A DNA stretch of 43,664 nt from a virus (IMGVR_UViG_3300033148_003439:1-43664), one strand, 5' to 3'; counted from the stretch's first letter, positions 1 to 43,664 are shown. Translations and numbers: made by a program. The notes: generated by a model not told the origin, from the sequence alone.

Positions 1-184
1 ATAATATTCGATTTTGGAAGTACAACGCGATGGATGCGGCTGTTACGTTAGAAGCATGTGTTGCTATAGAAGAAGAACTCAAAGAGTTTGGAGTCTGGGA
101 TTTTTATCATCGTTTGGTTCATGCCCTTATACCTATCCTTATGGAGATGCAATTAAGAGGAATTAAGATAGATATTCCTGAGTG
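1..184. repeat. Terminal direct repeat, left copy (circular contig overlap)
   Basis: This stretch matches 43481-43664 over its whole length, except t/a at 57 versus 43537 and g/c at 123 versus 43603. The mismatches change Cys to Ser and Ala to Pro in the polymerase. The simplest explanation is assembly overlap of a circular or circularly permuted genome in a mixed population; a true short terminal repeat is less likely because it lies inside a gene. Confidence 0.9.
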
Positions 185-1325
185 GAAGAAATTTAAAGCT
201 GAGACAATCACTTCGCTTGCAGAACTGCAGGCGGAATTATGTAAACTGGTAGGCAGGGAGGTCAATGTTATGAGTCCAAAGCAGCTGAAAAAGTTGCTGT
301 ATCGTAACATGAACCTCCCTCCGCAATATAAAAAGGGAACTGCACGTATCACAACCGATGAAGAAGCACTTAAGAAGTTGGCTGTTAGATACCCCTCCAG
401 GCTGTTTGATTTGATATTGGATATTAAAGGTAAAAGGAAGGTGCTCAGTACATATATAGAAAACCTCTTTGGTGAAGATGGCAGAGCCAAGTCAAGTTAT
501 ATAATAGGGGGTGATAATGAAGGTGTTGGCGGAACTGAAACTGGCAGGTTATCGTCTAGAGAAAGCGTTTTTGGTACAGGAACCAATCTGCAAAACATAC
601 CTAAAGGGTCTTGTAGACGCATGTTTATTGCTGATGAAGGAAAAGTGTTTATTGAGTCAGATTTATCACAAGCAGAAGTTAGAATCGTGGCTTACCTTTC
701 GGAAGAAACAAAACTTATTGATTTATTCGCCAAAGGCGGCAATATACATACACAAAACGCAGCGTGGATATTTGATAAGCAAGTGGAAGATGTCAAGAAA
801 GATGAGCGGGAAATGGCTAAGAGACTTGTTCACGCGTCTAACTGTGGCATCGGGCCAAGAACGTTTGCTCATTATGCCGGTATCGGTGAAAGGGAGTCTA
901 AAAGGTTGCTTGAAAAGTACTTTACCACTTTCCCGCGTATACGGTCGTGGCACTATGAGATACAGTCACATCTTAAGAAGAACAGGACGTTAGTTACCCC
1001 TCTTGGACGAAAACGAACATTTTTCGATAGGTGGGGTGAGAGTTTGTTTAGAGAAGCGTACGTATACATTCCCCAGAGTACGGTTGGAGATGTACTTAAT
1101 TTAGCATTGATAAAGTTGAAGGAGAAGTTTCCGGATTTAGAGGTTATGCTACAAATTTACAATGCGTTCGTTATTCAAGTACCTAAGGAGACGGTTGGGA
1201 TATGGGTGAGTAGAGTTAATGAAGCATTTAACATTCCTCTTAACATTTGTGGGAGAACACTCATAATTCCTGTTAAGCATAAAGTCGGTAAAAATTGGGA
1301 TGAGATGGTTGAGTATAAGGTGTAA
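1..1325 (+). CDS. Family A DNA polymerase, C-terminal part (continues from 42508)
   Basis: This is the polymerase domain of a gene cut by the contig ends. The frame is open at the left edge and joins the segment starting at 42508, giving a 765-residue protein. Motif A is intact (DLSQAEVR, catalytic Asp at about full-protein residue 545). Motif B keeps Arg and Lys (REMAKRLVH), but the residues matching E. coli Pol I F762 and Y766 are His (831-833) and Cys (843-845). Motif C, normally HDE, reads QIYNAFVIQV (Tyr-Asn-Ala, codons at 1158-1166), so the second catalytic Asp is Asn. The terminal GKNWDE aligns with the GENWDQ end of Pol I. The role would be genome replication, but catalysis is doubtful as written. 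The DUF3987 gene follows after 3 bases. Confidence 0.93.
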   Translation, partial: NIRFWKYNAMDAAVTLEACVAIEEELKEFGVWDFYHRLVHALIPILMEMQLRGIKIDIPEWKKFKAETITSLAELQAELCKLVGREVNVMSPKQLKKLLYRNMNLPPQYKKGTARITTDEEALKKLAVRYPSRLFDLILDIKGKRKVLSTYIENLFGEDGRAKSSYIIGGDNEGVGGTETGRLSSRESVFGTGTNLQNIPKGSCRRMFIADEGKVFIESDLSQAEVRIVAYLSEETKLIDLFAKGGNIHTQNAAWIFDKQVEDVKKDEREMAKRLVHASNCGIGPRTFAHYAGIGERESKRLLEKYFTTFPRIRSWHYEIQSHLKKNRTLVTPLGRKRTFFDRWGESLFREAYVYIPQSTVGDVLNLALIKLKEKFPDLEVMLQIYNAFVIQVPKETVGIWVSRVNEAFNIPLNICGRTLIIPVKHKVGKNWDEMVEYKV

Positions 1326-1328
1326 CGT

Positions 1329-2504
1329 ATGGCAGGTATTACGAGGAAGGTTAATCATTGGCTGCAGGCATACCTGGAGTATACAGCAGAACAAGAGAGT
1401 CCCAAAGCTTTTCATACGTGGGTTGGGTTGAGTGTTATTGCGTCCACCCTTGAGAGACGGGTATGGTTAAACAGAGGATACTATGACTTATTTCCTAACT
1501 TGTATGTTGTGTTGGTCGGTGCCAGCGCTAAAGTTCGTAAGACAACAGCCGTTAATACCGGGTATAATTTATTGAGGGAAGCGCTACCTGACATTACGAT
1601 AGTAAGTCAAAAGATGACACCGGAAGCTCTTATCAACGTGTTTGTGCAGGAGTCACGTGAAAGGGAAATGAGTGGAGGTACGATAGTCTCGACTGAGCTG
1701 GGAGTGTTCTTGGGAAGCGGAACCAGAGCTACCGATTTGATGCAACTCCTCACTGATTGGTATGATTGTCCCAAACGTTTTGTTTATCATACGTTAGCCA
1801 GAGGGAAAGAGCCAATGGAGAATGTGTACTGTAATCTGATAGGGTGTACTACTCCAGAGTGGCTCAAGGATGCGATGCCGCCGTCTGCTATCGGAGGTGG
1901 ATTTACCAGCCGTATTGTGTTCGTATATGGAGAAGAACCTCAGAAACTGATTGCGTTCCCGTTTGTGACTCAGAAGATGTTGGAGCAAAAGAGAAAGTTG
2001 ATGTATGATCTTGAAGCTATCAAAGATATGGATGGTCAGTTCTATCTTACGGAAGACGCACAAGGTATGTTTAGCAAATGGTATCAGGAACACTCTCTCA
2101 ATGAACACTCAGAGCATAAGGCGTTGGACGGGTATATGGGAAGAAAACATGATACGTTGCTGAGGGTTGGTATGTGTGTGGCGGCATGTAAGCGTAACGA
2201 CCTTTTTATTGATACACCGGATTTAGAAGAGTCATTAATGTTAATGATGGAAGTAGAGAAAACATTACCGACAACTTTGAGGTTGATACAGATGACACCT
2301 GTTGGGGTTGACTTCGAGAGAGTATTTCGCATTATAGCTCGAAAAGGCCGGTGTAAGAGAAGTGACCTTATGAGGAGTGTTAGTTACTGTATGAATGCGA
2401 AGAGGTTAGATGAGGTTATCAATGACCTTACGGTAGCGGATAGGATAGAGTCGTTTACTAATAAAGGTACAACGTTCTATAAAGTGAAAGGAGGCGTAGA
2501 GTGA
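1329..2504 (+). CDS. DUF3987-like P-loop ATPase, putative replication protein
   Basis: A 391-residue protein resembling phage DUF3987 proteins, which are helicase/primase-associated ATPases found beside PolA genes. The N-terminal block (HTWVGLSVIAS, about 29-39) and the following FPNLYVVLVG strand lead into a degenerate P-loop around residues 64-72 (VGASAKVRKTT), where the usual Gly before Lys is Arg. A C-terminal segment (about 330-390) looks like a winged helix. It lies 3 bases after the polymerase stop and overlaps the next start by 4, so it is co-transcribed and probably acts in initiation or unwinding. No other helicase is visible. The family assignment is by recognition and the exact activity is inferred. 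Confidence 0.7.
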   Translation: MAGITRKVNHWLQAYLEYTAEQESPKAFHTWVGLSVIASTLERRVWLNRGYYDLFPNLYVVLVGASAKVRKTTAVNTGYNLLREALPDITIVSQKMTPEALINVFVQESREREMSGGTIVSTELGVFLGSGTRATDLMQLLTDWYDCPKRFVYHTLARGKEPMENVYCNLIGCTTPEWLKDAMPPSAIGGGFTSRIVFVYGEEPQKLIAFPFVTQKMLEQKRKLMYDLEAIKDMDGQFYLTEDAQGMFSKWYQEHSLNEHSEHKALDGYMGRKHDTLLRVGMCVAACKRNDLFIDTPDLEESLMLMMEVEKTLPTTLRLIQMTPVGVDFERVFRIIARKGRCKRSDLMRSVSYCMNAKRLDEVINDLTVADRIESFTNKGTTFYKVKGGVE

Positions 2505-2692
2505 GTAGAGGTAAGATAAAGTATGTGATAGTGGATGATTGGGATATTGACCGTATCACTAGTGTTATCCTCCGAAAGGGACTGTGTAGTTACGTTCGGT
2601 ATGGGGGTAACACTATAGTAGCCAGGTACGGGGTTAACAAAACGACTTTGAGAAAGTTAATAAAGGAGGAGTTGGATGATACAAGTAAGTAA
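2501..2692 (+). CDS. Small hypothetical protein with HTH-like C-terminus
   Basis: A 63-residue protein starting at GTG, overlapping the previous stop by 4 bases (GTGA) after an AGGAGG-type site, so translationally coupled. The C-terminal half (ARYGVNKTTLRKLIKEE) has the spacing of a helix-turn-helix recognition region. Family not recognised. It could be a small DNA-binding partner of the replication proteins. Confidence 0.6.
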   Translation: MSRGKIKYVIVDDWDIDRITSVILRKGLCSYVRYGGNTIVARYGVNKTTLRKLIKEELDDTSK

Positions 2693-2966
2693 ATACATTA
2701 ATTACAAAGGAACGCCGCACGAAAATTTATCAGAGTGGGAAAAGTGGGAGCTTTGTAACTTTGATGCAAAGATGTTGGTTATAACTGAGTATATCGGTGA
2801 CCGCGTAGAGGACGCGTTCATGAAATTGGGGAGGATGTTGCTCAATGGAGAGTATATACGTAAGAGTACGGAAGAAGTGCCTTCAGTGCAAGAAAACATT
2901 TACGACAGTGGTGTCCATTCACAGGTGGAACAAGGGGGCGCGGAAACTCCAAAAGATATTTTGTGA
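2676..2966 (+). CDS. Small hypothetical protein
   Basis: A 96-residue protein with a strong site (AAAGGAGGAG) just before ATG 2676, overlapping the previous gene by 17 bases. Residues 1-58 look like a genuine acidic, aromatic-rich protein. The last about 40 residues are read from the same DNA as the zinc-finger gene at 2845 and look less protein-like, so the original protein may have been shorter or frameshifted. Function unknown. Confidence 0.55.
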   Translation: MIQVSKYINYKGTPHENLSEWEKWELCNFDAKMLVITEYIGDRVEDAFMKLGRMLLNGEYIRKSTEEVPSVQENIYDSGVHSQVEQGGAETPKDIL

Positions 2967-3060
2967 TAAGTGTCTTAAGGAAAGACGTTTGAGGTCTACT
3001 CGTAAAAGACTTAGACGTAAGTATCAGAAGAGACGTTTGAAGATGAAAGGTTTAGTATAG
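2845..3060 (+). CDS. Small basic zinc-finger protein
   Basis: A 71-residue protein with two Cys pairs (CLQCKKTF at about 13-20 and CDKCLKERR at about 40-48), followed by an Arg/Lys-rich tail, which is a typical nucleic-acid-binding layout. GGGGAGG lies about 10 bases before ATG 2845. It overlaps the preceding gene by 122 bases in another frame, and its stop overlaps the convergent ATP-grasp gene by 9 bases, so the two arms meet here without an intergenic terminator. Confidence 0.65.
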   Translation: MESIYVRVRKKCLQCKKTFTTVVSIHRWNKGARKLQKIFCDKCLKERRLRSTRKRLRRKYQKRRLKMKGLV

Positions 3061-4152
3061 GTGTCCCCAGCTTCGTAGTTGACGCTCAGCTTCGTTTACT
3101 TTAACTCCAATGTCGGTTCTATATTGAAGGTCAGCCACACTTAAGTTTGAAATTGTCCGGTAAACACGTCTTCTACACTCTGTTATATCAGCTCCTCTGG
3201 CAGTTACTGCACCCAGTAACCCTGTACTTGCGGCTGACATGTAGGTTTCTCCGTTCTTCTCAACGTCGTTCCACCAGAGGTGTCGAAGGTTATGGGTGTT
3301 AACCCCACCAATAATATTATGGGTTTGGGAACCGGAATTAGGGTAAGGTGGTATAGAGAGACGTACCGATATAGCGTACATCCGTCTGAATTCTGCAAAG
3401 TTCTCGAGGCCTGTAGCGACACTCCAGAGGAAACGGGTAAGGTTGCCTTTGTAGAGTTCAATGAAGCTGAAAATAGCGTCGTAGAGGAAACCTGCCTTTA
3501 GAGCCACGGCACAAATTCTGGTTTGGGTTACGAGGGCGCGAACGTATATTGGGCCGCGATATTTAGTCTTCTTCAGAAGGTCTTCCAGTTTTAGAACTGT
3601 TTCCTTTACCAGAGGAGAATTTCTATCTATAACTTTAACGGTAGCTCCGGCACATTCTATCATAGAGCCAGCGTTACCATTCATAAAGCGAGTGTCTAAT
3701 ATTACCCAGTGAGGTGCATGTATAGAAAACCCATTCCACCACCCACCAACATCAACTACAACTCCATTTACCTCATTACCGAGGAGACGCATACCACACA
3801 TACCCATCAGTTGAGAGGCGTAGTCTCTGTCTTTGTATGCCAAATCCGCCCATCTACAACCGCCAATCAAGGAATAGTTTTCGCTGATTATGTAGTCGGC
3901 TACCTTTCCGTGTCCGGTGTTGTCTATCACCACTAAATCTGGGACGGTTTGTTTGAGAATGGTGTTTATATTCCTTTTGATTGGTTCATCGTCACGGTTC
4001 TTAAGAGGGAGAGTAGTGGTGGTTGTGTCTACTATTCCGACTCCGGCATTGGATTTGGATGTGTTGTGTAACGTGGGTAAATGACCTTCTTCCGAGAGTC
4101 GTTCGGCTACAGATATGCCTTCGCCACTGGAGCTGATGAAGAGAATGTTCAT
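3052..4152 (-). CDS. ATP-grasp family protein, PurD-like
   Basis: A 366-residue protein resembling phosphoribosylamine-glycine ligase (GAR synthetase) and other ATP-grasp enzymes. It has an N-terminal Rossmann-like strand (MNILFISSSGEG), a VPDLVVIDNTGHG segment about 65-80 residues in, a central ATP-grasp-like part and a late block GPIYVRALVTQ. Start ATG 4152 is chosen because GAGGAG sits just upstream and ATG overlaps the previous TGA; a longer frame to 4239 would lie inside that gene. It is the last gene of the late operon, after internal virion proteins. ATP-grasp enzymes join a carboxylate to an amine, so it may modify a virion or cell component. True purine synthesis is less likely because no other pathway gene is present. 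Confidence 0.6.
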   Translation of the reverse strand: MNILFISSSGEGISVAERLSEEGHLPTLHNTSKSNAGVGIVDTTTTTLPLKNRDDEPIKRNINTILKQTVPDLVVIDNTGHGKVADYIISENYSLIGGCRWADLAYKDRDYASQLMGMCGMRLLGNEVNGVVVDVGGWWNGFSIHAPHWVILDTRFMNGNAGSMIECAGATVKVIDRNSPLVKETVLKLEDLLKKTKYRGPIYVRALVTQTRICAVALKAGFLYDAIFSFIELYKGNLTRFLWSVATGLENFAEFRRMYAISVRLSIPPYPNSGSQTHNIIGGVNTHNLRHLWWNDVEKNGETYMSAASTGLLGAVTARGADITECRRRVYRTISNLSVADLQYRTDIGVKVNEAERQLRSWGHLY

Positions 4153-6827
4153 TGCAATCTCCTCAGTTCTTCCTTCATTCGCCTGTAGGTTTTCATTACC
4201 CGTTTGTATTCTTTCTCGCGGGCGTTCTTCTTTGCCCAACGGGCTCCTGCTTGTAGGTCGTTCAACTTGGACTTTAGATGTCGCATTGCACGGTCACGTA
4301 AGTCGGTTATGGAGGTTTTATAGATAGTGGTAAGAGTGTGGTAGATAGCATGCTCTGCTGGTGTAAAACTTTCCCCTTTCCTGCGTTTTCTAATGAAACG
4401 GTCTATATAGTTTATCATTCGGGCTTGGGGGAGAAAGGTGGCGGCTGCGTATTTGATTTTAACCGGAAGCTCCATTCTCAACAATTCCTGAGTTTCTCCC
4501 GGATACCTTTGTATTTCTGACTCGAAGTAGAGTGACTTGTTAAAACCGAGTTCAAGAGCGCCTCTTATATAGGGGTTAAGTAACTCCGCAAACAATTCCT
4601 GAGGACGAACCATTTTGGTGAGGTCTGTGGCCGGGATTAGGCCTTCGAGGGGAATGTAGGTGATGGTATCGGCACTGGTTCTCATCTCAATCGGTAACCT
4701 CTCGTATATGTCTGGTCTGGTATACTTTAGTCGCAGTAGTTCTTTGGGGTCTCGGCCGGTGATAGCTTTCGTGATGGGTGCATACTTTTCCGGTTGGGTT
4801 ATTAGGTTCTCAATCTGAAGGGGAATGTTCTTACGTGTCCAGGTATAGAATGGGAACATCCTCTTCATAATTTGTTTCTCGAAGTAGGTCAGGTCATCGT
4901 AGTCAAAGAGGAACTTTTTTACACTTAGAGCGGCGTCGTCAGAGCTTAGTCCTTTTTTGACTTTATTGAGGTAGTGTGCGATGCGTGCGTTATTCTCGAT
5001 GGTGGTTCCTACCGCCATCCCGGATTTGATTAAACCTCTTCGTTGCATCTGCTGTTGGATACTTTTAGTGATGTCAGCTGCATACCATCCACGGCCAACT
5101 ACACCTAACTGTTCCATTCTCATAATAATGTCATCCGCTTGTTGGGGGTCAAATCCGAATTTCGCCAGGTTCTTCATAGCAAAATTCTTCATACCCGGGT
5201 TGGAACGGTACTTTCTCCACACTTGGAGAGCTTGGGCCCGTCCGTAGTCCATGGGATTTAGTACCCCAGCGAGGTAGTTGTTCCAGAGGTTACCAACCAT
5301 ATTTCGGAGGTGGTACTTGGGAAAAGGTGCGAGAGTCCAACGTTTCCACATGTTGATTATTCTATCGTAAATGGGACGAAACACGCGTCCCATCTCAGGG
5401 TTGATATATTGAGCATGGACCCGGTTAATCTCATTCAGCACTTCCGGGTCAAATACCATACCTTTGAATTTAGGGTACTTCTTTATCAAGTCGGTGCTTA
5501 CCCCTTTGTACCAGGTTTTACCGACCTTTTTAGCTACACGTTGCGGCATCCCAAACTTGTTGATGACGTCATCGTAGAAACCTGCGGATGTTACCGTTTT
5601 AGCATGCTCCACTCCTCTCATCACGGACGCGTAGGCCGGGTTTTGCATGAAGAACTGTTCGAACTGCTTACCTCCCAAACTGGGTACTCCGTGTTTGGCG
5701 AAGAATTGGTTAACCTCAGCGAGAGTCCAATCTCCGGTTCCTCTTTGTTTAGATGCTCTCATCATAACGTCCCAGACTTTTCGTCCGCGACCAAACCCGC
5801 TCTTTTTGGACATGGAAATGTATCGTTGTACGTCTCGTGCCGGGATACGGGGAAAGTATAAGAGTCCTTGCCGGCCTCCTGCAAAGTAGTGGATAGGTAC
5901 ACCGGCCTTGAGTTCTTGGGTGATGAGGTGTGAGAAATGTTGACGTAACGCTTTCGCCACGGTGACCATCTCTTGAGGAACTTGTAAACCTTGGACGCCT
6001 TGTACCATAGGTATACCTGGTAACTGTCTTTGGAGAAGGATGTTTTCGATGGTTCCGGGAGACTCGGTCAGAGTAGCTATTCCGGCTTCGACGTCGGAGT
6101 GTTTTAGTTTGTATTTACGGGCAATACGGTTCACTACGTTTTGGAGTTTAACTCCATAGTGAAACTCTTTCATAGTACGGTACTTCTTGAGAGCAGTGTG
6201 TTTGTCTATGATTTTACCGAGTTCTTTAATTCCGGTTTTGGTAACGAACCAATTTCTTAGTCTGTCGGTGATTGCGGGAACTATATCTTTTGCGGCGGCT
6301 ACCTTTTCACCGACGTACGGTATCTTTTCCAGCCCCCGAAGGGCAGCTTGTGTACCCGGTTTAAGGAAATGTTGTGTAATGGGACGTGCTATTTTACCTA
6401 TCCCTTTTGTGATTGCACTGTATCCTCCATACATGAGCGGGTCTGACGCAACATCAGTCGCAAAACCCAGAAAAGGTACGCCTCTAACCCCCATCTGTTT
6501 CCAGAGTTGAGTACTCCGGGGTGCTCCCTCGGTAAGGCCTCTCATAAAGGCGGCTCTGGCGGTAGGGTTGAATACCCAAAAAGGAGCAATAGAGGTTAAT
6601 CTTTCCGTAGGAGTAAGAGTTCCGGCACGTGCCTTTTGTGCAAGGTCGAAGACTGCAGAGCGGACTCCGGCACCGGGGCGGTCTAACATCTCAACGGCTT
6701 TCGTAAGAAGACTTCCTTCACCGCGTTCTATTTCTTTCGTGGTGTATAGTTCTTGGATGCTTTTACCTTTCGTATCCTGAGTCGGAGCACGTTGCTTACT
6801 TTTGTATAGCTCCTCTATAGTTGGCAT
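4149..6827 (-). CDS. Large internal virion / DNA-ejection protein candidate
   Basis: An 892-residue, helix-rich basic protein, the second largest in the genome. No enzymatic motif is obvious. Hydrophobic aromatic blocks such as PKYHLRNMVGNLWNNY (about 500) and FPFYTWTRKNIPLQ (about 660) are of a kind seen in large structural proteins of podo-like phages. The N-terminus has two copies of an IEELY/IQELY motif (about 4-8 and 24-28), and the C-terminus is strongly charged coiled coil. It follows two other helix-rich proteins at the end of the late operon, where podoviruses encode ejection proteins. Function is inferred from position and size. A typical site (GAGGGAG) precedes ATG 6827. Confidence 0.6.
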   Translation of the reverse strand: MPTIEELYKSKQRAPTQDTKGKSIQELYTTKEIERGEGSLLTKAVEMLDRPGAGVRSAVFDLAQKARAGTLTPTERLTSIAPFWVFNPTARAAFMRGLTEGAPRSTQLWKQMGVRGVPFLGFATDVASDPLMYGGYSAITKGIGKIARPITQHFLKPGTQAALRGLEKIPYVGEKVAAAKDIVPAITDRLRNWFVTKTGIKELGKIIDKHTALKKYRTMKEFHYGVKLQNVVNRIARKYKLKHSDVEAGIATLTESPGTIENILLQRQLPGIPMVQGVQGLQVPQEMVTVAKALRQHFSHLITQELKAGVPIHYFAGGRQGLLYFPRIPARDVQRYISMSKKSGFGRGRKVWDVMMRASKQRGTGDWTLAEVNQFFAKHGVPSLGGKQFEQFFMQNPAYASVMRGVEHAKTVTSAGFYDDVINKFGMPQRVAKKVGKTWYKGVSTDLIKKYPKFKGMVFDPEVLNEINRVHAQYINPEMGRVFRPIYDRIINMWKRWTLAPFPKYHLRNMVGNLWNNYLAGVLNPMDYGRAQALQVWRKYRSNPGMKNFAMKNLAKFGFDPQQADDIIMRMEQLGVVGRGWYAADITKSIQQQMQRRGLIKSGMAVGTTIENNARIAHYLNKVKKGLSSDDAALSVKKFLFDYDDLTYFEKQIMKRMFPFYTWTRKNIPLQIENLITQPEKYAPITKAITGRDPKELLRLKYTRPDIYERLPIEMRTSADTITYIPLEGLIPATDLTKMVRPQELFAELLNPYIRGALELGFNKSLYFESEIQRYPGETQELLRMELPVKIKYAAATFLPQARMINYIDRFIRKRRKGESFTPAEHAIYHTLTTIYKTSITDLRDRAMRHLKSKLNDLQAGARWAKKNAREKEYKRVMKTYRRMKEELRRLQ

Positions 6828-6834
6828 TTATATA

Positions 6835-7554
6835 TCATCTCCCTCTTAATACCCGGCTTATAAACGGGGTCGGTGTCGGTTTTTGGGTTACTTTAGGCAC
6901 CGGTTGCTGAGACTTACCCGATAGTAAATCACCCGTTATCTTTCCTGTTTGAGGTACTAATAACCACCCCTCTTGTTGTGCTTGTGGTAAACGGGGACGT
7001 GGGATGGTTATAACGTCCCGTCCTTTCATAACTTGGACGGTATCACTCCATTTGGAGATTTGGTCTTTGAAGTGTTCTTCTCCCAAACCGACTTTACTGA
7101 GTACGTCGTAAACGTCATCTACGGTTGCAATATCTTTGGTAATGTAATCTCCCATATCGGTTTGGACTGTGACACGTCCTCTATCAAAACCTTCCCTCAA
7201 AGATTTGATTAGCTCTTGCTGTCTCCACGTTGGTTCCTTCTTTGCCGCCAATCCTTTAGGGACTGGCATACCAAGGTCTTCAAGTAGGTCTTTGACTTGG
7301 GGTTCGTTTAAGAACTCGGCTGCCCGTTCTGCAGGCATTGATTTTGCCGCGTTTATAATCATATCGGCCGCGGCTTTTTTCTTGTTGTAGTCGAGTTTGT
7401 CTAACTCTAATTTTTCTTGTCTAGACTCTCTTTCTTCCTGCCTGCGATACTGAGACATTAGAGCTAGGTTTTGTGCCATCCTTGGTATTACTCTAGCTAT
7501 CTGTGAACCGATATCTTCTGCTGGGATTGACCCTAACCACTGCATTCCTGGCAT
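6835..7554 (-). CDS. Internal virion protein candidate
   Basis: A 239-residue protein with a charged coiled-coil segment (about 35-75, rich in Glu, Arg and Lys) and a Pro/Gln-rich C-terminus. Family not recognised. Its place between the 278- and 892-residue proteins suggests a set of three virion or ejection proteins. A 23-bp palindrome (7573-7595) lies immediately before its GGAGGT ribosome site, so translation may be modulated by an mRNA hairpin. Start ATG 7554 has a clear site 5-8 bases upstream. Confidence 0.55.
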   Translation of the reverse strand: MPGMQWLGSIPAEDIGSQIARVIPRMAQNLALMSQYRRQEERESRQEKLELDKLDYNKKKAAADMIINAAKSMPAERAAEFLNEPQVKDLLEDLGMPVPKGLAAKKEPTWRQQELIKSLREGFDRGRVTVQTDMGDYITKDIATVDDVYDVLSKVGLGEEHFKDQISKWSDTVQVMKGRDVITIPRPRLPQAQQEGWLLVPQTGKITGDLLSGKSQQPVPKVTQKPTPTPFISRVLRGR

Positions 7555-7572
7555 TTTATTACCTCCTGGTTT

Positions 7573-7595
7573 GTAAGTTCAAAAATTGAAATTAC
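7573..7595. repeat. 23-bp palindromic element, copy 1
   Basis: Arms GTAAGTTCAA and TTGAAATTAC around AAA, with one arm mismatch. It lies between two late genes, and on the - strand it ends four or five bases before the AGGAGGT site of the 239-residue protein. Four further copies are at 19071, 28183, 34915 and 38039. Confidence 0.85.
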
Positions 7596-7600
7596 TAAAT

Positions 7601-8437
7601 TTAAACTTTCTTCTTTTCCGTTTTTTCCATTGCCATCATAATAAATGGTAGTGACTCCATAAGAGAAGCTATCGGGCTAACCGGTGCCTCCTGATAATAT
7701 GCAGCTTTTGCCGGTTCACCGATATAACGCATTGCTAAGTCCAGTATAGGTGAAAGTTCTGGTGACGTTCTCTTAAACTCCTCAAATTGAGCTGTAAGTT
7801 CTTGCTGTTCCAACAGCCGGGGAATTGCACCGTAAGCCATAGCCGCCTCTATTTGAGGGACACCGCCTTCTACTCCTATCATTTCACTTATGTATGGAAT
7901 AAGACCAGCTGCTCTTTCACGTTCGGCTTGTATCATCTGACCAATCCGTGAGAGCTGACCGGCTCCAAAGTCCCCCCACATACGAGATAGAGTATCGTAT
8001 CTGGGTGTACCGTAAATATTACCGGTTGGAACGAACTCTTCTCTGGCTTGAGGTATAATACGTTCCTTCATCCAACGTTCCTCTTGGGGTGCTATATACT
8101 GCTCGTAGAAATTGAACGTTTGTTGTGGGTCCCATCCTTTGAGTAGGTCTCCGTACGCACCAACACCAATTTCTTGAAGAGTGCTGGGGGTAGATAAGTA
8201 ACCGCCCAATCTGTCCAGACCCATCTGTTCGTACATACTGAGCGGAGCCGTAAAGTCTCCTGGCCACTTTTCCAACCCTCGACCTATACGACTAGAAATG
8301 AAAGGCTTCAACTGTCTCATAATTTGAAGCTGAGGCACAGTCATAGTACTGGTAGTCTGCATTCCATCTTTGTCTTTCTTGCCAAAAGTTCCGATTAAAC
8401 TAGAGGCCACCATTGCTGCCGGTAACATCCATGCCAT
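7601..8437 (-). CDS. Internal virion protein candidate (short hydrophobic N-terminus)
   Basis: A 278-residue protein starting MAWMLPAAMVASSLIG, a weakly hydrophobic N-terminus seen in some phage ejection or tail-hub proteins. The rest is helical (for example GQLSRIGQMIQAERERAAG) and ends in a Lys-rich tail. It is preceded by GGAGGTGTATT and followed by the palindromic element at 7573. Not recognised at family level; the virion role rests on position among tail and internal protein genes. Confidence 0.55.
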   Translation of the reverse strand: MAWMLPAAMVASSLIGTFGKKDKDGMQTTSTMTVPQLQIMRQLKPFISSRIGRGLEKWPGDFTAPLSMYEQMGLDRLGGYLSTPSTLQEIGVGAYGDLLKGWDPQQTFNFYEQYIAPQEERWMKERIIPQAREEFVPTGNIYGTPRYDTLSRMWGDFGAGQLSRIGQMIQAERERAAGLIPYISEMIGVEGGVPQIEAAMAYGAIPRLLEQQELTAQFEEFKRTSPELSPILDLAMRYIGEPAKAAYYQEAPVSPIASLMESLPFIMMAMEKTEKKKV

Positions 8438-8453
8438 AATACACCTCCATATC

Positions 8454-8789
8454 TTAACTTGTAACCGTTAATCTACACACCAAACTCTTATACCCAATCC
8501 CAATTATCGAACTACGATACATCTCAGTATCGCCAACTTTTAAGTAAATGAAACCAGAGTATATACCTATCTGTCCTTTTTGTAAGTCGGTAATGGTTGG
8601 TTCGGATGTAAACACCTTGAAGGTAGAGGTACCTTGCGATATATCAAGATACGCTTTACGGAAGTATTCCTCCAACATCCGGACTAATTGCACCAACCAC
8701 CTTTCCAGTTCAGCATCTTGTACGTCACGTTGTTTACTGTACCTAAAGTCTTTTAAGAAAAGTACGTCCCGGGGTAAATTTACCTTCAT
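8454..8789 (-). CDS. Small tail-associated protein ending in an NLVCR-type motif
   Basis: A 111-residue protein with a helical, charged N-terminal half and a short beta-rich segment (GFIYLKVGDTEMYRSS) of a kind common at phage fibre attachment proteins. The last 11 residues (KSLVCRLTVTS) are one copy of the roughly 14-residue repeat shared with four other late proteins. ATG 8789 overlaps the stop of the preceding gene by 4 bases. Likely a virion component. The C-terminal motif looks appended. Confidence 0.55.
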   Translation of the reverse strand: MKVNLPRDVLFLKDFRYSKQRDVQDAELERWLVQLVRMLEEYFRKAYLDISQGTSTFKVFTSEPTITDLQKGQIGIYSGFIYLKVGDTEMYRSSIIGIGYKSLVCRLTVTS

Positions 8790-10048
8790 CTTAACCCCCT
8801 GTCACTTGCGGGTATATACGCTATCTGAATGTTGCGTAACTGAAATGATGAGTTTAGTTTATTGTTACGAAATCTATATCTAATCTTCTCATCATTCACG
8901 ACAAAATCCCACCTTTCCCAACTCCAGGTGTCGCTAAGTGTAAATACTTTAGAGTTCGGCCAAGATACTCCGGAGTCGGTACTTGCGTATACTGTGACTG
9001 CATTACCTCTGGCTTCAAACCCCAACCCCATCCAGTTTGTTAACCGCCGAAGGTAACCTTCAGTGGCGACAAAGTCTTTTGTCTCCCAATATGAGTCTAT
9101 TGTGTCACCTGCCAATGACCAAACATTCTCAACGTCTTTATATACCACTCCCGATGAGTTACCAAACATTGTTATAGGAGTTATGTTGTGTGTTACACGG
9201 TCATTGATGATACGTCCGACGTAGCTGTTGATGGTTCCCATCAAAGAGTTGATAACGGTTTCAGACTGCTCCTCAAACTCTCCCGTACTTGTGTAGGAAC
9301 GTGTACCTTTATACCACGCTTTCGAACGGGTGTTGAAGGTGAAGTACTTATTGGGTGTCGTACTGCCGGTTGTTGGTATGTAAATTCTAATTTCGTTAAG
9401 AGGTTTAATGTACTTCATAAACGAACGTCCGGCGTATTGAGGGTCTATGATGGAAAATAACTCGTCCTTTACGTTTGGACTTGCTATTCTATCCACCGTT
9501 CTTCCGCCGGCGTAGTAGTAAACATCATCACGTCCAAGTAAAACGTGCCCGTCTCCCAGATTAACGACTGCGTCCCGTGCCAATAGTCCAGTGTTGGGTA
9601 CACGGAGATAGAACTCAAACGGTTCGTCTACATCGGTCTTGTAGTCTTGCACAGCAATATTATGGTCTGAGTAGATTACGACGAAGTTTCCAAGAGGTAA
9701 TGCTCTTATAATGGTATCTTCTCCAAGCACGGTTAGTAAATCACTGGCTCCACTACCGGTAGCTGTCCAGTCGGTTGCCACAGGTGATGTACCCGGTTTA
9801 GTCGCAGCCGACCACCTGACACGTTGGGCGTAACGTACTGCGCTCTCCTTCGTGTTGTACAAACATAAACGGGAGCCAAACGGAAGTATGTCACGACAGG
9901 CGTAGTTTTCACATCCTGGTAGTTTGGATATGAAACTTGCACTCATATCCCAGTAGTAGATACCGTCTATGTCATTGGAGAAGATGTAATTATCGTTTAT
10001 CACTGCCGAGCACCATCTGTTATCTTCGTCTCCGCTAAAGTAAGCCAC
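8786..10048 (-). CDS. Tail tube/nozzle-like beta-propeller protein, C-terminal part
   Basis: A 420-residue, beta-rich protein resembling podoviral nozzle/tail-stabilisation proteins. Motifs such as DEDNRWCSAVINDNYIFSND and GIYYWD near the N-terminus, and repeated GRD/LGDGHVLLG-type turns, suggest propeller blades. It begins abruptly inside what looks like a blade, and the preceding 171-residue gene (10062-10577) carries the missing N-terminal part. The start is GTG 10048 with AGGAGG 8 bases upstream. Together the two would make a protein of the usual size, so this is probably a split gene whose halves may reassociate. Confidence 0.65.
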   Translation of the reverse strand: MAYFSGDEDNRWCSAVINDNYIFSNDIDGIYYWDMSASFISKLPGCENYACRDILPFGSRLCLYNTKESAVRYAQRVRWSAATKPGTSPVATDWTATGSGASDLLTVLGEDTIIRALPLGNFVVIYSDHNIAVQDYKTDVDEPFEFYLRVPNTGLLARDAVVNLGDGHVLLGRDDVYYYAGGRTVDRIASPNVKDELFSIIDPQYAGRSFMKYIKPLNEIRIYIPTTGSTTPNKYFTFNTRSKAWYKGTRSYTSTGEFEEQSETVINSLMGTINSYVGRIINDRVTHNITPITMFGNSSGVVYKDVENVWSLAGDTIDSYWETKDFVATEGYLRRLTNWMGLGFEARGNAVTVYASTDSGVSWPNSKVFTLSDTWSWERWDFVVNDEKIRYRFRNNKLNSSFQLRNIQIAYIPASDRGLR

Positions 10049-10061
10049 TTACGTTACCTCC

Positions 10062-10577
10062 TTAACTTGTTACCGTAATACCGCAGTGTAAGTTCCTAAC
10101 ATCGTATACTTTGACTGTGACTCTCGACACTAAGTTTTTGGTTGCTGGTGTATTAGGAACTCTGGTAATACGGCAAACCAAGTTCTTACTATCAAGAATA
10201 ATCACAGACACTCGACAAACTAAATTCTTAGGTGCCGCAACCAAACTAACAAAGGTGTTGGTTGTACTGTCATAATAATAAAGCTGGGTTGTAGTATGTA
10301 CCACCAACTTATCCGTCCCATCCGCCTTTTTGTAGTGGTAGATATTCATTATCGTTCCATCGAGAGGATATGTGGTAGTTTGACCATAGACGGCGGTACC
10401 GTGTGCTTTTTTCACGATGTTGTCTTGGAGTACTACTTCTTCACAGCGCGGAGTGTATTTCTCTTCCATAACGGTGGACGCTACGTCGTACCTCAGTCCC
10501 CCGTCGAGTTGATAGATTTCGTAGTACTTACGACGTTGTCTGGGTAACTTTAACCCTTTATCTCTTCTTGTAAGCAT
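10062..10577 (-). CDS. Tail nozzle-like protein N-terminal part plus NLVCR repeats
   Basis: A 171-residue protein. Residues about 20-115 (LDGGLRYDV, PLDGTIMNIYHYKKADGTDK, LVVHTTTQLYYYD) look like the first part of a podoviral nozzle/beta-propeller protein. Residues 117-171 are four copies of the NLVCR-type repeat ending in GITVTS and the stop. The next gene resumes the propeller sequence 13 bases later. The simplest reading is that a repeat cassette with its own stop and ribosome site interrupted an ancestral tail gene. A site AGAGGGGG precedes ATG 10577. Confidence 0.65.
   Translation of the reverse strand: MLTRRDKGLKLPRQRRKYYEIYQLDGGLRYDVASTVMEEKYTPRCEEVVLQDNIVKKAHGTAVYGQTTTYPLDGTIMNIYHYKKADGTDKLVVHTTTQLYYYDSTTNTFVSLVAAPKNLVCRVSVIILDSKNLVCRITRVPNTPATKNLVSRVTVKVYDVRNLHCGITVTS
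10065..10229 (-). repeat. NLVCR-type protein repeat array (4 units)
   Basis: Four units of 14-16 residues with the core K-N-L-V-C/S-R-V/I-T/S-V. The last unit is diverged (RNLHCGITVTS) and ends at the stop codon. The DNA after the array (GTAACAAGTTAAGGAGGT on the - strand) resembles the ends of the arrays at 8454 and 27780. Confidence 0.8.
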
Positions 10578-10594
10578 TTACATCCCCCTCTCCG

Positions 10595-11416
10595 TTATAT
10601 TCCCATCGGTAACCAGTAAATAGACACAGAGGTTAAATTGGATGCAGTAACTTTATAATAATCGCCTTTCTTAACTGGGCATGTTACAGATACTATTGAA
10701 TTACTTCCCAATGAGCCAACCGGAACGTATTGTTGTACTCTATCAGTTGTTGGAGGGTTATTTGAGTCTGTCTCAACCAAAAGGTTAACCTCCCCAGACC
10801 CATCCCATTTTCCTTTAGCTACAACAATCCCGTCGGTTGCTGCTTGATAAGATATATCTGCACTCTTAGCCGTCCAAGTTCCAAAGGGTTTTATTTCTGT
10901 TTCGTTATACGAGTAACCATCCAGCAAATCAGCGTTGAGGTTCGATACCTTCGTGGTGGATGTGATGGTCATAGGTGCGGTACCATCTGCTTTGTCTATG
11001 GTGACAGGTTCATTGAACGTGTTATCTCCAGTGTGGGTATTTGTGCCGGTAAAGGTCTTATCACCGGCAATAGTTTGAGTTTGACCGCCGGTGGTAACTA
11101 AACCAACCGCTGTCCAGGCACTCCCGTTCCAATAGTAGAGAGTGTTGTTTTCATCGGTTGCTATAGCTAAACACCCAACCGCCGTACTGGTAGGAGTTGG
11201 AAAGTCCGCTTTTGCACTTACTTTCAGGACGTTGGTTTCGCCCGATTTGTGCTCATACACTCCGCTTTGACCAGTCTCGTCAGCGTACGCATTGTGTTGT
11301 ACTGCCATTCTTTCCCGGATTGCGTATGCTAAACGGTTAACTTGGTCGTCTATCTCTGGAACGGTATCAACATCTCCGTCCAGAAGAGCTTCACTCCAAA
11401 CTTTGTCGAAACTCAT
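10595..11416 (-). CDS. Tail fibre / collar-like protein
   Basis: A 273-residue protein. A helical N-terminus (about 1-45, DQVNRLAYAIRERM) would attach to the tail. A small domain NNTLYYWNGSAWTAVG (about 89-104) resembles short phage fibre motifs. A Thr-rich beta segment follows (GDKTFTGTNTHTGDNTFNEP, about 118-137), then the LNADLLDGYSYNE motif (about 159-171) common in fibres. The role would be host recognition or decoration. It overlaps the upstream small membrane-protein gene by 4 bases, and a GGGGGTG site precedes ATG 11416. Confidence 0.7.
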   Translation of the reverse strand: MSFDKVWSEALLDGDVDTVPEIDDQVNRLAYAIRERMAVQHNAYADETGQSGVYEHKSGETNVLKVSAKADFPTPTSTAVGCLAIATDENNTLYYWNGSAWTAVGLVTTGGQTQTIAGDKTFTGTNTHTGDNTFNEPVTIDKADGTAPMTITSTTKVSNLNADLLDGYSYNETEIKPFGTWTAKSADISYQAATDGIVVAKGKWDGSGEVNLLVETDSNNPPTTDRVQQYVPVGSLGSNSIVSVTCPVKKGDYYKVTASNLTSVSIYWLPMGI

Positions 11417-11658
11417 GGTGTCACCCCCTTCATTTTACTTAGCAGTGTCAGAAAAGCTACCAATAGACCGACTGTTGACGCTGAAAAGAAAGATAGAGCT
11501 AATGTTACCCATATAGGTGGTCTATCTAACTTCCTCTCAACATTCGCTTGAAAATGATGAAAATCGTTTGTACGCCAACTGTCGAAGTCTCTAAAGTACT
11601 TTTCCAGAAGTGTACGATTGGCTTTACCATAATCACATCCATTATTTCTTTTCACCAC
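11413..11658 (-). CDS. Small single-pass membrane protein, holin/spanin candidate
   Basis: An 81-residue protein with a polar N-terminus (about 1-47) and one C-terminal membrane segment (WVTLALSFFSASTVGLLVAF, about 50-69). The start is GTG 11658 with AGGAGGACATAA upstream. Size and topology suit a holin or membrane lysis accessory, and three other very small genes lie just upstream. Function is inferred only from these features. Confidence 0.5.
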   Translation of the reverse strand: MVKRNNGCDYGKANRTLLEKYFRDFDSWRTNDFHHFQANVERKLDRPPIWVTLALSFFSASTVGLLVAFLTLLSKMKGVTP

Positions 11659-11887
11659 TTATGTCCTCCTTTACTTCTTTGTCCAGTGTAGTGTACTCAG
11701 TAATATCATCGTTTAACCCATCCAAGGTAGAGACCAGTAAGTCTTTTAGTTTCGCCAAATCTTTTAGACGATGAAGAATTCTCTCTCTGGTTTCACGTTT
11801 GGAGCGGTTTACACTACCCCTGGTTATATCTCCAAAATTCCCGCTCGTATTTGTCCCTGATTTTGTGTTCCCGTGTTTGTTCCTCAT
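11642..11887 (-). CDS. Small charged protein, coiled-coil C-terminus
   Basis: An 81-residue protein with a Gly/Asn/Thr-rich start and a heptad-like C-terminal half (RLKDLAKLKDLLVSTLDGL). It overlaps the upstream 85-residue gene by 74 bases and the downstream gene by 17. The ribosome site for ATG 11887 is weak, so the true start may be further in. Not recognised. It sits in the small-gene cluster that may be the lysis cassette. Confidence 0.45.
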   Translation of the reverse strand: MRNKHGNTKSGTNTSGNFGDITRGSVNRSKRETRERILHRLKDLAKLKDLLVSTLDGLNDDITEYTTLDKEVKEDISGEKK

Positions 11888-12071
11888 CTTTTGACTCTAT
11901 TTTATGTGTCAAGTGAATAAAATGTTCACCAGCATCAACCGCCTTTTTGAAACGGATAATAGAGTTTGTGTGTAACTTCTTGGCTTGATTATCGGCGTTT
12001 GAGTTCTCTCTAATCCAACCCATTACTTGTTCAGCAAACCGGATAATCGGACCTAAAACCAGCACACCCAT
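11814..12071 (-). CDS. Small hypothetical protein, amphipathic N-terminus
   Basis: An 85-residue protein from ATG 12071, chosen over ATG 12086 because TGGGAGGAAATA lies just upstream. A short hydrophobic start (MGVLVLGPIIRFAEQVMGWI) is followed by a highly charged helical region. It begins directly after the stop of the 77-residue gene. It could be a membrane-associated partner in the putative lysis cluster. Confidence 0.5.
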   Translation of the reverse strand: MGVLVLGPIIRFAEQVMGWIRENSNADNQAKKLHTNSIIRFKKAVDAGEHFIHLTHKIESKDEEQTREHKIRDKYEREFWRYNQG

Positions 12072-12072
12072 A

Positions 12073-12306
12073 TTATTTCCTCCCAATCATTAACCAAAAA
12101 TTCTTGAACTTTTCGAAGTACTCTACCACGGTGTTATAGATTTGGTTTGTTTTCTCGATTATTTTTTCATCCTCGTTCGTCCAAACGAAGATTAAACCAA
12201 CTATACGTTCTACGGTTACCAGTGCTTCTTTAATAATAGGCAGCGCCAACTCGATTATTCCTATTGCTGCACCGACAAGGTTGAAAATTTTGTTTACCAG
12301 TGTCAT
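12073..12306 (-). CDS. Small hydrophobic protein, holin-like
   Basis: A 77-residue protein whose first about 45 residues are hydrophobic (LVGAAIGIIELALPIIKEAL and ERIVGLIFVW), compatible with one or two membrane segments, followed by a charged helical tail. AAGGAGGG precedes ATG 12306. Its size and adjacency to other tiny membrane genes suggest a holin or similar, but there is no family-specific motif. Confidence 0.5.
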   Translation of the reverse strand: MTLVNKIFNLVGAAIGIIELALPIIKEALVTVERIVGLIFVWTNEDEKIIEKTNQIYNTVVEYFEKFKNFWLMIGRK

Positions 12307-12320
12307 ATTACCCTCCTTCT

Positions 12321-13286
12321 TTATCTGGTCTCAATTTTATCTGGAACCAATGTCCAGCTCGTTGATTTATCGCAACATCTCCACCAATCCGCGTATACTG
12401 TTACTTGGCAGAGAAGAGATGTGTTAGCTTGACTAAGTACTGACAGTCTGCATACTATTGATTTTGAAGATATATGTAAAACAGTAGTTTGTGATACTAA
12501 ATTGGTTGAGCTAGTTTTATACACCAATATACGACAAATTAAGTCAATTGTATTCATAATGTCAACATCTATTTGACAAACCAGATTTTTAAAGTCCGCT
12601 TGTAAGACTGTAACACGAGATTTCAAGTTTTTAGAATCCATTTGTAAAACCGTAACCTGAGAAACCAAATTTTTCTCATTCTCAGACCTAAAAACAGTAA
12701 GTTGACAGAGCAAGTTAGTAGAACTAAATGCTGGATTTACAGTAATACGAGAAATGAGGTTCTTGCTTACGTAACCATAAATGTAAAAACAACTGTCAGA
12801 TAATGCACTAGCAGTCCACGTTTCAGATGACCCACCGTAGAATACACTATTTCCAGGATGTGTAGGAGAAGATGAATCTAAAGCAAACTCAATCCAGTCA
12901 TTAATACCAAAGCCATCTGTAGCTTCTACTACTATACAGTAGTCAGTGTTATCAGACATTATATAAGGTGTTGGAAACGTAAAATCAAATAATACCCAAG
13001 AATAAGGTTCCGAACTTAAGTCTACCTCATTAGAAGACACTAACGCATTACCAGTTGGTATAGCAGTACTCCCAACTGTTCCAGTTGCTGCATACAATCT
13101 CGCTGTCAATGAACCTGAATTGTTAGCTGGTTTAAGGTAAAACTTGCATGATGCTAGAACATAATTACCAGAAAGCGTGAAAGATTGACCACACGCAGAC
13201 ACCTTATAGTCTGTAGTAGCTGGGTGAAGCTCATCTATATTAGTTTTTGAACTATAGTTACTTTCACTATATGAATCTATTAACAC
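12321..13286 (-). CDS. Adhesin-like protein with nine NLVCR-type repeats
   Basis: A 321-residue protein. Residues 20-172 form a beta-rich domain like bacterial surface jelly-roll modules (LASCKFYLKP, LTARLYAATG, WVLFDFTFPTP, NTDYCIVVEATDG). Residues 174-299 are nine units of the 14-residue repeat, followed by a Trp-rich end (DKSTSWTLVPDK) resembling the end of the neighbouring 222-residue protein. The start is GTG 13286 with AAGGAGATGG upstream. Probably a tail or head fibre. The regular repeats suggest a beta-solenoid shaft; Cys in about half of the units is unusual. Confidence 0.55.
   Translation of the reverse strand: MLIDSYSESNYSSKTNIDELHPATTDYKVSACGQSFTLSGNYVLASCKFYLKPANNSGSLTARLYAATGTVGSTAIPTGNALVSSNEVDLSSEPYSWVLFDFTFPTPYIMSDNTDYCIVVEATDGFGINDWIEFALDSSSPTHPGNSVFYGGSSETWTASALSDSCFYIYGYVSKNLISRITVNPAFSSTNLLCQLTVFRSENEKNLVSQVTVLQMDSKNLKSRVTVLQADFKNLVCQIDVDIMNTIDLICRILVYKTSSTNLVSQTTVLHISSKSIVCRLSVLSQANTSLLCQVTVYADWWRCCDKSTSWTLVPDKIETR
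12390..12767 (-). repeat. NLVCR-type protein repeat array (9 units)
   Basis: Nine tandem 14-16 residue units, with the Cys position alternating between Cys and Ser (for example KNLVSQVTV, KNLVCQIDV, IDLICRILV). The sequence varies more than in the adjacent 222-residue protein, suggesting an older array. Confidence 0.8.
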
Positions 13287-13301
13287 CGTTATACCATCTC
13301 C

Positions 13302-13970
13302 TTATAAGCTCTTACACACTTGCCCAACAACTGGAACGTCATCCGTAATCTGAGTCCAAATTGTTGATTGTTTGCTGACCAAATCCCACTTCCAAATGTT
13401 TAGTCTGCATATTAGGTTACGTTCCAACGAACGGCGAACGGTTATAGTACACACTAAAGGAGTAGTATTGGTAACTATCGCCGATACACGACAAACTAAA
13501 TTTTTGGTGCCTGCAGCAATTATCGTTGTCCGGCAAGTTAAGCTCTTTGTACCGGTAACAACCGTTGATATACGACAAACCAGGTTTTTACTATCTACAG
13601 CAATCGCTGATATTCGACAGACTAAACTTTTAGTACCTGCCACAGACGATGTTACCCGGCAAACCAGGTTCTTCGTGTCAACGCACATATAAGAAAGAAC
13701 GCCGTCACTTACGTATAACTTCCAATCAACACCAAGAGTAGAATCCGACAGCTCGACAACATCATCTTGAACTGTTGCGGTGTTTTCCACAGCCAGGACT
13801 GCGTTGTCTATGTAAAGTTTCCAGTATGTACCTGGATTAGCGTCATCTTCAAAGATAGGTTCGGACTGAGGAGTGTTTGCAGTGGTGTCGTATTGCAATA
13901 CTCCATCATCAATTGTCACCGCATAATCGGTTGCGCTGGTTCTATCTGTTAATACATACTCACTGGCCAT
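13302..13970 (-). CDS. Repeat protein with seven NLVCR-type units
   Basis: A 222-residue protein. The N-terminus contains two copies of a WKLYIDNAVLAVE / WKLYVSDGVLSYM module (about 50-62 and 84-95). Residues 99-196 are seven units of near-perfect 14-residue period (KNLVCRV, KSLVCRI, KNLVCRI, KSLTCRT and so on). The C-terminal SKQSTIWTQITDD resembles the end of the 321-residue neighbour, so the two genes are paralogous in their second halves. Likely a virion fibre. The ribosome site before ATG 13970 is weak (GTAAAGA). Confidence 0.55.
   Translation of the reverse strand: MASEYVLTDRTSATDYAVTIDDGVLQYDTTANTPQSEPIFEDDANPGTYWKLYIDNAVLAVENTATVQDDVVELSDSTLGVDWKLYVSDGVLSYMCVDTKNLVCRVTSSVAGTKSLVCRISAIAVDSKNLVCRISTVVTGTKSLTCRTTIIAAGTKNLVCRVSAIVTNTTPLVCTITVRRSLERNLICRLNIWKWDLVSKQSTIWTQITDDVPVVGQVCKSL
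13383..13676 (-). repeat. NLVCR-type protein repeat array (7 units)
   Basis: Seven units with a strict 14-residue period for the first five. The DNA is also visibly repetitive: AAATTTTTGGT/AAGTTCTTCG-type blocks recur about every 42 bases. This is the most homogeneous of the five arrays. Confidence 0.85.
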
Positions 13971-14022
13971 TCTTTACATAATTGTTACGTTTAGTTAATA
14001 TTTTTCCGGAACTTATTATACA

Positions 14023-16752
14023 TCATAGACCCAAACCCGTTATAATCGTTCCAATTACTTGCGGAGCTCCTTCCTCCGGCGCTGTAAACTCCCACCCGCT
14101 ATTATTTCCACTATCCGTATTGCCGTCACTCGTATAAGCTAACCAGTCAGCACCACCTTCGGCTGTAGAGTAGGATATGTCGCAGTAGTAGACTCTGTTT
14201 TCTCCTGATGAGTCGGATATAGTCCACCCGCCTGTGCTTGTGCCGGTCAAGGTAATTCCGTCATCTGCGTCACCATTTGCTACGAAGGATGATACTGTTG
14301 TGGTTGTGCCGTCGGTGAATTTGACAATCTTAGGATTACTGATAGTAAAAGTATTCCAAGTAGGTGAGCCTGTAAAAATTACTGCCCCCGTCCCTCCACC
14401 TGTTATGCTGATATTGTTATAGGTTGAGTTTCCTTCACGCATAGTCTTGGTGCTTCCAGATGTATCGCTTATAACGATAGTAGAGGTTTCAGGTTCAAAA
14501 GTTAAATTGGTAGTAGTCCTCATATCCCATTTATCACCCGTTCCCGTAAGAGTCCACGTTCCACTTCCCATTGTGATAGTTCTGGTATTGGAAGTGTTTG
14601 ACCACATTAAATAATTGGACACATTAAAATTATTGGCGTCAAAAGTGCCGTTATAAATATACAGGCTATTGGCATTACTAAAAGCGTCTTGTAAAGTAAT
14701 ACTCCCCCCTACTATTTGAATATAAACTTTTGAATTAAAGCTTTTTCCAGCACTTGTTAAAGTATATGCCCCTCTGCCTTGGAAATACGAATATTTTGTG
14801 TGCGTAAAGGTCATTCCATTTACCAATGTAAGAGAACCGTAAATTATATTGGGAGTTGAGTTCATAGCAAACGTCGGCGTATTCGTTGCTCCTGTCCAAT
14901 CAATACTACCCATTCTCGGCATATCAGCAGTTACAGTCTGACTTCCATTATCAAAACTATTAGCGTCGAACCTTGCTGTATCCTGAGGTAAAGGCGGATG
15001 AGTAGCCTGTGAGCCACCGCCATTTGTGGCTGTATACCATTTGGTATAGTCCGACCAATTCCCGCCGTCAACGTGCCAATACCAGGTGGTAGGTGTGGTG
15101 AAGGTGATATTAGAGTTGCCTCCGCAGTCACCGGAGCCGCCACTTATTGCGGACAAATCCCAAGAAGCTGAACCTGCTCCGGTAATGTCTTGAAAATCTA
15201 CGTTTGAGGCTGATACTGTGCCGTTGCAAGTGATAGTTCGGGTTGTGCCGAGGACATTGGATTTAACGAGAAGACGATTGCTTGCAGAGTTGCCATTTAA
15301 GGTGAGCGTGCCTGTGATTGTTTGACTGGCATAAAGAATAAAATTATCCGTTTTCGCTGCCGTGCCTGTAAATGACAAATTTGTAAAAGTATTAGCCTGA
15401 AAAAGACGAGCATTATTTGTCCCTCCCGTGTATTGAACATCATAATAAGTTTTTCCTCCCCCTCTGACATAAGGATTCCTTCCAGAAAATATGAGGGTAG
15501 ATGTTTCACAATTTAATGTAAAATTAGACACGTTTTCCGTATCCCAAGCATTTGCCCCACTTCCATCTATAGTGCAAGTAATCGTTCCTGACCCCATATT
15601 AAGAGTTCGAGTATTAGTATTATCAGAATTAAAAGCTTGTATAGTAACATCTTGGTCATTAAAATCCAGCGTTCCTTCTGTAAGCACTATGTCTCCGTCT
15701 GAACGCGCGGTATAAGTGTCTTGTAGCGTAACAGTGATACCTGAGCCATTTACAGTGAAATCGCCAAGATTTTTTCCTGCTGTGGTGATACTGGCAGTTG
15801 CATCTACCGTTATGGAAGAATTATCATCTTCGGCAATATAAGTCATTCCAATCACGAAAGTCAAATTGCCGGAAATAGTCCAAGAAATTCCATCATTATG
15901 AGTAAGCGTCCCCGTATAATTGGTAAAATCAGCAGATTTACAATCAGCGTCAACATTTATCGTTAAATTCCCACTACTTCCATCTCCTTGCGCTACCACA
16001 TCATCAGAGGAAGTGGGAACAATTCCTTCTTCCCAAGTAGCTGTATCGTTCCAATTACCGCCGGCGTCGGAGATAGTTCGGGTAGAAGTTGAATAAAGTC
16101 CAGTCATTATCTTTACATAGTCAACATGAGTAACCATATCGTTCGTAGCATAACCATTTTGACGAACCATCGTTGTCCCATCAGTCCCTGCTATTTCAAA
16201 GCTGCAAGGAATTGCAGTTCCTACTTTTTCCCAACTGTGAGTAGAGTCAGTTAAATAAACATCACAAGTCCCTTCTCCGGTAGTGCCTGTAAAGGTTACC
16301 AAAAATCTCCAGATTTGCCATTCAGCACTTCCACCGTGTTTTACCAAATCAGTCCCAACCTCGGTATCTCCTGAGTCGGTATCTTTTATAAATAAGCCAT
16401 CCGAGGAAAACTTTGCAGTCAAGCGTTCATCAGTTTGCATCGCATTCAAAACAAAGTAGTCTATATCCGCATTAAGACCAATTGAATCGTGGTATAGTTT
16501 TATTTCAACAGTAAAAGTATTTGGAAAACTTCCTACATCTATAGTTCTACTAGCCCAATCATTTCCAGCTGCACCAGCATTTGTGTCTAGTCTTAACTGT
16601 CCAGTTGGGTCAACTTCACTTACTCCATTACCATCATCATCATCTATCCAATCTGAAATGTCCGAACAGTCTTCCTCTAATAAGTCCCAACCAGCAAATG
16701 CAGTGCTTATCAGACAGAATAGAGATAATATGGTAATTACAAACTTCTTCAT
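14023..16752 (-). CDS. Large secreted beta-helix/adhesin-like protein with signal peptide
   Basis: A 909-residue protein with a classical signal peptide (MKKFVITILSLFCLISTAFA, cleavage after AFA), odd for a virion protein. The mature part is Gly/Thr/Asn-rich and beta-rich. A domain WNDTATWEEGIVPTSSDD (about 230-250) is typical of G8-like bacterial surface modules, and a second such unit, GGNWSDYTKWYTATNGGG, lies near 570. Repeats of the type FTNLSFTGTA/TITGTLTLNG suggest parallel beta-helix. Its start overlaps the preceding stop (ATGA). It is most likely exported to the host envelope or medium, or else a spike kept with a host-type leader. Confidence 0.6.
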   Translation of the reverse strand: MKKFVITILSLFCLISTAFAGWDLLEEDCSDISDWIDDDDGNGVSEVDPTGQLRLDTNAGAAGNDWASRTIDVGSFPNTFTVEIKLYHDSIGLNADIDYFVLNAMQTDERLTAKFSSDGLFIKDTDSGDTEVGTDLVKHGGSAEWQIWRFLVTFTGTTGEGTCDVYLTDSTHSWEKVGTAIPCSFEIAGTDGTTMVRQNGYATNDMVTHVDYVKIMTGLYSTSTRTISDAGGNWNDTATWEEGIVPTSSDDVVAQGDGSSGNLTINVDADCKSADFTNYTGTLTHNDGISWTISGNLTFVIGMTYIAEDDNSSITVDATASITTAGKNLGDFTVNGSGITVTLQDTYTARSDGDIVLTEGTLDFNDQDVTIQAFNSDNTNTRTLNMGSGTITCTIDGSGANAWDTENVSNFTLNCETSTLIFSGRNPYVRGGGKTYYDVQYTGGTNNARLFQANTFTNLSFTGTAAKTDNFILYASQTITGTLTLNGNSASNRLLVKSNVLGTTRTITCNGTVSASNVDFQDITGAGSASWDLSAISGGSGDCGGNSNITFTTPTTWYWHVDGGNWSDYTKWYTATNGGGSQATHPPLPQDTARFDANSFDNGSQTVTADMPRMGSIDWTGATNTPTFAMNSTPNIIYGSLTLVNGMTFTHTKYSYFQGRGAYTLTSAGKSFNSKVYIQIVGGSITLQDAFSNANSLYIYNGTFDANNFNVSNYLMWSNTSNTRTITMGSGTWTLTGTGDKWDMRTTTNLTFEPETSTIVISDTSGSTKTMREGNSTYNNISITGGGTGAVIFTGSPTWNTFTISNPKIVKFTDGTTTTVSSFVANGDADDGITLTGTSTGGWTISDSSGENRVYYCDISYSTAEGGADWLAYTSDGNTDSGNNSGWEFTAPEEGAPQVIGTIITGLGL

Positions 16753-17177
16753 TCGATAACCTTTGTATCTATTTTCTTTGCGTTTATCTCCACTATTTTA
16801 AAATCTATCTCATCAATCTGTGTCTGCAATTCGGTCTTCATCTTTTCCAGTTCTTCTTTTGTAGGCTCTATATAGGGTGCCGGGTGTTCAAGGTGATATT
16901 TCCAATTATTAATCCTCTGCTGCTTCTGAACATTAATGGGCACAATATTAGCCTTTTTCTTAAGCTCTTCCTTAGTTAACTCTATATCTGGTGTAGTCAA
17001 GAGCCTGTATTCCTCTAAGGTGAAATATAAAGCGTCATTGTATTCTAATTTTCTAATATTGCCATTAAAGTTGATGTCGACGATTTCTTTGATTTTTACC
17101 CGAATGTCAACGGTATCTTCGGCAAAGCAAACCGAACTAAACAATAACGACAAAACAAGTAAACTAACCATTCTCAT
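16749..17177 (-). CDS. Small secreted coiled-coil protein with signal peptide
   Basis: A 142-residue protein with signal peptide MRMVSLLVLSLLFSSVCFA, cleaved before EDTVD. The C-terminus (about 105-140, ELEKMKTELQTQIDEIDFKI) is a strong coiled coil. It lies between two other signal-peptide proteins, with AAGGAGGTCTCT before ATG 17177. Function unknown. It could be a chaperone or trimerisation partner for the large secreted neighbour. Confidence 0.55.
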   Translation of the reverse strand: MRMVSLLVLSLLFSSVCFAEDTVDIRVKIKEIVDINFNGNIRKLEYNDALYFTLEEYRLLTTPDIELTKEELKKKANIVPINVQKQQRINNWKYHLEHPAPYIEPTKEELEKMKTELQTQIDEIDFKIVEINAKKIDTKVIE

Positions 17178-17187
17178 AGAGACCTCC

Positions 17188-18666
17188 TTAATCTACATCT
17201 GCGTTAAACCAACCTTTGACCGTAAGTAAAACATAATCAGGTGTATCATTTGTATCGAAATCTATCGCAAGAGTGTGGTCGTGTTCTATGGCACCGTGCG
17301 TAATTACAGTATCAGATGCATAATAAACGCTTGTGCCATCCGTTGCTATTTCCACTGCGTCAACGGTTGTAATCGCCGTGAAGTCCGTTGGGTCTGTAAG
17401 TTCTTCGAGCTCCAAACTCACATTATCATCGTCGCTCCACGCCTTCCACTCAACAATAGTAAAAGTCATTCCGGTTGTGTTATGCCACACAGGAATTAAA
17501 TCAGCGGCATTTATCGAACCAGGCTCAATGAGAGGAAAATTCATAGTTACAATTTTCTGACCGACAGGATATTGATTTGTACCGTCTGTTCCCCGGTAGT
17601 AAGAGTCTCCGCTCTCGTTTGCACCGTCACTATCAAACGTTAATTCTCCGGCATTAGTAACGTCAGGGTCGGCTGCTGACTGTAAACCTAATGTACCGTT
17701 AACCGTCAGTTTTGAAACCGGAGTATCAGTACCTACTGCTACATTGCCGGTCGTAACCAAAGCCTTACTCCCCAGATCTACGTCTTTTTCCGCCCCCTCG
17801 TAGGGAATAAAAATGTTCTGGAAAATCTCCGTATTGGCTGGAATTTCCCATCTTGAGCTTGTAGTTCCCTGATAATATACTCGAATAGTAGGGTCACTTC
17901 CAGTACCTGAAACGTCAACGTAGAGTTTACCGACTATTCTACTACCGGAGTCGGGTAAGTAATCGTTAGATAATTGCAACGGGACAAGATATACGCTTTT
18001 GCTCGTAATTAGATTGCTATCAGAACTTGTTGCTACAATAGTTTCAGAAGTGTCTGTTTTTCTTTCTATCAGTTTCCAGTAAACCCTTAAATCTTTTGTT
18101 CCTGTCATTTTTTCCACTGTGATATACCAATTATAAACTCCTTTCAATAGTTTTGTAGGCGCCTCACCAGAAGCAGAAATCCAACCCCCTATATAATCAT
18201 CGTTGCTTAAATCAGCATCTTCAATATATTCTTCTGAGTCCGAAGAAGGATTTAAGTAACAGGTTTTATATCCAGTGGCGTCATCCTCATCATACATATA
18301 GTAAGCTGCACCAAGAGAAGTTACAGCTAAATCTACGTACTCTTTATTTACCAAACTTTTGATGTTTGCTGCGCCTGTAGGTGTAACGTCCAATAAGCCT
18401 GATGATGTAATATCAATATCTTGGGTAGTAATAGTTCCGGACACATCTAATTCTGAAGAAGGGGTTGTTGTACCTATTCCTACGTATCCACCGGTTACAC
18501 GCAGGTACTCCGTTCCGTCTTCTACCACAAAAAAGTATCCATCTCCCCCACTATCTTCACCCTCAGCGTAAGTATCACCTTCATACCTCATAGTCTTATA
18601 AGGTTGAGCATACACTACTCCACCAATCAATACCAACCCAATTAGTAAAACCAGTATTTTCCTCAT
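17188..18666 (-). CDS. Secreted fibre-like protein with signal peptide
   Basis: A 492-residue protein with signal peptide MRKILVLLIGLVLIGGVVYA, then two modules of the GIGTTTPSSELDVSGTI type (about 62-78 and again VAVGTDTPVSKLTVNGTLGL near 315), which are fibre-head motifs of phage tail fibres and some bacterial surface proteins. The remainder is beta-rich and Asp/Thr-rich. CCGGAGGTT precedes ATG 18666. A Sec leader is unexpected for a tail protein, so it may be host-derived and displayed or secreted during infection. Confidence 0.55.
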   Translation of the reverse strand: MRKILVLLIGLVLIGGVVYAQPYKTMRYEGDTYAEGEDSGGDGYFFVVEDGTEYLRVTGGYVGIGTTTPSSELDVSGTITTQDIDITSSGLLDVTPTGAANIKSLVNKEYVDLAVTSLGAAYYMYDEDDATGYKTCYLNPSSDSEEYIEDADLSNDDYIGGWISASGEAPTKLLKGVYNWYITVEKMTGTKDLRVYWKLIERKTDTSETIVATSSDSNLITSKSVYLVPLQLSNDYLPDSGSRIVGKLYVDVSGTGSDPTIRVYYQGTTSSRWEIPANTEIFQNIFIPYEGAEKDVDLGSKALVTTGNVAVGTDTPVSKLTVNGTLGLQSAADPDVTNAGELTFDSDGANESGDSYYRGTDGTNQYPVGQKIVTMNFPLIEPGSINAADLIPVWHNTTGMTFTIVEWKAWSDDDNVSLELEELTDPTDFTAITTVDAVEIATDGTSVYYASDTVITHGAIEHDHTLAIDFDTNDTPDYVLLTVKGWFNADVD

Positions 18667-18721
18667 ATAACCTCCGGTAGTTTACAATCTTTCACTACTC
18701 TTTCATATTTGTCAGGTTGAT

Positions 18722-19048
18722 TTAAAGACGTCGCCACCGTTTACCCTCACGTTTCTCGATAGTAACTTTAACATTACCGTTTCCTTCATCTACCTCTATT
18801 TTGAATGCGTAGGTACCGTCCAATATAAACCCAATAACTCTCTCGGTTATACCTTTCAGCGGGCCGGTACCGACTACAGCCCTCTTTAACTGTATAAACT
18901 CAACATTCTTACCATCCGCACTAATCGTGTATGTTTTACCGCTCCGGTAAAGTTGGAGCGACGTAATGTCCTGATGTGGAACCTGCCTCCAATCAGTCCC
19001 CTCACTTTCTTTGAGAGTTCTGCCATCTCGTAAGTGTGCTACGAACAT
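18722..19048 (-). CDS. Small hypothetical virion-region protein
   Basis: A 108-residue protein. Start ATG 19048 is preferred over 19132 because GGAAGGAG lies upstream and the longer frame would run through the palindromic element and into the preceding gene. Beta-rich with a basic C-terminus (KREGKRWRRL). Not recognised. It lies between the 153-residue beta protein and the secreted block. Confidence 0.5.
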   Translation of the reverse strand: MFVAHLRDGRTLKESEGTDWRQVPHQDITSLQLYRSGKTYTISADGKNVEFIQLKRAVVGTGPLKGITERVIGFILDGTYAFKIEVDEGNGNVKVTIEKREGKRWRRL

Positions 19049-19070
19049 CAGTTCATCCACTCCTTCCCTT

Positions 19071-19093
19071 GTAAATTCAAAAATTGAACTTAC
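19071..19093. repeat. 23-bp palindromic element, copy 2
   Basis: Arms GTAAATTCAA and TTGAACTTAC around AAA. It sits in the short gap between the 153-residue gene and the preferred start at 19048; on the - strand it ends a few bases before the GGAAGGAG site. Confidence 0.85.
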
Positions 19094-19098
19094 GGCCT

Positions 19099-19560
19099 TT
19101 AGGTATAACTGTACTTCAGTTGATACCCCCACGCAGTATGAGCTCCATCACCAGCCGCTGACGGAACTTTAATTGCGAGGTACACAAAATCGCCATACGC
19201 TCCAGCACTAACGGCGCTGTACGCATAACCAGAACCAGTACTCTCCGGCATCTCAGTCCCCCACGAACTTGAAGGGGTAATACCAGATGGTTTGACGTAC
19301 GTACCGGTTGCAGTTATATGGTGTAGCCATCCGCCTGCCGTACCCATACCTGTTGAGGCCGCTGACCTGGTGCCAGCAATGTCGTAGAACCACCACTTAG
19401 CACTCTGGATAGAGTTCGTTGCAACCTTGGGACGAACACACTGAACAACGCTCCAGGCGCCGGCAGTAACCGTTCCAAAGTTCAACGATGCGATGCTCGA
19501 ATACGTTGCACTGTTCGTGGTACCGGTAACCTCGTACCACGTAATTGATGGTGCTGCCAT
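19099..19560 (-). CDS. Beta-rich virion protein (tail or decoration)
   Basis: A 153-residue protein, Ser/Thr/Ala/Gly-rich with Trp-Tyr ends (ITWYEVTG, WGYQLKYSYT), lacking charged helices. Composition and position suggest a small structural jelly-roll-like protein. No family recognised. AGGAGGTGAGAAG precedes ATG 19560. Confidence 0.55.
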   Translation of the reverse strand: MAAPSITWYEVTGTTNSATYSSIASLNFGTVTAGAWSVVQCVRPKVATNSIQSAKWWFYDIAGTRSAASTGMGTAGGWLHHITATGTYVKPSGITPSSSWGTEMPESTGSGYAYSAVSAGAYGDFVYLAIKVPSAAGDGAHTAWGYQLKYSYT

Positions 19561-19575
19561 CTTCTCACCTCCTTT

Positions 19576-20631
19576 CTATTTCTTTGGACTTCCCACCAGT
19601 CTGTGACGAAGTCCTAAATATTCCTTTTTGAAGGGCGGTAGAAGTAACTCTTCCACTAACCCGTCCGCGTACTCGTAATTGTACGCTCTCTCTATCTTTT
19701 CATCAACGCCGACTAACTTCTTGTTGGCGTACTTATCAATACTCTTCTGAAACGGTATCACCTTCATTCCCTTGAAGTGAAGTATCCCAGCTTCACTGCA
19801 GTTAATGAGAGTATGTGCACAGAATTTACTATTCTCTCTCAACCACGCCCAAAACATCAGTAACGTTTGGTGAGTAAGTACAAGTTTACCGTTGATGTCC
19901 GGGAACAACATACAGTGAGCTTTGAACTTCGCCCCCTTTTGATAGTTTACCTTCCAATCAACAATCCCGTCTGCGTATACCTTATCGGTTGAAGGCCAAC
20001 TCAAGTCCATCCCCACAAACATTATAGGATTACATCCCATCGCAGCCGCAAAACAATAACAATCACCCGTCGTGAGAATAGCTGCTGGTAGCGCTCCCTT
20101 ACGTCCGATGTGGTAAGGTATTTGTTCAAAGAGCGTATTCTTCGTATCTTTTATGTTGAATACCGCTAAATGTTTAGGGTCAACACTTCGAAAGATGGAT
20201 GGGTCTACGACAGGAGGTACTATGGTGTAAAATTTAGTCGTATCAATATCTTTGAAGTTGTGTTTCTGCTTCGGTGTTGGGTCAACCATTACTACGAAAT
20301 GCGGATACACGTCATATTTGTTTACCAGTATCGGTAGTGCCGCATCACAACTGACTATGATGAAGTTATCTTTATACTTATTAAGTAAGTGTCCATTCTT
20401 GTCCAGTGACGGCCCAGCTCCGACAACAACTGCAGGTACCCTCTTAAAGATTTCTTTGAAACCAAGTATCCCGGGAGGACGTGTAGCCTGAATAATGACC
20501 ATATTCCAAAGAAAGTTTTTTAACTGAAGGTCATAAAGTCCTCCTTTACACATTTCCTGATAGAGCTTACGCTGCTCATCAAGATTTTTTTGGTCGTAGT
20601 ACTCGTCTGATTTAATCTTTGCGGTAGACAT
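19576..20631 (-). CDS. DUF115 / Maf-like (MptE-like) putative glycosyltransferase
   Basis: A 351-residue protein with the DUF115 signature: PAVVVGAGPSLDKNG (about 66-80) followed by IIVSCDAALPIL and PHFVVMVDPT (about 110-119). In bacteria this Rossmann fold is found in the motility accessory factors (Maf) that attach nonulosonic acids to flagellin; in archaea, MptE has the same fold and acts on a pterin. A phage copy inside the virion operon, directly after a SAM methyltransferase, suggests sugar modification of a virion or host surface protein. The genes overlap by 20 bases. Family confident, substrate unknown. Confidence 0.75.
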   Translation of the reverse strand: MSTAKIKSDEYYDQKNLDEQRKLYQEMCKGGLYDLQLKNFLWNMVIIQATRPPGILGFKEIFKRVPAVVVGAGPSLDKNGHLLNKYKDNFIIVSCDAALPILVNKYDVYPHFVVMVDPTPKQKHNFKDIDTTKFYTIVPPVVDPSIFRSVDPKHLAVFNIKDTKNTLFEQIPYHIGRKGALPAAILTTGDCYCFAAAMGCNPIMFVGMDLSWPSTDKVYADGIVDWKVNYQKGAKFKAHCMLFPDINGKLVLTHQTLLMFWAWLRENSKFCAHTLINCSEAGILHFKGMKVIPFQKSIDKYANKKLVGVDEKIERAYNYEYADGLVEELLLPPFKKEYLGLRHRLVGSPKK

Positions 20632-21175
20632 ACATTCCGCTCCCTCTTTGTTGACCGGTCAAACGGTGAGGTTTAAGTTTGAATTGCTCAAACTTCTCCT
20701 TCCACCAGTTGAACGGTCTCACAGTGAGATGAATTCCCTTACCGTAGACGCTATCGGTTAACCCAACCGTAGCGAATATCCATCTCTTACTAACTCTAAC
20801 CAACTCGGATAATGCTCTATCTACATCCTTCTCGTCAAGATGCTCAAGAACTTCGCAGCAGAACACTAAATCAAATTCTTCCACTCCGTATGGGATATGT
20901 GTAATACTACCATACTTTACTATACCGGTAGCGACCAGACTCCGAAGTGGATTTGCTAACAACCACGAGCAGGTTTCTATACCTCTGGCCTGTTTACCGT
21001 TCTTAAAGAACTCAAGTATTGCATAACCGGCTCCACACCCAACATCAACGACATTCCGGAAGTTAAGTATCTCTGTTGCTGTCGTTACCATACCCAGCCC
21101 GATACTCGCTTCCGGCATCCCGTAGTTGGTGTTTGCGTACAGGTGGTCGTACACCGATTTCTGTCCAGTGTGCAT
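20612..21175 (-). CDS. Class I SAM-dependent methyltransferase
   Basis: A 187-residue protein with motif I VVDVGCGAGYAI (about 42-53), an acidic residue in the second strand (GIETCSW) and the motif IV/post-motif block FDLVFCCEVLEHL (about 101-113), as in UbiE/Methyltransf_11-type enzymes. No target-recognition domain is seen, so a small-molecule or glycan substrate is more likely than DNA. It overlaps the DUF115 gene. AAGGAGAAAGTAACGG precedes ATG 21175. Confidence 0.8.
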   Translation of the reverse strand: MHTGQKSVYDHLYANTNYGMPEASIGLGMVTTATEILNFRNVVDVGCGAGYAILEFFKNGKQARGIETCSWLLANPLRSLVATGIVKYGSITHIPYGVEEFDLVFCCEVLEHLDEKDVDRALSELVRVSKRWIFATVGLTDSVYGKGIHLTVRPFNWWKEKFEQFKLKPHRLTGQQRGSGMYVYRKD

Positions 21176-21220
21176 CCGTTACTTTCTCCTTCCACTTTGC
21201 GTCCGTTACACTTCCATTTT

Positions 21221-21925
21221 TCATACAGTTCTCCCTGTGAACGGGTTTTTCCACCAGTTACCTATCAATGCTCCACCACTGGTGAACTGACGGGCTTTCG
21301 GCCCCCAATCGACTGCTGTGTGATCACTTGTCAGAGATGCAGCATACAATTCAGGGACTATGTTGTTAGCCCACCAGGCGGCATCCTCAACCTCGCGTAG
21401 AGAATAGAAACCGAACACTGTTGCTATTGCACTGATAAGCGCATCCTTTCTCTTGAAGTAACATGTAGCGTAACTCGACCACGCAGTTGACGTATTGGTT
21501 AAATCATCCGGGTAGAGTGTGCACCTCAAGTTTAAAGTGTACTCGTCATCCGGTATTAGAAATAACTCGAAGTTAGCTCCATAATCAACGTACTGTGAAG
21601 GTTTACCTTCAGTATACGCCTCAAATCTTGGCACCGCTCTATCCATAGTACGGGGGTGAACATAGTCGAGTTTTCTGGACTCTGCACCGGACTGAAGAGT
21701 CATAGTGTAAATGTCCTTCATATTGGTAGGAAACCCATACCGTTTTTGACTACTTGTGGTAGAGCCAACATAATTCTTTTTCATCTCCTCATATGTGTGA
21801 AGGTCGGCGATAAAGTCCTTTGCCCAGTTTACCCATCTAAGTATCCGGGTATCGGACACACCATCCGAGTTTCGCCGAATGTTTTCTCTAACCTCATCTA
21901 TAAAGTCAGCTCCGGTCATTGCCAT
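21221..21925 (-). CDS. Head-tail adaptor protein
   Basis: A 234-residue protein. The N-terminal pattern MTGADFIDEVRENI plus RILRWVNWAKDFIADLHTYEEM is typical of phage adaptor proteins that sit under the portal. It is followed by a beta-rich section (KDIYTMTLQSG, YTLNLRCTLYPDDL) and a C-terminal helix. Placed after the capsid genes and before tail proteins. The role would be closing the portal and docking the tail. Its start abuts the preceding stop. Confidence 0.65.
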   Translation of the reverse strand: MAMTGADFIDEVRENIRRNSDGVSDTRILRWVNWAKDFIADLHTYEEMKKNYVGSTTSSQKRYGFPTNMKDIYTMTLQSGAESRKLDYVHPRTMDRAVPRFEAYTEGKPSQYVDYGANFELFLIPDDEYTLNLRCTLYPDDLTNTSTAWSSYATCYFKRKDALISAIATVFGFYSLREVEDAAWWANNIVPELYAASLTSDHTAVDWGPKARQFTSGGALIGNWWKNPFTGRTV

Positions 21926-22254
21926 TATTCAGGCTCCTTTACGACTTTAATCTTAACTTTGGTTAAACCCTTTCCCAAGGGTGCGATAGCGCCAAAAGCA
22001 GCTTTACTCAAATCAACTGCTCTACCATACTTCTCAAACCCGCCGGTGTCGTTCACTCTAACAACCACTTTCTTGCCGGTATCAACACTGGTGATTTCTA
22101 ACTTCTTACCTCTCAACTCTTTCCAACGTTTAGAAGGTACGGCAGCAGTAAAGTCATTCTCGTCAAACATCTCACCACTTTTGGTGTAACCACCCCATCT
22201 TGGGTCTACACTTTTGTTTGTGTAATAACTGGCAAGTCCAACTTCCTCACTCAT
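21925..22254 (-). CDS. RlpA-like double-psi beta-barrel protein, cell-wall lytic candidate
   Basis: A 109-residue protein with an RlpA-like barrel: GLASYYTNKSVDPRWGGYT, EMFDENDFTAAVP, and VVRVNDTGGF...GRAVDLSKAAF, the last containing the Asp residues conserved in RlpA. RlpA proteins are lytic transglycosylases acting on peptide-free glycan strands. Start ATG 22254 is preferred over a far upstream start (22452) that would overlap the preceding gene by almost 200 bases; a strong site is lacking, so coupling to the previous stop is assumed. It may be the endolysin or a virion-associated wall enzyme. No other muralytic enzyme is visible. Confidence 0.7.
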   Translation of the reverse strand: MSEEVGLASYYTNKSVDPRWGGYTKSGEMFDENDFTAAVPSKRWKELRGKKLEITSVDTGKKVVVRVNDTGGFEKYGRAVDLSKAAFGAIAPLGKGLTKVKIKVVKEPE

Positions 22255-22258
22255 AACA

Positions 22259-22489
22259 CTACGCCGTTTCGTCGTTAATCTGTGTCCAGGCTGTACTACC
22301 ATCAGTGTTGATATAGCAATCACCGTCAGTAGCGTCACCCACGTAACAAACAACCAGAAACGTGCCTTTTGGTGCGCTTGTAACACCATCCGGACTAGTC
22401 CCATCATCTTTCTGTACAAGTACCCTCGATAGAGGGTCTTGATGTCCCTCAAACATCTTCTCTATTAAATACGATTTACCGTTACTCAT
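22259..22489 (-). CDS. Small virion-region protein
   Basis: A 76-residue beta-rich protein (GTFLVVCYVGDATDGDCYIN) with a C-terminal STAWTQIND. The pattern resembles small phage proteins that decorate the head or fibres. GGAGTAGCGAG precedes ATG 22489. It lies directly upstream of the RlpA-like gene, with 4 bases between. Confidence 0.55.
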   Translation of the reverse strand: MSNGKSYLIEKMFEGHQDPLSRVLVQKDDGTSPDGVTSAPKGTFLVVCYVGDATDGDCYINTDGSTAWTQINDETA

Positions 22490-22519
22490 CTCGCTACTCC
22501 TCCATAATTAAGTGTAAGA

Positions 22520-22544
22520 GGAATGGGGAACGTGTCCCCATTCC
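22520..22544 (-). terminator. Strong hairpin downstream of capsid genes
   Basis: A perfect 10-bp stem (GGAATGGGGA / TCCCCATTCC) with a 5-base loop, 40 bases after the stop of the 267-residue capsid-associated gene. On the - strand it is followed by CTCTTACACTTAATT, pyrimidine-rich but without a clean T-run, so it may attenuate transcription or protect the capsid mRNA end. Confidence 0.6.
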
Positions 22545-22583
22545 CCCTACGTTAGACTGTAGCTTGGGGCTAAAAGTCAAATT

Positions 22584-23387
22584 TTACGGACATAGCTGCA
22601 GATAGAACAGAACCATGTCACCGGCTGTGGTTGTATCGGTAATACCACGGCCAACCCTCGGCTCAATTCCATCCGAGTCACGAAGTGCGACTTGTCCGGT
22701 TCCTCCGAGTTCTCCGTCAGCACCGCCAAAAGCGGTGTCGGTTACGGTTACAACACCGGCCGGGCCATACGTTTGAACCCATGCATAGTAATTAGCGGTT
22801 ATTGCCCTCATAGGAACCCCGACAGGAATTTCGTCAGTATCTACAGCTGCAGCTCTCAAGTTCATAAACAAACTCGGGGATAGTACCACGCCGGTGGTAG
22901 CATCCGCAAAGCTCGAACCAATCAACTCATCCCACAACTCAATCTCAACATAATCGCTGACCGAACTCGACCATGCCTGATTGCGCCTAATTTTGTGGCA
23001 TTCATCTACACCAGCACTGTCAGTAAGTACGATGTACCCATTCTCCAGCTCGTTCTTGGTAATGTTATCCAATGCTGAAGCGTGGGTAACAGCGAGAAAC
23101 TTCTGACCAGCAACAGCTGGAACTGCGATAGCGATAGGTGAAAGTTCGACTTGAGCAGCCGTCATACTTACCAATGACCCATCGGCTAAAAGCATTGGCC
23201 CAGCGTCTGAATAGTCGGGTGACACTATGAGACCGGCTGCTGTAGCAGCGATAAACTTTCCGTAGAAGAAAGTTCTATCCCCCATTGGGAGCCTGGTACC
23301 AACTGCACAGTTAGCACTCGAAGATTCGGCGTAGATGCTCTGGGTAGCCATTAGTGCCCCGTAATTTCCGCCACCAATTTTACTCAT
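22584..23387 (-). CDS. Capsid-associated / decoration-like protein
   Basis: A 267-residue protein from ATG 23387 (ACAGGAGTG upstream); an earlier in-frame start at 23429 lacks a site. It is Ala/Gly/Val-rich and beta-rich, with segments such as FFYGKFIAATAAGLI, AIAVPAVAGQKFLAV and EIPVGVPMRAI, like structural proteins encoded after major capsid genes. It has no enzymatic motif. It probably coats or stabilises the head. Confidence 0.6.
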   Translation of the reverse strand: MSKIGGGNYGALMATQSIYAESSSANCAVGTRLPMGDRTFFYGKFIAATAAGLIVSPDYSDAGPMLLADGSLVSMTAAQVELSPIAIAVPAVAGQKFLAVTHASALDNITKNELENGYIVLTDSAGVDECHKIRRNQAWSSSVSDYVEIELWDELIGSSFADATTGVVLSPSLFMNLRAAAVDTDEIPVGVPMRAITANYYAWVQTYGPAGVVTVTDTAFGGADGELGGTGQVALRDSDGIEPRVGRGITDTTTAGDMVLFYLQLCP

Positions 23388-23450
23388 TGTTTCACTCCTG
23401 TTTAGGTTTGAGGGGAGGCCGCCTAACAACCATCCTCATCCAGCTTTTAG

Positions 23451-23467
23451 ACTCAGTTAGGCTGAGT
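23451..23467 (-). terminator. Small hairpin after the major capsid gene
   Basis: Stem ACTCAG/CTGAGT with a 5-base loop, just after the major capsid stop. There is no T-run, so it is probably an attenuator or mRNA-stabilising hairpin that would let capsid message exceed downstream message. Confidence 0.35.
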
Positions 23468-23479
23468 TAGTACGTATCC

Positions 23480-24475
23480 TTACGCACCGGTTTCAGTAAT
23501 GTCGTAAATGACTCCCTGCTTCCTGAGGTTGGAGCAAATCAAGTTTCCCACCGTCATTACGTGAGCAATCCTGTCACGAGGTTGGTTCACAATGGGCAAC
23601 CATTCACCCATTGTAAAGTTTTCAATGGGGTCTGCAACCCACTCGAGGAAGTTGGTGTTGAGAATGTACATTGACCCACTTTTGCAGGACGGTGACCAGG
23701 TAATTGGACGTCCTTTGTAAGCCAAGTCTCCAAACCCGAGGTCTGCGAGCTTTTTGTCATTGATGACAATTCTGGAGATTTCAAGACACTCGTCCTCATA
23801 CAGTTCGTACACATCTTGTGCACAAACTACAAGGTCTGGAAACCTACTAACTCCCTTACCATACCTTCCACAATCGTTGAACATAGAGTTCATCCTCTTG
23901 CGAAGGTAGATAGAAGTAGGCTCACCGCTCATGTCTTTGGTGTTAGCTCTCCACCAACCGTAAGTGGCACGGTTCAACCCGCCCACTGTACCTGACGTTT
24001 GGGTTTCAGCAAGATACTTGTCAAGTCCATCTATAGCCAGACCTCCGATACCTGTTCCGTCTCCGAACAAGTCTTCCTCTAATCTGTCGATAAGGCTGCT
24101 TTGTAAATTGTCAATGTCAGAGTTAACCTTGTTGATTAGTGCAGCTTTACCCCTGTTTTGCTGGAAGTCTTTGAAGTACCTGACAATATGCCCAGTTAAG
24201 TACTTCCAATCATAATAAGCGATAGTCACCGGGTCAGTTGACTCTATCGTTACGGTACCACCTTTACCAACATAGGTAACGGTTTCATTTTTACCGTAAT
24301 TCAAGGGACACTCAATCCGGCGTCCACCTGTTTGAGTTTTACGCTTCCCCTTTTTGGACAAAGTGTACCAAAAAGGTGTGGCTTCAAACGCCTGGTCAAC
24401 AATTGACTTTCGGCGCAGTACCCACGTGGTAGCGTACATTGTGTCTAATGTTTCGTTGTACGTAGGTGTTGGCAT
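23480..24475 (-). CDS. Major capsid protein
   Basis: A 331-residue protein directly after the scaffold-like gene. Segments such as TWVLRRKSIVDQAF, TPFWYTLSKKGKRK, GGRRIECPLNYGKN and IAYYDWKYLTGHIVRYFKD (about 15-105), followed by a long helix with INKVNSDIDNLQSSLIDRLE, fit the spine-helix arrangement of HK97-fold coats of podo-like phages. GGLAIDGLDKYLA (about 144-156) is a common coat motif. Length is normal for a coat without an N-terminal delta domain. It is flanked by two hairpins that may tune expression. Confidence 0.8.
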   Translation of the reverse strand: MPTPTYNETLDTMYATTWVLRRKSIVDQAFEATPFWYTLSKKGKRKTQTGGRRIECPLNYGKNETVTYVGKGGTVTIESTDPVTIAYYDWKYLTGHIVRYFKDFQQNRGKAALINKVNSDIDNLQSSLIDRLEEDLFGDGTGIGGLAIDGLDKYLAETQTSGTVGGLNRATYGWWRANTKDMSGEPTSIYLRKRMNSMFNDCGRYGKGVSRFPDLVVCAQDVYELYEDECLEISRIVINDKKLADLGFGDLAYKGRPITWSPSCKSGSMYILNTNFLEWVADPIENFTMGEWLPIVNQPRDRIAHVMTVGNLICSNLRKQGVIYDITETGA

Positions 24476-24481
24476 AATTTA

Positions 24482-25177
24482 TTATTCCTTGTTACCAAAT
24501 GCCTGCCGGTACGCTATCTCAGCAGCTTCCTCTTTAGTTAACTGTTTGTCTTTAACCGCACCGGGAGGCAATCCATCGCCTTTCTCAGACCAAACTTTTC
24601 GCTCCTTCTCTTCTTTCTCCCTCTCTAATTTAGCTTTTTCTTCCGCTTCAGCTTTAGCCTCCAATTTAGCTTGTTTGTAAAGTTTCTCCGCACCCCAAGT
24701 CGGGTTCTCTTTACCAAGCTCCTTGATACGGTCTTTGTATTCGTAGAAGTCGGGGTGTTTAATAGCAGTCATTTCAATATCGATTTGAGCCATAGCCATA
24801 CCGATACGTTCTTCCTGCTGACTAAATTTCTCTACTATACCGTTAATAGCCTTATCAAGGTCGCCTTTGTACTTCTCGGAGAAGTACTGAGCAATTTCTT
24901 TGGAAGTTGCTGTGTCAAGGTCAATCTCTTTGTCAACGCTATGAGAAAGTTTACCTTTGCTCTCCTTGAACTTCAAGTAATCATCGCTGAGAAGTTCTTT
25001 ATCAGCCTGGTCGAGTTTGCGTTCAAGGTCGCTCTTCGCCTCCTTTAGTGTTTCATGTTCTTTCTGAAGACCTTCAAATTGGGATTTGAGTTCAGAAAGT
25101 TGAGCTTGGACATCGCCCGCACCCGTTTCATTCCCTTTGCCTTCGCCATTGCCGTTTCCGTTAGCTTCAGGTGGCAT
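24482..25177 (-). CDS. Capsid scaffolding protein
   Basis: A 231-residue, very charged protein. Gly/Asn-rich at residues 5-22, then a long coiled coil (about 25-70), a central helical part and a second Lys/Glu-rich coiled coil (about 165-195). Composition, length and position immediately before the major capsid gene are characteristic of scaffolding proteins that template procapsid assembly. It overlaps the preceding gene by 11 bases, with AAGGAGGTAAAAG upstream. Confidence 0.8.
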   Translation of the reverse strand: MPPEANGNGNGEGKGNETGAGDVQAQLSELKSQFEGLQKEHETLKEAKSDLERKLDQADKELLSDDYLKFKESKGKLSHSVDKEIDLDTATSKEIAQYFSEKYKGDLDKAINGIVEKFSQQEERIGMAMAQIDIEMTAIKHPDFYEYKDRIKELGKENPTWGAEKLYKQAKLEAKAEAEEKAKLEREKEEKERKVWSEKGDGLPPGAVKDKQLTKEEAAEIAYRQAFGNKE

Positions 25178-25535
25178 CTTTTACCTCCTTCTTTTCTTTA
25201 CCCGTTACTTTTCTAAGTTTGGGTAATTTAGAACTACATTTGGGACAATACCATACGTCTTCTACCTCCACAGCCGTTTTCCGGTTGAGAGATTGACGAC
25301 AGGTACCGCAATCAACCATCATAATACCGCTCTGAAGAAGCTTAGCTTTCCATTGGCGGTACGCTTTCATCATACGTCTCCACGCGATAGTTACGTCCCT
25401 ACCGGTTAGGTGCCCGTCAAACTTAATCTCTGGAACTTGTCCCAAGTAAACCTTAATGGTAATAGTACCTCTAAGTTGCGACTTCGGTTCTGGTTTCTTC
25501 TTAGTCGCTTGTTCAGAGCCAATCGCCTCTGCCAT
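25167..25535 (-). CDS. Zinc-ribbon protein
   Basis: A 122-residue protein from ATG 25535 (AAGGAGG upstream; a GTG six bases earlier is less likely). The C-terminal half carries CGTC and CPKC pairs (about 76-79 and 96-99), a zinc ribbon. The N-terminal half is Lys/Pro-rich then beta-rich. It sits between portal and scaffold genes. Function unknown. Confidence 0.6.
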   Translation of the reverse strand: MAEAIGSEQATKKKPEPKSQLRGTITIKVYLGQVPEIKFDGHLTGRDVTIAWRRMMKAYRQWKAKLLQSGIMMVDCGTCRQSLNRKTAVEVEDVWYCPKCSSKLPKLRKVTGKEKKEVKDAT

Positions 25536-25545
25536 ATACACCTCC

Positions 25546-25800
25546 TTACATTAATCTGGCCGCTTTTACGTTATGTTTCTTACACTCTTCTTTAAGTTGC
25601 CTTTTACTTGTAATGTACATGGACTCCTCACATATGTCGTGAAACCACGCGGGAGTAAAAATAGAAACTTGGTTAGTCCCTGTAAAGACCATTCTGGCCT
25701 TTTTACCACAGGAAGGACACTTAGCAAAGTGTCTCTCATCTATACGTTTAAACTCATCAAACTTCCTCCCGCACTCACATTCATAATCGTAGTACGGCAT
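25546..25800 (-). CDS. FmdB-like zinc-ribbon protein
   Basis: An 84-residue protein with the FmdB regulatory-protein pattern: MPYYDYECECGRKFDEFKR followed by CPSCGK (about 28-33). FmdB-type ribbons are small and of uncertain role, and are common in phages near terminase or portal genes. The start overlaps the portal stop by one base, so it is translated from the same mRNA. Confidence 0.7.
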   Translation of the reverse strand: MPYYDYECECGRKFDEFKRIDERHFAKCPSCGKKARMVFTGTNQVSIFTPAWFHDICEESMYITSKRQLKEECKKHNVKAARLM

Positions 25801-27539
25801 TATATCATACTCCTAATCATGTTGGCGTTCTGCCTCGTACGCGCTTCACGTTGCGCTGGGTTTTGCATTAACTGCCTCTGATTTGCAACAAACTGATTAA
25901 GCGCCATTGGATGCCCCAATGACGTCTCCGGTGCTTGAGGTAATATAGTCATAGCGTCCGCCCACTCGTATTCTCTCAAGAGCAACCTTAACAGATGGTC
26001 GATGTTTGCCGAAGGATGTTTGGCAAGTGCTTGTATAACCTGAAAAATTTCCCTTTTCTTAAACTCTTTGGTTTTAGGACTCAAACTTTCAACATCGACT
26101 TTTATGTTGTATTCTCCCGCTATTGCGTTAGGTCTGTAACGAACCCAGTAACGGGCTGCGTCAAAACCAACAACCTCAATAACCTTCTCCGTATCCCACC
26201 GGCTAAATATGATTTGGTTCAACTTCCGGATAGTTCGTTGAAGTGCTTCAGCCACAATGTCACGTCTCTCGTCAATTCTAATCTCATGGGCTTGCTGTAC
26301 AATTCCGGCTTCGGTTGCAGTTCTCCGGGAGGAACGCGCTTCCTCTCCAAGCTGATTACGTCCAAATCCCATCATTTCTCTTGCATCCGCTCTAATCTCC
26401 TGAACCCACCCTAAAAGTTCGGGAGGGATGTGTGGTTGGATAATAGCTGCAACTTGTTTGGGGTCTCCCGTAACTTTTACGACAGGCCCTACATTCTCAC
26501 TCATCATTTTGTCAATTTCATCAATATCAATGAGGTTGGCGTTAACTAAGAACTTAACCAACGCAATCCGGCGATGGTACATTGCCTGGGTACGCGCCTC
26601 ATTGATTTCGAGTTGCTGAGGCTCCATTATAGCCACGTCAGAAGGGCCCCAGTAGAATTCAGTATCCTCATTGAATGTAAAGTCCACGAATGGTAACCCT
26701 TCGATTTGGAGTAAATCCTCCTCCGGAGGACGTATCCATTTATCGTGACCGGGTACATACGCCATAATCTCTTGTGTGCGTCTGTTCCTAATTTCGTGAA
26801 TTTCAACGAGGTCGTGGTATTTACTCAACTCCCGGTAAAAATCTGCATAGTACGGGTCTTTGTAGAGTAACTCCACATGTGTACCTTCTAAATCACTCAC
26901 ATTCTTATACTTCTTGTCCGCTTTAACATCTTCCAACCTTCTAATAGAAACATGGTCAATCCACGGACAATCATCCAGTGTACGCACCCCAAAAGGTAAA
27001 ATGATATAGTCCGGCATAGTACGTAACGCCCAAGGCATTCCTGGTTTAACGTTTATGTTGTACTCAGTCAAATCCCCTTTCTTGTCGAACTGTCCTGACA
27101 TATCACGTCCGATACCGAATAACCTTCTGGTATTTCTAAAGTATCCATACTGACTATCATAACCCAACTTAATAATACCCCTGTTGGTGTAGTACGCATC
27201 CAACACCGCTGTTTTAAACTGTCGCTTAAGGTTTAACTCTTGTATCAACCAATTATCCGTAGCTTCCAGGATTTTACTGTAGATAGGGTCTATTGGCTGT
27301 ACAGCTCTTGAAATGTTTACGTATGGATTACGGAAATAGACATTCGGAACCAAAGCCCGGGACATTGCGTACGTCAGATTATATGGAAGAACGCCTGAAA
27401 CAGTACCCGTATACCCAGGAAACTTACCTCTACCATAGTTGCGGTAGACACTCCAACGCTGGCTATCACCGTACTTTTCCTTGTATATACGTCCCTGTTC
27501 GACCAGTTCCTGCCATTTCTCTATATCGCTTTTAGCCAT
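25800..27539 (-). CDS. Portal protein
   Basis: A 579-residue protein in the portal position, four genes after the large terminase. Features include the N-terminal YNLTYAMSRALVPNVYFRNP (about 53-72), a central wing/stem with EPQQLEINEARTQAMYHRR (about 305-325), the crown-proximal ARSSRRTATEAGIVQQAHE (about 400-420) and helical barrel segments near the end. The pattern Q-x-x-x-N-x-x-R-T in the stem helix is typical of podo-type portals. The dodecamer would form the DNA channel at the capsid vertex. Confidence 0.85.
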   Translation of the reverse strand: MAKSDIEKWQELVEQGRIYKEKYGDSQRWSVYRNYGRGKFPGYTGTVSGVLPYNLTYAMSRALVPNVYFRNPYVNISRAVQPIDPIYSKILEATDNWLIQELNLKRQFKTAVLDAYYTNRGIIKLGYDSQYGYFRNTRRLFGIGRDMSGQFDKKGDLTEYNINVKPGMPWALRTMPDYIILPFGVRTLDDCPWIDHVSIRRLEDVKADKKYKNVSDLEGTHVELLYKDPYYADFYRELSKYHDLVEIHEIRNRRTQEIMAYVPGHDKWIRPPEEDLLQIEGLPFVDFTFNEDTEFYWGPSDVAIMEPQQLEINEARTQAMYHRRIALVKFLVNANLIDIDEIDKMMSENVGPVVKVTGDPKQVAAIIQPHIPPELLGWVQEIRADAREMMGFGRNQLGEEARSSRRTATEAGIVQQAHEIRIDERRDIVAEALQRTIRKLNQIIFSRWDTEKVIEVVGFDAARYWVRYRPNAIAGEYNIKVDVESLSPKTKEFKKREIFQVIQALAKHPSANIDHLLRLLLREYEWADAMTILPQAPETSLGHPMALNQFVANQRQLMQNPAQREARTRQNANMIRSMI

Positions 27540-27661
27540 TTCTTACGACTCCTTAACTTCTTAGTTAGAAACCGTTTCTTAAGATACTGAACGTGAAGTT
27601 CCTCAAGAGAGCGCTTTTGCAATGTAACTCGTTTTCTTTTTGGTGTGGACTTCTCCGGCAT
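27521..27661 (-). CDS. Tiny basic protein
   Basis: A 46-residue, very Lys/Arg-rich protein (MPEKSTPKRKRVTLQKRSLE at the start). It has its own site (TAGGAGGAAAGTCCT) before ATG 27661. It overlaps the 54-residue gene by 59 bases and the portal start by 19. Likely nucleic-acid-binding. Not recognised. Confidence 0.5.
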   Translation of the reverse strand: MPEKSTPKRKRVTLQKRSLEELHVQYLKKRFLTKKLRSRKKWLKAI

Positions 27662-27767
27662 AGGACTTTCCTCCTATGAAGCAAATTTTTATGTACTTCC
27701 CGTCTTTAAGTGTTTTGGTTCTAACACGTCCTCCCTTACGGACACATGCCTCGAAACTCTTTGGCAT
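27603..27767 (-). CDS. Small hypothetical protein
   Basis: A 54-residue basic protein (MPKSFEACVRKGGRVRTK at the start) with TTAGGAGGTATAG before ATG 27767. Beta-rich with GKYIKICF and KSYAGEVHTKKK. Small proteins of this pattern occur in phages between terminase and portal. Function unknown. Confidence 0.6.
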   Translation of the reverse strand: MPKSFEACVRKGGRVRTKTLKDGKYIKICFIGGKSYAGEVHTKKKTSYIAKALS

Positions 27768-27776
27768 CTATACCTC

Positions 27777-28166
27777 CTAACTGGTTACAGTGATACGGCA
27801 AACTAAATTGTCGGTAACACCTCTAACCATCGGGTTGATACGACAGACCAAATTCTTGCTGGGCGGTGTTACTGAGTCGTACTTATCAATGTAAAGTCTA
27901 CACCTTGCACCATTTGCAGATACGCTTATAAACAAGTTTCTGACATGTACCGCAAGACCAATACCGTTAGTATACACCTTCGGCTTATTAGCTGTAGCTT
28001 CCTCCAAAGCGTACACAATCTTACCACTGGCATCATTTTCTCTCACATCCACGAACGCAGCCGACGCACCACAGTCAATAATTCCGCCGTAGATTTTACC
28101 AACTCCCGTGATAACTTCTCCTCCACCAAACGTTGGAGATGCTGTGTAAGCAGTATTCAAACTCAT
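27777..28166 (-). CDS. Small virion-like protein with two NLVCR-type repeats
   Basis: A 129-residue protein from ATG 28166, chosen because ACAGGAGGT lies upstream (an ATG at 28184 would put that site inside the gene). Residues 1-98 form a beta-rich domain (GGIIDCGASAAFVDVREND, LAVHVRNLFISVSANG). Residues 104-129 are two units of the roughly 14-residue repeat ending in ITVTS. The palindrome at 28183 lies just upstream. It is located between terminase and portal, far from the other repeat proteins. Confidence 0.55.
   Translation of the reverse strand: MSLNTAYTASPTFGGGEVITGVGKIYGGIIDCGASAAFVDVRENDASGKIVYALEEATANKPKVYTNGIGLAVHVRNLFISVSANGARCRLYIDKYDSVTPPSKNLVCRINPMVRGVTDNLVCRITVTS
27780..27857 (-). 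repeat. NLVCR-type protein repeat array (2 units)
   Basis: Two units (SKNLVCRINPMVRGV and TDNLVCRITVTS) followed directly by the stop and a ribosome site. It resembles the array end at 10065 although it lies 17 kb away. Confidence 0.75.
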
Positions 28167-28182
28167 TTTTGTACCTCCTGTC

Positions 28183-28205
28183 ATAAGTTCAAAAATTGAA
28201 CTTAC
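28183..28205. repeat. 23-bp palindromic element, copy 3
   Basis: Arms ATAAGTTCAA and TTGAACTTAC around AAA. It overlaps the last base of the terminase gene, and on the - strand is followed by GACAGGAGGT, the ribosome site of the 129-residue protein. Confidence 0.85.
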
Positions 28206-29728
28206 TAACGTTTAGTCAACTCCAGACCAATCTGTCTACTAAACGGATAATTAGGTTGACCTCTCATTTTAGCCACCGCTCTCTGACAACTTTGACGAAT
28301 TTGTTCCAGCGTGAAGCGAGTCCTGCCGTCCCACTTCTCTTTTTTGGGTGTATGGTCATACTGACTTGCTCCGTAACGCTCAATCTGCCATGATAACGCA
28401 TCTATGAGGTCATCGTGTTTACCATAGGGGAAACTGTAAAGTTCTTCTTCCAGTTCCCTCATACCTTTCTTTAACCAAATAACGCCATTTTCGAAAAGAG
28501 GCGAAAGTCTGTTCTTGATACGTTGTTCCTTCTTAACCACCTTCGCCTTTACGGCGTGAATGTAATAGTACTTGTTCTGTTTGGCCATTTCTTCTCTGAA
28601 CCCCGCTTCGAGGTGAGCATATCTGTTAGTCTCAATCCTGATTGTTCTGGCACCATCCAATTCCGCAAGCCTCATTCCTTCCTCAATCATTTGCTTGTCA
28701 GAAATACGCTTTCTCTTGTATCTTCTCACAAAAATTCCTTTCTTCGTGTGCTTGCACGATACCAATGCTGAGAAGTCCTGATGAGAGCTACCTGTCGGAG
28801 GGTCGGCAGGGTCTATGGTTATGACAACGTATCCGTCTTCCGGAAGTTCGTCTTCCTCGTAGTAACGTGTCCAATCCGGATTGAACGCCATAAATTCTTT
28901 AGCGAGAGGCTCATTTAAGTAAAGAGACGAGAACATAAACTGTCCCATATCACTTTTTATATCTTCCAGTCTCTTAACACTAAATTTCTTTTTATATCTT
29001 GGAACTGTTCTTTCTTCATCAACAAATGCTGTCTTGTCGAATTCATCGAACGTTTTAGTCTCCTTAACATGATTTATCAAGTCGTATGACGCCCACCGTG
29101 TTCCTATCACTATCCTTTGGTCATTCTCATTGATAAGGAGAGGAATAGTAAGTTTATGAAACCCCACCGCTTTTTCAACATCATCCTTACTCGGCATTGC
29201 TTCTTCACCCGTGAGTTCATCTTTCTTGGGAGCAACAGTATCATCCTCTATGATTATGTTAAAGTGACGTCTGATAACGTTAGCTCCTACACCGGCAGCT
29301 TCCCACGTTCCCTCCGGATAATCGACCGGCCGTTTCAAACACGCACAAGAGTCAGACCACCTCGTTTTGGTAAAAGATGGAATAACTTCCGGGAACAGTA
29401 ACGAATACATTTTGTTGTTTTCCACTATGTCTCTTATCGAGCGAACTGTCTTTTGAGCGTTTGGGGTAGTATTAGAACATACCAATATCCGAATGGAAGG
29501 GTTTTTGGTAGCGGCCCATAACCCATACATTTGAGCCGCAATAGTAGTCTTCAAATGTGTCCGTGGTAAAACAACCAGTTTATTCGGGCCGGAGTACTGA
29601 ATAAAGTGACACAACTCAACGTGAAATGCCGGGTCAAAGTACTCCGGGTCAATAAACAACTGAGCGAAGTAACTAAAATCACTCAGTACCAATTCCCGGA
29701 TTTTGTTCAGCCTGTTTTGGTTTCCCAA
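28205..29728 (-). CDS. terL: Terminase large subunit
   Basis: A 507-residue DNA-packaging motor. The ATPase half has a Walker A-like block VVLPRTHLKTTIAA (about 52-65), a strand ending in C-motif-like LVCSNT, and Walker B FNIIIEDD (about 156-163). The nuclease half has VITIDPADPP (about 302-311, first Asp) and a late HDDLIDALSW (about 438-447). The start is TTG 29728, supported by GGAGGGTAAGC upstream. It overlaps the small subunit by 50 bases. Length is normal. Confidence 0.93.
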   Translation of the reverse strand: MGNQNRLNKIRELVLSDFSYFAQLFIDPEYFDPAFHVELCHFIQYSGPNKLVVLPRTHLKTTIAAQMYGLWAATKNPSIRILVCSNTTPNAQKTVRSIRDIVENNKMYSLLFPEVIPSFTKTRWSDSCACLKRPVDYPEGTWEAAGVGANVIRRHFNIIIEDDTVAPKKDELTGEEAMPSKDDVEKAVGFHKLTIPLLINENDQRIVIGTRWASYDLINHVKETKTFDEFDKTAFVDEERTVPRYKKKFSVKRLEDIKSDMGQFMFSSLYLNEPLAKEFMAFNPDWTRYYEEDELPEDGYVVITIDPADPPTGSSHQDFSALVSCKHTKKGIFVRRYKRKRISDKQMIEEGMRLAELDGARTIRIETNRYAHLEAGFREEMAKQNKYYYIHAVKAKVVKKEQRIKNRLSPLFENGVIWLKKGMRELEEELYSFPYGKHDDLIDALSWQIERYGASQYDHTPKKEKWDGRTRFTLEQIRQSCQRAVAKMRGQPNYPFSRQIGLELTKR

Positions 29729-30185
29729 GCTTACCCTCCTCTAATGCTCTTTCAAGTACGAACAAAAAGGATGGTGAAGGTTCGACATATGCATCCAACC
29801 TTAACTTGTCTTCTTTCACCAACCCCACACGGTCTAATACCTCTTTAGCGGCTTGTACTCTAATGTTAGATTTATCACTCTCAAGTTCCGCTTTCAATAC
29901 CTCAACCGCTTTCTCAGCACACTCTTTCAACTTAATTTTGGACTCCGCCATAGAAGCTACAACCTTTTCATCAGCTTCCGTTTCCATCCTTCTCATTTCA
30001 TCTTGGAAGAGTGGTGAGTTCGCAATTATTGACGCTCTCGATACCGAGTATCCAAGGTCAGCAGCAGCATTCTGTAACGTTGCCCCTTCGACTAACTTTC
30101 TCATAAGCTCACGGTGCCTGGGTAGAATGATTTTAATCTGCGCATTTTTTGTGCTATCTGCCAACTCCTTCTTCTCCTCGTTCAT
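29679..30185 (-). CDS. terS: Terminase small subunit
   Basis: A 168-residue protein with an N-terminal DNA-binding HTH (LMRKLVEGATLQNAAADLGY, about 27-46), a helical oligomerisation region (about 65-125) and a flexible tail. It lies directly upstream of and overlaps the large subunit. CAGGAGGAAAGT precedes ATG 30185. A terminator lies just upstream, so a promoter or read-through must supply this gene. Confidence 0.85.
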   Translation of the reverse strand: MNEEKKELADSTKNAQIKIILPRHRELMRKLVEGATLQNAAADLGYSVSRASIIANSPLFQDEMRRMETEADEKVVASMAESKIKLKECAEKAVEVLKAELESDKSNIRVQAAKEVLDRVGLVKEDKLRLDAYVEPSPSFLFVLERALEEGKLGKPKQAEQNPGIGTE

Positions 30186-30200
30186 ACTTTCCTCCTGATT

Positions 30201-30244
30201 ACCAAAAAGAAAAAAGCCCAGTCCAACATCTGCCGAACTGGGCT
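30201..30244 (-). terminator. Rho-independent terminator
   Basis: Stem AGCCCAGT/ACTGGGCT (215-222 with 237-244, 8 bp), a 14-base loop, and on the - strand a following TTTTTTCTTTTTGGT run. It ends the small leader transcript (membrane protein and upstream genes) just before terminase. Confidence 0.85.
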
Positions 30245-30285
30245 ACTATTGTTTAGTTTACCCTGACCGTTATATCAAGTAACTC

Positions 30286-30762
30286 TTATTTCAAGAACGG
30301 TATCAAGTATATCAGTCTCGAAAATATTATAGAACTCCCTCTACCCCCTTCGTCAATATAGTCACGGTATTTAACTTTGTACTTCTCAAGAAAGAAGTTA
30401 AGAAAACCCATAAATGTTCCCAATACCATAACTCTAACTATGAACGCTTTCCACGAAATAACTCCTACCCAGACGTAGAGGACATCCGCAACACCTATCA
30501 TAACTCCGTGCATCCAGAAGTTATCCCATCCCCATAACTTATCCCAGTAGGTTGTGAGTGCACCACCCATCGCGCCATACATAAAGATACTCGCAACGAT
30601 GAATTTCCATAACACTACGTCGGGTGGTAATGGATTATACGTAAGATGCATCCACGTTACCGCAACAACGGGAATTAACCAATCCCGTATCCAGGAACCA
30701 AACCCAGCACCGCCTAACCGATACAGTATAGCCGACAGTATTGTTCCTATCCCAGTAATCAT
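30286..30762 (-). CDS. Polytopic membrane protein
   Basis: A 158-residue protein with about four hydrophobic segments (for example LIPVVAVTWMHLTY, FIVASIFMYGAMGGALTTYW, GVMIGVADVLYVWVGVISW, VMVLGTFMGFLNFFL). The C-terminus is basic and cytoplasmic-looking. Family not recognised. It sits among the first genes of the - strand arm and is followed by a terminator, so it is expressed separately from the virion genes. A superinfection-exclusion or holin-like role is possible but unsupported by motifs. Confidence 0.6.
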   Translation of the reverse strand: MITGIGTILSAILYRLGGAGFGSWIRDWLIPVVAVTWMHLTYNPLPPDVVLWKFIVASIFMYGAMGGALTTYWDKLWGWDNFWMHGVMIGVADVLYVWVGVISWKAFIVRVMVLGTFMGFLNFFLEKYKVKYRDYIDEGGRGSSIIFSRLIYLIPFLK

Positions 30763-30763
30763 A

Positions 30764-31000
30764 CTACAAATTCTTCATCCCGTTCCCAGAAAATTTTTCT
30801 GTTGCGCTGAAAACATAGGTAGCATTACACAGCGAAGTATTTGAGTGCGGTAACACACTCATTTCCACCTTACTCGATTGAGGTACCCCGTCCGTGAAGT
30901 TAATAATAAGTTTCCCGTGAAACCCGCACTTTGATAGATTAGCAATGACTCCGTTATTCCCAAACTTAGACTCATACGTATCCATCCAATCAATGCTCAT
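30764..31000 (-). CDS. Small hypothetical protein
   Basis: A 78-residue, Asn/Ser-rich protein (KLIINFTDGVPQSSKVEMSV) that could fold as a small beta domain. It starts 3 bases after the 53-residue gene and ends 1 base before the membrane-protein start. The weak ribosome site implies coupling. Not recognised. Confidence 0.5.
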   Translation of the reverse strand: MSIDWMDTYESKFGNNGVIANLSKCGFHGKLIINFTDGVPQSSKVEMSVLPHSNTSLCNATYVFSATEKFSGNGMKNL

Positions 31001-31003
31001 TTA

Positions 31004-31165
31004 TTAAACTATTTCTTTAGGTATCCCTTCTTTCGTTTTTCTCCCATCCAGATAAATAAATTCTTTCTCTCCTGCCAATAATGCAATTATGTCATTAAAA
31101 GTTTTTGTTCCTGCTTCTAATTGATTGATTAATTGGTCTATTTGTATAGGCGAAAGATAAATCAT
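31004..31165 (-). CDS. Small protein, first gene of the - strand arm
   Basis: A 53-residue protein (MIYLSPIQIDQLINQLEAGT at the start), then a predicted helix-strand segment (EFIYLDGRKTKEGIPKEIV). Codon use and tight linkage to the next gene suggest it is real, although the ribosome site is weak. Function unknown. A promoter candidate lies just upstream. Confidence 0.5.
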   Translation of the reverse strand: MIYLSPIQIDQLINQLEAGTKTFNDIIALLAGEKEFIYLDGRKTKEGIPKEIV

Positions 31166-31191
31166 AATAGTTTTAGACAATGACTCCCTAT

Positions 31192-31220
31192 AATATACTA
31201 CATTTGTTTACTTTACTTAA
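31192..31220 (-). promoter_or_regulatory. Candidate promoter for the - strand leader genes
   Basis: Reading the - strand, TTAAGT (31220-31215), a 17-base spacer and TATATT (31197-31192). Match to the sigma-70 consensus is moderate, but it is correctly placed about 30 bases before the first gene. Confidence 0.3.
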
Positions 31221-31618
31221 CATTACATAAGTTCAGTTTGTAAAATTTTAATGTCTAAAATTATATCCGTGTCTGTCTTAAGTATAGCACAAAAACCCCA
31301 ATTTGCCAAGCAATTTTTTCTTTTTTGGAAATTTTAAAATTGAAGATTAGGTACTGTGTGGAAAGTTATTTGCAAAGTTTGGAAATACCACTTCTACACT
31401 AATATCTATTGGACGGAGTCGTAAAATTGTAGCGATTTTTATACAGGGTTTTATAATATAATAGACGGTACCTGGGGGGGGATGGGTATAGGTGTATGTT
31501 TGTGTATAAGTATGTATAGAGAAATATGCGTAAGTATATACGTGTGCATACGTATAGGTATGTGTAATTACATAATGTATATCCTAATACTTCTGGTCAG
31601 TTCGGTCGGTAGAATTAG
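31221..31618. other. Non-coding stretch, part of the arm-divergence region
   Basis: No convincing gene. It is AT-rich (31250-31345), carries a run of 8 G at 31474-31481, then a TG/TA-rich simple-sequence tract (about 31482-31580) in which GTATG/GTATA words recur. A 60-codon frame (31482-31664) reads only this low-complexity DNA and is not accepted as a gene. Confidence 0.6.
31428..31457 (+). promoter_or_regulatory. Candidate + strand promoter
   Basis: TTGTAG (31428-31433), an 18-base spacer and a perfect TATAAT (31452-31457), overlapping a second TATAAT-like word. It points into the simple-sequence tract, so any product would be a non-coding RNA or an early leader transcript. Confidence 0.35.
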
Positions 31619-31855
31619 AGTAAAGGTAAACGTAACAGACTCATCCAAAGTAGCAGGTCAGTAAGTATAGTATGGGAAAACAATCTATCAAAACAAGGAT
31701 TGAAACTTGCTGAACCTGGAGCCACAGCAAAAGCATTAGCTACAACCGTAACAGTTAAACAGATTGCTGATACCATAACTACCGGCCGGAGACAGTACGG
31801 AGTCTGTGCTATCACTGGTCACTGGTTATCAGTCATCAGTCATCGGCTGACGTAA
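31619..31855 (+). pseudogene. Start-less open frame, possible gene remnant
   Basis: A 78-codon frame with protein-like composition (for example LKLAEPGATAKALATTVTV) but no ATG/GTG start and no ribosome site; a TTG at 31700 is the only weak option. It may be the tail of a decayed gene. It overlaps the CRISPR-repeat-like word at 31677. Confidence 0.25.
31677..31706 (+). repeat. Single CRISPR-repeat-like sequence
   Basis: A 30-base segment ending AACAAGGATTGAAAC. GATTGAAAC is the usual 3' end of many type I/III CRISPR repeats. No second copy was found nearby, so this is not an array. It could be a solitary repeat unit or chance. Confidence 0.2.
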
Positions 31856-31860
31856 TAATG

Positions 31861-32190
31861 CAGAGTTATGGTAGGAAGTCCTTGAAAGACAATAGGTTAA
31901 TGTAGTTTCCATAACTCTGATGACTGCGTTTATAACCGTTAAGTCTTTGTCTATCAATAGGTTAGAGCCCAGTTATGGAAGTTATGGTTATGAACCCCTG
32001 TGTGTGTTTACGTTTTTTTTTTTTTTTTTTTTTTTTTATACAAAGACCCAGAGCACCCTTCATAACCATAACTCTCATAACTTTAACGTAACCTTTTCTC
32101 TCTCAATAGGTTAAGGGTTATGAACCAGTCTTTCAGAGTTATGAACTTTCCACTAACTCATTGTTACACAACAATTTCCTACCATAACTC
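31861..32190. repeat. Iterated-motif region, putative origin or control region
   Basis: The words AGAGTTATGG / CCATAACTCT occur in both orientations, with full or near copies at 31862, 31909, 31971, 31981, 32066, 32135 and 32182. CAATAGGTTA occurs three times (31890, 31955, 32104). CAGAGTTATGG at 31861-31871 and CCATAACTCTG at 31909-31919 form a perfect 11-bp inverted repeat. With a T25 run and its location between divergent arms, this fits an iteron-type origin. Confidence 0.55.
32013..32037 (+). repeat. Poly-T run of 25
   Basis: Twenty-five consecutive T inside the iterated-motif region. It could be an unwinding element or strand-specific signal; its length may be inaccurate from sequencing. 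Confidence 0.8.
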
Positions 32191-32386
32191 ACCGTTTCGA
32201 TTCACTCACTCACCTACCTACGTAACATTACAACAGCTACTTGACTGTTAGAGGACGTTTTAGACAAGCAGTTTTTGTTATACGCGGATTACGGACAAAG
32301 TAGAGAGTAGCTGACAAGTATCAATACATCGTATACCCTCAACGGTTATGGTAACGGCAACGATGCCCGTTTCGGTTACGTCCATT

Positions 32387-32408
32387 CGACAGCTATACGA
32401 CAGCTATA
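32387..32408 (+). repeat. Tandem 11-bp direct repeat
   Basis: CGACAGCTATA occurs twice in immediate succession and is followed by AT, so TATAAT is formed at 32405-32410. Possible protein-binding site or promoter part. Confidence 0.6.
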
Positions 32409-32514
32409 ATACAGGTAAAAGCAATTCCGGTTACTCAGTTAGATTTCCAAGAACTTAGCTCGGCGCTCTCTGTGACTATCTACAAGCGTTCCTTATACTT
32501 TTGAAACAATTCTT

Positions 32515-32530
32515 TGTGAAAAATTTCACA
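32515..32530. promoter_or_regulatory. Operator-like palindrome
   Basis: TGTGAAA-AA-TTTCACA, a perfect 7-bp inverted repeat about 80 bases before the Cro-like gene. A candidate binding site for that regulator or a host factor. Confidence 0.4.
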
Positions 32531-32575
32531 TGCTGAAAAACCCAATAAAATCAAGGAAAAAAAAATTAAAAAAAA

Positions 32576-32609
32576 CTTGCATTGTGATTGCAAGGTGGTA
32601 AACTATAAT
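32576..32609 (+). promoter_or_regulatory. Promoter with overlapping operator before the Cro-like gene
   Basis: TTGTGA (32582-32587), a 16-base spacer and TATAAT (32604-32609). The inverted repeat CTTGCA...TGCAAG (32576-32594) covers the -35 box, as expected for autoregulation. The -10 box ends only two bases before ATG 32612, so the transcript would be leaderless or the start lies elsewhere. Confidence 0.4.
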
Positions 32610-32611
32610 CG

Positions 32612-32824
32612 ATGAAACGCGAAGCACGGAAAATTATTACTCAATTAGTGTGTGACTACAAGGTGAAGCTGGAGCTTCTCGCTTTTCACCTCGGTGTTTC
32701 CTACACCACAATGTATCGCTGGTGGAAAGGAAAAACCTCGCCTTCCTATGCAGAGCTCAGGTTACTCCGGGAAATTTTAGGCCGGTATCAAGCAAGCGCA
32801 AACACTGATGAAAAAAAGTCGTAA
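32612..32824 (+). CDS. Cro/C1-type helix-turn-helix regulator
   Basis: A 70-residue protein. Residues about 17-58 form a five-helix XRE-like domain with the HTH at LLAFHLGVSYTTMYRWWKGK (about 22-41). It is the first gene of the + strand arm beside the control region, so it probably regulates its own promoter and perhaps the opposing arm. AAGGTGG lies 13 bases upstream of ATG, rather far. No partner repressor is visible. Confidence 0.75.
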   Translation: MKREARKIITQLVCDYKVKLELLAFHLGVSYTTMYRWWKGKTSPSYAELRLLREILGRYQASANTDEKKS

Positions 32825-32886
32825 AAACATTTCCTCAAGTTGTGAACTATACGGATATGAAACCCAAAATGTAAGAAGGAGGAAAA

Positions 32887-33219
32887 ATGGTAGCAATTAG
32901 TGAGCTGATAAACTTTTGCCAGAATGATGTTGAGCAGTATAAGAATGTGGTTAAGCAGTATGAGAATAAGATTGAGTGGTGTCAAAATGAGGTTAAGTGG
33001 TGTCAGAATAAGGCTGAGCAGTATCAGATTGATGCTAAGTGGTATCAGGACAAAACTAAATGGTGCCAGGAAGAAGCTAAGCAGTATAAGAATAAGGCTA
33101 AGCAGTGTCAGGATAAGGTTGAACAGTATCAGAAAGAGGCTGACTGGTGGCAGAAAAAGGTTGATATTTATAACTCTTTAATTTTGGTTTGTGAAGAATA
33201 TATCGGGAAGAGAAGGTAA
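32887..33219 (+). CDS. Heptad-repeat protein rich in Trp, Cys and Gln, paralogue 1
   Basis: A 110-residue protein. The conserved start MVAISELINFCQ and end DIYNSLILVCEEYIG enclose about eleven heptads ending in WCQ, QYK or QCQ (for example KWCQNKAEQYQ, KQCQDKVEQYQ). The seven-residue period and charge pattern indicate a long coiled coil with an unusual stripe of Trp/Tyr/Cys. AGAAGGAGG precedes ATG. Two shorter paralogues follow. Family not recognised. Confidence 0.65.
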   Translation: MVAISELINFCQNDVEQYKNVVKQYENKIEWCQNEVKWCQNKAEQYQIDAKWYQDKTKWCQEEAKQYKNKAKQCQDKVEQYQKEADWWQKKVDIYNSLILVCEEYIGKRR

Positions 33220-33252
33220 ACTTAAATCAGGATATGTTTGAATTAAGTAAAC

Positions 33253-33314
33253 GAGGGGTGACTGGCACAGGGCTTTTCAAGAAGTTTGCGCTTCCCCTGT
33301 GTTTCATACCCCTC
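33253..33314 (+). ncRNA. Structured RNA element between paralogues 1 and 2
   Basis: Outer stem GAGGGGT/ACCCCTC (253-259 with 308-314), a symmetrical 6x6 internal loop, and inner stem CACAGGG/CCCTGTG (266-272 with 295-301) enclosing a 22-base loop. ATATTTTTC follows, so it may be a terminator, a processing site or a regulatory RNA controlling the next gene. Confidence 0.5.
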
Positions 33315-33385
33315 ATATTTTTCTGTGATACATAGAGTAAAATGGGGATAGTTGAATAGGTATGAGTAAACAGGGAGGAAGTGTG

Positions 33386-33670
33386 ATGACAATTAGCGAG
33401 TTGATAAACTTTTGCCAGAAAGAGACTAAGCAGTGGCAGAATAATGCTAAGTGGTGCCGGAAAAAGGTTAAGGAGTGGCAAAATATGGCTGAGCAGTGCC
33501 AGAATAAGATTGAGCAGTATAAGAATAAGGCTGAGCAGTGTCAGGAAGAGGCTGACTGGTGGCAGAATGAGGCTGAGCGGTGGCGGAAAGAGACTGATAT
33601 TAAAGAAAAGGCTGACATTTACAATTCTTTAATCCAGGTTTGTGAAGAGCATATCGGGAAGAGCAAGTAA
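33386..33670 (+). CDS. Heptad-repeat protein, paralogue 2
   Basis: A 94-residue protein from ATG 33386, chosen because GGGAGGAAGTGTG lies directly upstream. Same layout as its neighbours: MTISELINFCQ, heptads with KWCRKKV, EQCQNKIEQYK, DWWQNEAERW, then ADIYNSLIQVCEEHIG. It has fewer heptads than paralogue 1 plus an inserted KETDIKE. A coiled coil is predicted. Function unknown. Confidence 0.65.
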   Translation: MTISELINFCQKETKQWQNNAKWCRKKVKEWQNMAEQCQNKIEQYKNKAEQCQEEADWWQNEAERWRKETDIKEKADIYNSLIQVCEEHIGKSK

Positions 33671-33692
33671 ACTTAAATCAGGAGGAAGTGTA

Positions 33693-33899
33693 ATGACAAT
33701 TGACAAATTAATAAATTTGGTAAACTTTTGCCGAAAAAAGGTTAAGCAGTATAAGAATAAGATTGAGCAATATCAAGATAAAACTGGACAGTGTCAAGAA
33801 GAGGTTAAGCAGTATCAAGAAAAGATTGACATTTACAACTCTTTGATTTCGATTTGTGAAGAACGTATCGGGAATATGAAAATAGAATGGAGATGTTAG
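33693..33899 (+). CDS. Heptad-repeat protein, paralogue 3
   Basis: A 68-residue protein from ATG 33693 (CAGGAGGAAGTGTA upstream). It is the shortest copy, with only about five heptads between MTIDKLINLVNFC and IDIYNSLISICEERIG. The leader (AAATCAGGAGGAAGTGT) is shared with paralogue 2, consistent with tandem duplication. Confidence 0.6.
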   Translation: MTIDKLINLVNFCRKKVKQYKNKIEQYQDKTGQCQEEVKQYQEKIDIYNSLISICEERIGNMKIEWRC

Positions 33900-33900
33900 A

Positions 33901-34065
33901 ATGTTAGGTAAAGTATCAATCTATACGAAAGCGTGGTGGCGTGGTAACGCGATGGATAAGTATTTCCAACGCCTTAATGAGGGGTTGCGTAGGTTAAAAA
34001 GGGAAAGAAATAGAAAAAGTGAGGTAAATAATGGTAAACCCAGGCGAACTGGTAAGAGAGATTAA
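33901..34065 (+). CDS. Tiny basic protein
   Basis: A 54-residue, Arg/Lys/Trp-rich protein (MLGKVSIYTKAWWRGNAMDK at the start). It starts one base after the previous stop with TGGAGATG upstream and overlaps the next gene by 35 bases. Possibly nucleic-acid-binding. Not recognised. Confidence 0.45.
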   Translation: MLGKVSIYTKAWWRGNAMDKYFQRLNEGLRRLKRERNRKSEVNNGKPRRTGKRD

Positions 34066-34222
34066 GCAGTTACACCGTGAGGGTATGATGTTGAACTCTA
34101 TTGTGCATATGTTAAGTATAAAGTATAACGTCCGGGACTATGACGTAAGAGTTATTGCGGTTACTAATGTGAAAGAGTTCTATGATGAGTGGGAACCGGG
34201 TATGAGAAGGAAGGTAAAGTGA
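34031..34222 (+). CDS. Small hypothetical protein
   Basis: A 63-residue, mostly helical protein (ELVREIKQLHREGMMLNSIV), preceded by GAGGTAAAT. The N-terminal part could be an HTH-like helix pair (HREGMMLNSIVHMLSIKYNV). Overlaps the following gene by 4 bases (GTGA). Function unknown. Confidence 0.55.
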   Translation: MVNPGELVREIKQLHREGMMLNSIVHMLSIKYNVRDYDVRVIAVTNVKEFYDEWEPGMRRKVK

Positions 34223-34377
34223 AAAGGTTGTATTGGTGTAATAGGTGTAAAGAGTGTAGTGTGAAAGTTAAGAAGTATGTTAGTGAGAAAGGTGTTACGA
34301 AACGTATTGAGATATGTCTTAATAAGGGACACGGGTTTATTAAAGAGATACCGGAGTTAATATTGAGAGGAGAGTAA
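34219..34377 (+). CDS. Small zinc-binding protein
   Basis: A 52-residue protein from GTG 34219 (AGAAGGAAGGTAAA upstream, coupled to the previous stop); an ATG at 34189 lies inside the preceding gene. CNRCKEC at about 6-12 and a later Cys-His pair (CLNKGH) suggest one metal site. Likely nucleic-acid-binding. Confidence 0.55.
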   Translation: MKRLYWCNRCKECSVKVKKYVSEKGVTKRIEICLNKGHGFIKEIPELILRGE

Positions 34378-34379
34378 AG

Positions 34380-34655
34380 ATGATAGAAAATTGGGAGCCG
34401 AAGAAAAACGCAACAAGTTCAATAGAAGCGTTTGAGATTAGCAGAGAACGGAGTGTAGAGTTGTTGAGTTGGATTGAAGATAAAATCAATAATAAGAATT
34501 CCACCATGAAAGATGTTGTTGAGATGATTATTGAAAGTGATAATTCTATCAATGAGAAACTTTTTGCTCTCTTTTGCTGTGGAATTGCGATTGGTCAACG
34601 TTTCCAGCGTCAAGAGATTATGGCGGAAGTATTAAAAAGAGTTACAAAGTTATGA
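34380..34655 (+). CDS. Small hypothetical helical protein
   Basis: A 91-residue acidic helical protein (SVELLSWIEDKI, MKDVVEMIIES, GIAIGQRFQRQEI), preceded by GGAGAGTAAAG. Its stop overlaps the next start (ATGA). Not recognised. Confidence 0.55.
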   Translation: MIENWEPKKNATSSIEAFEISRERSVELLSWIEDKINNKNSTMKDVVEMIIESDNSINEKLFALFCCGIAIGQRFQRQEIMAEVLKRVTKL

Positions 34656-34849
34656 GCTACGAGTATATATTAGATAAGTATAAGAATCTGAATGAAAAAG
34701 AGTTAAGAGCAGAGCTTCGTAAGATACGTAAAGAGAGGTTTAAGAAAAGTTATCAGAAAAGGCAAGACGCTAAAAAGAAAAGAATTGAAACGTATTATAA
34801 AGAAAAGAAACGTAAAGCAGCACAGAAGGTTATAGAAAACGCTGAGTAA
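34652..34849 (+). CDS. Small basic helical protein
   Basis: A 65-residue protein from ATG 34652, overlapping the previous TGA; an earlier in-frame ATG (34574) is within the preceding gene. Extremely Lys/Arg/Glu-rich (KRQDAKKKRIETYYKEKKRK), probably one long helix. Function unknown. Confidence 0.5.
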   Translation: MSYEYILDKYKNLNEKELRAELRKIRKERFKKSYQKRQDAKKKRIETYYKEKKRKAAQKVIENAE

Positions 34850-34872
34850 GTGTAAAAATAGGAGAGGAAAAG

Positions 34873-35121
34873 ATGAAGAGACCGGATAAGAGTAAGAAGT
34901 CTACTATGCGGGTCATAAGTTCAAAAGTTGAAATTACTACGCCCGCCAGCAAAAAGAGTATGACTATGAAACAGTATTATTCGTTGGTGGAGACTAACTC
35001 TGCTAAAATATTGGAGTTTGCGCTTGGCCTTGATAAGAGTATCTTCAGACTTAAGATGAGTGTAATGGAGGTTGTAAAAGCTTTAGAGGTGATACGCAGG
35101 AAGGAGGAAGAACGAGTATGA
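34873..35121 (+). CDS. Small hypothetical protein
   Basis: An 82-residue protein preceded by GGAGAGGAAAAG. Basic N-terminus, helical C-terminus (SVMEVVKALEVIRRKEEER). It contains palindrome copy 4 within its coding sequence, so either the palindrome was inserted in frame or the true start is downstream (ATG 34960). It overlaps the nuclease start by 4 bases. Confidence 0.5.
   Translation: MKRPDKSKKSTMRVISSKVEITTPASKKSMTMKQYYSLVETNSAKILEFALGLDKSIFRLKMSVMEVVKALEVIRRKEEERV
34915..34937. repeat. 23-bp palindromic element, copy 4
   Basis: Arms ATAAGTTCAA and TTGAAATTAC around AAG. The only copy inside a predicted gene. The following bases (GCCAGCAAA) resemble those after copy 5 (GGCAGCAAA). Confidence 0.8.
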
Positions 35122-35942
35122 ATAGTAACTTTGATTTGGAACAACGTAAGTATAATTCCTCTGCGATTAGTGATTATCAACTGTGTCCGAGGTACTTTAA
35201 GTATACTTGGGTGGATAAGTTGAAACCGAAGGAGCCAAAGCCGGGTTTGATGTTTGGGGAAGCATTTCACAAGGCTCTCTACAGATGGTATGATAAACAA
35301 CCGGTGGAAGAGTGTGTTAAGGCATTTGAGTCGTTATCGAATAGAGTTACACCGGACTTTAGAACAAGAGGATGGGGTGAAGCGATATTTAAACAATACG
35401 TTGAAATGTATGGAAAGGAGCCCTATGAAGTTCTTCATAGTGAGAAAACCGGGGTTGTGGAAATTGGTGAACGTTTGTATGGTTTCACGCTTGACCAAGT
35501 TGTTAAGGATAGGTATATCTACGTCGTTGACCACAAGACTACGTTAACGCTGGGTAGTTCGTTCATTGAAAGGTATAGGCCAAATACGCAAATTGACGGG
35601 TACTGTTATGCGTGTCTTGTGCTGGTCGGTGAATGTATGGGTGCAATCATCAATGGTATTAGTACGGCGCAAAACCCAAAGCAACGGTTTCTGAGAGGCA
35701 CCAGTCCAAGGACGAGAGAGGAAATAATGAGGTTTCCGGAGATATTTAGCTATTGGACTGGGATGATAGAGTGGAGTATTAAGAATAACACTTTTCCTAT
35801 GAATACCGGTTCGTGTCATAGATGGGGGAAGTGTATGTACTGGGACTTGTGTGTTTACGGAGAGCATGAGAGGGTTATTAGATTTAAGTTTAAGAGAGGT
35901 GAAGATGATGAAGAATGCAGTAGAGAAAGTGTTGGAGTATAG
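35118..35942 (+). CDS. Cas4/RecB-like PD-(D/E)XK nuclease
   Basis: A 274-residue protein. AISDYQLCPRYFKY (C23), GEAFHKAL (His about 51), LDQVVKD (Asp about 126), VVDHKTT (DxK, about 138-140) and QIDGYCYA (about 158-165) reproduce the RecB/Cas4 nuclease motifs. Three C-terminal Cys (233, 239, 245) with C23 would bind a 4Fe-4S cluster, as in Cas4 and AddB. It would degrade or resect DNA ends in recombination with the Sak4-like ATPase downstream. GGAGGAAGAACGAGT precedes ATG. Confidence 0.8.
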   Translation: MNSNFDLEQRKYNSSAISDYQLCPRYFKYTWVDKLKPKEPKPGLMFGEAFHKALYRWYDKQPVEECVKAFESLSNRVTPDFRTRGWGEAIFKQYVEMYGKEPYEVLHSEKTGVVEIGERLYGFTLDQVVKDRYIYVVDHKTTLTLGSSFIERYRPNTQIDGYCYACLVLVGECMGAIINGISTAQNPKQRFLRGTSPRTREEIMRFPEIFSYWTGMIEWSIKNNTFPMNTGSCHRWGKCMYWDLCVYGEHERVIRFKFKRGEDDEECSRESVGV

Positions 35943-36135
35943 AGCGTTGATAAAAGTGAGGGATAGCTTGAAGGAATTGTTGAATTATGACCAACCGTTT
36001 ACTATAGATGAGGATATAAGAGCAAGATTACGACGTACTTTGAATAAGGAGTTTTTAGACGATGTGGAAAAAGAAATTGAGGAAAGATTTGCACAAGGTA
36101 AAGAAAAAGGTAACGGAGAAACTGCAGCGGTGTGA
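35905..36135 (+). CDS. Small hypothetical helical protein
   Basis: A 76-residue protein from ATG 35905 (AGAGAGGTGAAG upstream; ATG 35908 is equally possible). An earlier start at 35851 lies inside the nuclease gene. Helical and charged (LIKVRDSLKELLNY, EFLDDVEKEIEERF). It overlaps both neighbours. Function unknown. Confidence 0.5.
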   Translation: MMKNAVEKVLEYRALIKVRDSLKELLNYDQPFTIDEDIRARLRRTLNKEFLDDVEKEIEERFAQGKEKGNGETAAV

Positions 36136-36244
36136 AAACCCAAAGTGTGGAAAGCTGTTTATACCTAAGGGACAGGAACGTTATTGTTCAAGTGAGTGTT
36201 GGAGGAAGGTTCATATACCGGACGTTAAGATTAGAGGGATATAA
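36062..36244 (+). CDS. Small basic zinc-finger protein
   Basis: A 60-residue protein: Lys-rich N-terminus, then CENPKCGKLFIPKGQERYCS and CWRK, i.e. a Cys4 finger of the C-x4-C...C-x3-C kind found in small phage DNA-binding proteins. It overlaps the previous gene by 74 bases in another frame; the finger lies mainly outside the overlap, so the start may be later. Confidence 0.55.
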   Translation: MWKKKLRKDLHKVKKKVTEKLQRCENPKCGKLFIPKGQERYCSSECWRKVHIPDVKIRGI

Positions 36245-36286
36245 GTTGCGTAAAGAGATGTTGAGCGTGACAAGTAAGGAGATGTT

Positions 36287-36544
36287 ATGTTAAAGAAACA
36301 AGACACAATAATGTGGAAGATGAACTCTGGAAGTTTCTTGTCAAATATTCATAAAGAGAAGCGCATCAAACAAGCCAAAGAAGCTATTGAGAAGGTTGAC
36401 AGTTTTCTATTGTTTGGTATTAAAGGGAAGAGAGGAATTGTTATTGGAAAAGTTAGTGGAAATGAAATTGTTCGTTATATGGGGATGTTTAAGGATGTTA
36501 GTGAAAGTTTAACTAAAGCAGCTACCATAGAGGATTGGAGGTGA
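36287..36544 (+). CDS. Small hypothetical protein
   Basis: An 85-residue basic protein (IKQAKEAIEKVDSFLLFGIK, RGIVIGKVSGNEIVRYMGMF), with AAGGAGATGTT before ATG. The pattern suggests a small alpha/beta domain. Its end lies just before the Sak4-like gene. Not recognised. Confidence 0.55.
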   Translation: MLKKQDTIMWKMNSGSFLSNIHKEKRIKQAKEAIEKVDSFLLFGIKGKRGIVIGKVSGNEIVRYMGMFKDVSESLTKAATIEDWR

Positions 36545-36549
36545 AAATA

Positions 36550-37278
36550 ATGGCAAATGCTAAAGACATCACCATCGAGGACATTCGACTTACTATTTTA
36601 ACGTATGGGCCGAGTGGGACAGGTAAAACGTCGTTTGCGTGTTCGTTTAGGAAGGCTGGCCCGGTTTATGTTGCTGACTTCGACAAGGGAATGTTAGGTC
36701 AAAGAGGGTTGGATGTTGAGTATGATACGTTCACCAACTATCAGGATTGGGAGGTTAAACTGGCGGAGTTAGAAGCTCAGTGTTCGTATGACACGGTCGT
36801 TCTTGACTCGGTTACTACTATGCAGGAGTATAAGATGGACAGGATACTTCAACTGTCCGGGAAGAAGACGGCGACGCAGTATGAGTGGATGTTACTTATC
36901 AATGACCTCCGTGACTTGTTTATGAGACTCACTAAGTTAAGTAAGAATGTAGTGGTTATAGCTCATGAGCAGATGGTGCAGGATGGGATTACCGGTGAGA
37001 TTATGGTAATGCCGGTTATTTATGGGAAGAAGTTGCCCGCTCAGTTACCTCTCTGGTTTGATGAGGTATATCACTTTGGAGCAACTAAGGATAAAGAGGG
37101 GTATCCCTTATATTATTTTGATACGGTTGCTCAAGATAAGTATATGGGAAAGAGTCGTCTGAATGTGTTACCTCCCAGAATTGAGTGGAGTAAACCAGAT
37201 CCAAATCAGGTTGGAAAGGCTAAACCGTTAAATGCGTACGAGTTAATTATGTCGTACGTGAAAGGAGGTGCAAACTGA
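36550..37278 (+). CDS. Sak4-like RecA-fold ATPase (AAA_24), recombination
   Basis: A 242-residue protein from ATG 36550 (TTGGAGGTGAAAATA upstream). Walker A TYGPSGTGKTSF (about 18-29), an acidic second strand VADFDKG, Walker B TVVLDSVT (about 82-89), then VVVIAHEQ (about 136-143), as in phage Sak4 single-strand annealing/RecA-like proteins. The neighbouring Cas4-like nuclease and DUF669-like protein complete a recombination module. No DnaB-type features are seen. Confidence 0.85.
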   Translation: MANAKDITIEDIRLTILTYGPSGTGKTSFACSFRKAGPVYVADFDKGMLGQRGLDVEYDTFTNYQDWEVKLAELEAQCSYDTVVLDSVTTMQEYKMDRILQLSGKKTATQYEWMLLINDLRDLFMRLTKLSKNVVVIAHEQMVQDGITGEIMVMPVIYGKKLPAQLPLWFDEVYHFGATKDKEGYPLYYFDTVAQDKYMGKSRLNVLPPRIEWSKPDPNQVGKAKPLNAYELIMSYVKGGAN

Positions 37279-37352
37279 AAGTTGAGACGTATGAAGTGAT
37301 AGAAGTAGGGATTGATGATAAAATACCAGCGGTTTATTATTCTACACAATAG
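37275..37352 (+). CDS. Very small open frame after Sak4-like gene
   Basis: A 25-codon frame (KVETYEVIEVGIDDKIPAVY), beginning at CTG 37275 four bases after AAAGGAGGTG and overlapping the previous stop. The sequence looks protein-like, but the start codon is rare. Could be a small binding peptide. Confidence 0.3.
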   Translation: MKVETYEVIEVGIDDKIPAVYYSTQ

Positions 37353-37361
37353 GAGGGAGCA

Positions 37362-37589
37362 ATGTCGGAAGGTAAATTTTGTCCAAACTGTAAGTTTTCG
37401 ATTTATGGTAAAAGGTTCTGTAGCTTTTGCGGGTGTGAGTTAATACCAAACGAGATGCCGTGTCCGGGATGTCACTCTATGATTTTGCTCATAAGTAACT
37501 TTTGCCCGGAGTGCGGACGTCCGGTTCAAAAGGAGGTGAAGGAGTATATAGAACAAGAGATTAAGAAGCAAGAAGCGTGGGCAAAGTAG
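37362..37589 (+). CDS. Double zinc-ribbon protein
   Basis: A 75-residue protein with four Cys pairs: CPNCK, CSFCG, CPGCH, CPECG (about 7-11, 20-24, 34-38, 48-52), forming two zinc ribbons, then an acidic/Lys helix. AGGAGGGAGCA precedes ATG. It probably mediates protein or nucleic-acid contacts in the recombination module. Confidence 0.7.
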   Translation: MSEGKFCPNCKFSIYGKRFCSFCGCELIPNEMPCPGCHSMILLISNFCPECGRPVQKEVKEYIEQEIKKQEAWAK

Positions 37590-37621
37590 TATTTCAACTA
37601 TCAACAAACTAAGGAGGTGTT

Positions 37622-38032
37622 ATGAAGTTAGAAGCTGGGTTACACGACGTAGCGGATTTTAGTCCGATTACGCCGGGCGTGTATGAGTTGGTCATTAAGG
37701 AACCGCCGGAGATAATTCCAGAGGTTTATGACGAAACTGACATTGGTGGAAAGATGTACACTATTAACGTTCAGTGTGAGATTGCATCAGGTCCAGAAGC
37801 TGGGAAGAAAGTGTGGCGTAGGATTACCAATAAGAGTAAAGCTACGAGATACTTTATGAAGAGGTTTCTGGAGGGAATTGGTATCACTATCGGAAGTGAT
37901 GGCAGTTTCATCACGGAGAATATGCTGGGTAGAAAATTTAAGGCTGCTATCTATGACAGACAGTACAAGGATGCGGATGGAAACGAAAAGAAAGCGTCCG
38001 ACATTGACCTTGAAAGTGTTCAGCCGCTGTAA
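37622..38032 (+). CDS. DUF669-like single-stranded DNA-binding candidate
   Basis: A 136-residue beta-rich protein: PGVYELVIKEPPEI, then KMYTINVQCEIASGPEAGKK and ITNKSKATRYFMKRFLEGIG, and a C-terminal LGRKFKAAIYDRQYKDADGN. This arrangement is that of DUF669 proteins that accompany Sak4/annealing proteins and are thought to act as SSBs. AAGGAGGTGTT precedes ATG. A palindrome lies just after the stop. Confidence 0.7.
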   Translation: MKLEAGLHDVADFSPITPGVYELVIKEPPEIIPEVYDETDIGGKMYTINVQCEIASGPEAGKKVWRRITNKSKATRYFMKRFLEGIGITIGSDGSFITENMLGRKFKAAIYDRQYKDADGNEKKASDIDLESVQPL

Positions 38033-38038
38033 GAGTTA

Positions 38039-38061
38039 GTAAATTCAAAAATTGAAATTAC
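38039..38061. repeat. 23-bp palindromic element, copy 5
   Basis: Arms GTAAATTCAA and TTGAAATTAC around AAA, 6 bases after the stop of the DUF669-like gene. No ribosome site follows within 30 bases, unlike copies 1-3. Confidence 0.85.
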
Positions 38062-38127
38062 GACCGCTTACCGGCAGCAAAGTCCACGTGTCGGTAGGTG
38101 GTCAGTTTTCTTAACCAATATTTCATT

Positions 38128-38262
38128 ATGAAGGTATTACTTTGGCTGTGTATAATAGGGTTTTTGGTAGCGGTAACTGTTGGTAATGTACATTTAGCGA
38201 TGTGGAGTTTGGTACTATTCATCATTGTTGTTGGAGGTGGGTTGATAGATGGACTATTGTAG
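38128..38262 (+). CDS. Tiny two-segment membrane protein
   Basis: A 44-residue protein almost wholly hydrophobic (LLWLCIIGFLVAVTV and WSLVLFIIVVGGGLI), with two membrane spans. No clear ribosome site. It overlaps the next gene by 14 bases. It could be a holin-like or toxic peptide in the early arm. Confidence 0.45.
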   Translation: MKVLLWLCIIGFLVAVTVGNVHLAMWSLVLFIIVVGGGLIDGLL

Positions 38263-38542
38263 AAAGTGTAAGATAGAGTTCCCGAACAAATTCATTAATG
38301 AAGTCGTTACAAGACGAAGGAGATATATAGTGTGTCCGCTATGTGCTCTCCGAATATTTAACGTTAGCCGGAGGTGGCCTCTTGACAGACCATTTGATAA
38401 TCCTGTGCAGAGAAAGTTATATCTTGAGGCGGTTCAGTACTTAAGAACAAAAAGAGGGTACATTCACGAGAAAGCAGGAGACCTTACTCGTATTGCTAAA
38501 GGTACCTATAAAAAGTCGAAAGGTGGGTTATGGTTAAGGTAA
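38249..38542 (+). CDS. Small zinc-binding protein
   Basis: A 97-residue protein: CRKC (about 4-7) and CPLC (about 29-32) form a zinc site, followed by a basic helical region (NPVQRKLYLEAVQYLRTKRG). GGAGGTGGGTTGATAG precedes ATG. Likely nucleic-acid-binding. Not recognised. Confidence 0.6.
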   Translation: MDYCRKCKIEFPNKFINEVVTRRRRYIVCPLCALRIFNVSRRWPLDRPFDNPVQRKLYLEAVQYLRTKRGYIHEKAGDLTRIAKGTYKKSKGGLWLR

Positions 38543-38688
38543 AAGTATCTGAGGTAAAGGTTCAAACAGAAAATCTACATAACCCGCAAAAGAGAAAGCG
38601 GCATCATAATACTAAAGGTTTATGGCAGATAAAGCGATATAAAATGGAGAAACAAGCTACGGATATTTGTAGAAGGCTTAACATTTAA
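38530..38688 (+). CDS. Tiny basic protein
   Basis: A 52-residue protein (MVKVKVSEVKVQTENLHNPQ at the start), basic in the middle (KRKRHH). AAAGGTGGGTT precedes ATG, overlapping the previous gene by 13 bases. Function unknown. Confidence 0.5.
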   Translation: MVKVKVSEVKVQTENLHNPQKRKRHHNTKGLWQIKRYKMEKQATDICRRLNI

Positions 38689-38703
38689 TACCAGGAGGAA
38701 TAG

Positions 38704-38895
38704 ATGAAAATGACTGTAATAATTAGAAATGATTCTCCATTACTATTAGTGGGTGACAGCCCAAGTTATCGAAGAGTTACGATAGAAATGACTTCACAGC
38801 AAGAGGAAGCTCTCAAACTCAGGAAAGTTGGGGTTCAGGCAGGGCAAAATATTTATGAAGAATATAGCCACTGCTTTTTGGAAAAGGAGGACTGA
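38704..38895 (+). CDS. Small hypothetical protein
   Basis: A 63-residue protein with a beta start (MKMTVIIRNDSPLLLVGDSP) and a helical middle (MTSQQEEALKLR). CAGGAGGAATAG precedes ATG. Not recognised. Confidence 0.55.
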   Translation: MKMTVIIRNDSPLLLVGDSPSYRRVTIEMTSQQEEALKLRKVGVQAGQNIYEEYSHCFLEKED

Positions 38896-38896
38896 C

Positions 38897-39001
38897 ATGG
38901 AACTACAAAAAGCGATTAAAGTAATAAAAGAATTTAAAGAGTTATGTCAGCAACCAAACAAACTTTGGCAAGAAAGAAAAGAAGCTTTTCAAAGTTTTTA
39001 A
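38897..39001 (+). CDS. Tiny helical protein
   Basis: A 34-residue protein (IKVIKEFKELCQQPNKLWQE), one amphipathic helix pair. AAAGGAGGACTGAC precedes ATG 38897. Function unknown. Confidence 0.4.
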   Translation: MELQKAIKVIKEFKELCQQPNKLWQERKEAFQSF

Positions 39002-39017
39002 TTGGAAGGAGCAAGAA

Positions 39018-39098
39018 ATGAAAAAACCCCTTTGGGGTATCGTCATAAGCTGGCCCAAGCAATTTATAAAAGATTGGGAGGTAAATGATGAAGGTTAA
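39018..39098 (+). CDS. Very small peptide gene
   Basis: A 26-codon frame (MKKPLWGIVISWPKQFIKDW) with GGAAGGAGCAAGAA before ATG and a 14-base overlap into the next gene. May be a leader peptide that couples translation of the beta-helix protein. Confidence 0.35.
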   Translation: MKKPLWGIVISWPKQFIKDWEVNDEG

Positions 39099-39981
39099 CG
39101 TTTCCCGGTTCTTTAGGAGAAGTAGGAAAAAATACGTCTTAACCAAGGAAAAAAGGGTTGTTTCTGGAGTTACTTTATTCCGGATTAAAGCTCTTACTTC
39201 TTTCGGTAATGTAAAGAAAGGCGATTTAGGGGGGTGGATAGAGAAAGAAGATAATTTATCCCAGGATGGTAATGCCTGGGTCTTTGATGACGCTTGTGTA
39301 TTCGATGATGCTCGTGTTTTTGATAATGCTTATATATCCAATAATGCTTGGATATTCAATAAGGCTTGGGTATTCAATAATGCCCAGGTTTTTGATAACG
39401 CTAAAGTTTTCGGTAATGGTTGGGTTTCTGATAACGGCCGGGTTTTTGGTAATGCTCAAATCTGCAATAATGCTCAAATTCGCGATAATGCTAACGTTTC
39501 TGATAACGCTCGCGTTTTTCATAACGCCGCAGTCTACGGTAATGCTCAAGTTTTTGATGACGCTTGGGTCTTTGGTAACGCCCAAGTTTTTGGTAATACC
39601 TGGGTTTACGAACGACATCACGTATATACAGGTTTCATTGGTTTTAAACTTTCCAACATTGAATCATCACTGAGAGGTCAACTGGGTTTGTGCTTCATTA
39701 ACAATAAAATTGTTCTGTATAAGCGGGTAAATAAGATAGGTGACGGTAAATATTCTTCTTGTTACGATGAAAATTTTATATATCAAGACGGAAAAATCTC
39801 TGAAGTAAAAGACGCTGATATGTCAAACGCAAGTTCCTCAACAGGTATTCATTGTAGTCTCGTTACGTATTGGGAAGAAGGAGATACTACAATAGCAGTC
39901 GAGATTAAAAAAGAAGATGTGATAACCGTTCAGGAAGGAAAAGTTAGATGTAGGAAAGTTAAAGTAATCGGGGAAGTGTAA
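39085..39981 (+). CDS. Left-handed beta-helix (hexapeptide-like) repeat protein
   Basis: A 298-residue protein. GDLGGWIEKEDNLSQDGNAW (about 47-66) introduces about twenty hexapeptide-like units of the type NAWVFD, NARVFD, NAQVFG, NANVSD (about 63-178), a left-handed beta-helix coil. A C-terminal domain (about 180-298) has no repeat. Similar proteins are common in phages and of unknown role. GGGAGGTAA precedes the tandem ATGs at 39085 and 39088. The last 52 bases of the gene are in a 60-base repeat copied at 40274. Confidence 0.7.
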   Translation: MMKVNVSRFFRRSRKKYVLTKEKRVVSGVTLFRIKALTSFGNVKKGDLGGWIEKEDNLSQDGNAWVFDDACVFDDARVFDNAYISNNAWIFNKAWVFNNAQVFDNAKVFGNGWVSDNGRVFGNAQICNNAQIRDNANVSDNARVFHNAAVYGNAQVFDDAWVFGNAQVFGNTWVYERHHVYTGFIGFKLSNIESSLRGQLGLCFINNKIVLYKRVNKIGDGKYSSCYDENFIYQDGKISEVKDADMSNASSSTGIHCSLVTYWEEGDTTIAVEIKKEDVITVQEGKVRCRKVKVIGEV

Positions 39982-39989
39982 TTCTTAAT
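39930..39989 (+). repeat. 60-bp direct repeat, left copy
   Basis: Identical to 40274-40333. It covers the 3' end and stop of the beta-helix gene plus 8 bases. The second copy precedes the zinc-ribbon gene at 40332, so it appears to be a duplicated gene end. Confidence 0.9.
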
Positions 39990-39992
39990 TCA

Positions 39993-40030
39993 AAGAATAA
40001 CGGGAGATGGAGATGAAACAAATTATCACT
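39993..40030 (+). repeat. 38-bp direct repeat, left copy
   Basis: Identical to 41138-41175, which holds the ribosome site and first codons of the Imm-5-like gene. Here it begins a 13-codon remnant. Confidence 0.9.
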
Positions 40031-40054
40031 TATCAACTCAAAGGAGGTAAATAA
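40013..40054 (+). pseudogene. Truncated 5' end of an Imm-5-like gene
   Basis: Reads MKQIITYQLKGGK and stops. The first six codons match the Imm-5-like gene at 41158, including its upstream GGGAGATGGAG. It is probably the remnant of a duplicated or deleted copy; its end supplies the AAAGGAGGTAAATA site for the next gene. Confidence 0.65.
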
Positions 40055-40260
40055 TGGATATTGATAGTGGAAGAATTGATGACTTACAGAAATTCACTGA
40101 CTTATTTCAAGAAGGTAAAATGACAAAGAATCAGATGGATAATCTTGTGCCTTTTGAGATTAATCAAGTTTTGTGGATTGATGGTTGTAAATTTGTAGTT
40201 AGAGGAATCAGAAAGCATCCAGAAAATCTTTTAATATTAGAAGGTAGACCAAAGATTTAG
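40054..40260 (+). CDS. Small hypothetical protein
   Basis: A 68-residue protein: helical start (IDDLQKFTDLFQEGKMTKNQ), then a small beta part (VLWIDGCKFVVRGIRKHP). AAAGGAGGTAAATA precedes ATG. It lies between the two copies of the 60-bp repeat, so it may have been inserted with them. Not recognised. Confidence 0.55.
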   Translation: MDIDSGRIDDLQKFTDLFQEGKMTKNQMDNLVPFEINQVLWIDGCKFVVRGIRKHPENLLILEGRPKI

Positions 40261-40273
40261 TAACTAAACCCAA

Positions 40274-40333
40274 TCAGGAAGGAAAAGTTAGATGTAGGAA
40301 AGTTAAAGTAATCGGGGAAGTGTAATTCTTAAT
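40274..40333 (+). repeat. 60-bp direct repeat, right copy
   Basis: Identical to 39930-39989. In this copy the former gene end has no upstream reading frame and simply precedes the zinc-ribbon gene. Confidence 0.9.
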
Positions 40334-40511
40334 GACTAAATTTAAAACCACAGAGATTTTTATCTATAAGTGTTTAAATTGTGATAGAATTTATTCAAGT
40401 GAATTTTATACTCAATCTACTTGTCCTTACTGTAAATACAATGATATAGGATATATAGTTGCTAATCAGTTTATCAAAGAAGTTAACGATGACCAAATCT
40501 CAGATGACTAA
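40332..40511 (+). CDS. Small zinc-ribbon protein
   Basis: A 59-residue protein with CLNC (about 14-17) and CPYC (about 31-34), a zinc ribbon, and a short helical end. Its start lies at the edge of the repeated segment with only GGGGAAG as a possible site. It overlaps the methyltransferase by 23 bases. Possibly helps DNA binding by that enzyme, since this methyltransferase lacks a clear recognition domain. Confidence 0.55.
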   Translation: MTKFKTTEIFIYKCLNCDRIYSSEFYTQSTCPYCKYNDIGYIVANQFIKEVNDDQISDD

Positions 40512-41145
40512 AACAACTAAAGTTCTGAACTTATATGCTGGTATTGGAGGCAACCGTAAACTCTGGACTAATGTTGATGTTACGGCTGTTGAAATCAATC
40601 CTGGAATAGCCAAGATATACCAAGACTTTTTCCCTGATGATAAAATAGTAGTCACCGATGCCCACCAGTATCTACTTGAACATTTCGAGGAGTATGAATT
40701 TATATGGAGCAGTTGTCCTTGTTTTTCTCATTCACGGGCTAAGTTCTGGGCTAATAAAGAAAAGGTTTATCCTGATATGGCGCTATATGAAGAAATACTT
40801 TTTTTGAAATATCATTTTAAAAATTTTTGGGTAATAGAAAATGTTTTGCCTTATTACAAACCATTAATACCAGCTCAACAGATTGGCCGTCATTTGTTCT
40901 GGTCTAATTTTTGGATAAGACCCATGAAATGTCCTAATTTTACAAAAGTAAAAGATTCAGTAGTAAAACTTCAGAAATACCACGGAATAGATATTTCATC
41001 ATACAAAATAAGTCGGCGTAAAGTTATGATTTTGAGAAATTGTGTTTATCCACCACTTGGTCTCCACATCTTTAACCAGTCCAAAAGAGTAAGACAGCTA
41101 AGCTTGTTTACCAAAGAAAAACAAAATTATGAATGTCAAGAATAA
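40489..41145 (+). CDS. Compact cytosine-C5 DNA methyltransferase
   Basis: A 218-residue protein from ATG 40489 (ATG 40504 is also possible). Motif I VLNLYAGIGGNRKLW (about 12-26), motif II VTAVEINP, motif IV FIWSSCPCFSHSR (about 71-83), in which the usual PPC is CPC with the catalytic Cys at about 78, and motif VI FWVIENVLPYY (about 113-123). Much shorter than bacterial enzymes (usually over 300), with little space for a target-recognition domain, as in a known group of small phage methylases. It probably protects phage DNA from restriction. Confidence 0.8.
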   Translation: MTKSQMTKTTKVLNLYAGIGGNRKLWTNVDVTAVEINPGIAKIYQDFFPDDKIVVTDAHQYLLEHFEEYEFIWSSCPCFSHSRAKFWANKEKVYPDMALYEEILFLKYHFKNFWVIENVLPYYKPLIPAQQIGRHLFWSNFWIRPMKCPNFTKVKDSVVKLQKYHGIDISSYKISRRKVMILRNCVYPPLGLHIFNQSKRVRQLSLFTKEKQNYECQE

Positions 41146-41175
41146 CGGGAGATGGAGATGAAACAAATTATCACT
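41138..41175 (+). repeat. 38-bp direct repeat, right copy
   Basis: Identical to 39993-40030. It contains GGGAGATGGAG and the start codon of the Imm-5-like gene, so it is the intact source context. Confidence 0.9.
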
Positions 41176-41724
41176 CTAACTGATGAATGGATAAAGAGAT
41201 GGCGTCCTTGTAAAGAAGCTATCGAATGGTTAAAAGGTAAAGACCCCAATGCTATTAAAATCCTGGAATTACTTATCAAAGAAAAACGCTACAATTGGGC
41301 TAATTGGACTATTGTGCGGGTTATGACATATGAACAATATGTTAGTTATGCCGTGTATGCAACTGAGCAGATAACAGGGATATATGAGAAAAAATGTCCT
41401 AATAATAAAACATTTCACAAGATTATAGAAGCTACTAAAAAGTGTATTAAAAATCCAACAAAGAAAAATAAAATTGCTGCTGTTGCTTATGCTGATGTTT
41501 ATGTTGGTGCTATTGATGCTTATGCTACTTATGTTGCTGTTACTGCTTACGTTGTTGCTGCTGATGCTTATACTGCCGCTGTTACTTATGCTGCCGCTGC
41601 TGATGCTACTGCTACTGCTTATATTGCTGCTAATGCTGCCGATGATGCTTATGTTAATGATGGTCTAAAACTCAAAATCCTTAAATATGGAATGAGTCTT
41701 TTAAAGAAGGCTAACGATGACTAA
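41158..41724 (+). CDS. Imm-5-like, Ala-rich putative immunity protein
   Basis: A 188-residue protein from ATG 41158 (GGGAGATGGAG upstream). KRYNWANWTIVRVMTYEQYV (about 42-61), then YAVYATEQITGIYEKKCPNN, match the phage/bacterial Imm-5-like family (putative immunity protein). The middle (about 100-170) is a low-complexity Ala/Tyr/Val/Asp tract (YADVYVGAIDAYATYVAVTA) typical of these proteins, coded by GCT-rich triplets. It may modulate toxins or superinfection. The role in phages is not established. Confidence 0.65.
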   Translation: MKQIITLTDEWIKRWRPCKEAIEWLKGKDPNAIKILELLIKEKRYNWANWTIVRVMTYEQYVSYAVYATEQITGIYEKKCPNNKTFHKIIEATKKCIKNPTKKNKIAAVAYADVYVGAIDAYATYVAVTAYVVAADAYTAAVTYAAAADATATAYIAANAADDAYVNDGLKLKILKYGMSLLKKANDD

Positions 41725-41770
41725 ACCTAAATTGAATGTTATTGAAGCGGGAGAAGTGTTTAGACCGTAA
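41717..41770 (+). CDS. Very small open frame
   Basis: 17 codons (MTKPKLNVIEAGEVFRP), with ATG overlapping the preceding TGA. Too short to accept with confidence; included because coupling is typical of this arm. Confidence 0.2.
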   Translation: MTKPKLNVIEAGEVFRP

Positions 41771-41804
41771 GAAAAGAAAGAAGAAGATGATAAAGTTTTG
41801 ACCA

Positions 41805-42080
41805 ATGAATAAACAAAGAGTGGTGGAGAATCTTCAGTTAATCATTAATGCTATTAAAAGGGGCGAAACATTACCGCCCTTAGTAGTAAGTATGCTGCAC
41901 GAAGCTCAGAAACTCCTTGAGGAGATGAGGGTTGAGGAGTGGAAAATAGAAGAAATGATTGAAAAAAGTAAGTTATATCAAGGTTTTCAATGCAGTGATT
42001 ACGTTATTCGAACAGAACTAAAGAAACGATTAGCTCACAAAATAGTGGAGGAATTAAATAAACAAGGAGGTGTAATATGA
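41805..42080 (+). CDS. Small helical protein
   Basis: A 91-residue charged helical protein (LQLIINAIKRGETLPPLVVS, HEAQKLLEEMRVEEWKIEEM). The ribosome site is weak. Its stop overlaps the next start (ATGA). Function unknown. Confidence 0.55.
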   Translation: MNKQRVVENLQLIINAIKRGETLPPLVVSMLHEAQKLLEEMRVEEWKIEEMIEKSKLYQGFQCSDYVIRTELKKRLAHKIVEELNKQGGVI

Positions 42081-42325
42081 TAAACTTGGGAGACAAAGTA
42101 AGGGACAAAGTATCCGGTTTGATAGGAACTGTTACTTCGAGAATAGAGTACCTTAACGGTTGTATCCAGTATGGAATTCAGCCTAAGGTTAAAAAGGATG
42201 CAACAGAAATAATTACTTGGAACATTGACGAGAACCAATTGGAAAAAATAGGGAAGACTGTAAAGGTAAAGAAACCTAAAACTAACGGTGGGCCTACGAG
42301 AAAAGTAACTTCATATTATTTGTAA
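42077..42325 (+). CDS. SH3/KOW-like small protein
   Basis: An 82-residue protein: LGDKVRDKVSGLIGTVTSRI (about 4-23), YLNGCIQYGIQPKV and ENQLEKIG, the beta-barrel pattern of small phage KOW/SH3-like proteins. AAGGAGGTGTAAT precedes ATG. Likely binds nucleic acid or protein in the replication region. Confidence 0.6.
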   Translation: MINLGDKVRDKVSGLIGTVTSRIEYLNGCIQYGIQPKVKKDATEIITWNIDENQLEKIGKTVKVKKPKTNGGPTRKVTSYYL

Positions 42326-42364
42326 TGCAGTAGGAAAGCTTAATTTAACTAAGAAGTAAAAACT

Positions 42365-42517
42365 ATGAAAAGCAATTGGATAACTTTAACGGGAAAGGTA
42401 AAGAAACGAAAGTCTGTTACACGCAACAAAAAGTTTGCTGATTACGTTAGTGATAAATTAGACATTGTGAAGTGGTCTATGTACAAACAATTGATGGAGA
42501 AAAAGTTATGGAAATAG
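42365..42517 (+). CDS. Small basic protein upstream of polymerase
   Basis: A 50-residue basic protein (MKSNWITLTGKVKKRKSVTR at the start, then KFADYVSDKLDIVKWSMYKQ). It overlaps the polymerase start by 10 bases. Its ribosome site is weak (AAGAAGTAAAAACT). Not recognised. Confidence 0.45.
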   Translation: MKSNWITLTGKVKKRKSVTRNKKFADYVSDKLDIVKWSMYKQLMEKKLWK

Positions 42518-43664
42518 TTGTCCCGTTTGAGGGGCCGGAGCATGCTAAAATTTATATTGTCGGAGAAGCTCCCGGTAAACAAGAAGAGGCGGTTGGTAAA
42601 CCATTCGTGGGTAGTGCCGGGCGTATTCTTGACAGACTTTTGATGGAAGTTGGAATTACGAGAAATGAGTGTCGTATAGGTAATGTTATGAGAGTACGTC
42701 CCATCAATGATAAGTTTAGTTACTTCTACAATGGGAAATATCCAAAGCCGGAACTGGTGAAAGGTAGAAGGTACCTGATTGAAGATATTAAGAGATGCAA
42801 TCCCAATGTAGTTGTGGCGTTAGGTAATGAGCCACTGGTTACGCTTATGGGATATAAAGATATAATGAACTGGAGAGGGTCGATACTCTGGAGCCGGAAA
42901 GCGCAATGTAAAGTTATCCCATCTATTCATCCTGCTGCATTATTCCGTATGTGGGAGAACGTTCCGCTTGCGATGTTTGACTTTAAGAGAGTGAAGGAAG
43001 AGAGTAAGTCAAGTGAGTTGGTAATACCAAAAAAAAATCTTATTGTGAAACCTACCTTTGCTCAAGTTATGGATTATATAGAAAATTTTCGCGAGTGTGG
43101 TAAGAGAATGGCATTCGATGTAGAGACAACGGATTTGTGGATTACGGCTATAGCACTAAGTAACAATCCTCTGGAGGCAATATCTATACCGTTCACTCTT
43201 GGGAATGGTGCGCCGTATTGGGTAGATAGTGATGAAGAGTTGATTTGGAAGGGATTAAAACGGTTGATGGAAGATGAATCAGTGGAAAAAGTAGCTCAAA
43301 ATGCACAGTTCGACGTCTTACTTTTGAAACTCAACCCATATCATATAGATGTAAAAGGGTTGGTGTTGGATACGATGTGCGCCCACCATACGATATATCC
43401 AGAGCTCCGTAAAAGTTTGGCTGTATTGACCAGTATATATACGAGACAACCATATTATAAACATTGGTCTAACACCTCTGATAATATTCGATTTTGGAAG
43501 TACAACGCGATGGATGCGGCTGTTACGTTAGAAGCAAGTGTTGCTATAGAAGAAGAACTCAAAGAGTTTGGAGTCTGGGATTTTTATCATCGTTTGGTTC
43601 ATCCCCTTATACCTATCCTTATGGAGATGCAATTAAGAGGAATTAAGATAGATATTCCTGAGTG
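42508..43664 (+). CDS. UDG-like domain fused to 3'-5' exonuclease and polymerase (N-terminal part)
   Basis: The first 385 codons of the polymerase; the frame runs off the right end and continues at base 3 of the window. Residues 1-165 are a uracil-DNA-glycosylase family 4-like domain: IYIVGEAPGKQEEAVGKPF (about 15-33), VVVALGNEP (about 101-109), IPSIHPAA (about 137-144). The iron-sulphur Cys set of canonical family 4 enzymes is missing. Residues 200-340 are the DnaQ-like exonuclease: FDVETT (ExoI, D204/E206), NAQFD (ExoII, 265-269), YNAMD (ExoIII, 332-336), all intact. Similar fusions occur in SPO1-like phages. No 5'-3' exonuclease is present. Confidence 0.9.
   Translation, partial: MEIVVPFEGPEHAKIYIVGEAPGKQEEAVGKPFVGSAGRILDRLLMEVGITRNECRIGNVMRVRPINDKFSYFYNGKYPKPELVKGRRYLIEDIKRCNPNVVVALGNEPLVTLMGYKDIMNWRGSILWSRKAQCKVIPSIHPAALFRMWENVPLAMFDFKRVKEESKSSELVIPKKNLIVKPTFAQVMDYIENFRECGKRMAFDVETTDLWITAIALSNNPLEAISIPFTLGNGAPYWVDSDEELIWKGLKRLMEDESVEKVAQNAQFDVLLLKLNPYHIDVKGLVLDTMCAHHTIYPELRKSLAVLTSIYTRQPYYKHWSNTSDNIRFWKYNAMDAAVTLEASVAIEEELKEFGVWDFYHRLVHPLIPILMEMQLRGIKIDIPE
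43481..43664. repeat. Terminal direct repeat, right copy
   Basis: Copy of 1-184 with two mismatches (43537, 43603). Joining the two at this overlap gives a 43,480-bp circular map and restores the polymerase reading frame. Confidence 0.9.

Follow-up and report, generated by a model that had tools for sequence, protein, structure and literature searches.

A 14-residue repeat, predicted to form beta strands, shared by virion proteins of uncultured podoviruses and linked to a split propeller gene

Five late genes of an uncultured phage encode proteins that carry the same short repeat, which raises the question of what this repeat is and what it does on such different proteins. The window, meaning the whole stretch of DNA analysed here, is a 43,664-base IMG/VR contig (IMGVR_UViG_3300033148_003439:1-43664). 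It comes from an uncultured, short-tailed LUZ24/P22-like podovirus with a P22-type portal at 25800 and a terminase at 28205, and the five genes lie in its late region. The first-pass annotation had described about 23 repeat units in arrays of 1, 4, 9, 7 and 2, and both the open reading frames and a position-specific matrix (PSSM) bear this out, with a total of 23. All units are in frame and on the minus strand, with the core K/T-N-L-V-C/S-R/Q-V/I-T-V, a 14-residue period and a spacing of 14-16 residues. The genes concerned, together with the second part of the propeller gene, are as follows.

8454..8789, minus strand: 111-aa protein adjoining the propeller, with one terminal unit, KSLVCRLTVTS-stop (8454-8489)
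8786..10048, minus strand: C-terminal half of the propeller protein, with its own GTG start directly past the array and a phrog_3287 match
10062..10577, minus strand: N-terminal half (aa 1-116) of a propeller-type virion protein, followed by four units (10062-10229) and a stop
12321..13286, minus strand: fibre-type protein with an N-terminal beta domain, nine units (about 12380-12766) and a W-rich C-terminal tail
13302..13970, minus strand: fibre-type protein with short beta repeats, seven units (about 13380-13675) and the C-terminal tail IWKWDLV..STIWTQ
27777..28184, minus strand: 135-aa protein between terminase and portal, with a beta domain, two terminal units (27777-27857) and TVTS-stop

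The PSSM built from these units scored them at 17.4-28.3, while the next best six-frame site reached 15.5 and lies just behind stop codons, outside the five genes; since the matrix was trained on those same units, the scores are descriptive only. Shuffled six-frame proteins yielded about 14 matches scoring above 6, and the number of units in the five genes is far above chance. Independent support for the repeat comes from its recurrence in other phages and from searches with an array HMM. No Pfam family exceeded its cut-off for the arrays, PHROG matches were weak and of unknown function, and the arrays gave no Ig-like or carbohydrate-binding module (CBM) match. PF21300, the grass antifreeze beta roll, matched the array of one relative (G007) at 22.2 bits against a cut-off of 30, and the N-terminal beta domain of 12321 gave a sub-threshold match to DUF4082. 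Thus, no named domain reaches its cut-off, in line with the earlier description, which knew of no described function.

Three arrays (8454, 10062 and 27777) end in TVTS-stop, as had been noted. The nearly fixed distance claimed from stop to ribosome site held at 27777 and 10062, where GGAGG overlaps or abuts the stop, but not at 8454, where it follows about 7 nt later; we see ordinary operon packing here rather than any special meaning, as neighbouring genes have equally close sites. The proteins were also said to be unrelated outside the paired arrays, which is true of their N-terminal parts, but 12321 and 13302 additionally share a short W-rich C-terminal tail, and that of 13302 resembles the tails of fibre proteins in two relatives, G007 and G013.

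Searching IMG/VR with the window terminase recovered 18 contigs, 61-72% identical bar one 99% sister, and the terminase of G013 is 58-59% identical. With E-values down to 7e-35, the array HMM matched the window, G001, G003, G007 and G013; the 15 other records, array-free genomes of 30-45 kb among them, gave no match. In G013, the three short-tag genes have orthologues with 2, 2 and 1 units, and two of these end in TVTS-stop. The 27777 orthologue has two units and TVTS, as in the window, while the 8454 orthologue, 44% identical, has the C-terminus NLICRVTVTS and a single unit. Among relatives, the N-terminal part of the 8454 protein is conserved and its C-terminal part varies, with other C-termini in G004, G006 and G012. 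In most relatives, the gene after the terminase encodes an array-free protein of about 100 residues, though in L017 it has seven units. Long arrays are also found: the G013 fibre has about 48 units in 1385 residues, and G007 encodes a nearly pure array protein of about 25 units with an IWKW..W tail as in 13302. In both, the array begins almost at the N-terminus, and in G007 a stop, ribosome site and start interrupt an array inside one unit.

A single clade of array phages is unsupported by the terminase tree, in which at least three changes are needed; since many records are fragments, absence there mostly concerns only the slot after the terminase. Isolated phages gave no array match, and tblastn against 50,697 phage records returned nothing significant. 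The exact pattern KNLVCR[VIM]TV found nothing useful in viral and genome contigs (two isolated genome matches), and a three-unit LVxR pattern matched only G013 and simple repeats. A DLxAxFxVR-type repeat, considered as possible kin, had no match in phages. Together, these findings show that the repeat is real, undescribed and conserved, a module carried by virion proteins in a group of uncultured podoviruses, and its earlier description as a modular, mostly C-terminal element on otherwise unrelated late proteins extends to related phages.

Since the same annotation had called the element spreading, the divergence of the units is relevant. Over the seven-codon core, window units differ from one another with pS of about 0.8-0.86 and pN of 0.31, the latter biased downward because units were chosen by protein similarity; G007 and G013 gave similar values. 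Synonymous sites are thus near saturation while the protein core is kept, which marks a repeat maintained at the protein level and rules out recent duplication of the DNA. Spreading as a recent DNA event is therefore unsupported, all the more so because the same tags sit on orthologous proteins in G013.

To describe the unit, we used 98 units from the window and its relatives, selected by similarity to the consensus. Position 3 is hydrophobic in all 98 and position 4 in 92%, position 5 is always small (C 51, S 35, A 8, N 3, G 1), position 6 is R/K in 79%, and T/S or Ser/Thr occupy positions 8 and 14 in 82% and 60%, respectively. Conserved hydrophobic residues fall on both strand faces (L3/V7 and V4/L10), a composition that suggests strands buried on both sides, and beta propensity exceeds alpha in every array. 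AlphaFold2, given the 13302 array with 28 array slices that were only 26-46% identical to the query, returned a model of seven strands of 10-11 residues, one per unit (pLDDT 87.4, pTM 0.79). Run on the whole 12321 protein without an alignment, it was uninformative (pLDDT 40).

A Foldseek search with the model listed solenoid or cross-beta proteins, namely FapC, CsgA, bactofilin, ice-binding proteins and SufB (TM 0.67), with mostly low TM-scores apart from SufB; viral matches included a virion structural protein of a Klebsiella phage (TM 0.50). On perfect repeats, AlphaFold2 is known to predict beta-solenoids too readily (PMC11795689). The window units are diverged, unlike those perfect repeats. 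A beta-solenoid-like fold, as suggested at first pass, is the best model available, a lead rather than proof, tempered by this bias and by the no-alignment run.

The array at 10062 lies where a gene that other phages keep whole is interrupted, a point the first-pass annotation had missed. By hmmscan, residues 31-114 of 10062-10577 align to positions 17-97 of phrog_3287 (E 4e-5) and 8786-10048 aligns to positions 104-523 (E 2e-39), so that the two frames match consecutive parts of the profile without forming one continuous ORF. The array sits exactly between the halves, where a stop, a ribosome site and a new start are found. LUZ24 gp56 and the Mel-JY34 homologue are single ORFs, as are the array-free propellers of G004, G006, G012, G014 and G015, which are about 41-45% identical over the C-terminal half. 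On the other hand, G013 is split at the same place, with a two-unit array. Since array, stop, ribosome site and start coincide in two distinct genomes, a sequencing error is unlikely. In all five array-free relatives, the exact position of the array is taken by a beta-type insert, CBM/LamG-like as judged by eye, with no Pfam match above cut-off there; the size of these inserts suggests that the site is exposed on the surface.

The geometry of the array may explain the split. The ends of a rod would lie far apart, so that the chain could not thread into a propeller loop and back and would instead end after the array, leaving the propeller as two chains. Globular inserts differ in that their ends lie close together, and a single chain is possible.

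We tentatively favour, at somewhat less than an even chance, the reading that the NLVCR array serves as an accessory module on the virion surface that phages can exchange. A unit of 14 residues would form one beta strand and a tight turn, and successive units would stack into a long rod, for which a flat beta-solenoid is the best model. In the fibre-type proteins, long arrays (7-9 units per gene in the window, about 25 in G007 and about 48 in G013) account for much of the chain. Short tags, with 1-4 units, sit at the C-terminal ends of the N-terminal half of the nozzle/propeller, of the 111-aa protein and of the small terminase-portal protein, at sites where relatives have other modules, such as the CBM/LamG-like inserts of the propeller, or none. 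The rod would be presented outside the particle for contact with the host or another surface, or for shielding, as CBM and Ig-like modules are in other phages.

A possible but improbable alternative, compatible with a surface module, is that the array serves as a scaffold for glycans. Here, the array would accept sugars from a phage-encoded MAF-like transferase, with a methyltransferase beside it, and the nozzle, fibre and head-slot proteins would be sugar-coated. This idea draws on a cassette at 18722-21175, which adjoins the fibre genes.

18722..19132, minus strand: uncharacterised 136-aa protein with 56-60% identity to its counterparts in G013 and G007
19099..19560, minus strand: uncharacterised 153-aa protein with 69-72% identity to its counterparts in G007 and G013, no tblastn match in G004, G006 or G012
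19576..20631, minus strand: PF01973 protein (MptE-like; FlagModPseD/MAF-related), Pfam 105 bits against a cut-off of 34.6
20612..21175, minus strand: SAM methyltransferase, PF08241 52 bits against a cut-off of 21.2

The four genes are common to the window, G007 and G013 and missing by tblastn from G004, G006 and G012. Of 19 other records, only three matched PF01973, all of them array phages (G001, G007 and G013), and the remaining 16 gave no match; among close kin, the methyltransferase is distributed in the same way. PF01973 corresponds to no PHROG and had no match in the phage collection. G013 also encodes a polysaccharide pyruvyl transferase. The array-free G015 carries a Ser/Pro-rich repeat (SPSAS) both on its fibre and at the corresponding insert site of the propeller, with a GT2/rhamnosyl-O-methyltransferase protein in the same locus, while the repeat-free G004, G006 and G012 gave no match to the three enzyme families searched. 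This pairing of repeats with sugar enzymes suggests, within a small sample, that the repeats are glycosylated. The Ser/Thr at positions 8 and 14 would provide acceptors, and there is precedent in the glycans on mycobacteriophage C-termini and in the MAFs, which transfer nonulosonic acids to flagellin (PMC13317340).

Several observations weaken the case for a glycan scaffold. The comparison covers four independent repeat phages against three without, and the genes may merely travel together as a cassette. PF01973 includes pterin diphosphokinases, and the NCBIfam FlagModPseD match of the 19576-20631 protein (E 7e-17) reaches 61 bits against a cut-off of 670, with 351 residues against a 640-position model. 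G016 and G017, both distant relatives, encode GT-like genes, yet the parts of them that were scanned lack any such repeat, and a glycan acceptor would not need the conserved L-V-C/S-R core. We consider it rather unlikely, in the same vein, that virion glycosylation is self-contained, with the repeat as a common acceptor tag decorated by a co-inherited MAF-like transferase and methyltransferase, and with G015 as a parallel. Read in this way, G015 would achieve the same end with SPSAS as its repeat and a different pair of enzymes.

Similarly unlikely, in our estimate, is that the arrays dock onto one another, with short tags adding strands to the ends of long arrays and so joining fibre and particle parts. 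A single-unit tag such as that of 8454 could not form a rod alone, which fits docking better than a surface rod. Both genomes whose whole late region is visible (the window and G013) combine tags with long arrays, and long array-free genomes have neither. Between these two phages, tag length is kept (1 and 1, 2 and 2), as is the TVTS end, the strands have hydrophobic residues on both faces, and the array lies near the start of the G013 and G007 fibre proteins, all of which would suit a docking strand. However, G007 has long arrays yet an untagged protein after the terminase, L017 has seven units in that slot, and within G013 tags and long arrays differ in detail.

Two further readings are much weaker. 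A trimeric alpha-helical coiled coil, with 14 residues as two heptads as in reovirus sigma-1, would account for the heptad-like spacing of L3, V7 and L10 and for the best PDB profile match, a sigma-1 heptad stretch (E 3e-5 for the chain, domain i-E 0.03-0.4). It is very improbable given that position 5 (f) is small and never charged in the 98 units, that position 4 (e) is 92% hydrophobic, that many G007 units contain Pro, and that beta propensity and the AlphaFold2 strands point the other way. The sigma-1 and 8qox PDB matches were rejected as kin because they reflect a heptad period. We likewise give very little weight to a tolerated repeat expansion with no function of its own: copy number is highly variable and most relatives lack the array, but the core is kept over saturated synonymous sites, a contrast biased by the choice of units, and the same tags recur on the same orthologues.

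Cysteine crosslinking, which the first-pass annotation had suggested from Cys in most units, is the least credible, since 18 of the 23 window units do have Cys at position 5 but this position varies freely among Cys, Ser, Ala, Asn and Gly, with the last four in about half of the 98 units and in most units of L017 and of the G013 fibre (Cys in 13 of 45), which excludes a cysteine-specific role.

Returning to the surface-module reading, we compared the arrays with known systems. The window ORF pair belongs to the same family as phrog_3287 and LUZ24 gp56, which is continuous there and split in the window and G013. This ties a gene split to an array with a plausible geometric reason and bears on how phages swap surface parts. 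Ig-like domains of tailed phages, which span about 80-100 residues and are sometimes added by frameshift, are promiscuous and attach to head, tail and fibre proteins, often at the C-terminus; the arrays are placed similarly and may act in a similar way, but are unlike them in size and show no Ig-like sequence match. The beta-solenoid repeats of curli CsgA, FapC, bactofilin and PF21300 consist of short tandem strand-turn units, as the arrays are predicted to, and the first three are neighbours of the model in Foldseek, but the arrays belong to none of these sequence families and have a distinct L-V-(C/S)-R core.

Some mycobacteriophages carry glycans on the C-termini of capsid and tail-tube proteins, according to Freeman 2023 as cited in PMC12619734. 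There too, C-terminal parts of several virion proteins are involved, whereas here the parallel consists only of the co-occurrence of a MAF-like gene. A precedent for one kind of module on several proteins is found in the lactococcal 936 phages, in which globular carbohydrate-binding modules occur on several virion proteins, two with shown host binding (PMC6669499). They likewise place one interchangeable type of accessory beta module on several proteins, but the window uses a repeat of 14 residues, predicted to form a strand and tied to a gene split. While known accessory modules are globular domains, the array would reduce such a module to a single strand-turn unit, present in 1 to about 48 copies on different virion proteins, outside named families and with its placement kept across distant relatives.

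Sister contig L001, which is 98% identical to the window, carries approximately 1.1 kb of unmatched DNA (6804-7905) against 3.0 kb in the window (14070-17125, holding the 14023 gene), and comparison of the two sequences indicates that this module, which adjoins the array genes, was exchanged recently. The 909-aa late protein encoded at 14023-16752 begins with a signal-peptide-like stretch (MKKFVITILSLFCLISTAFAG), and we found a similar start in fibre-region proteins of the array-free relatives G006 and G012, while the G004 relative, also array-free, lacks it. Such an N-terminus is unexpected on virion proteins. The fibre-region proteins compared with the window protein were:
L038 2254-5007, reverse strand
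L039 2059-3789
L039 4127-5383

Within the cassette common to the array phages, the 153-aa protein at 19099-19560 shares 69-72% identity among them, exceeding terminase (58-66% for the same pairs), and had no match in Pfam or PHROG.

Trp/Gln/Lys-rich repeats of 7/14 residues occur in two window ORFs (32887-33219 and 33362-33670), to which an ORF of array-free G015 (L108:7037-7408) is similar. Outside the late region, a 298-aa protein (39085-39981) carries a hexapeptide repeat (xVFDNA) and resembles a left-handed beta-helix. In G015, a Ser/Pro-rich, SPSAS-type octad repeat is common to a LamG fibre and the propeller insert:
L107:521-2869, SPSAS-type repeat
L107:5211-6740, SPSAS-type repeat
This repeat parallels the NLVCR array, occupying the same site, the propeller insert.
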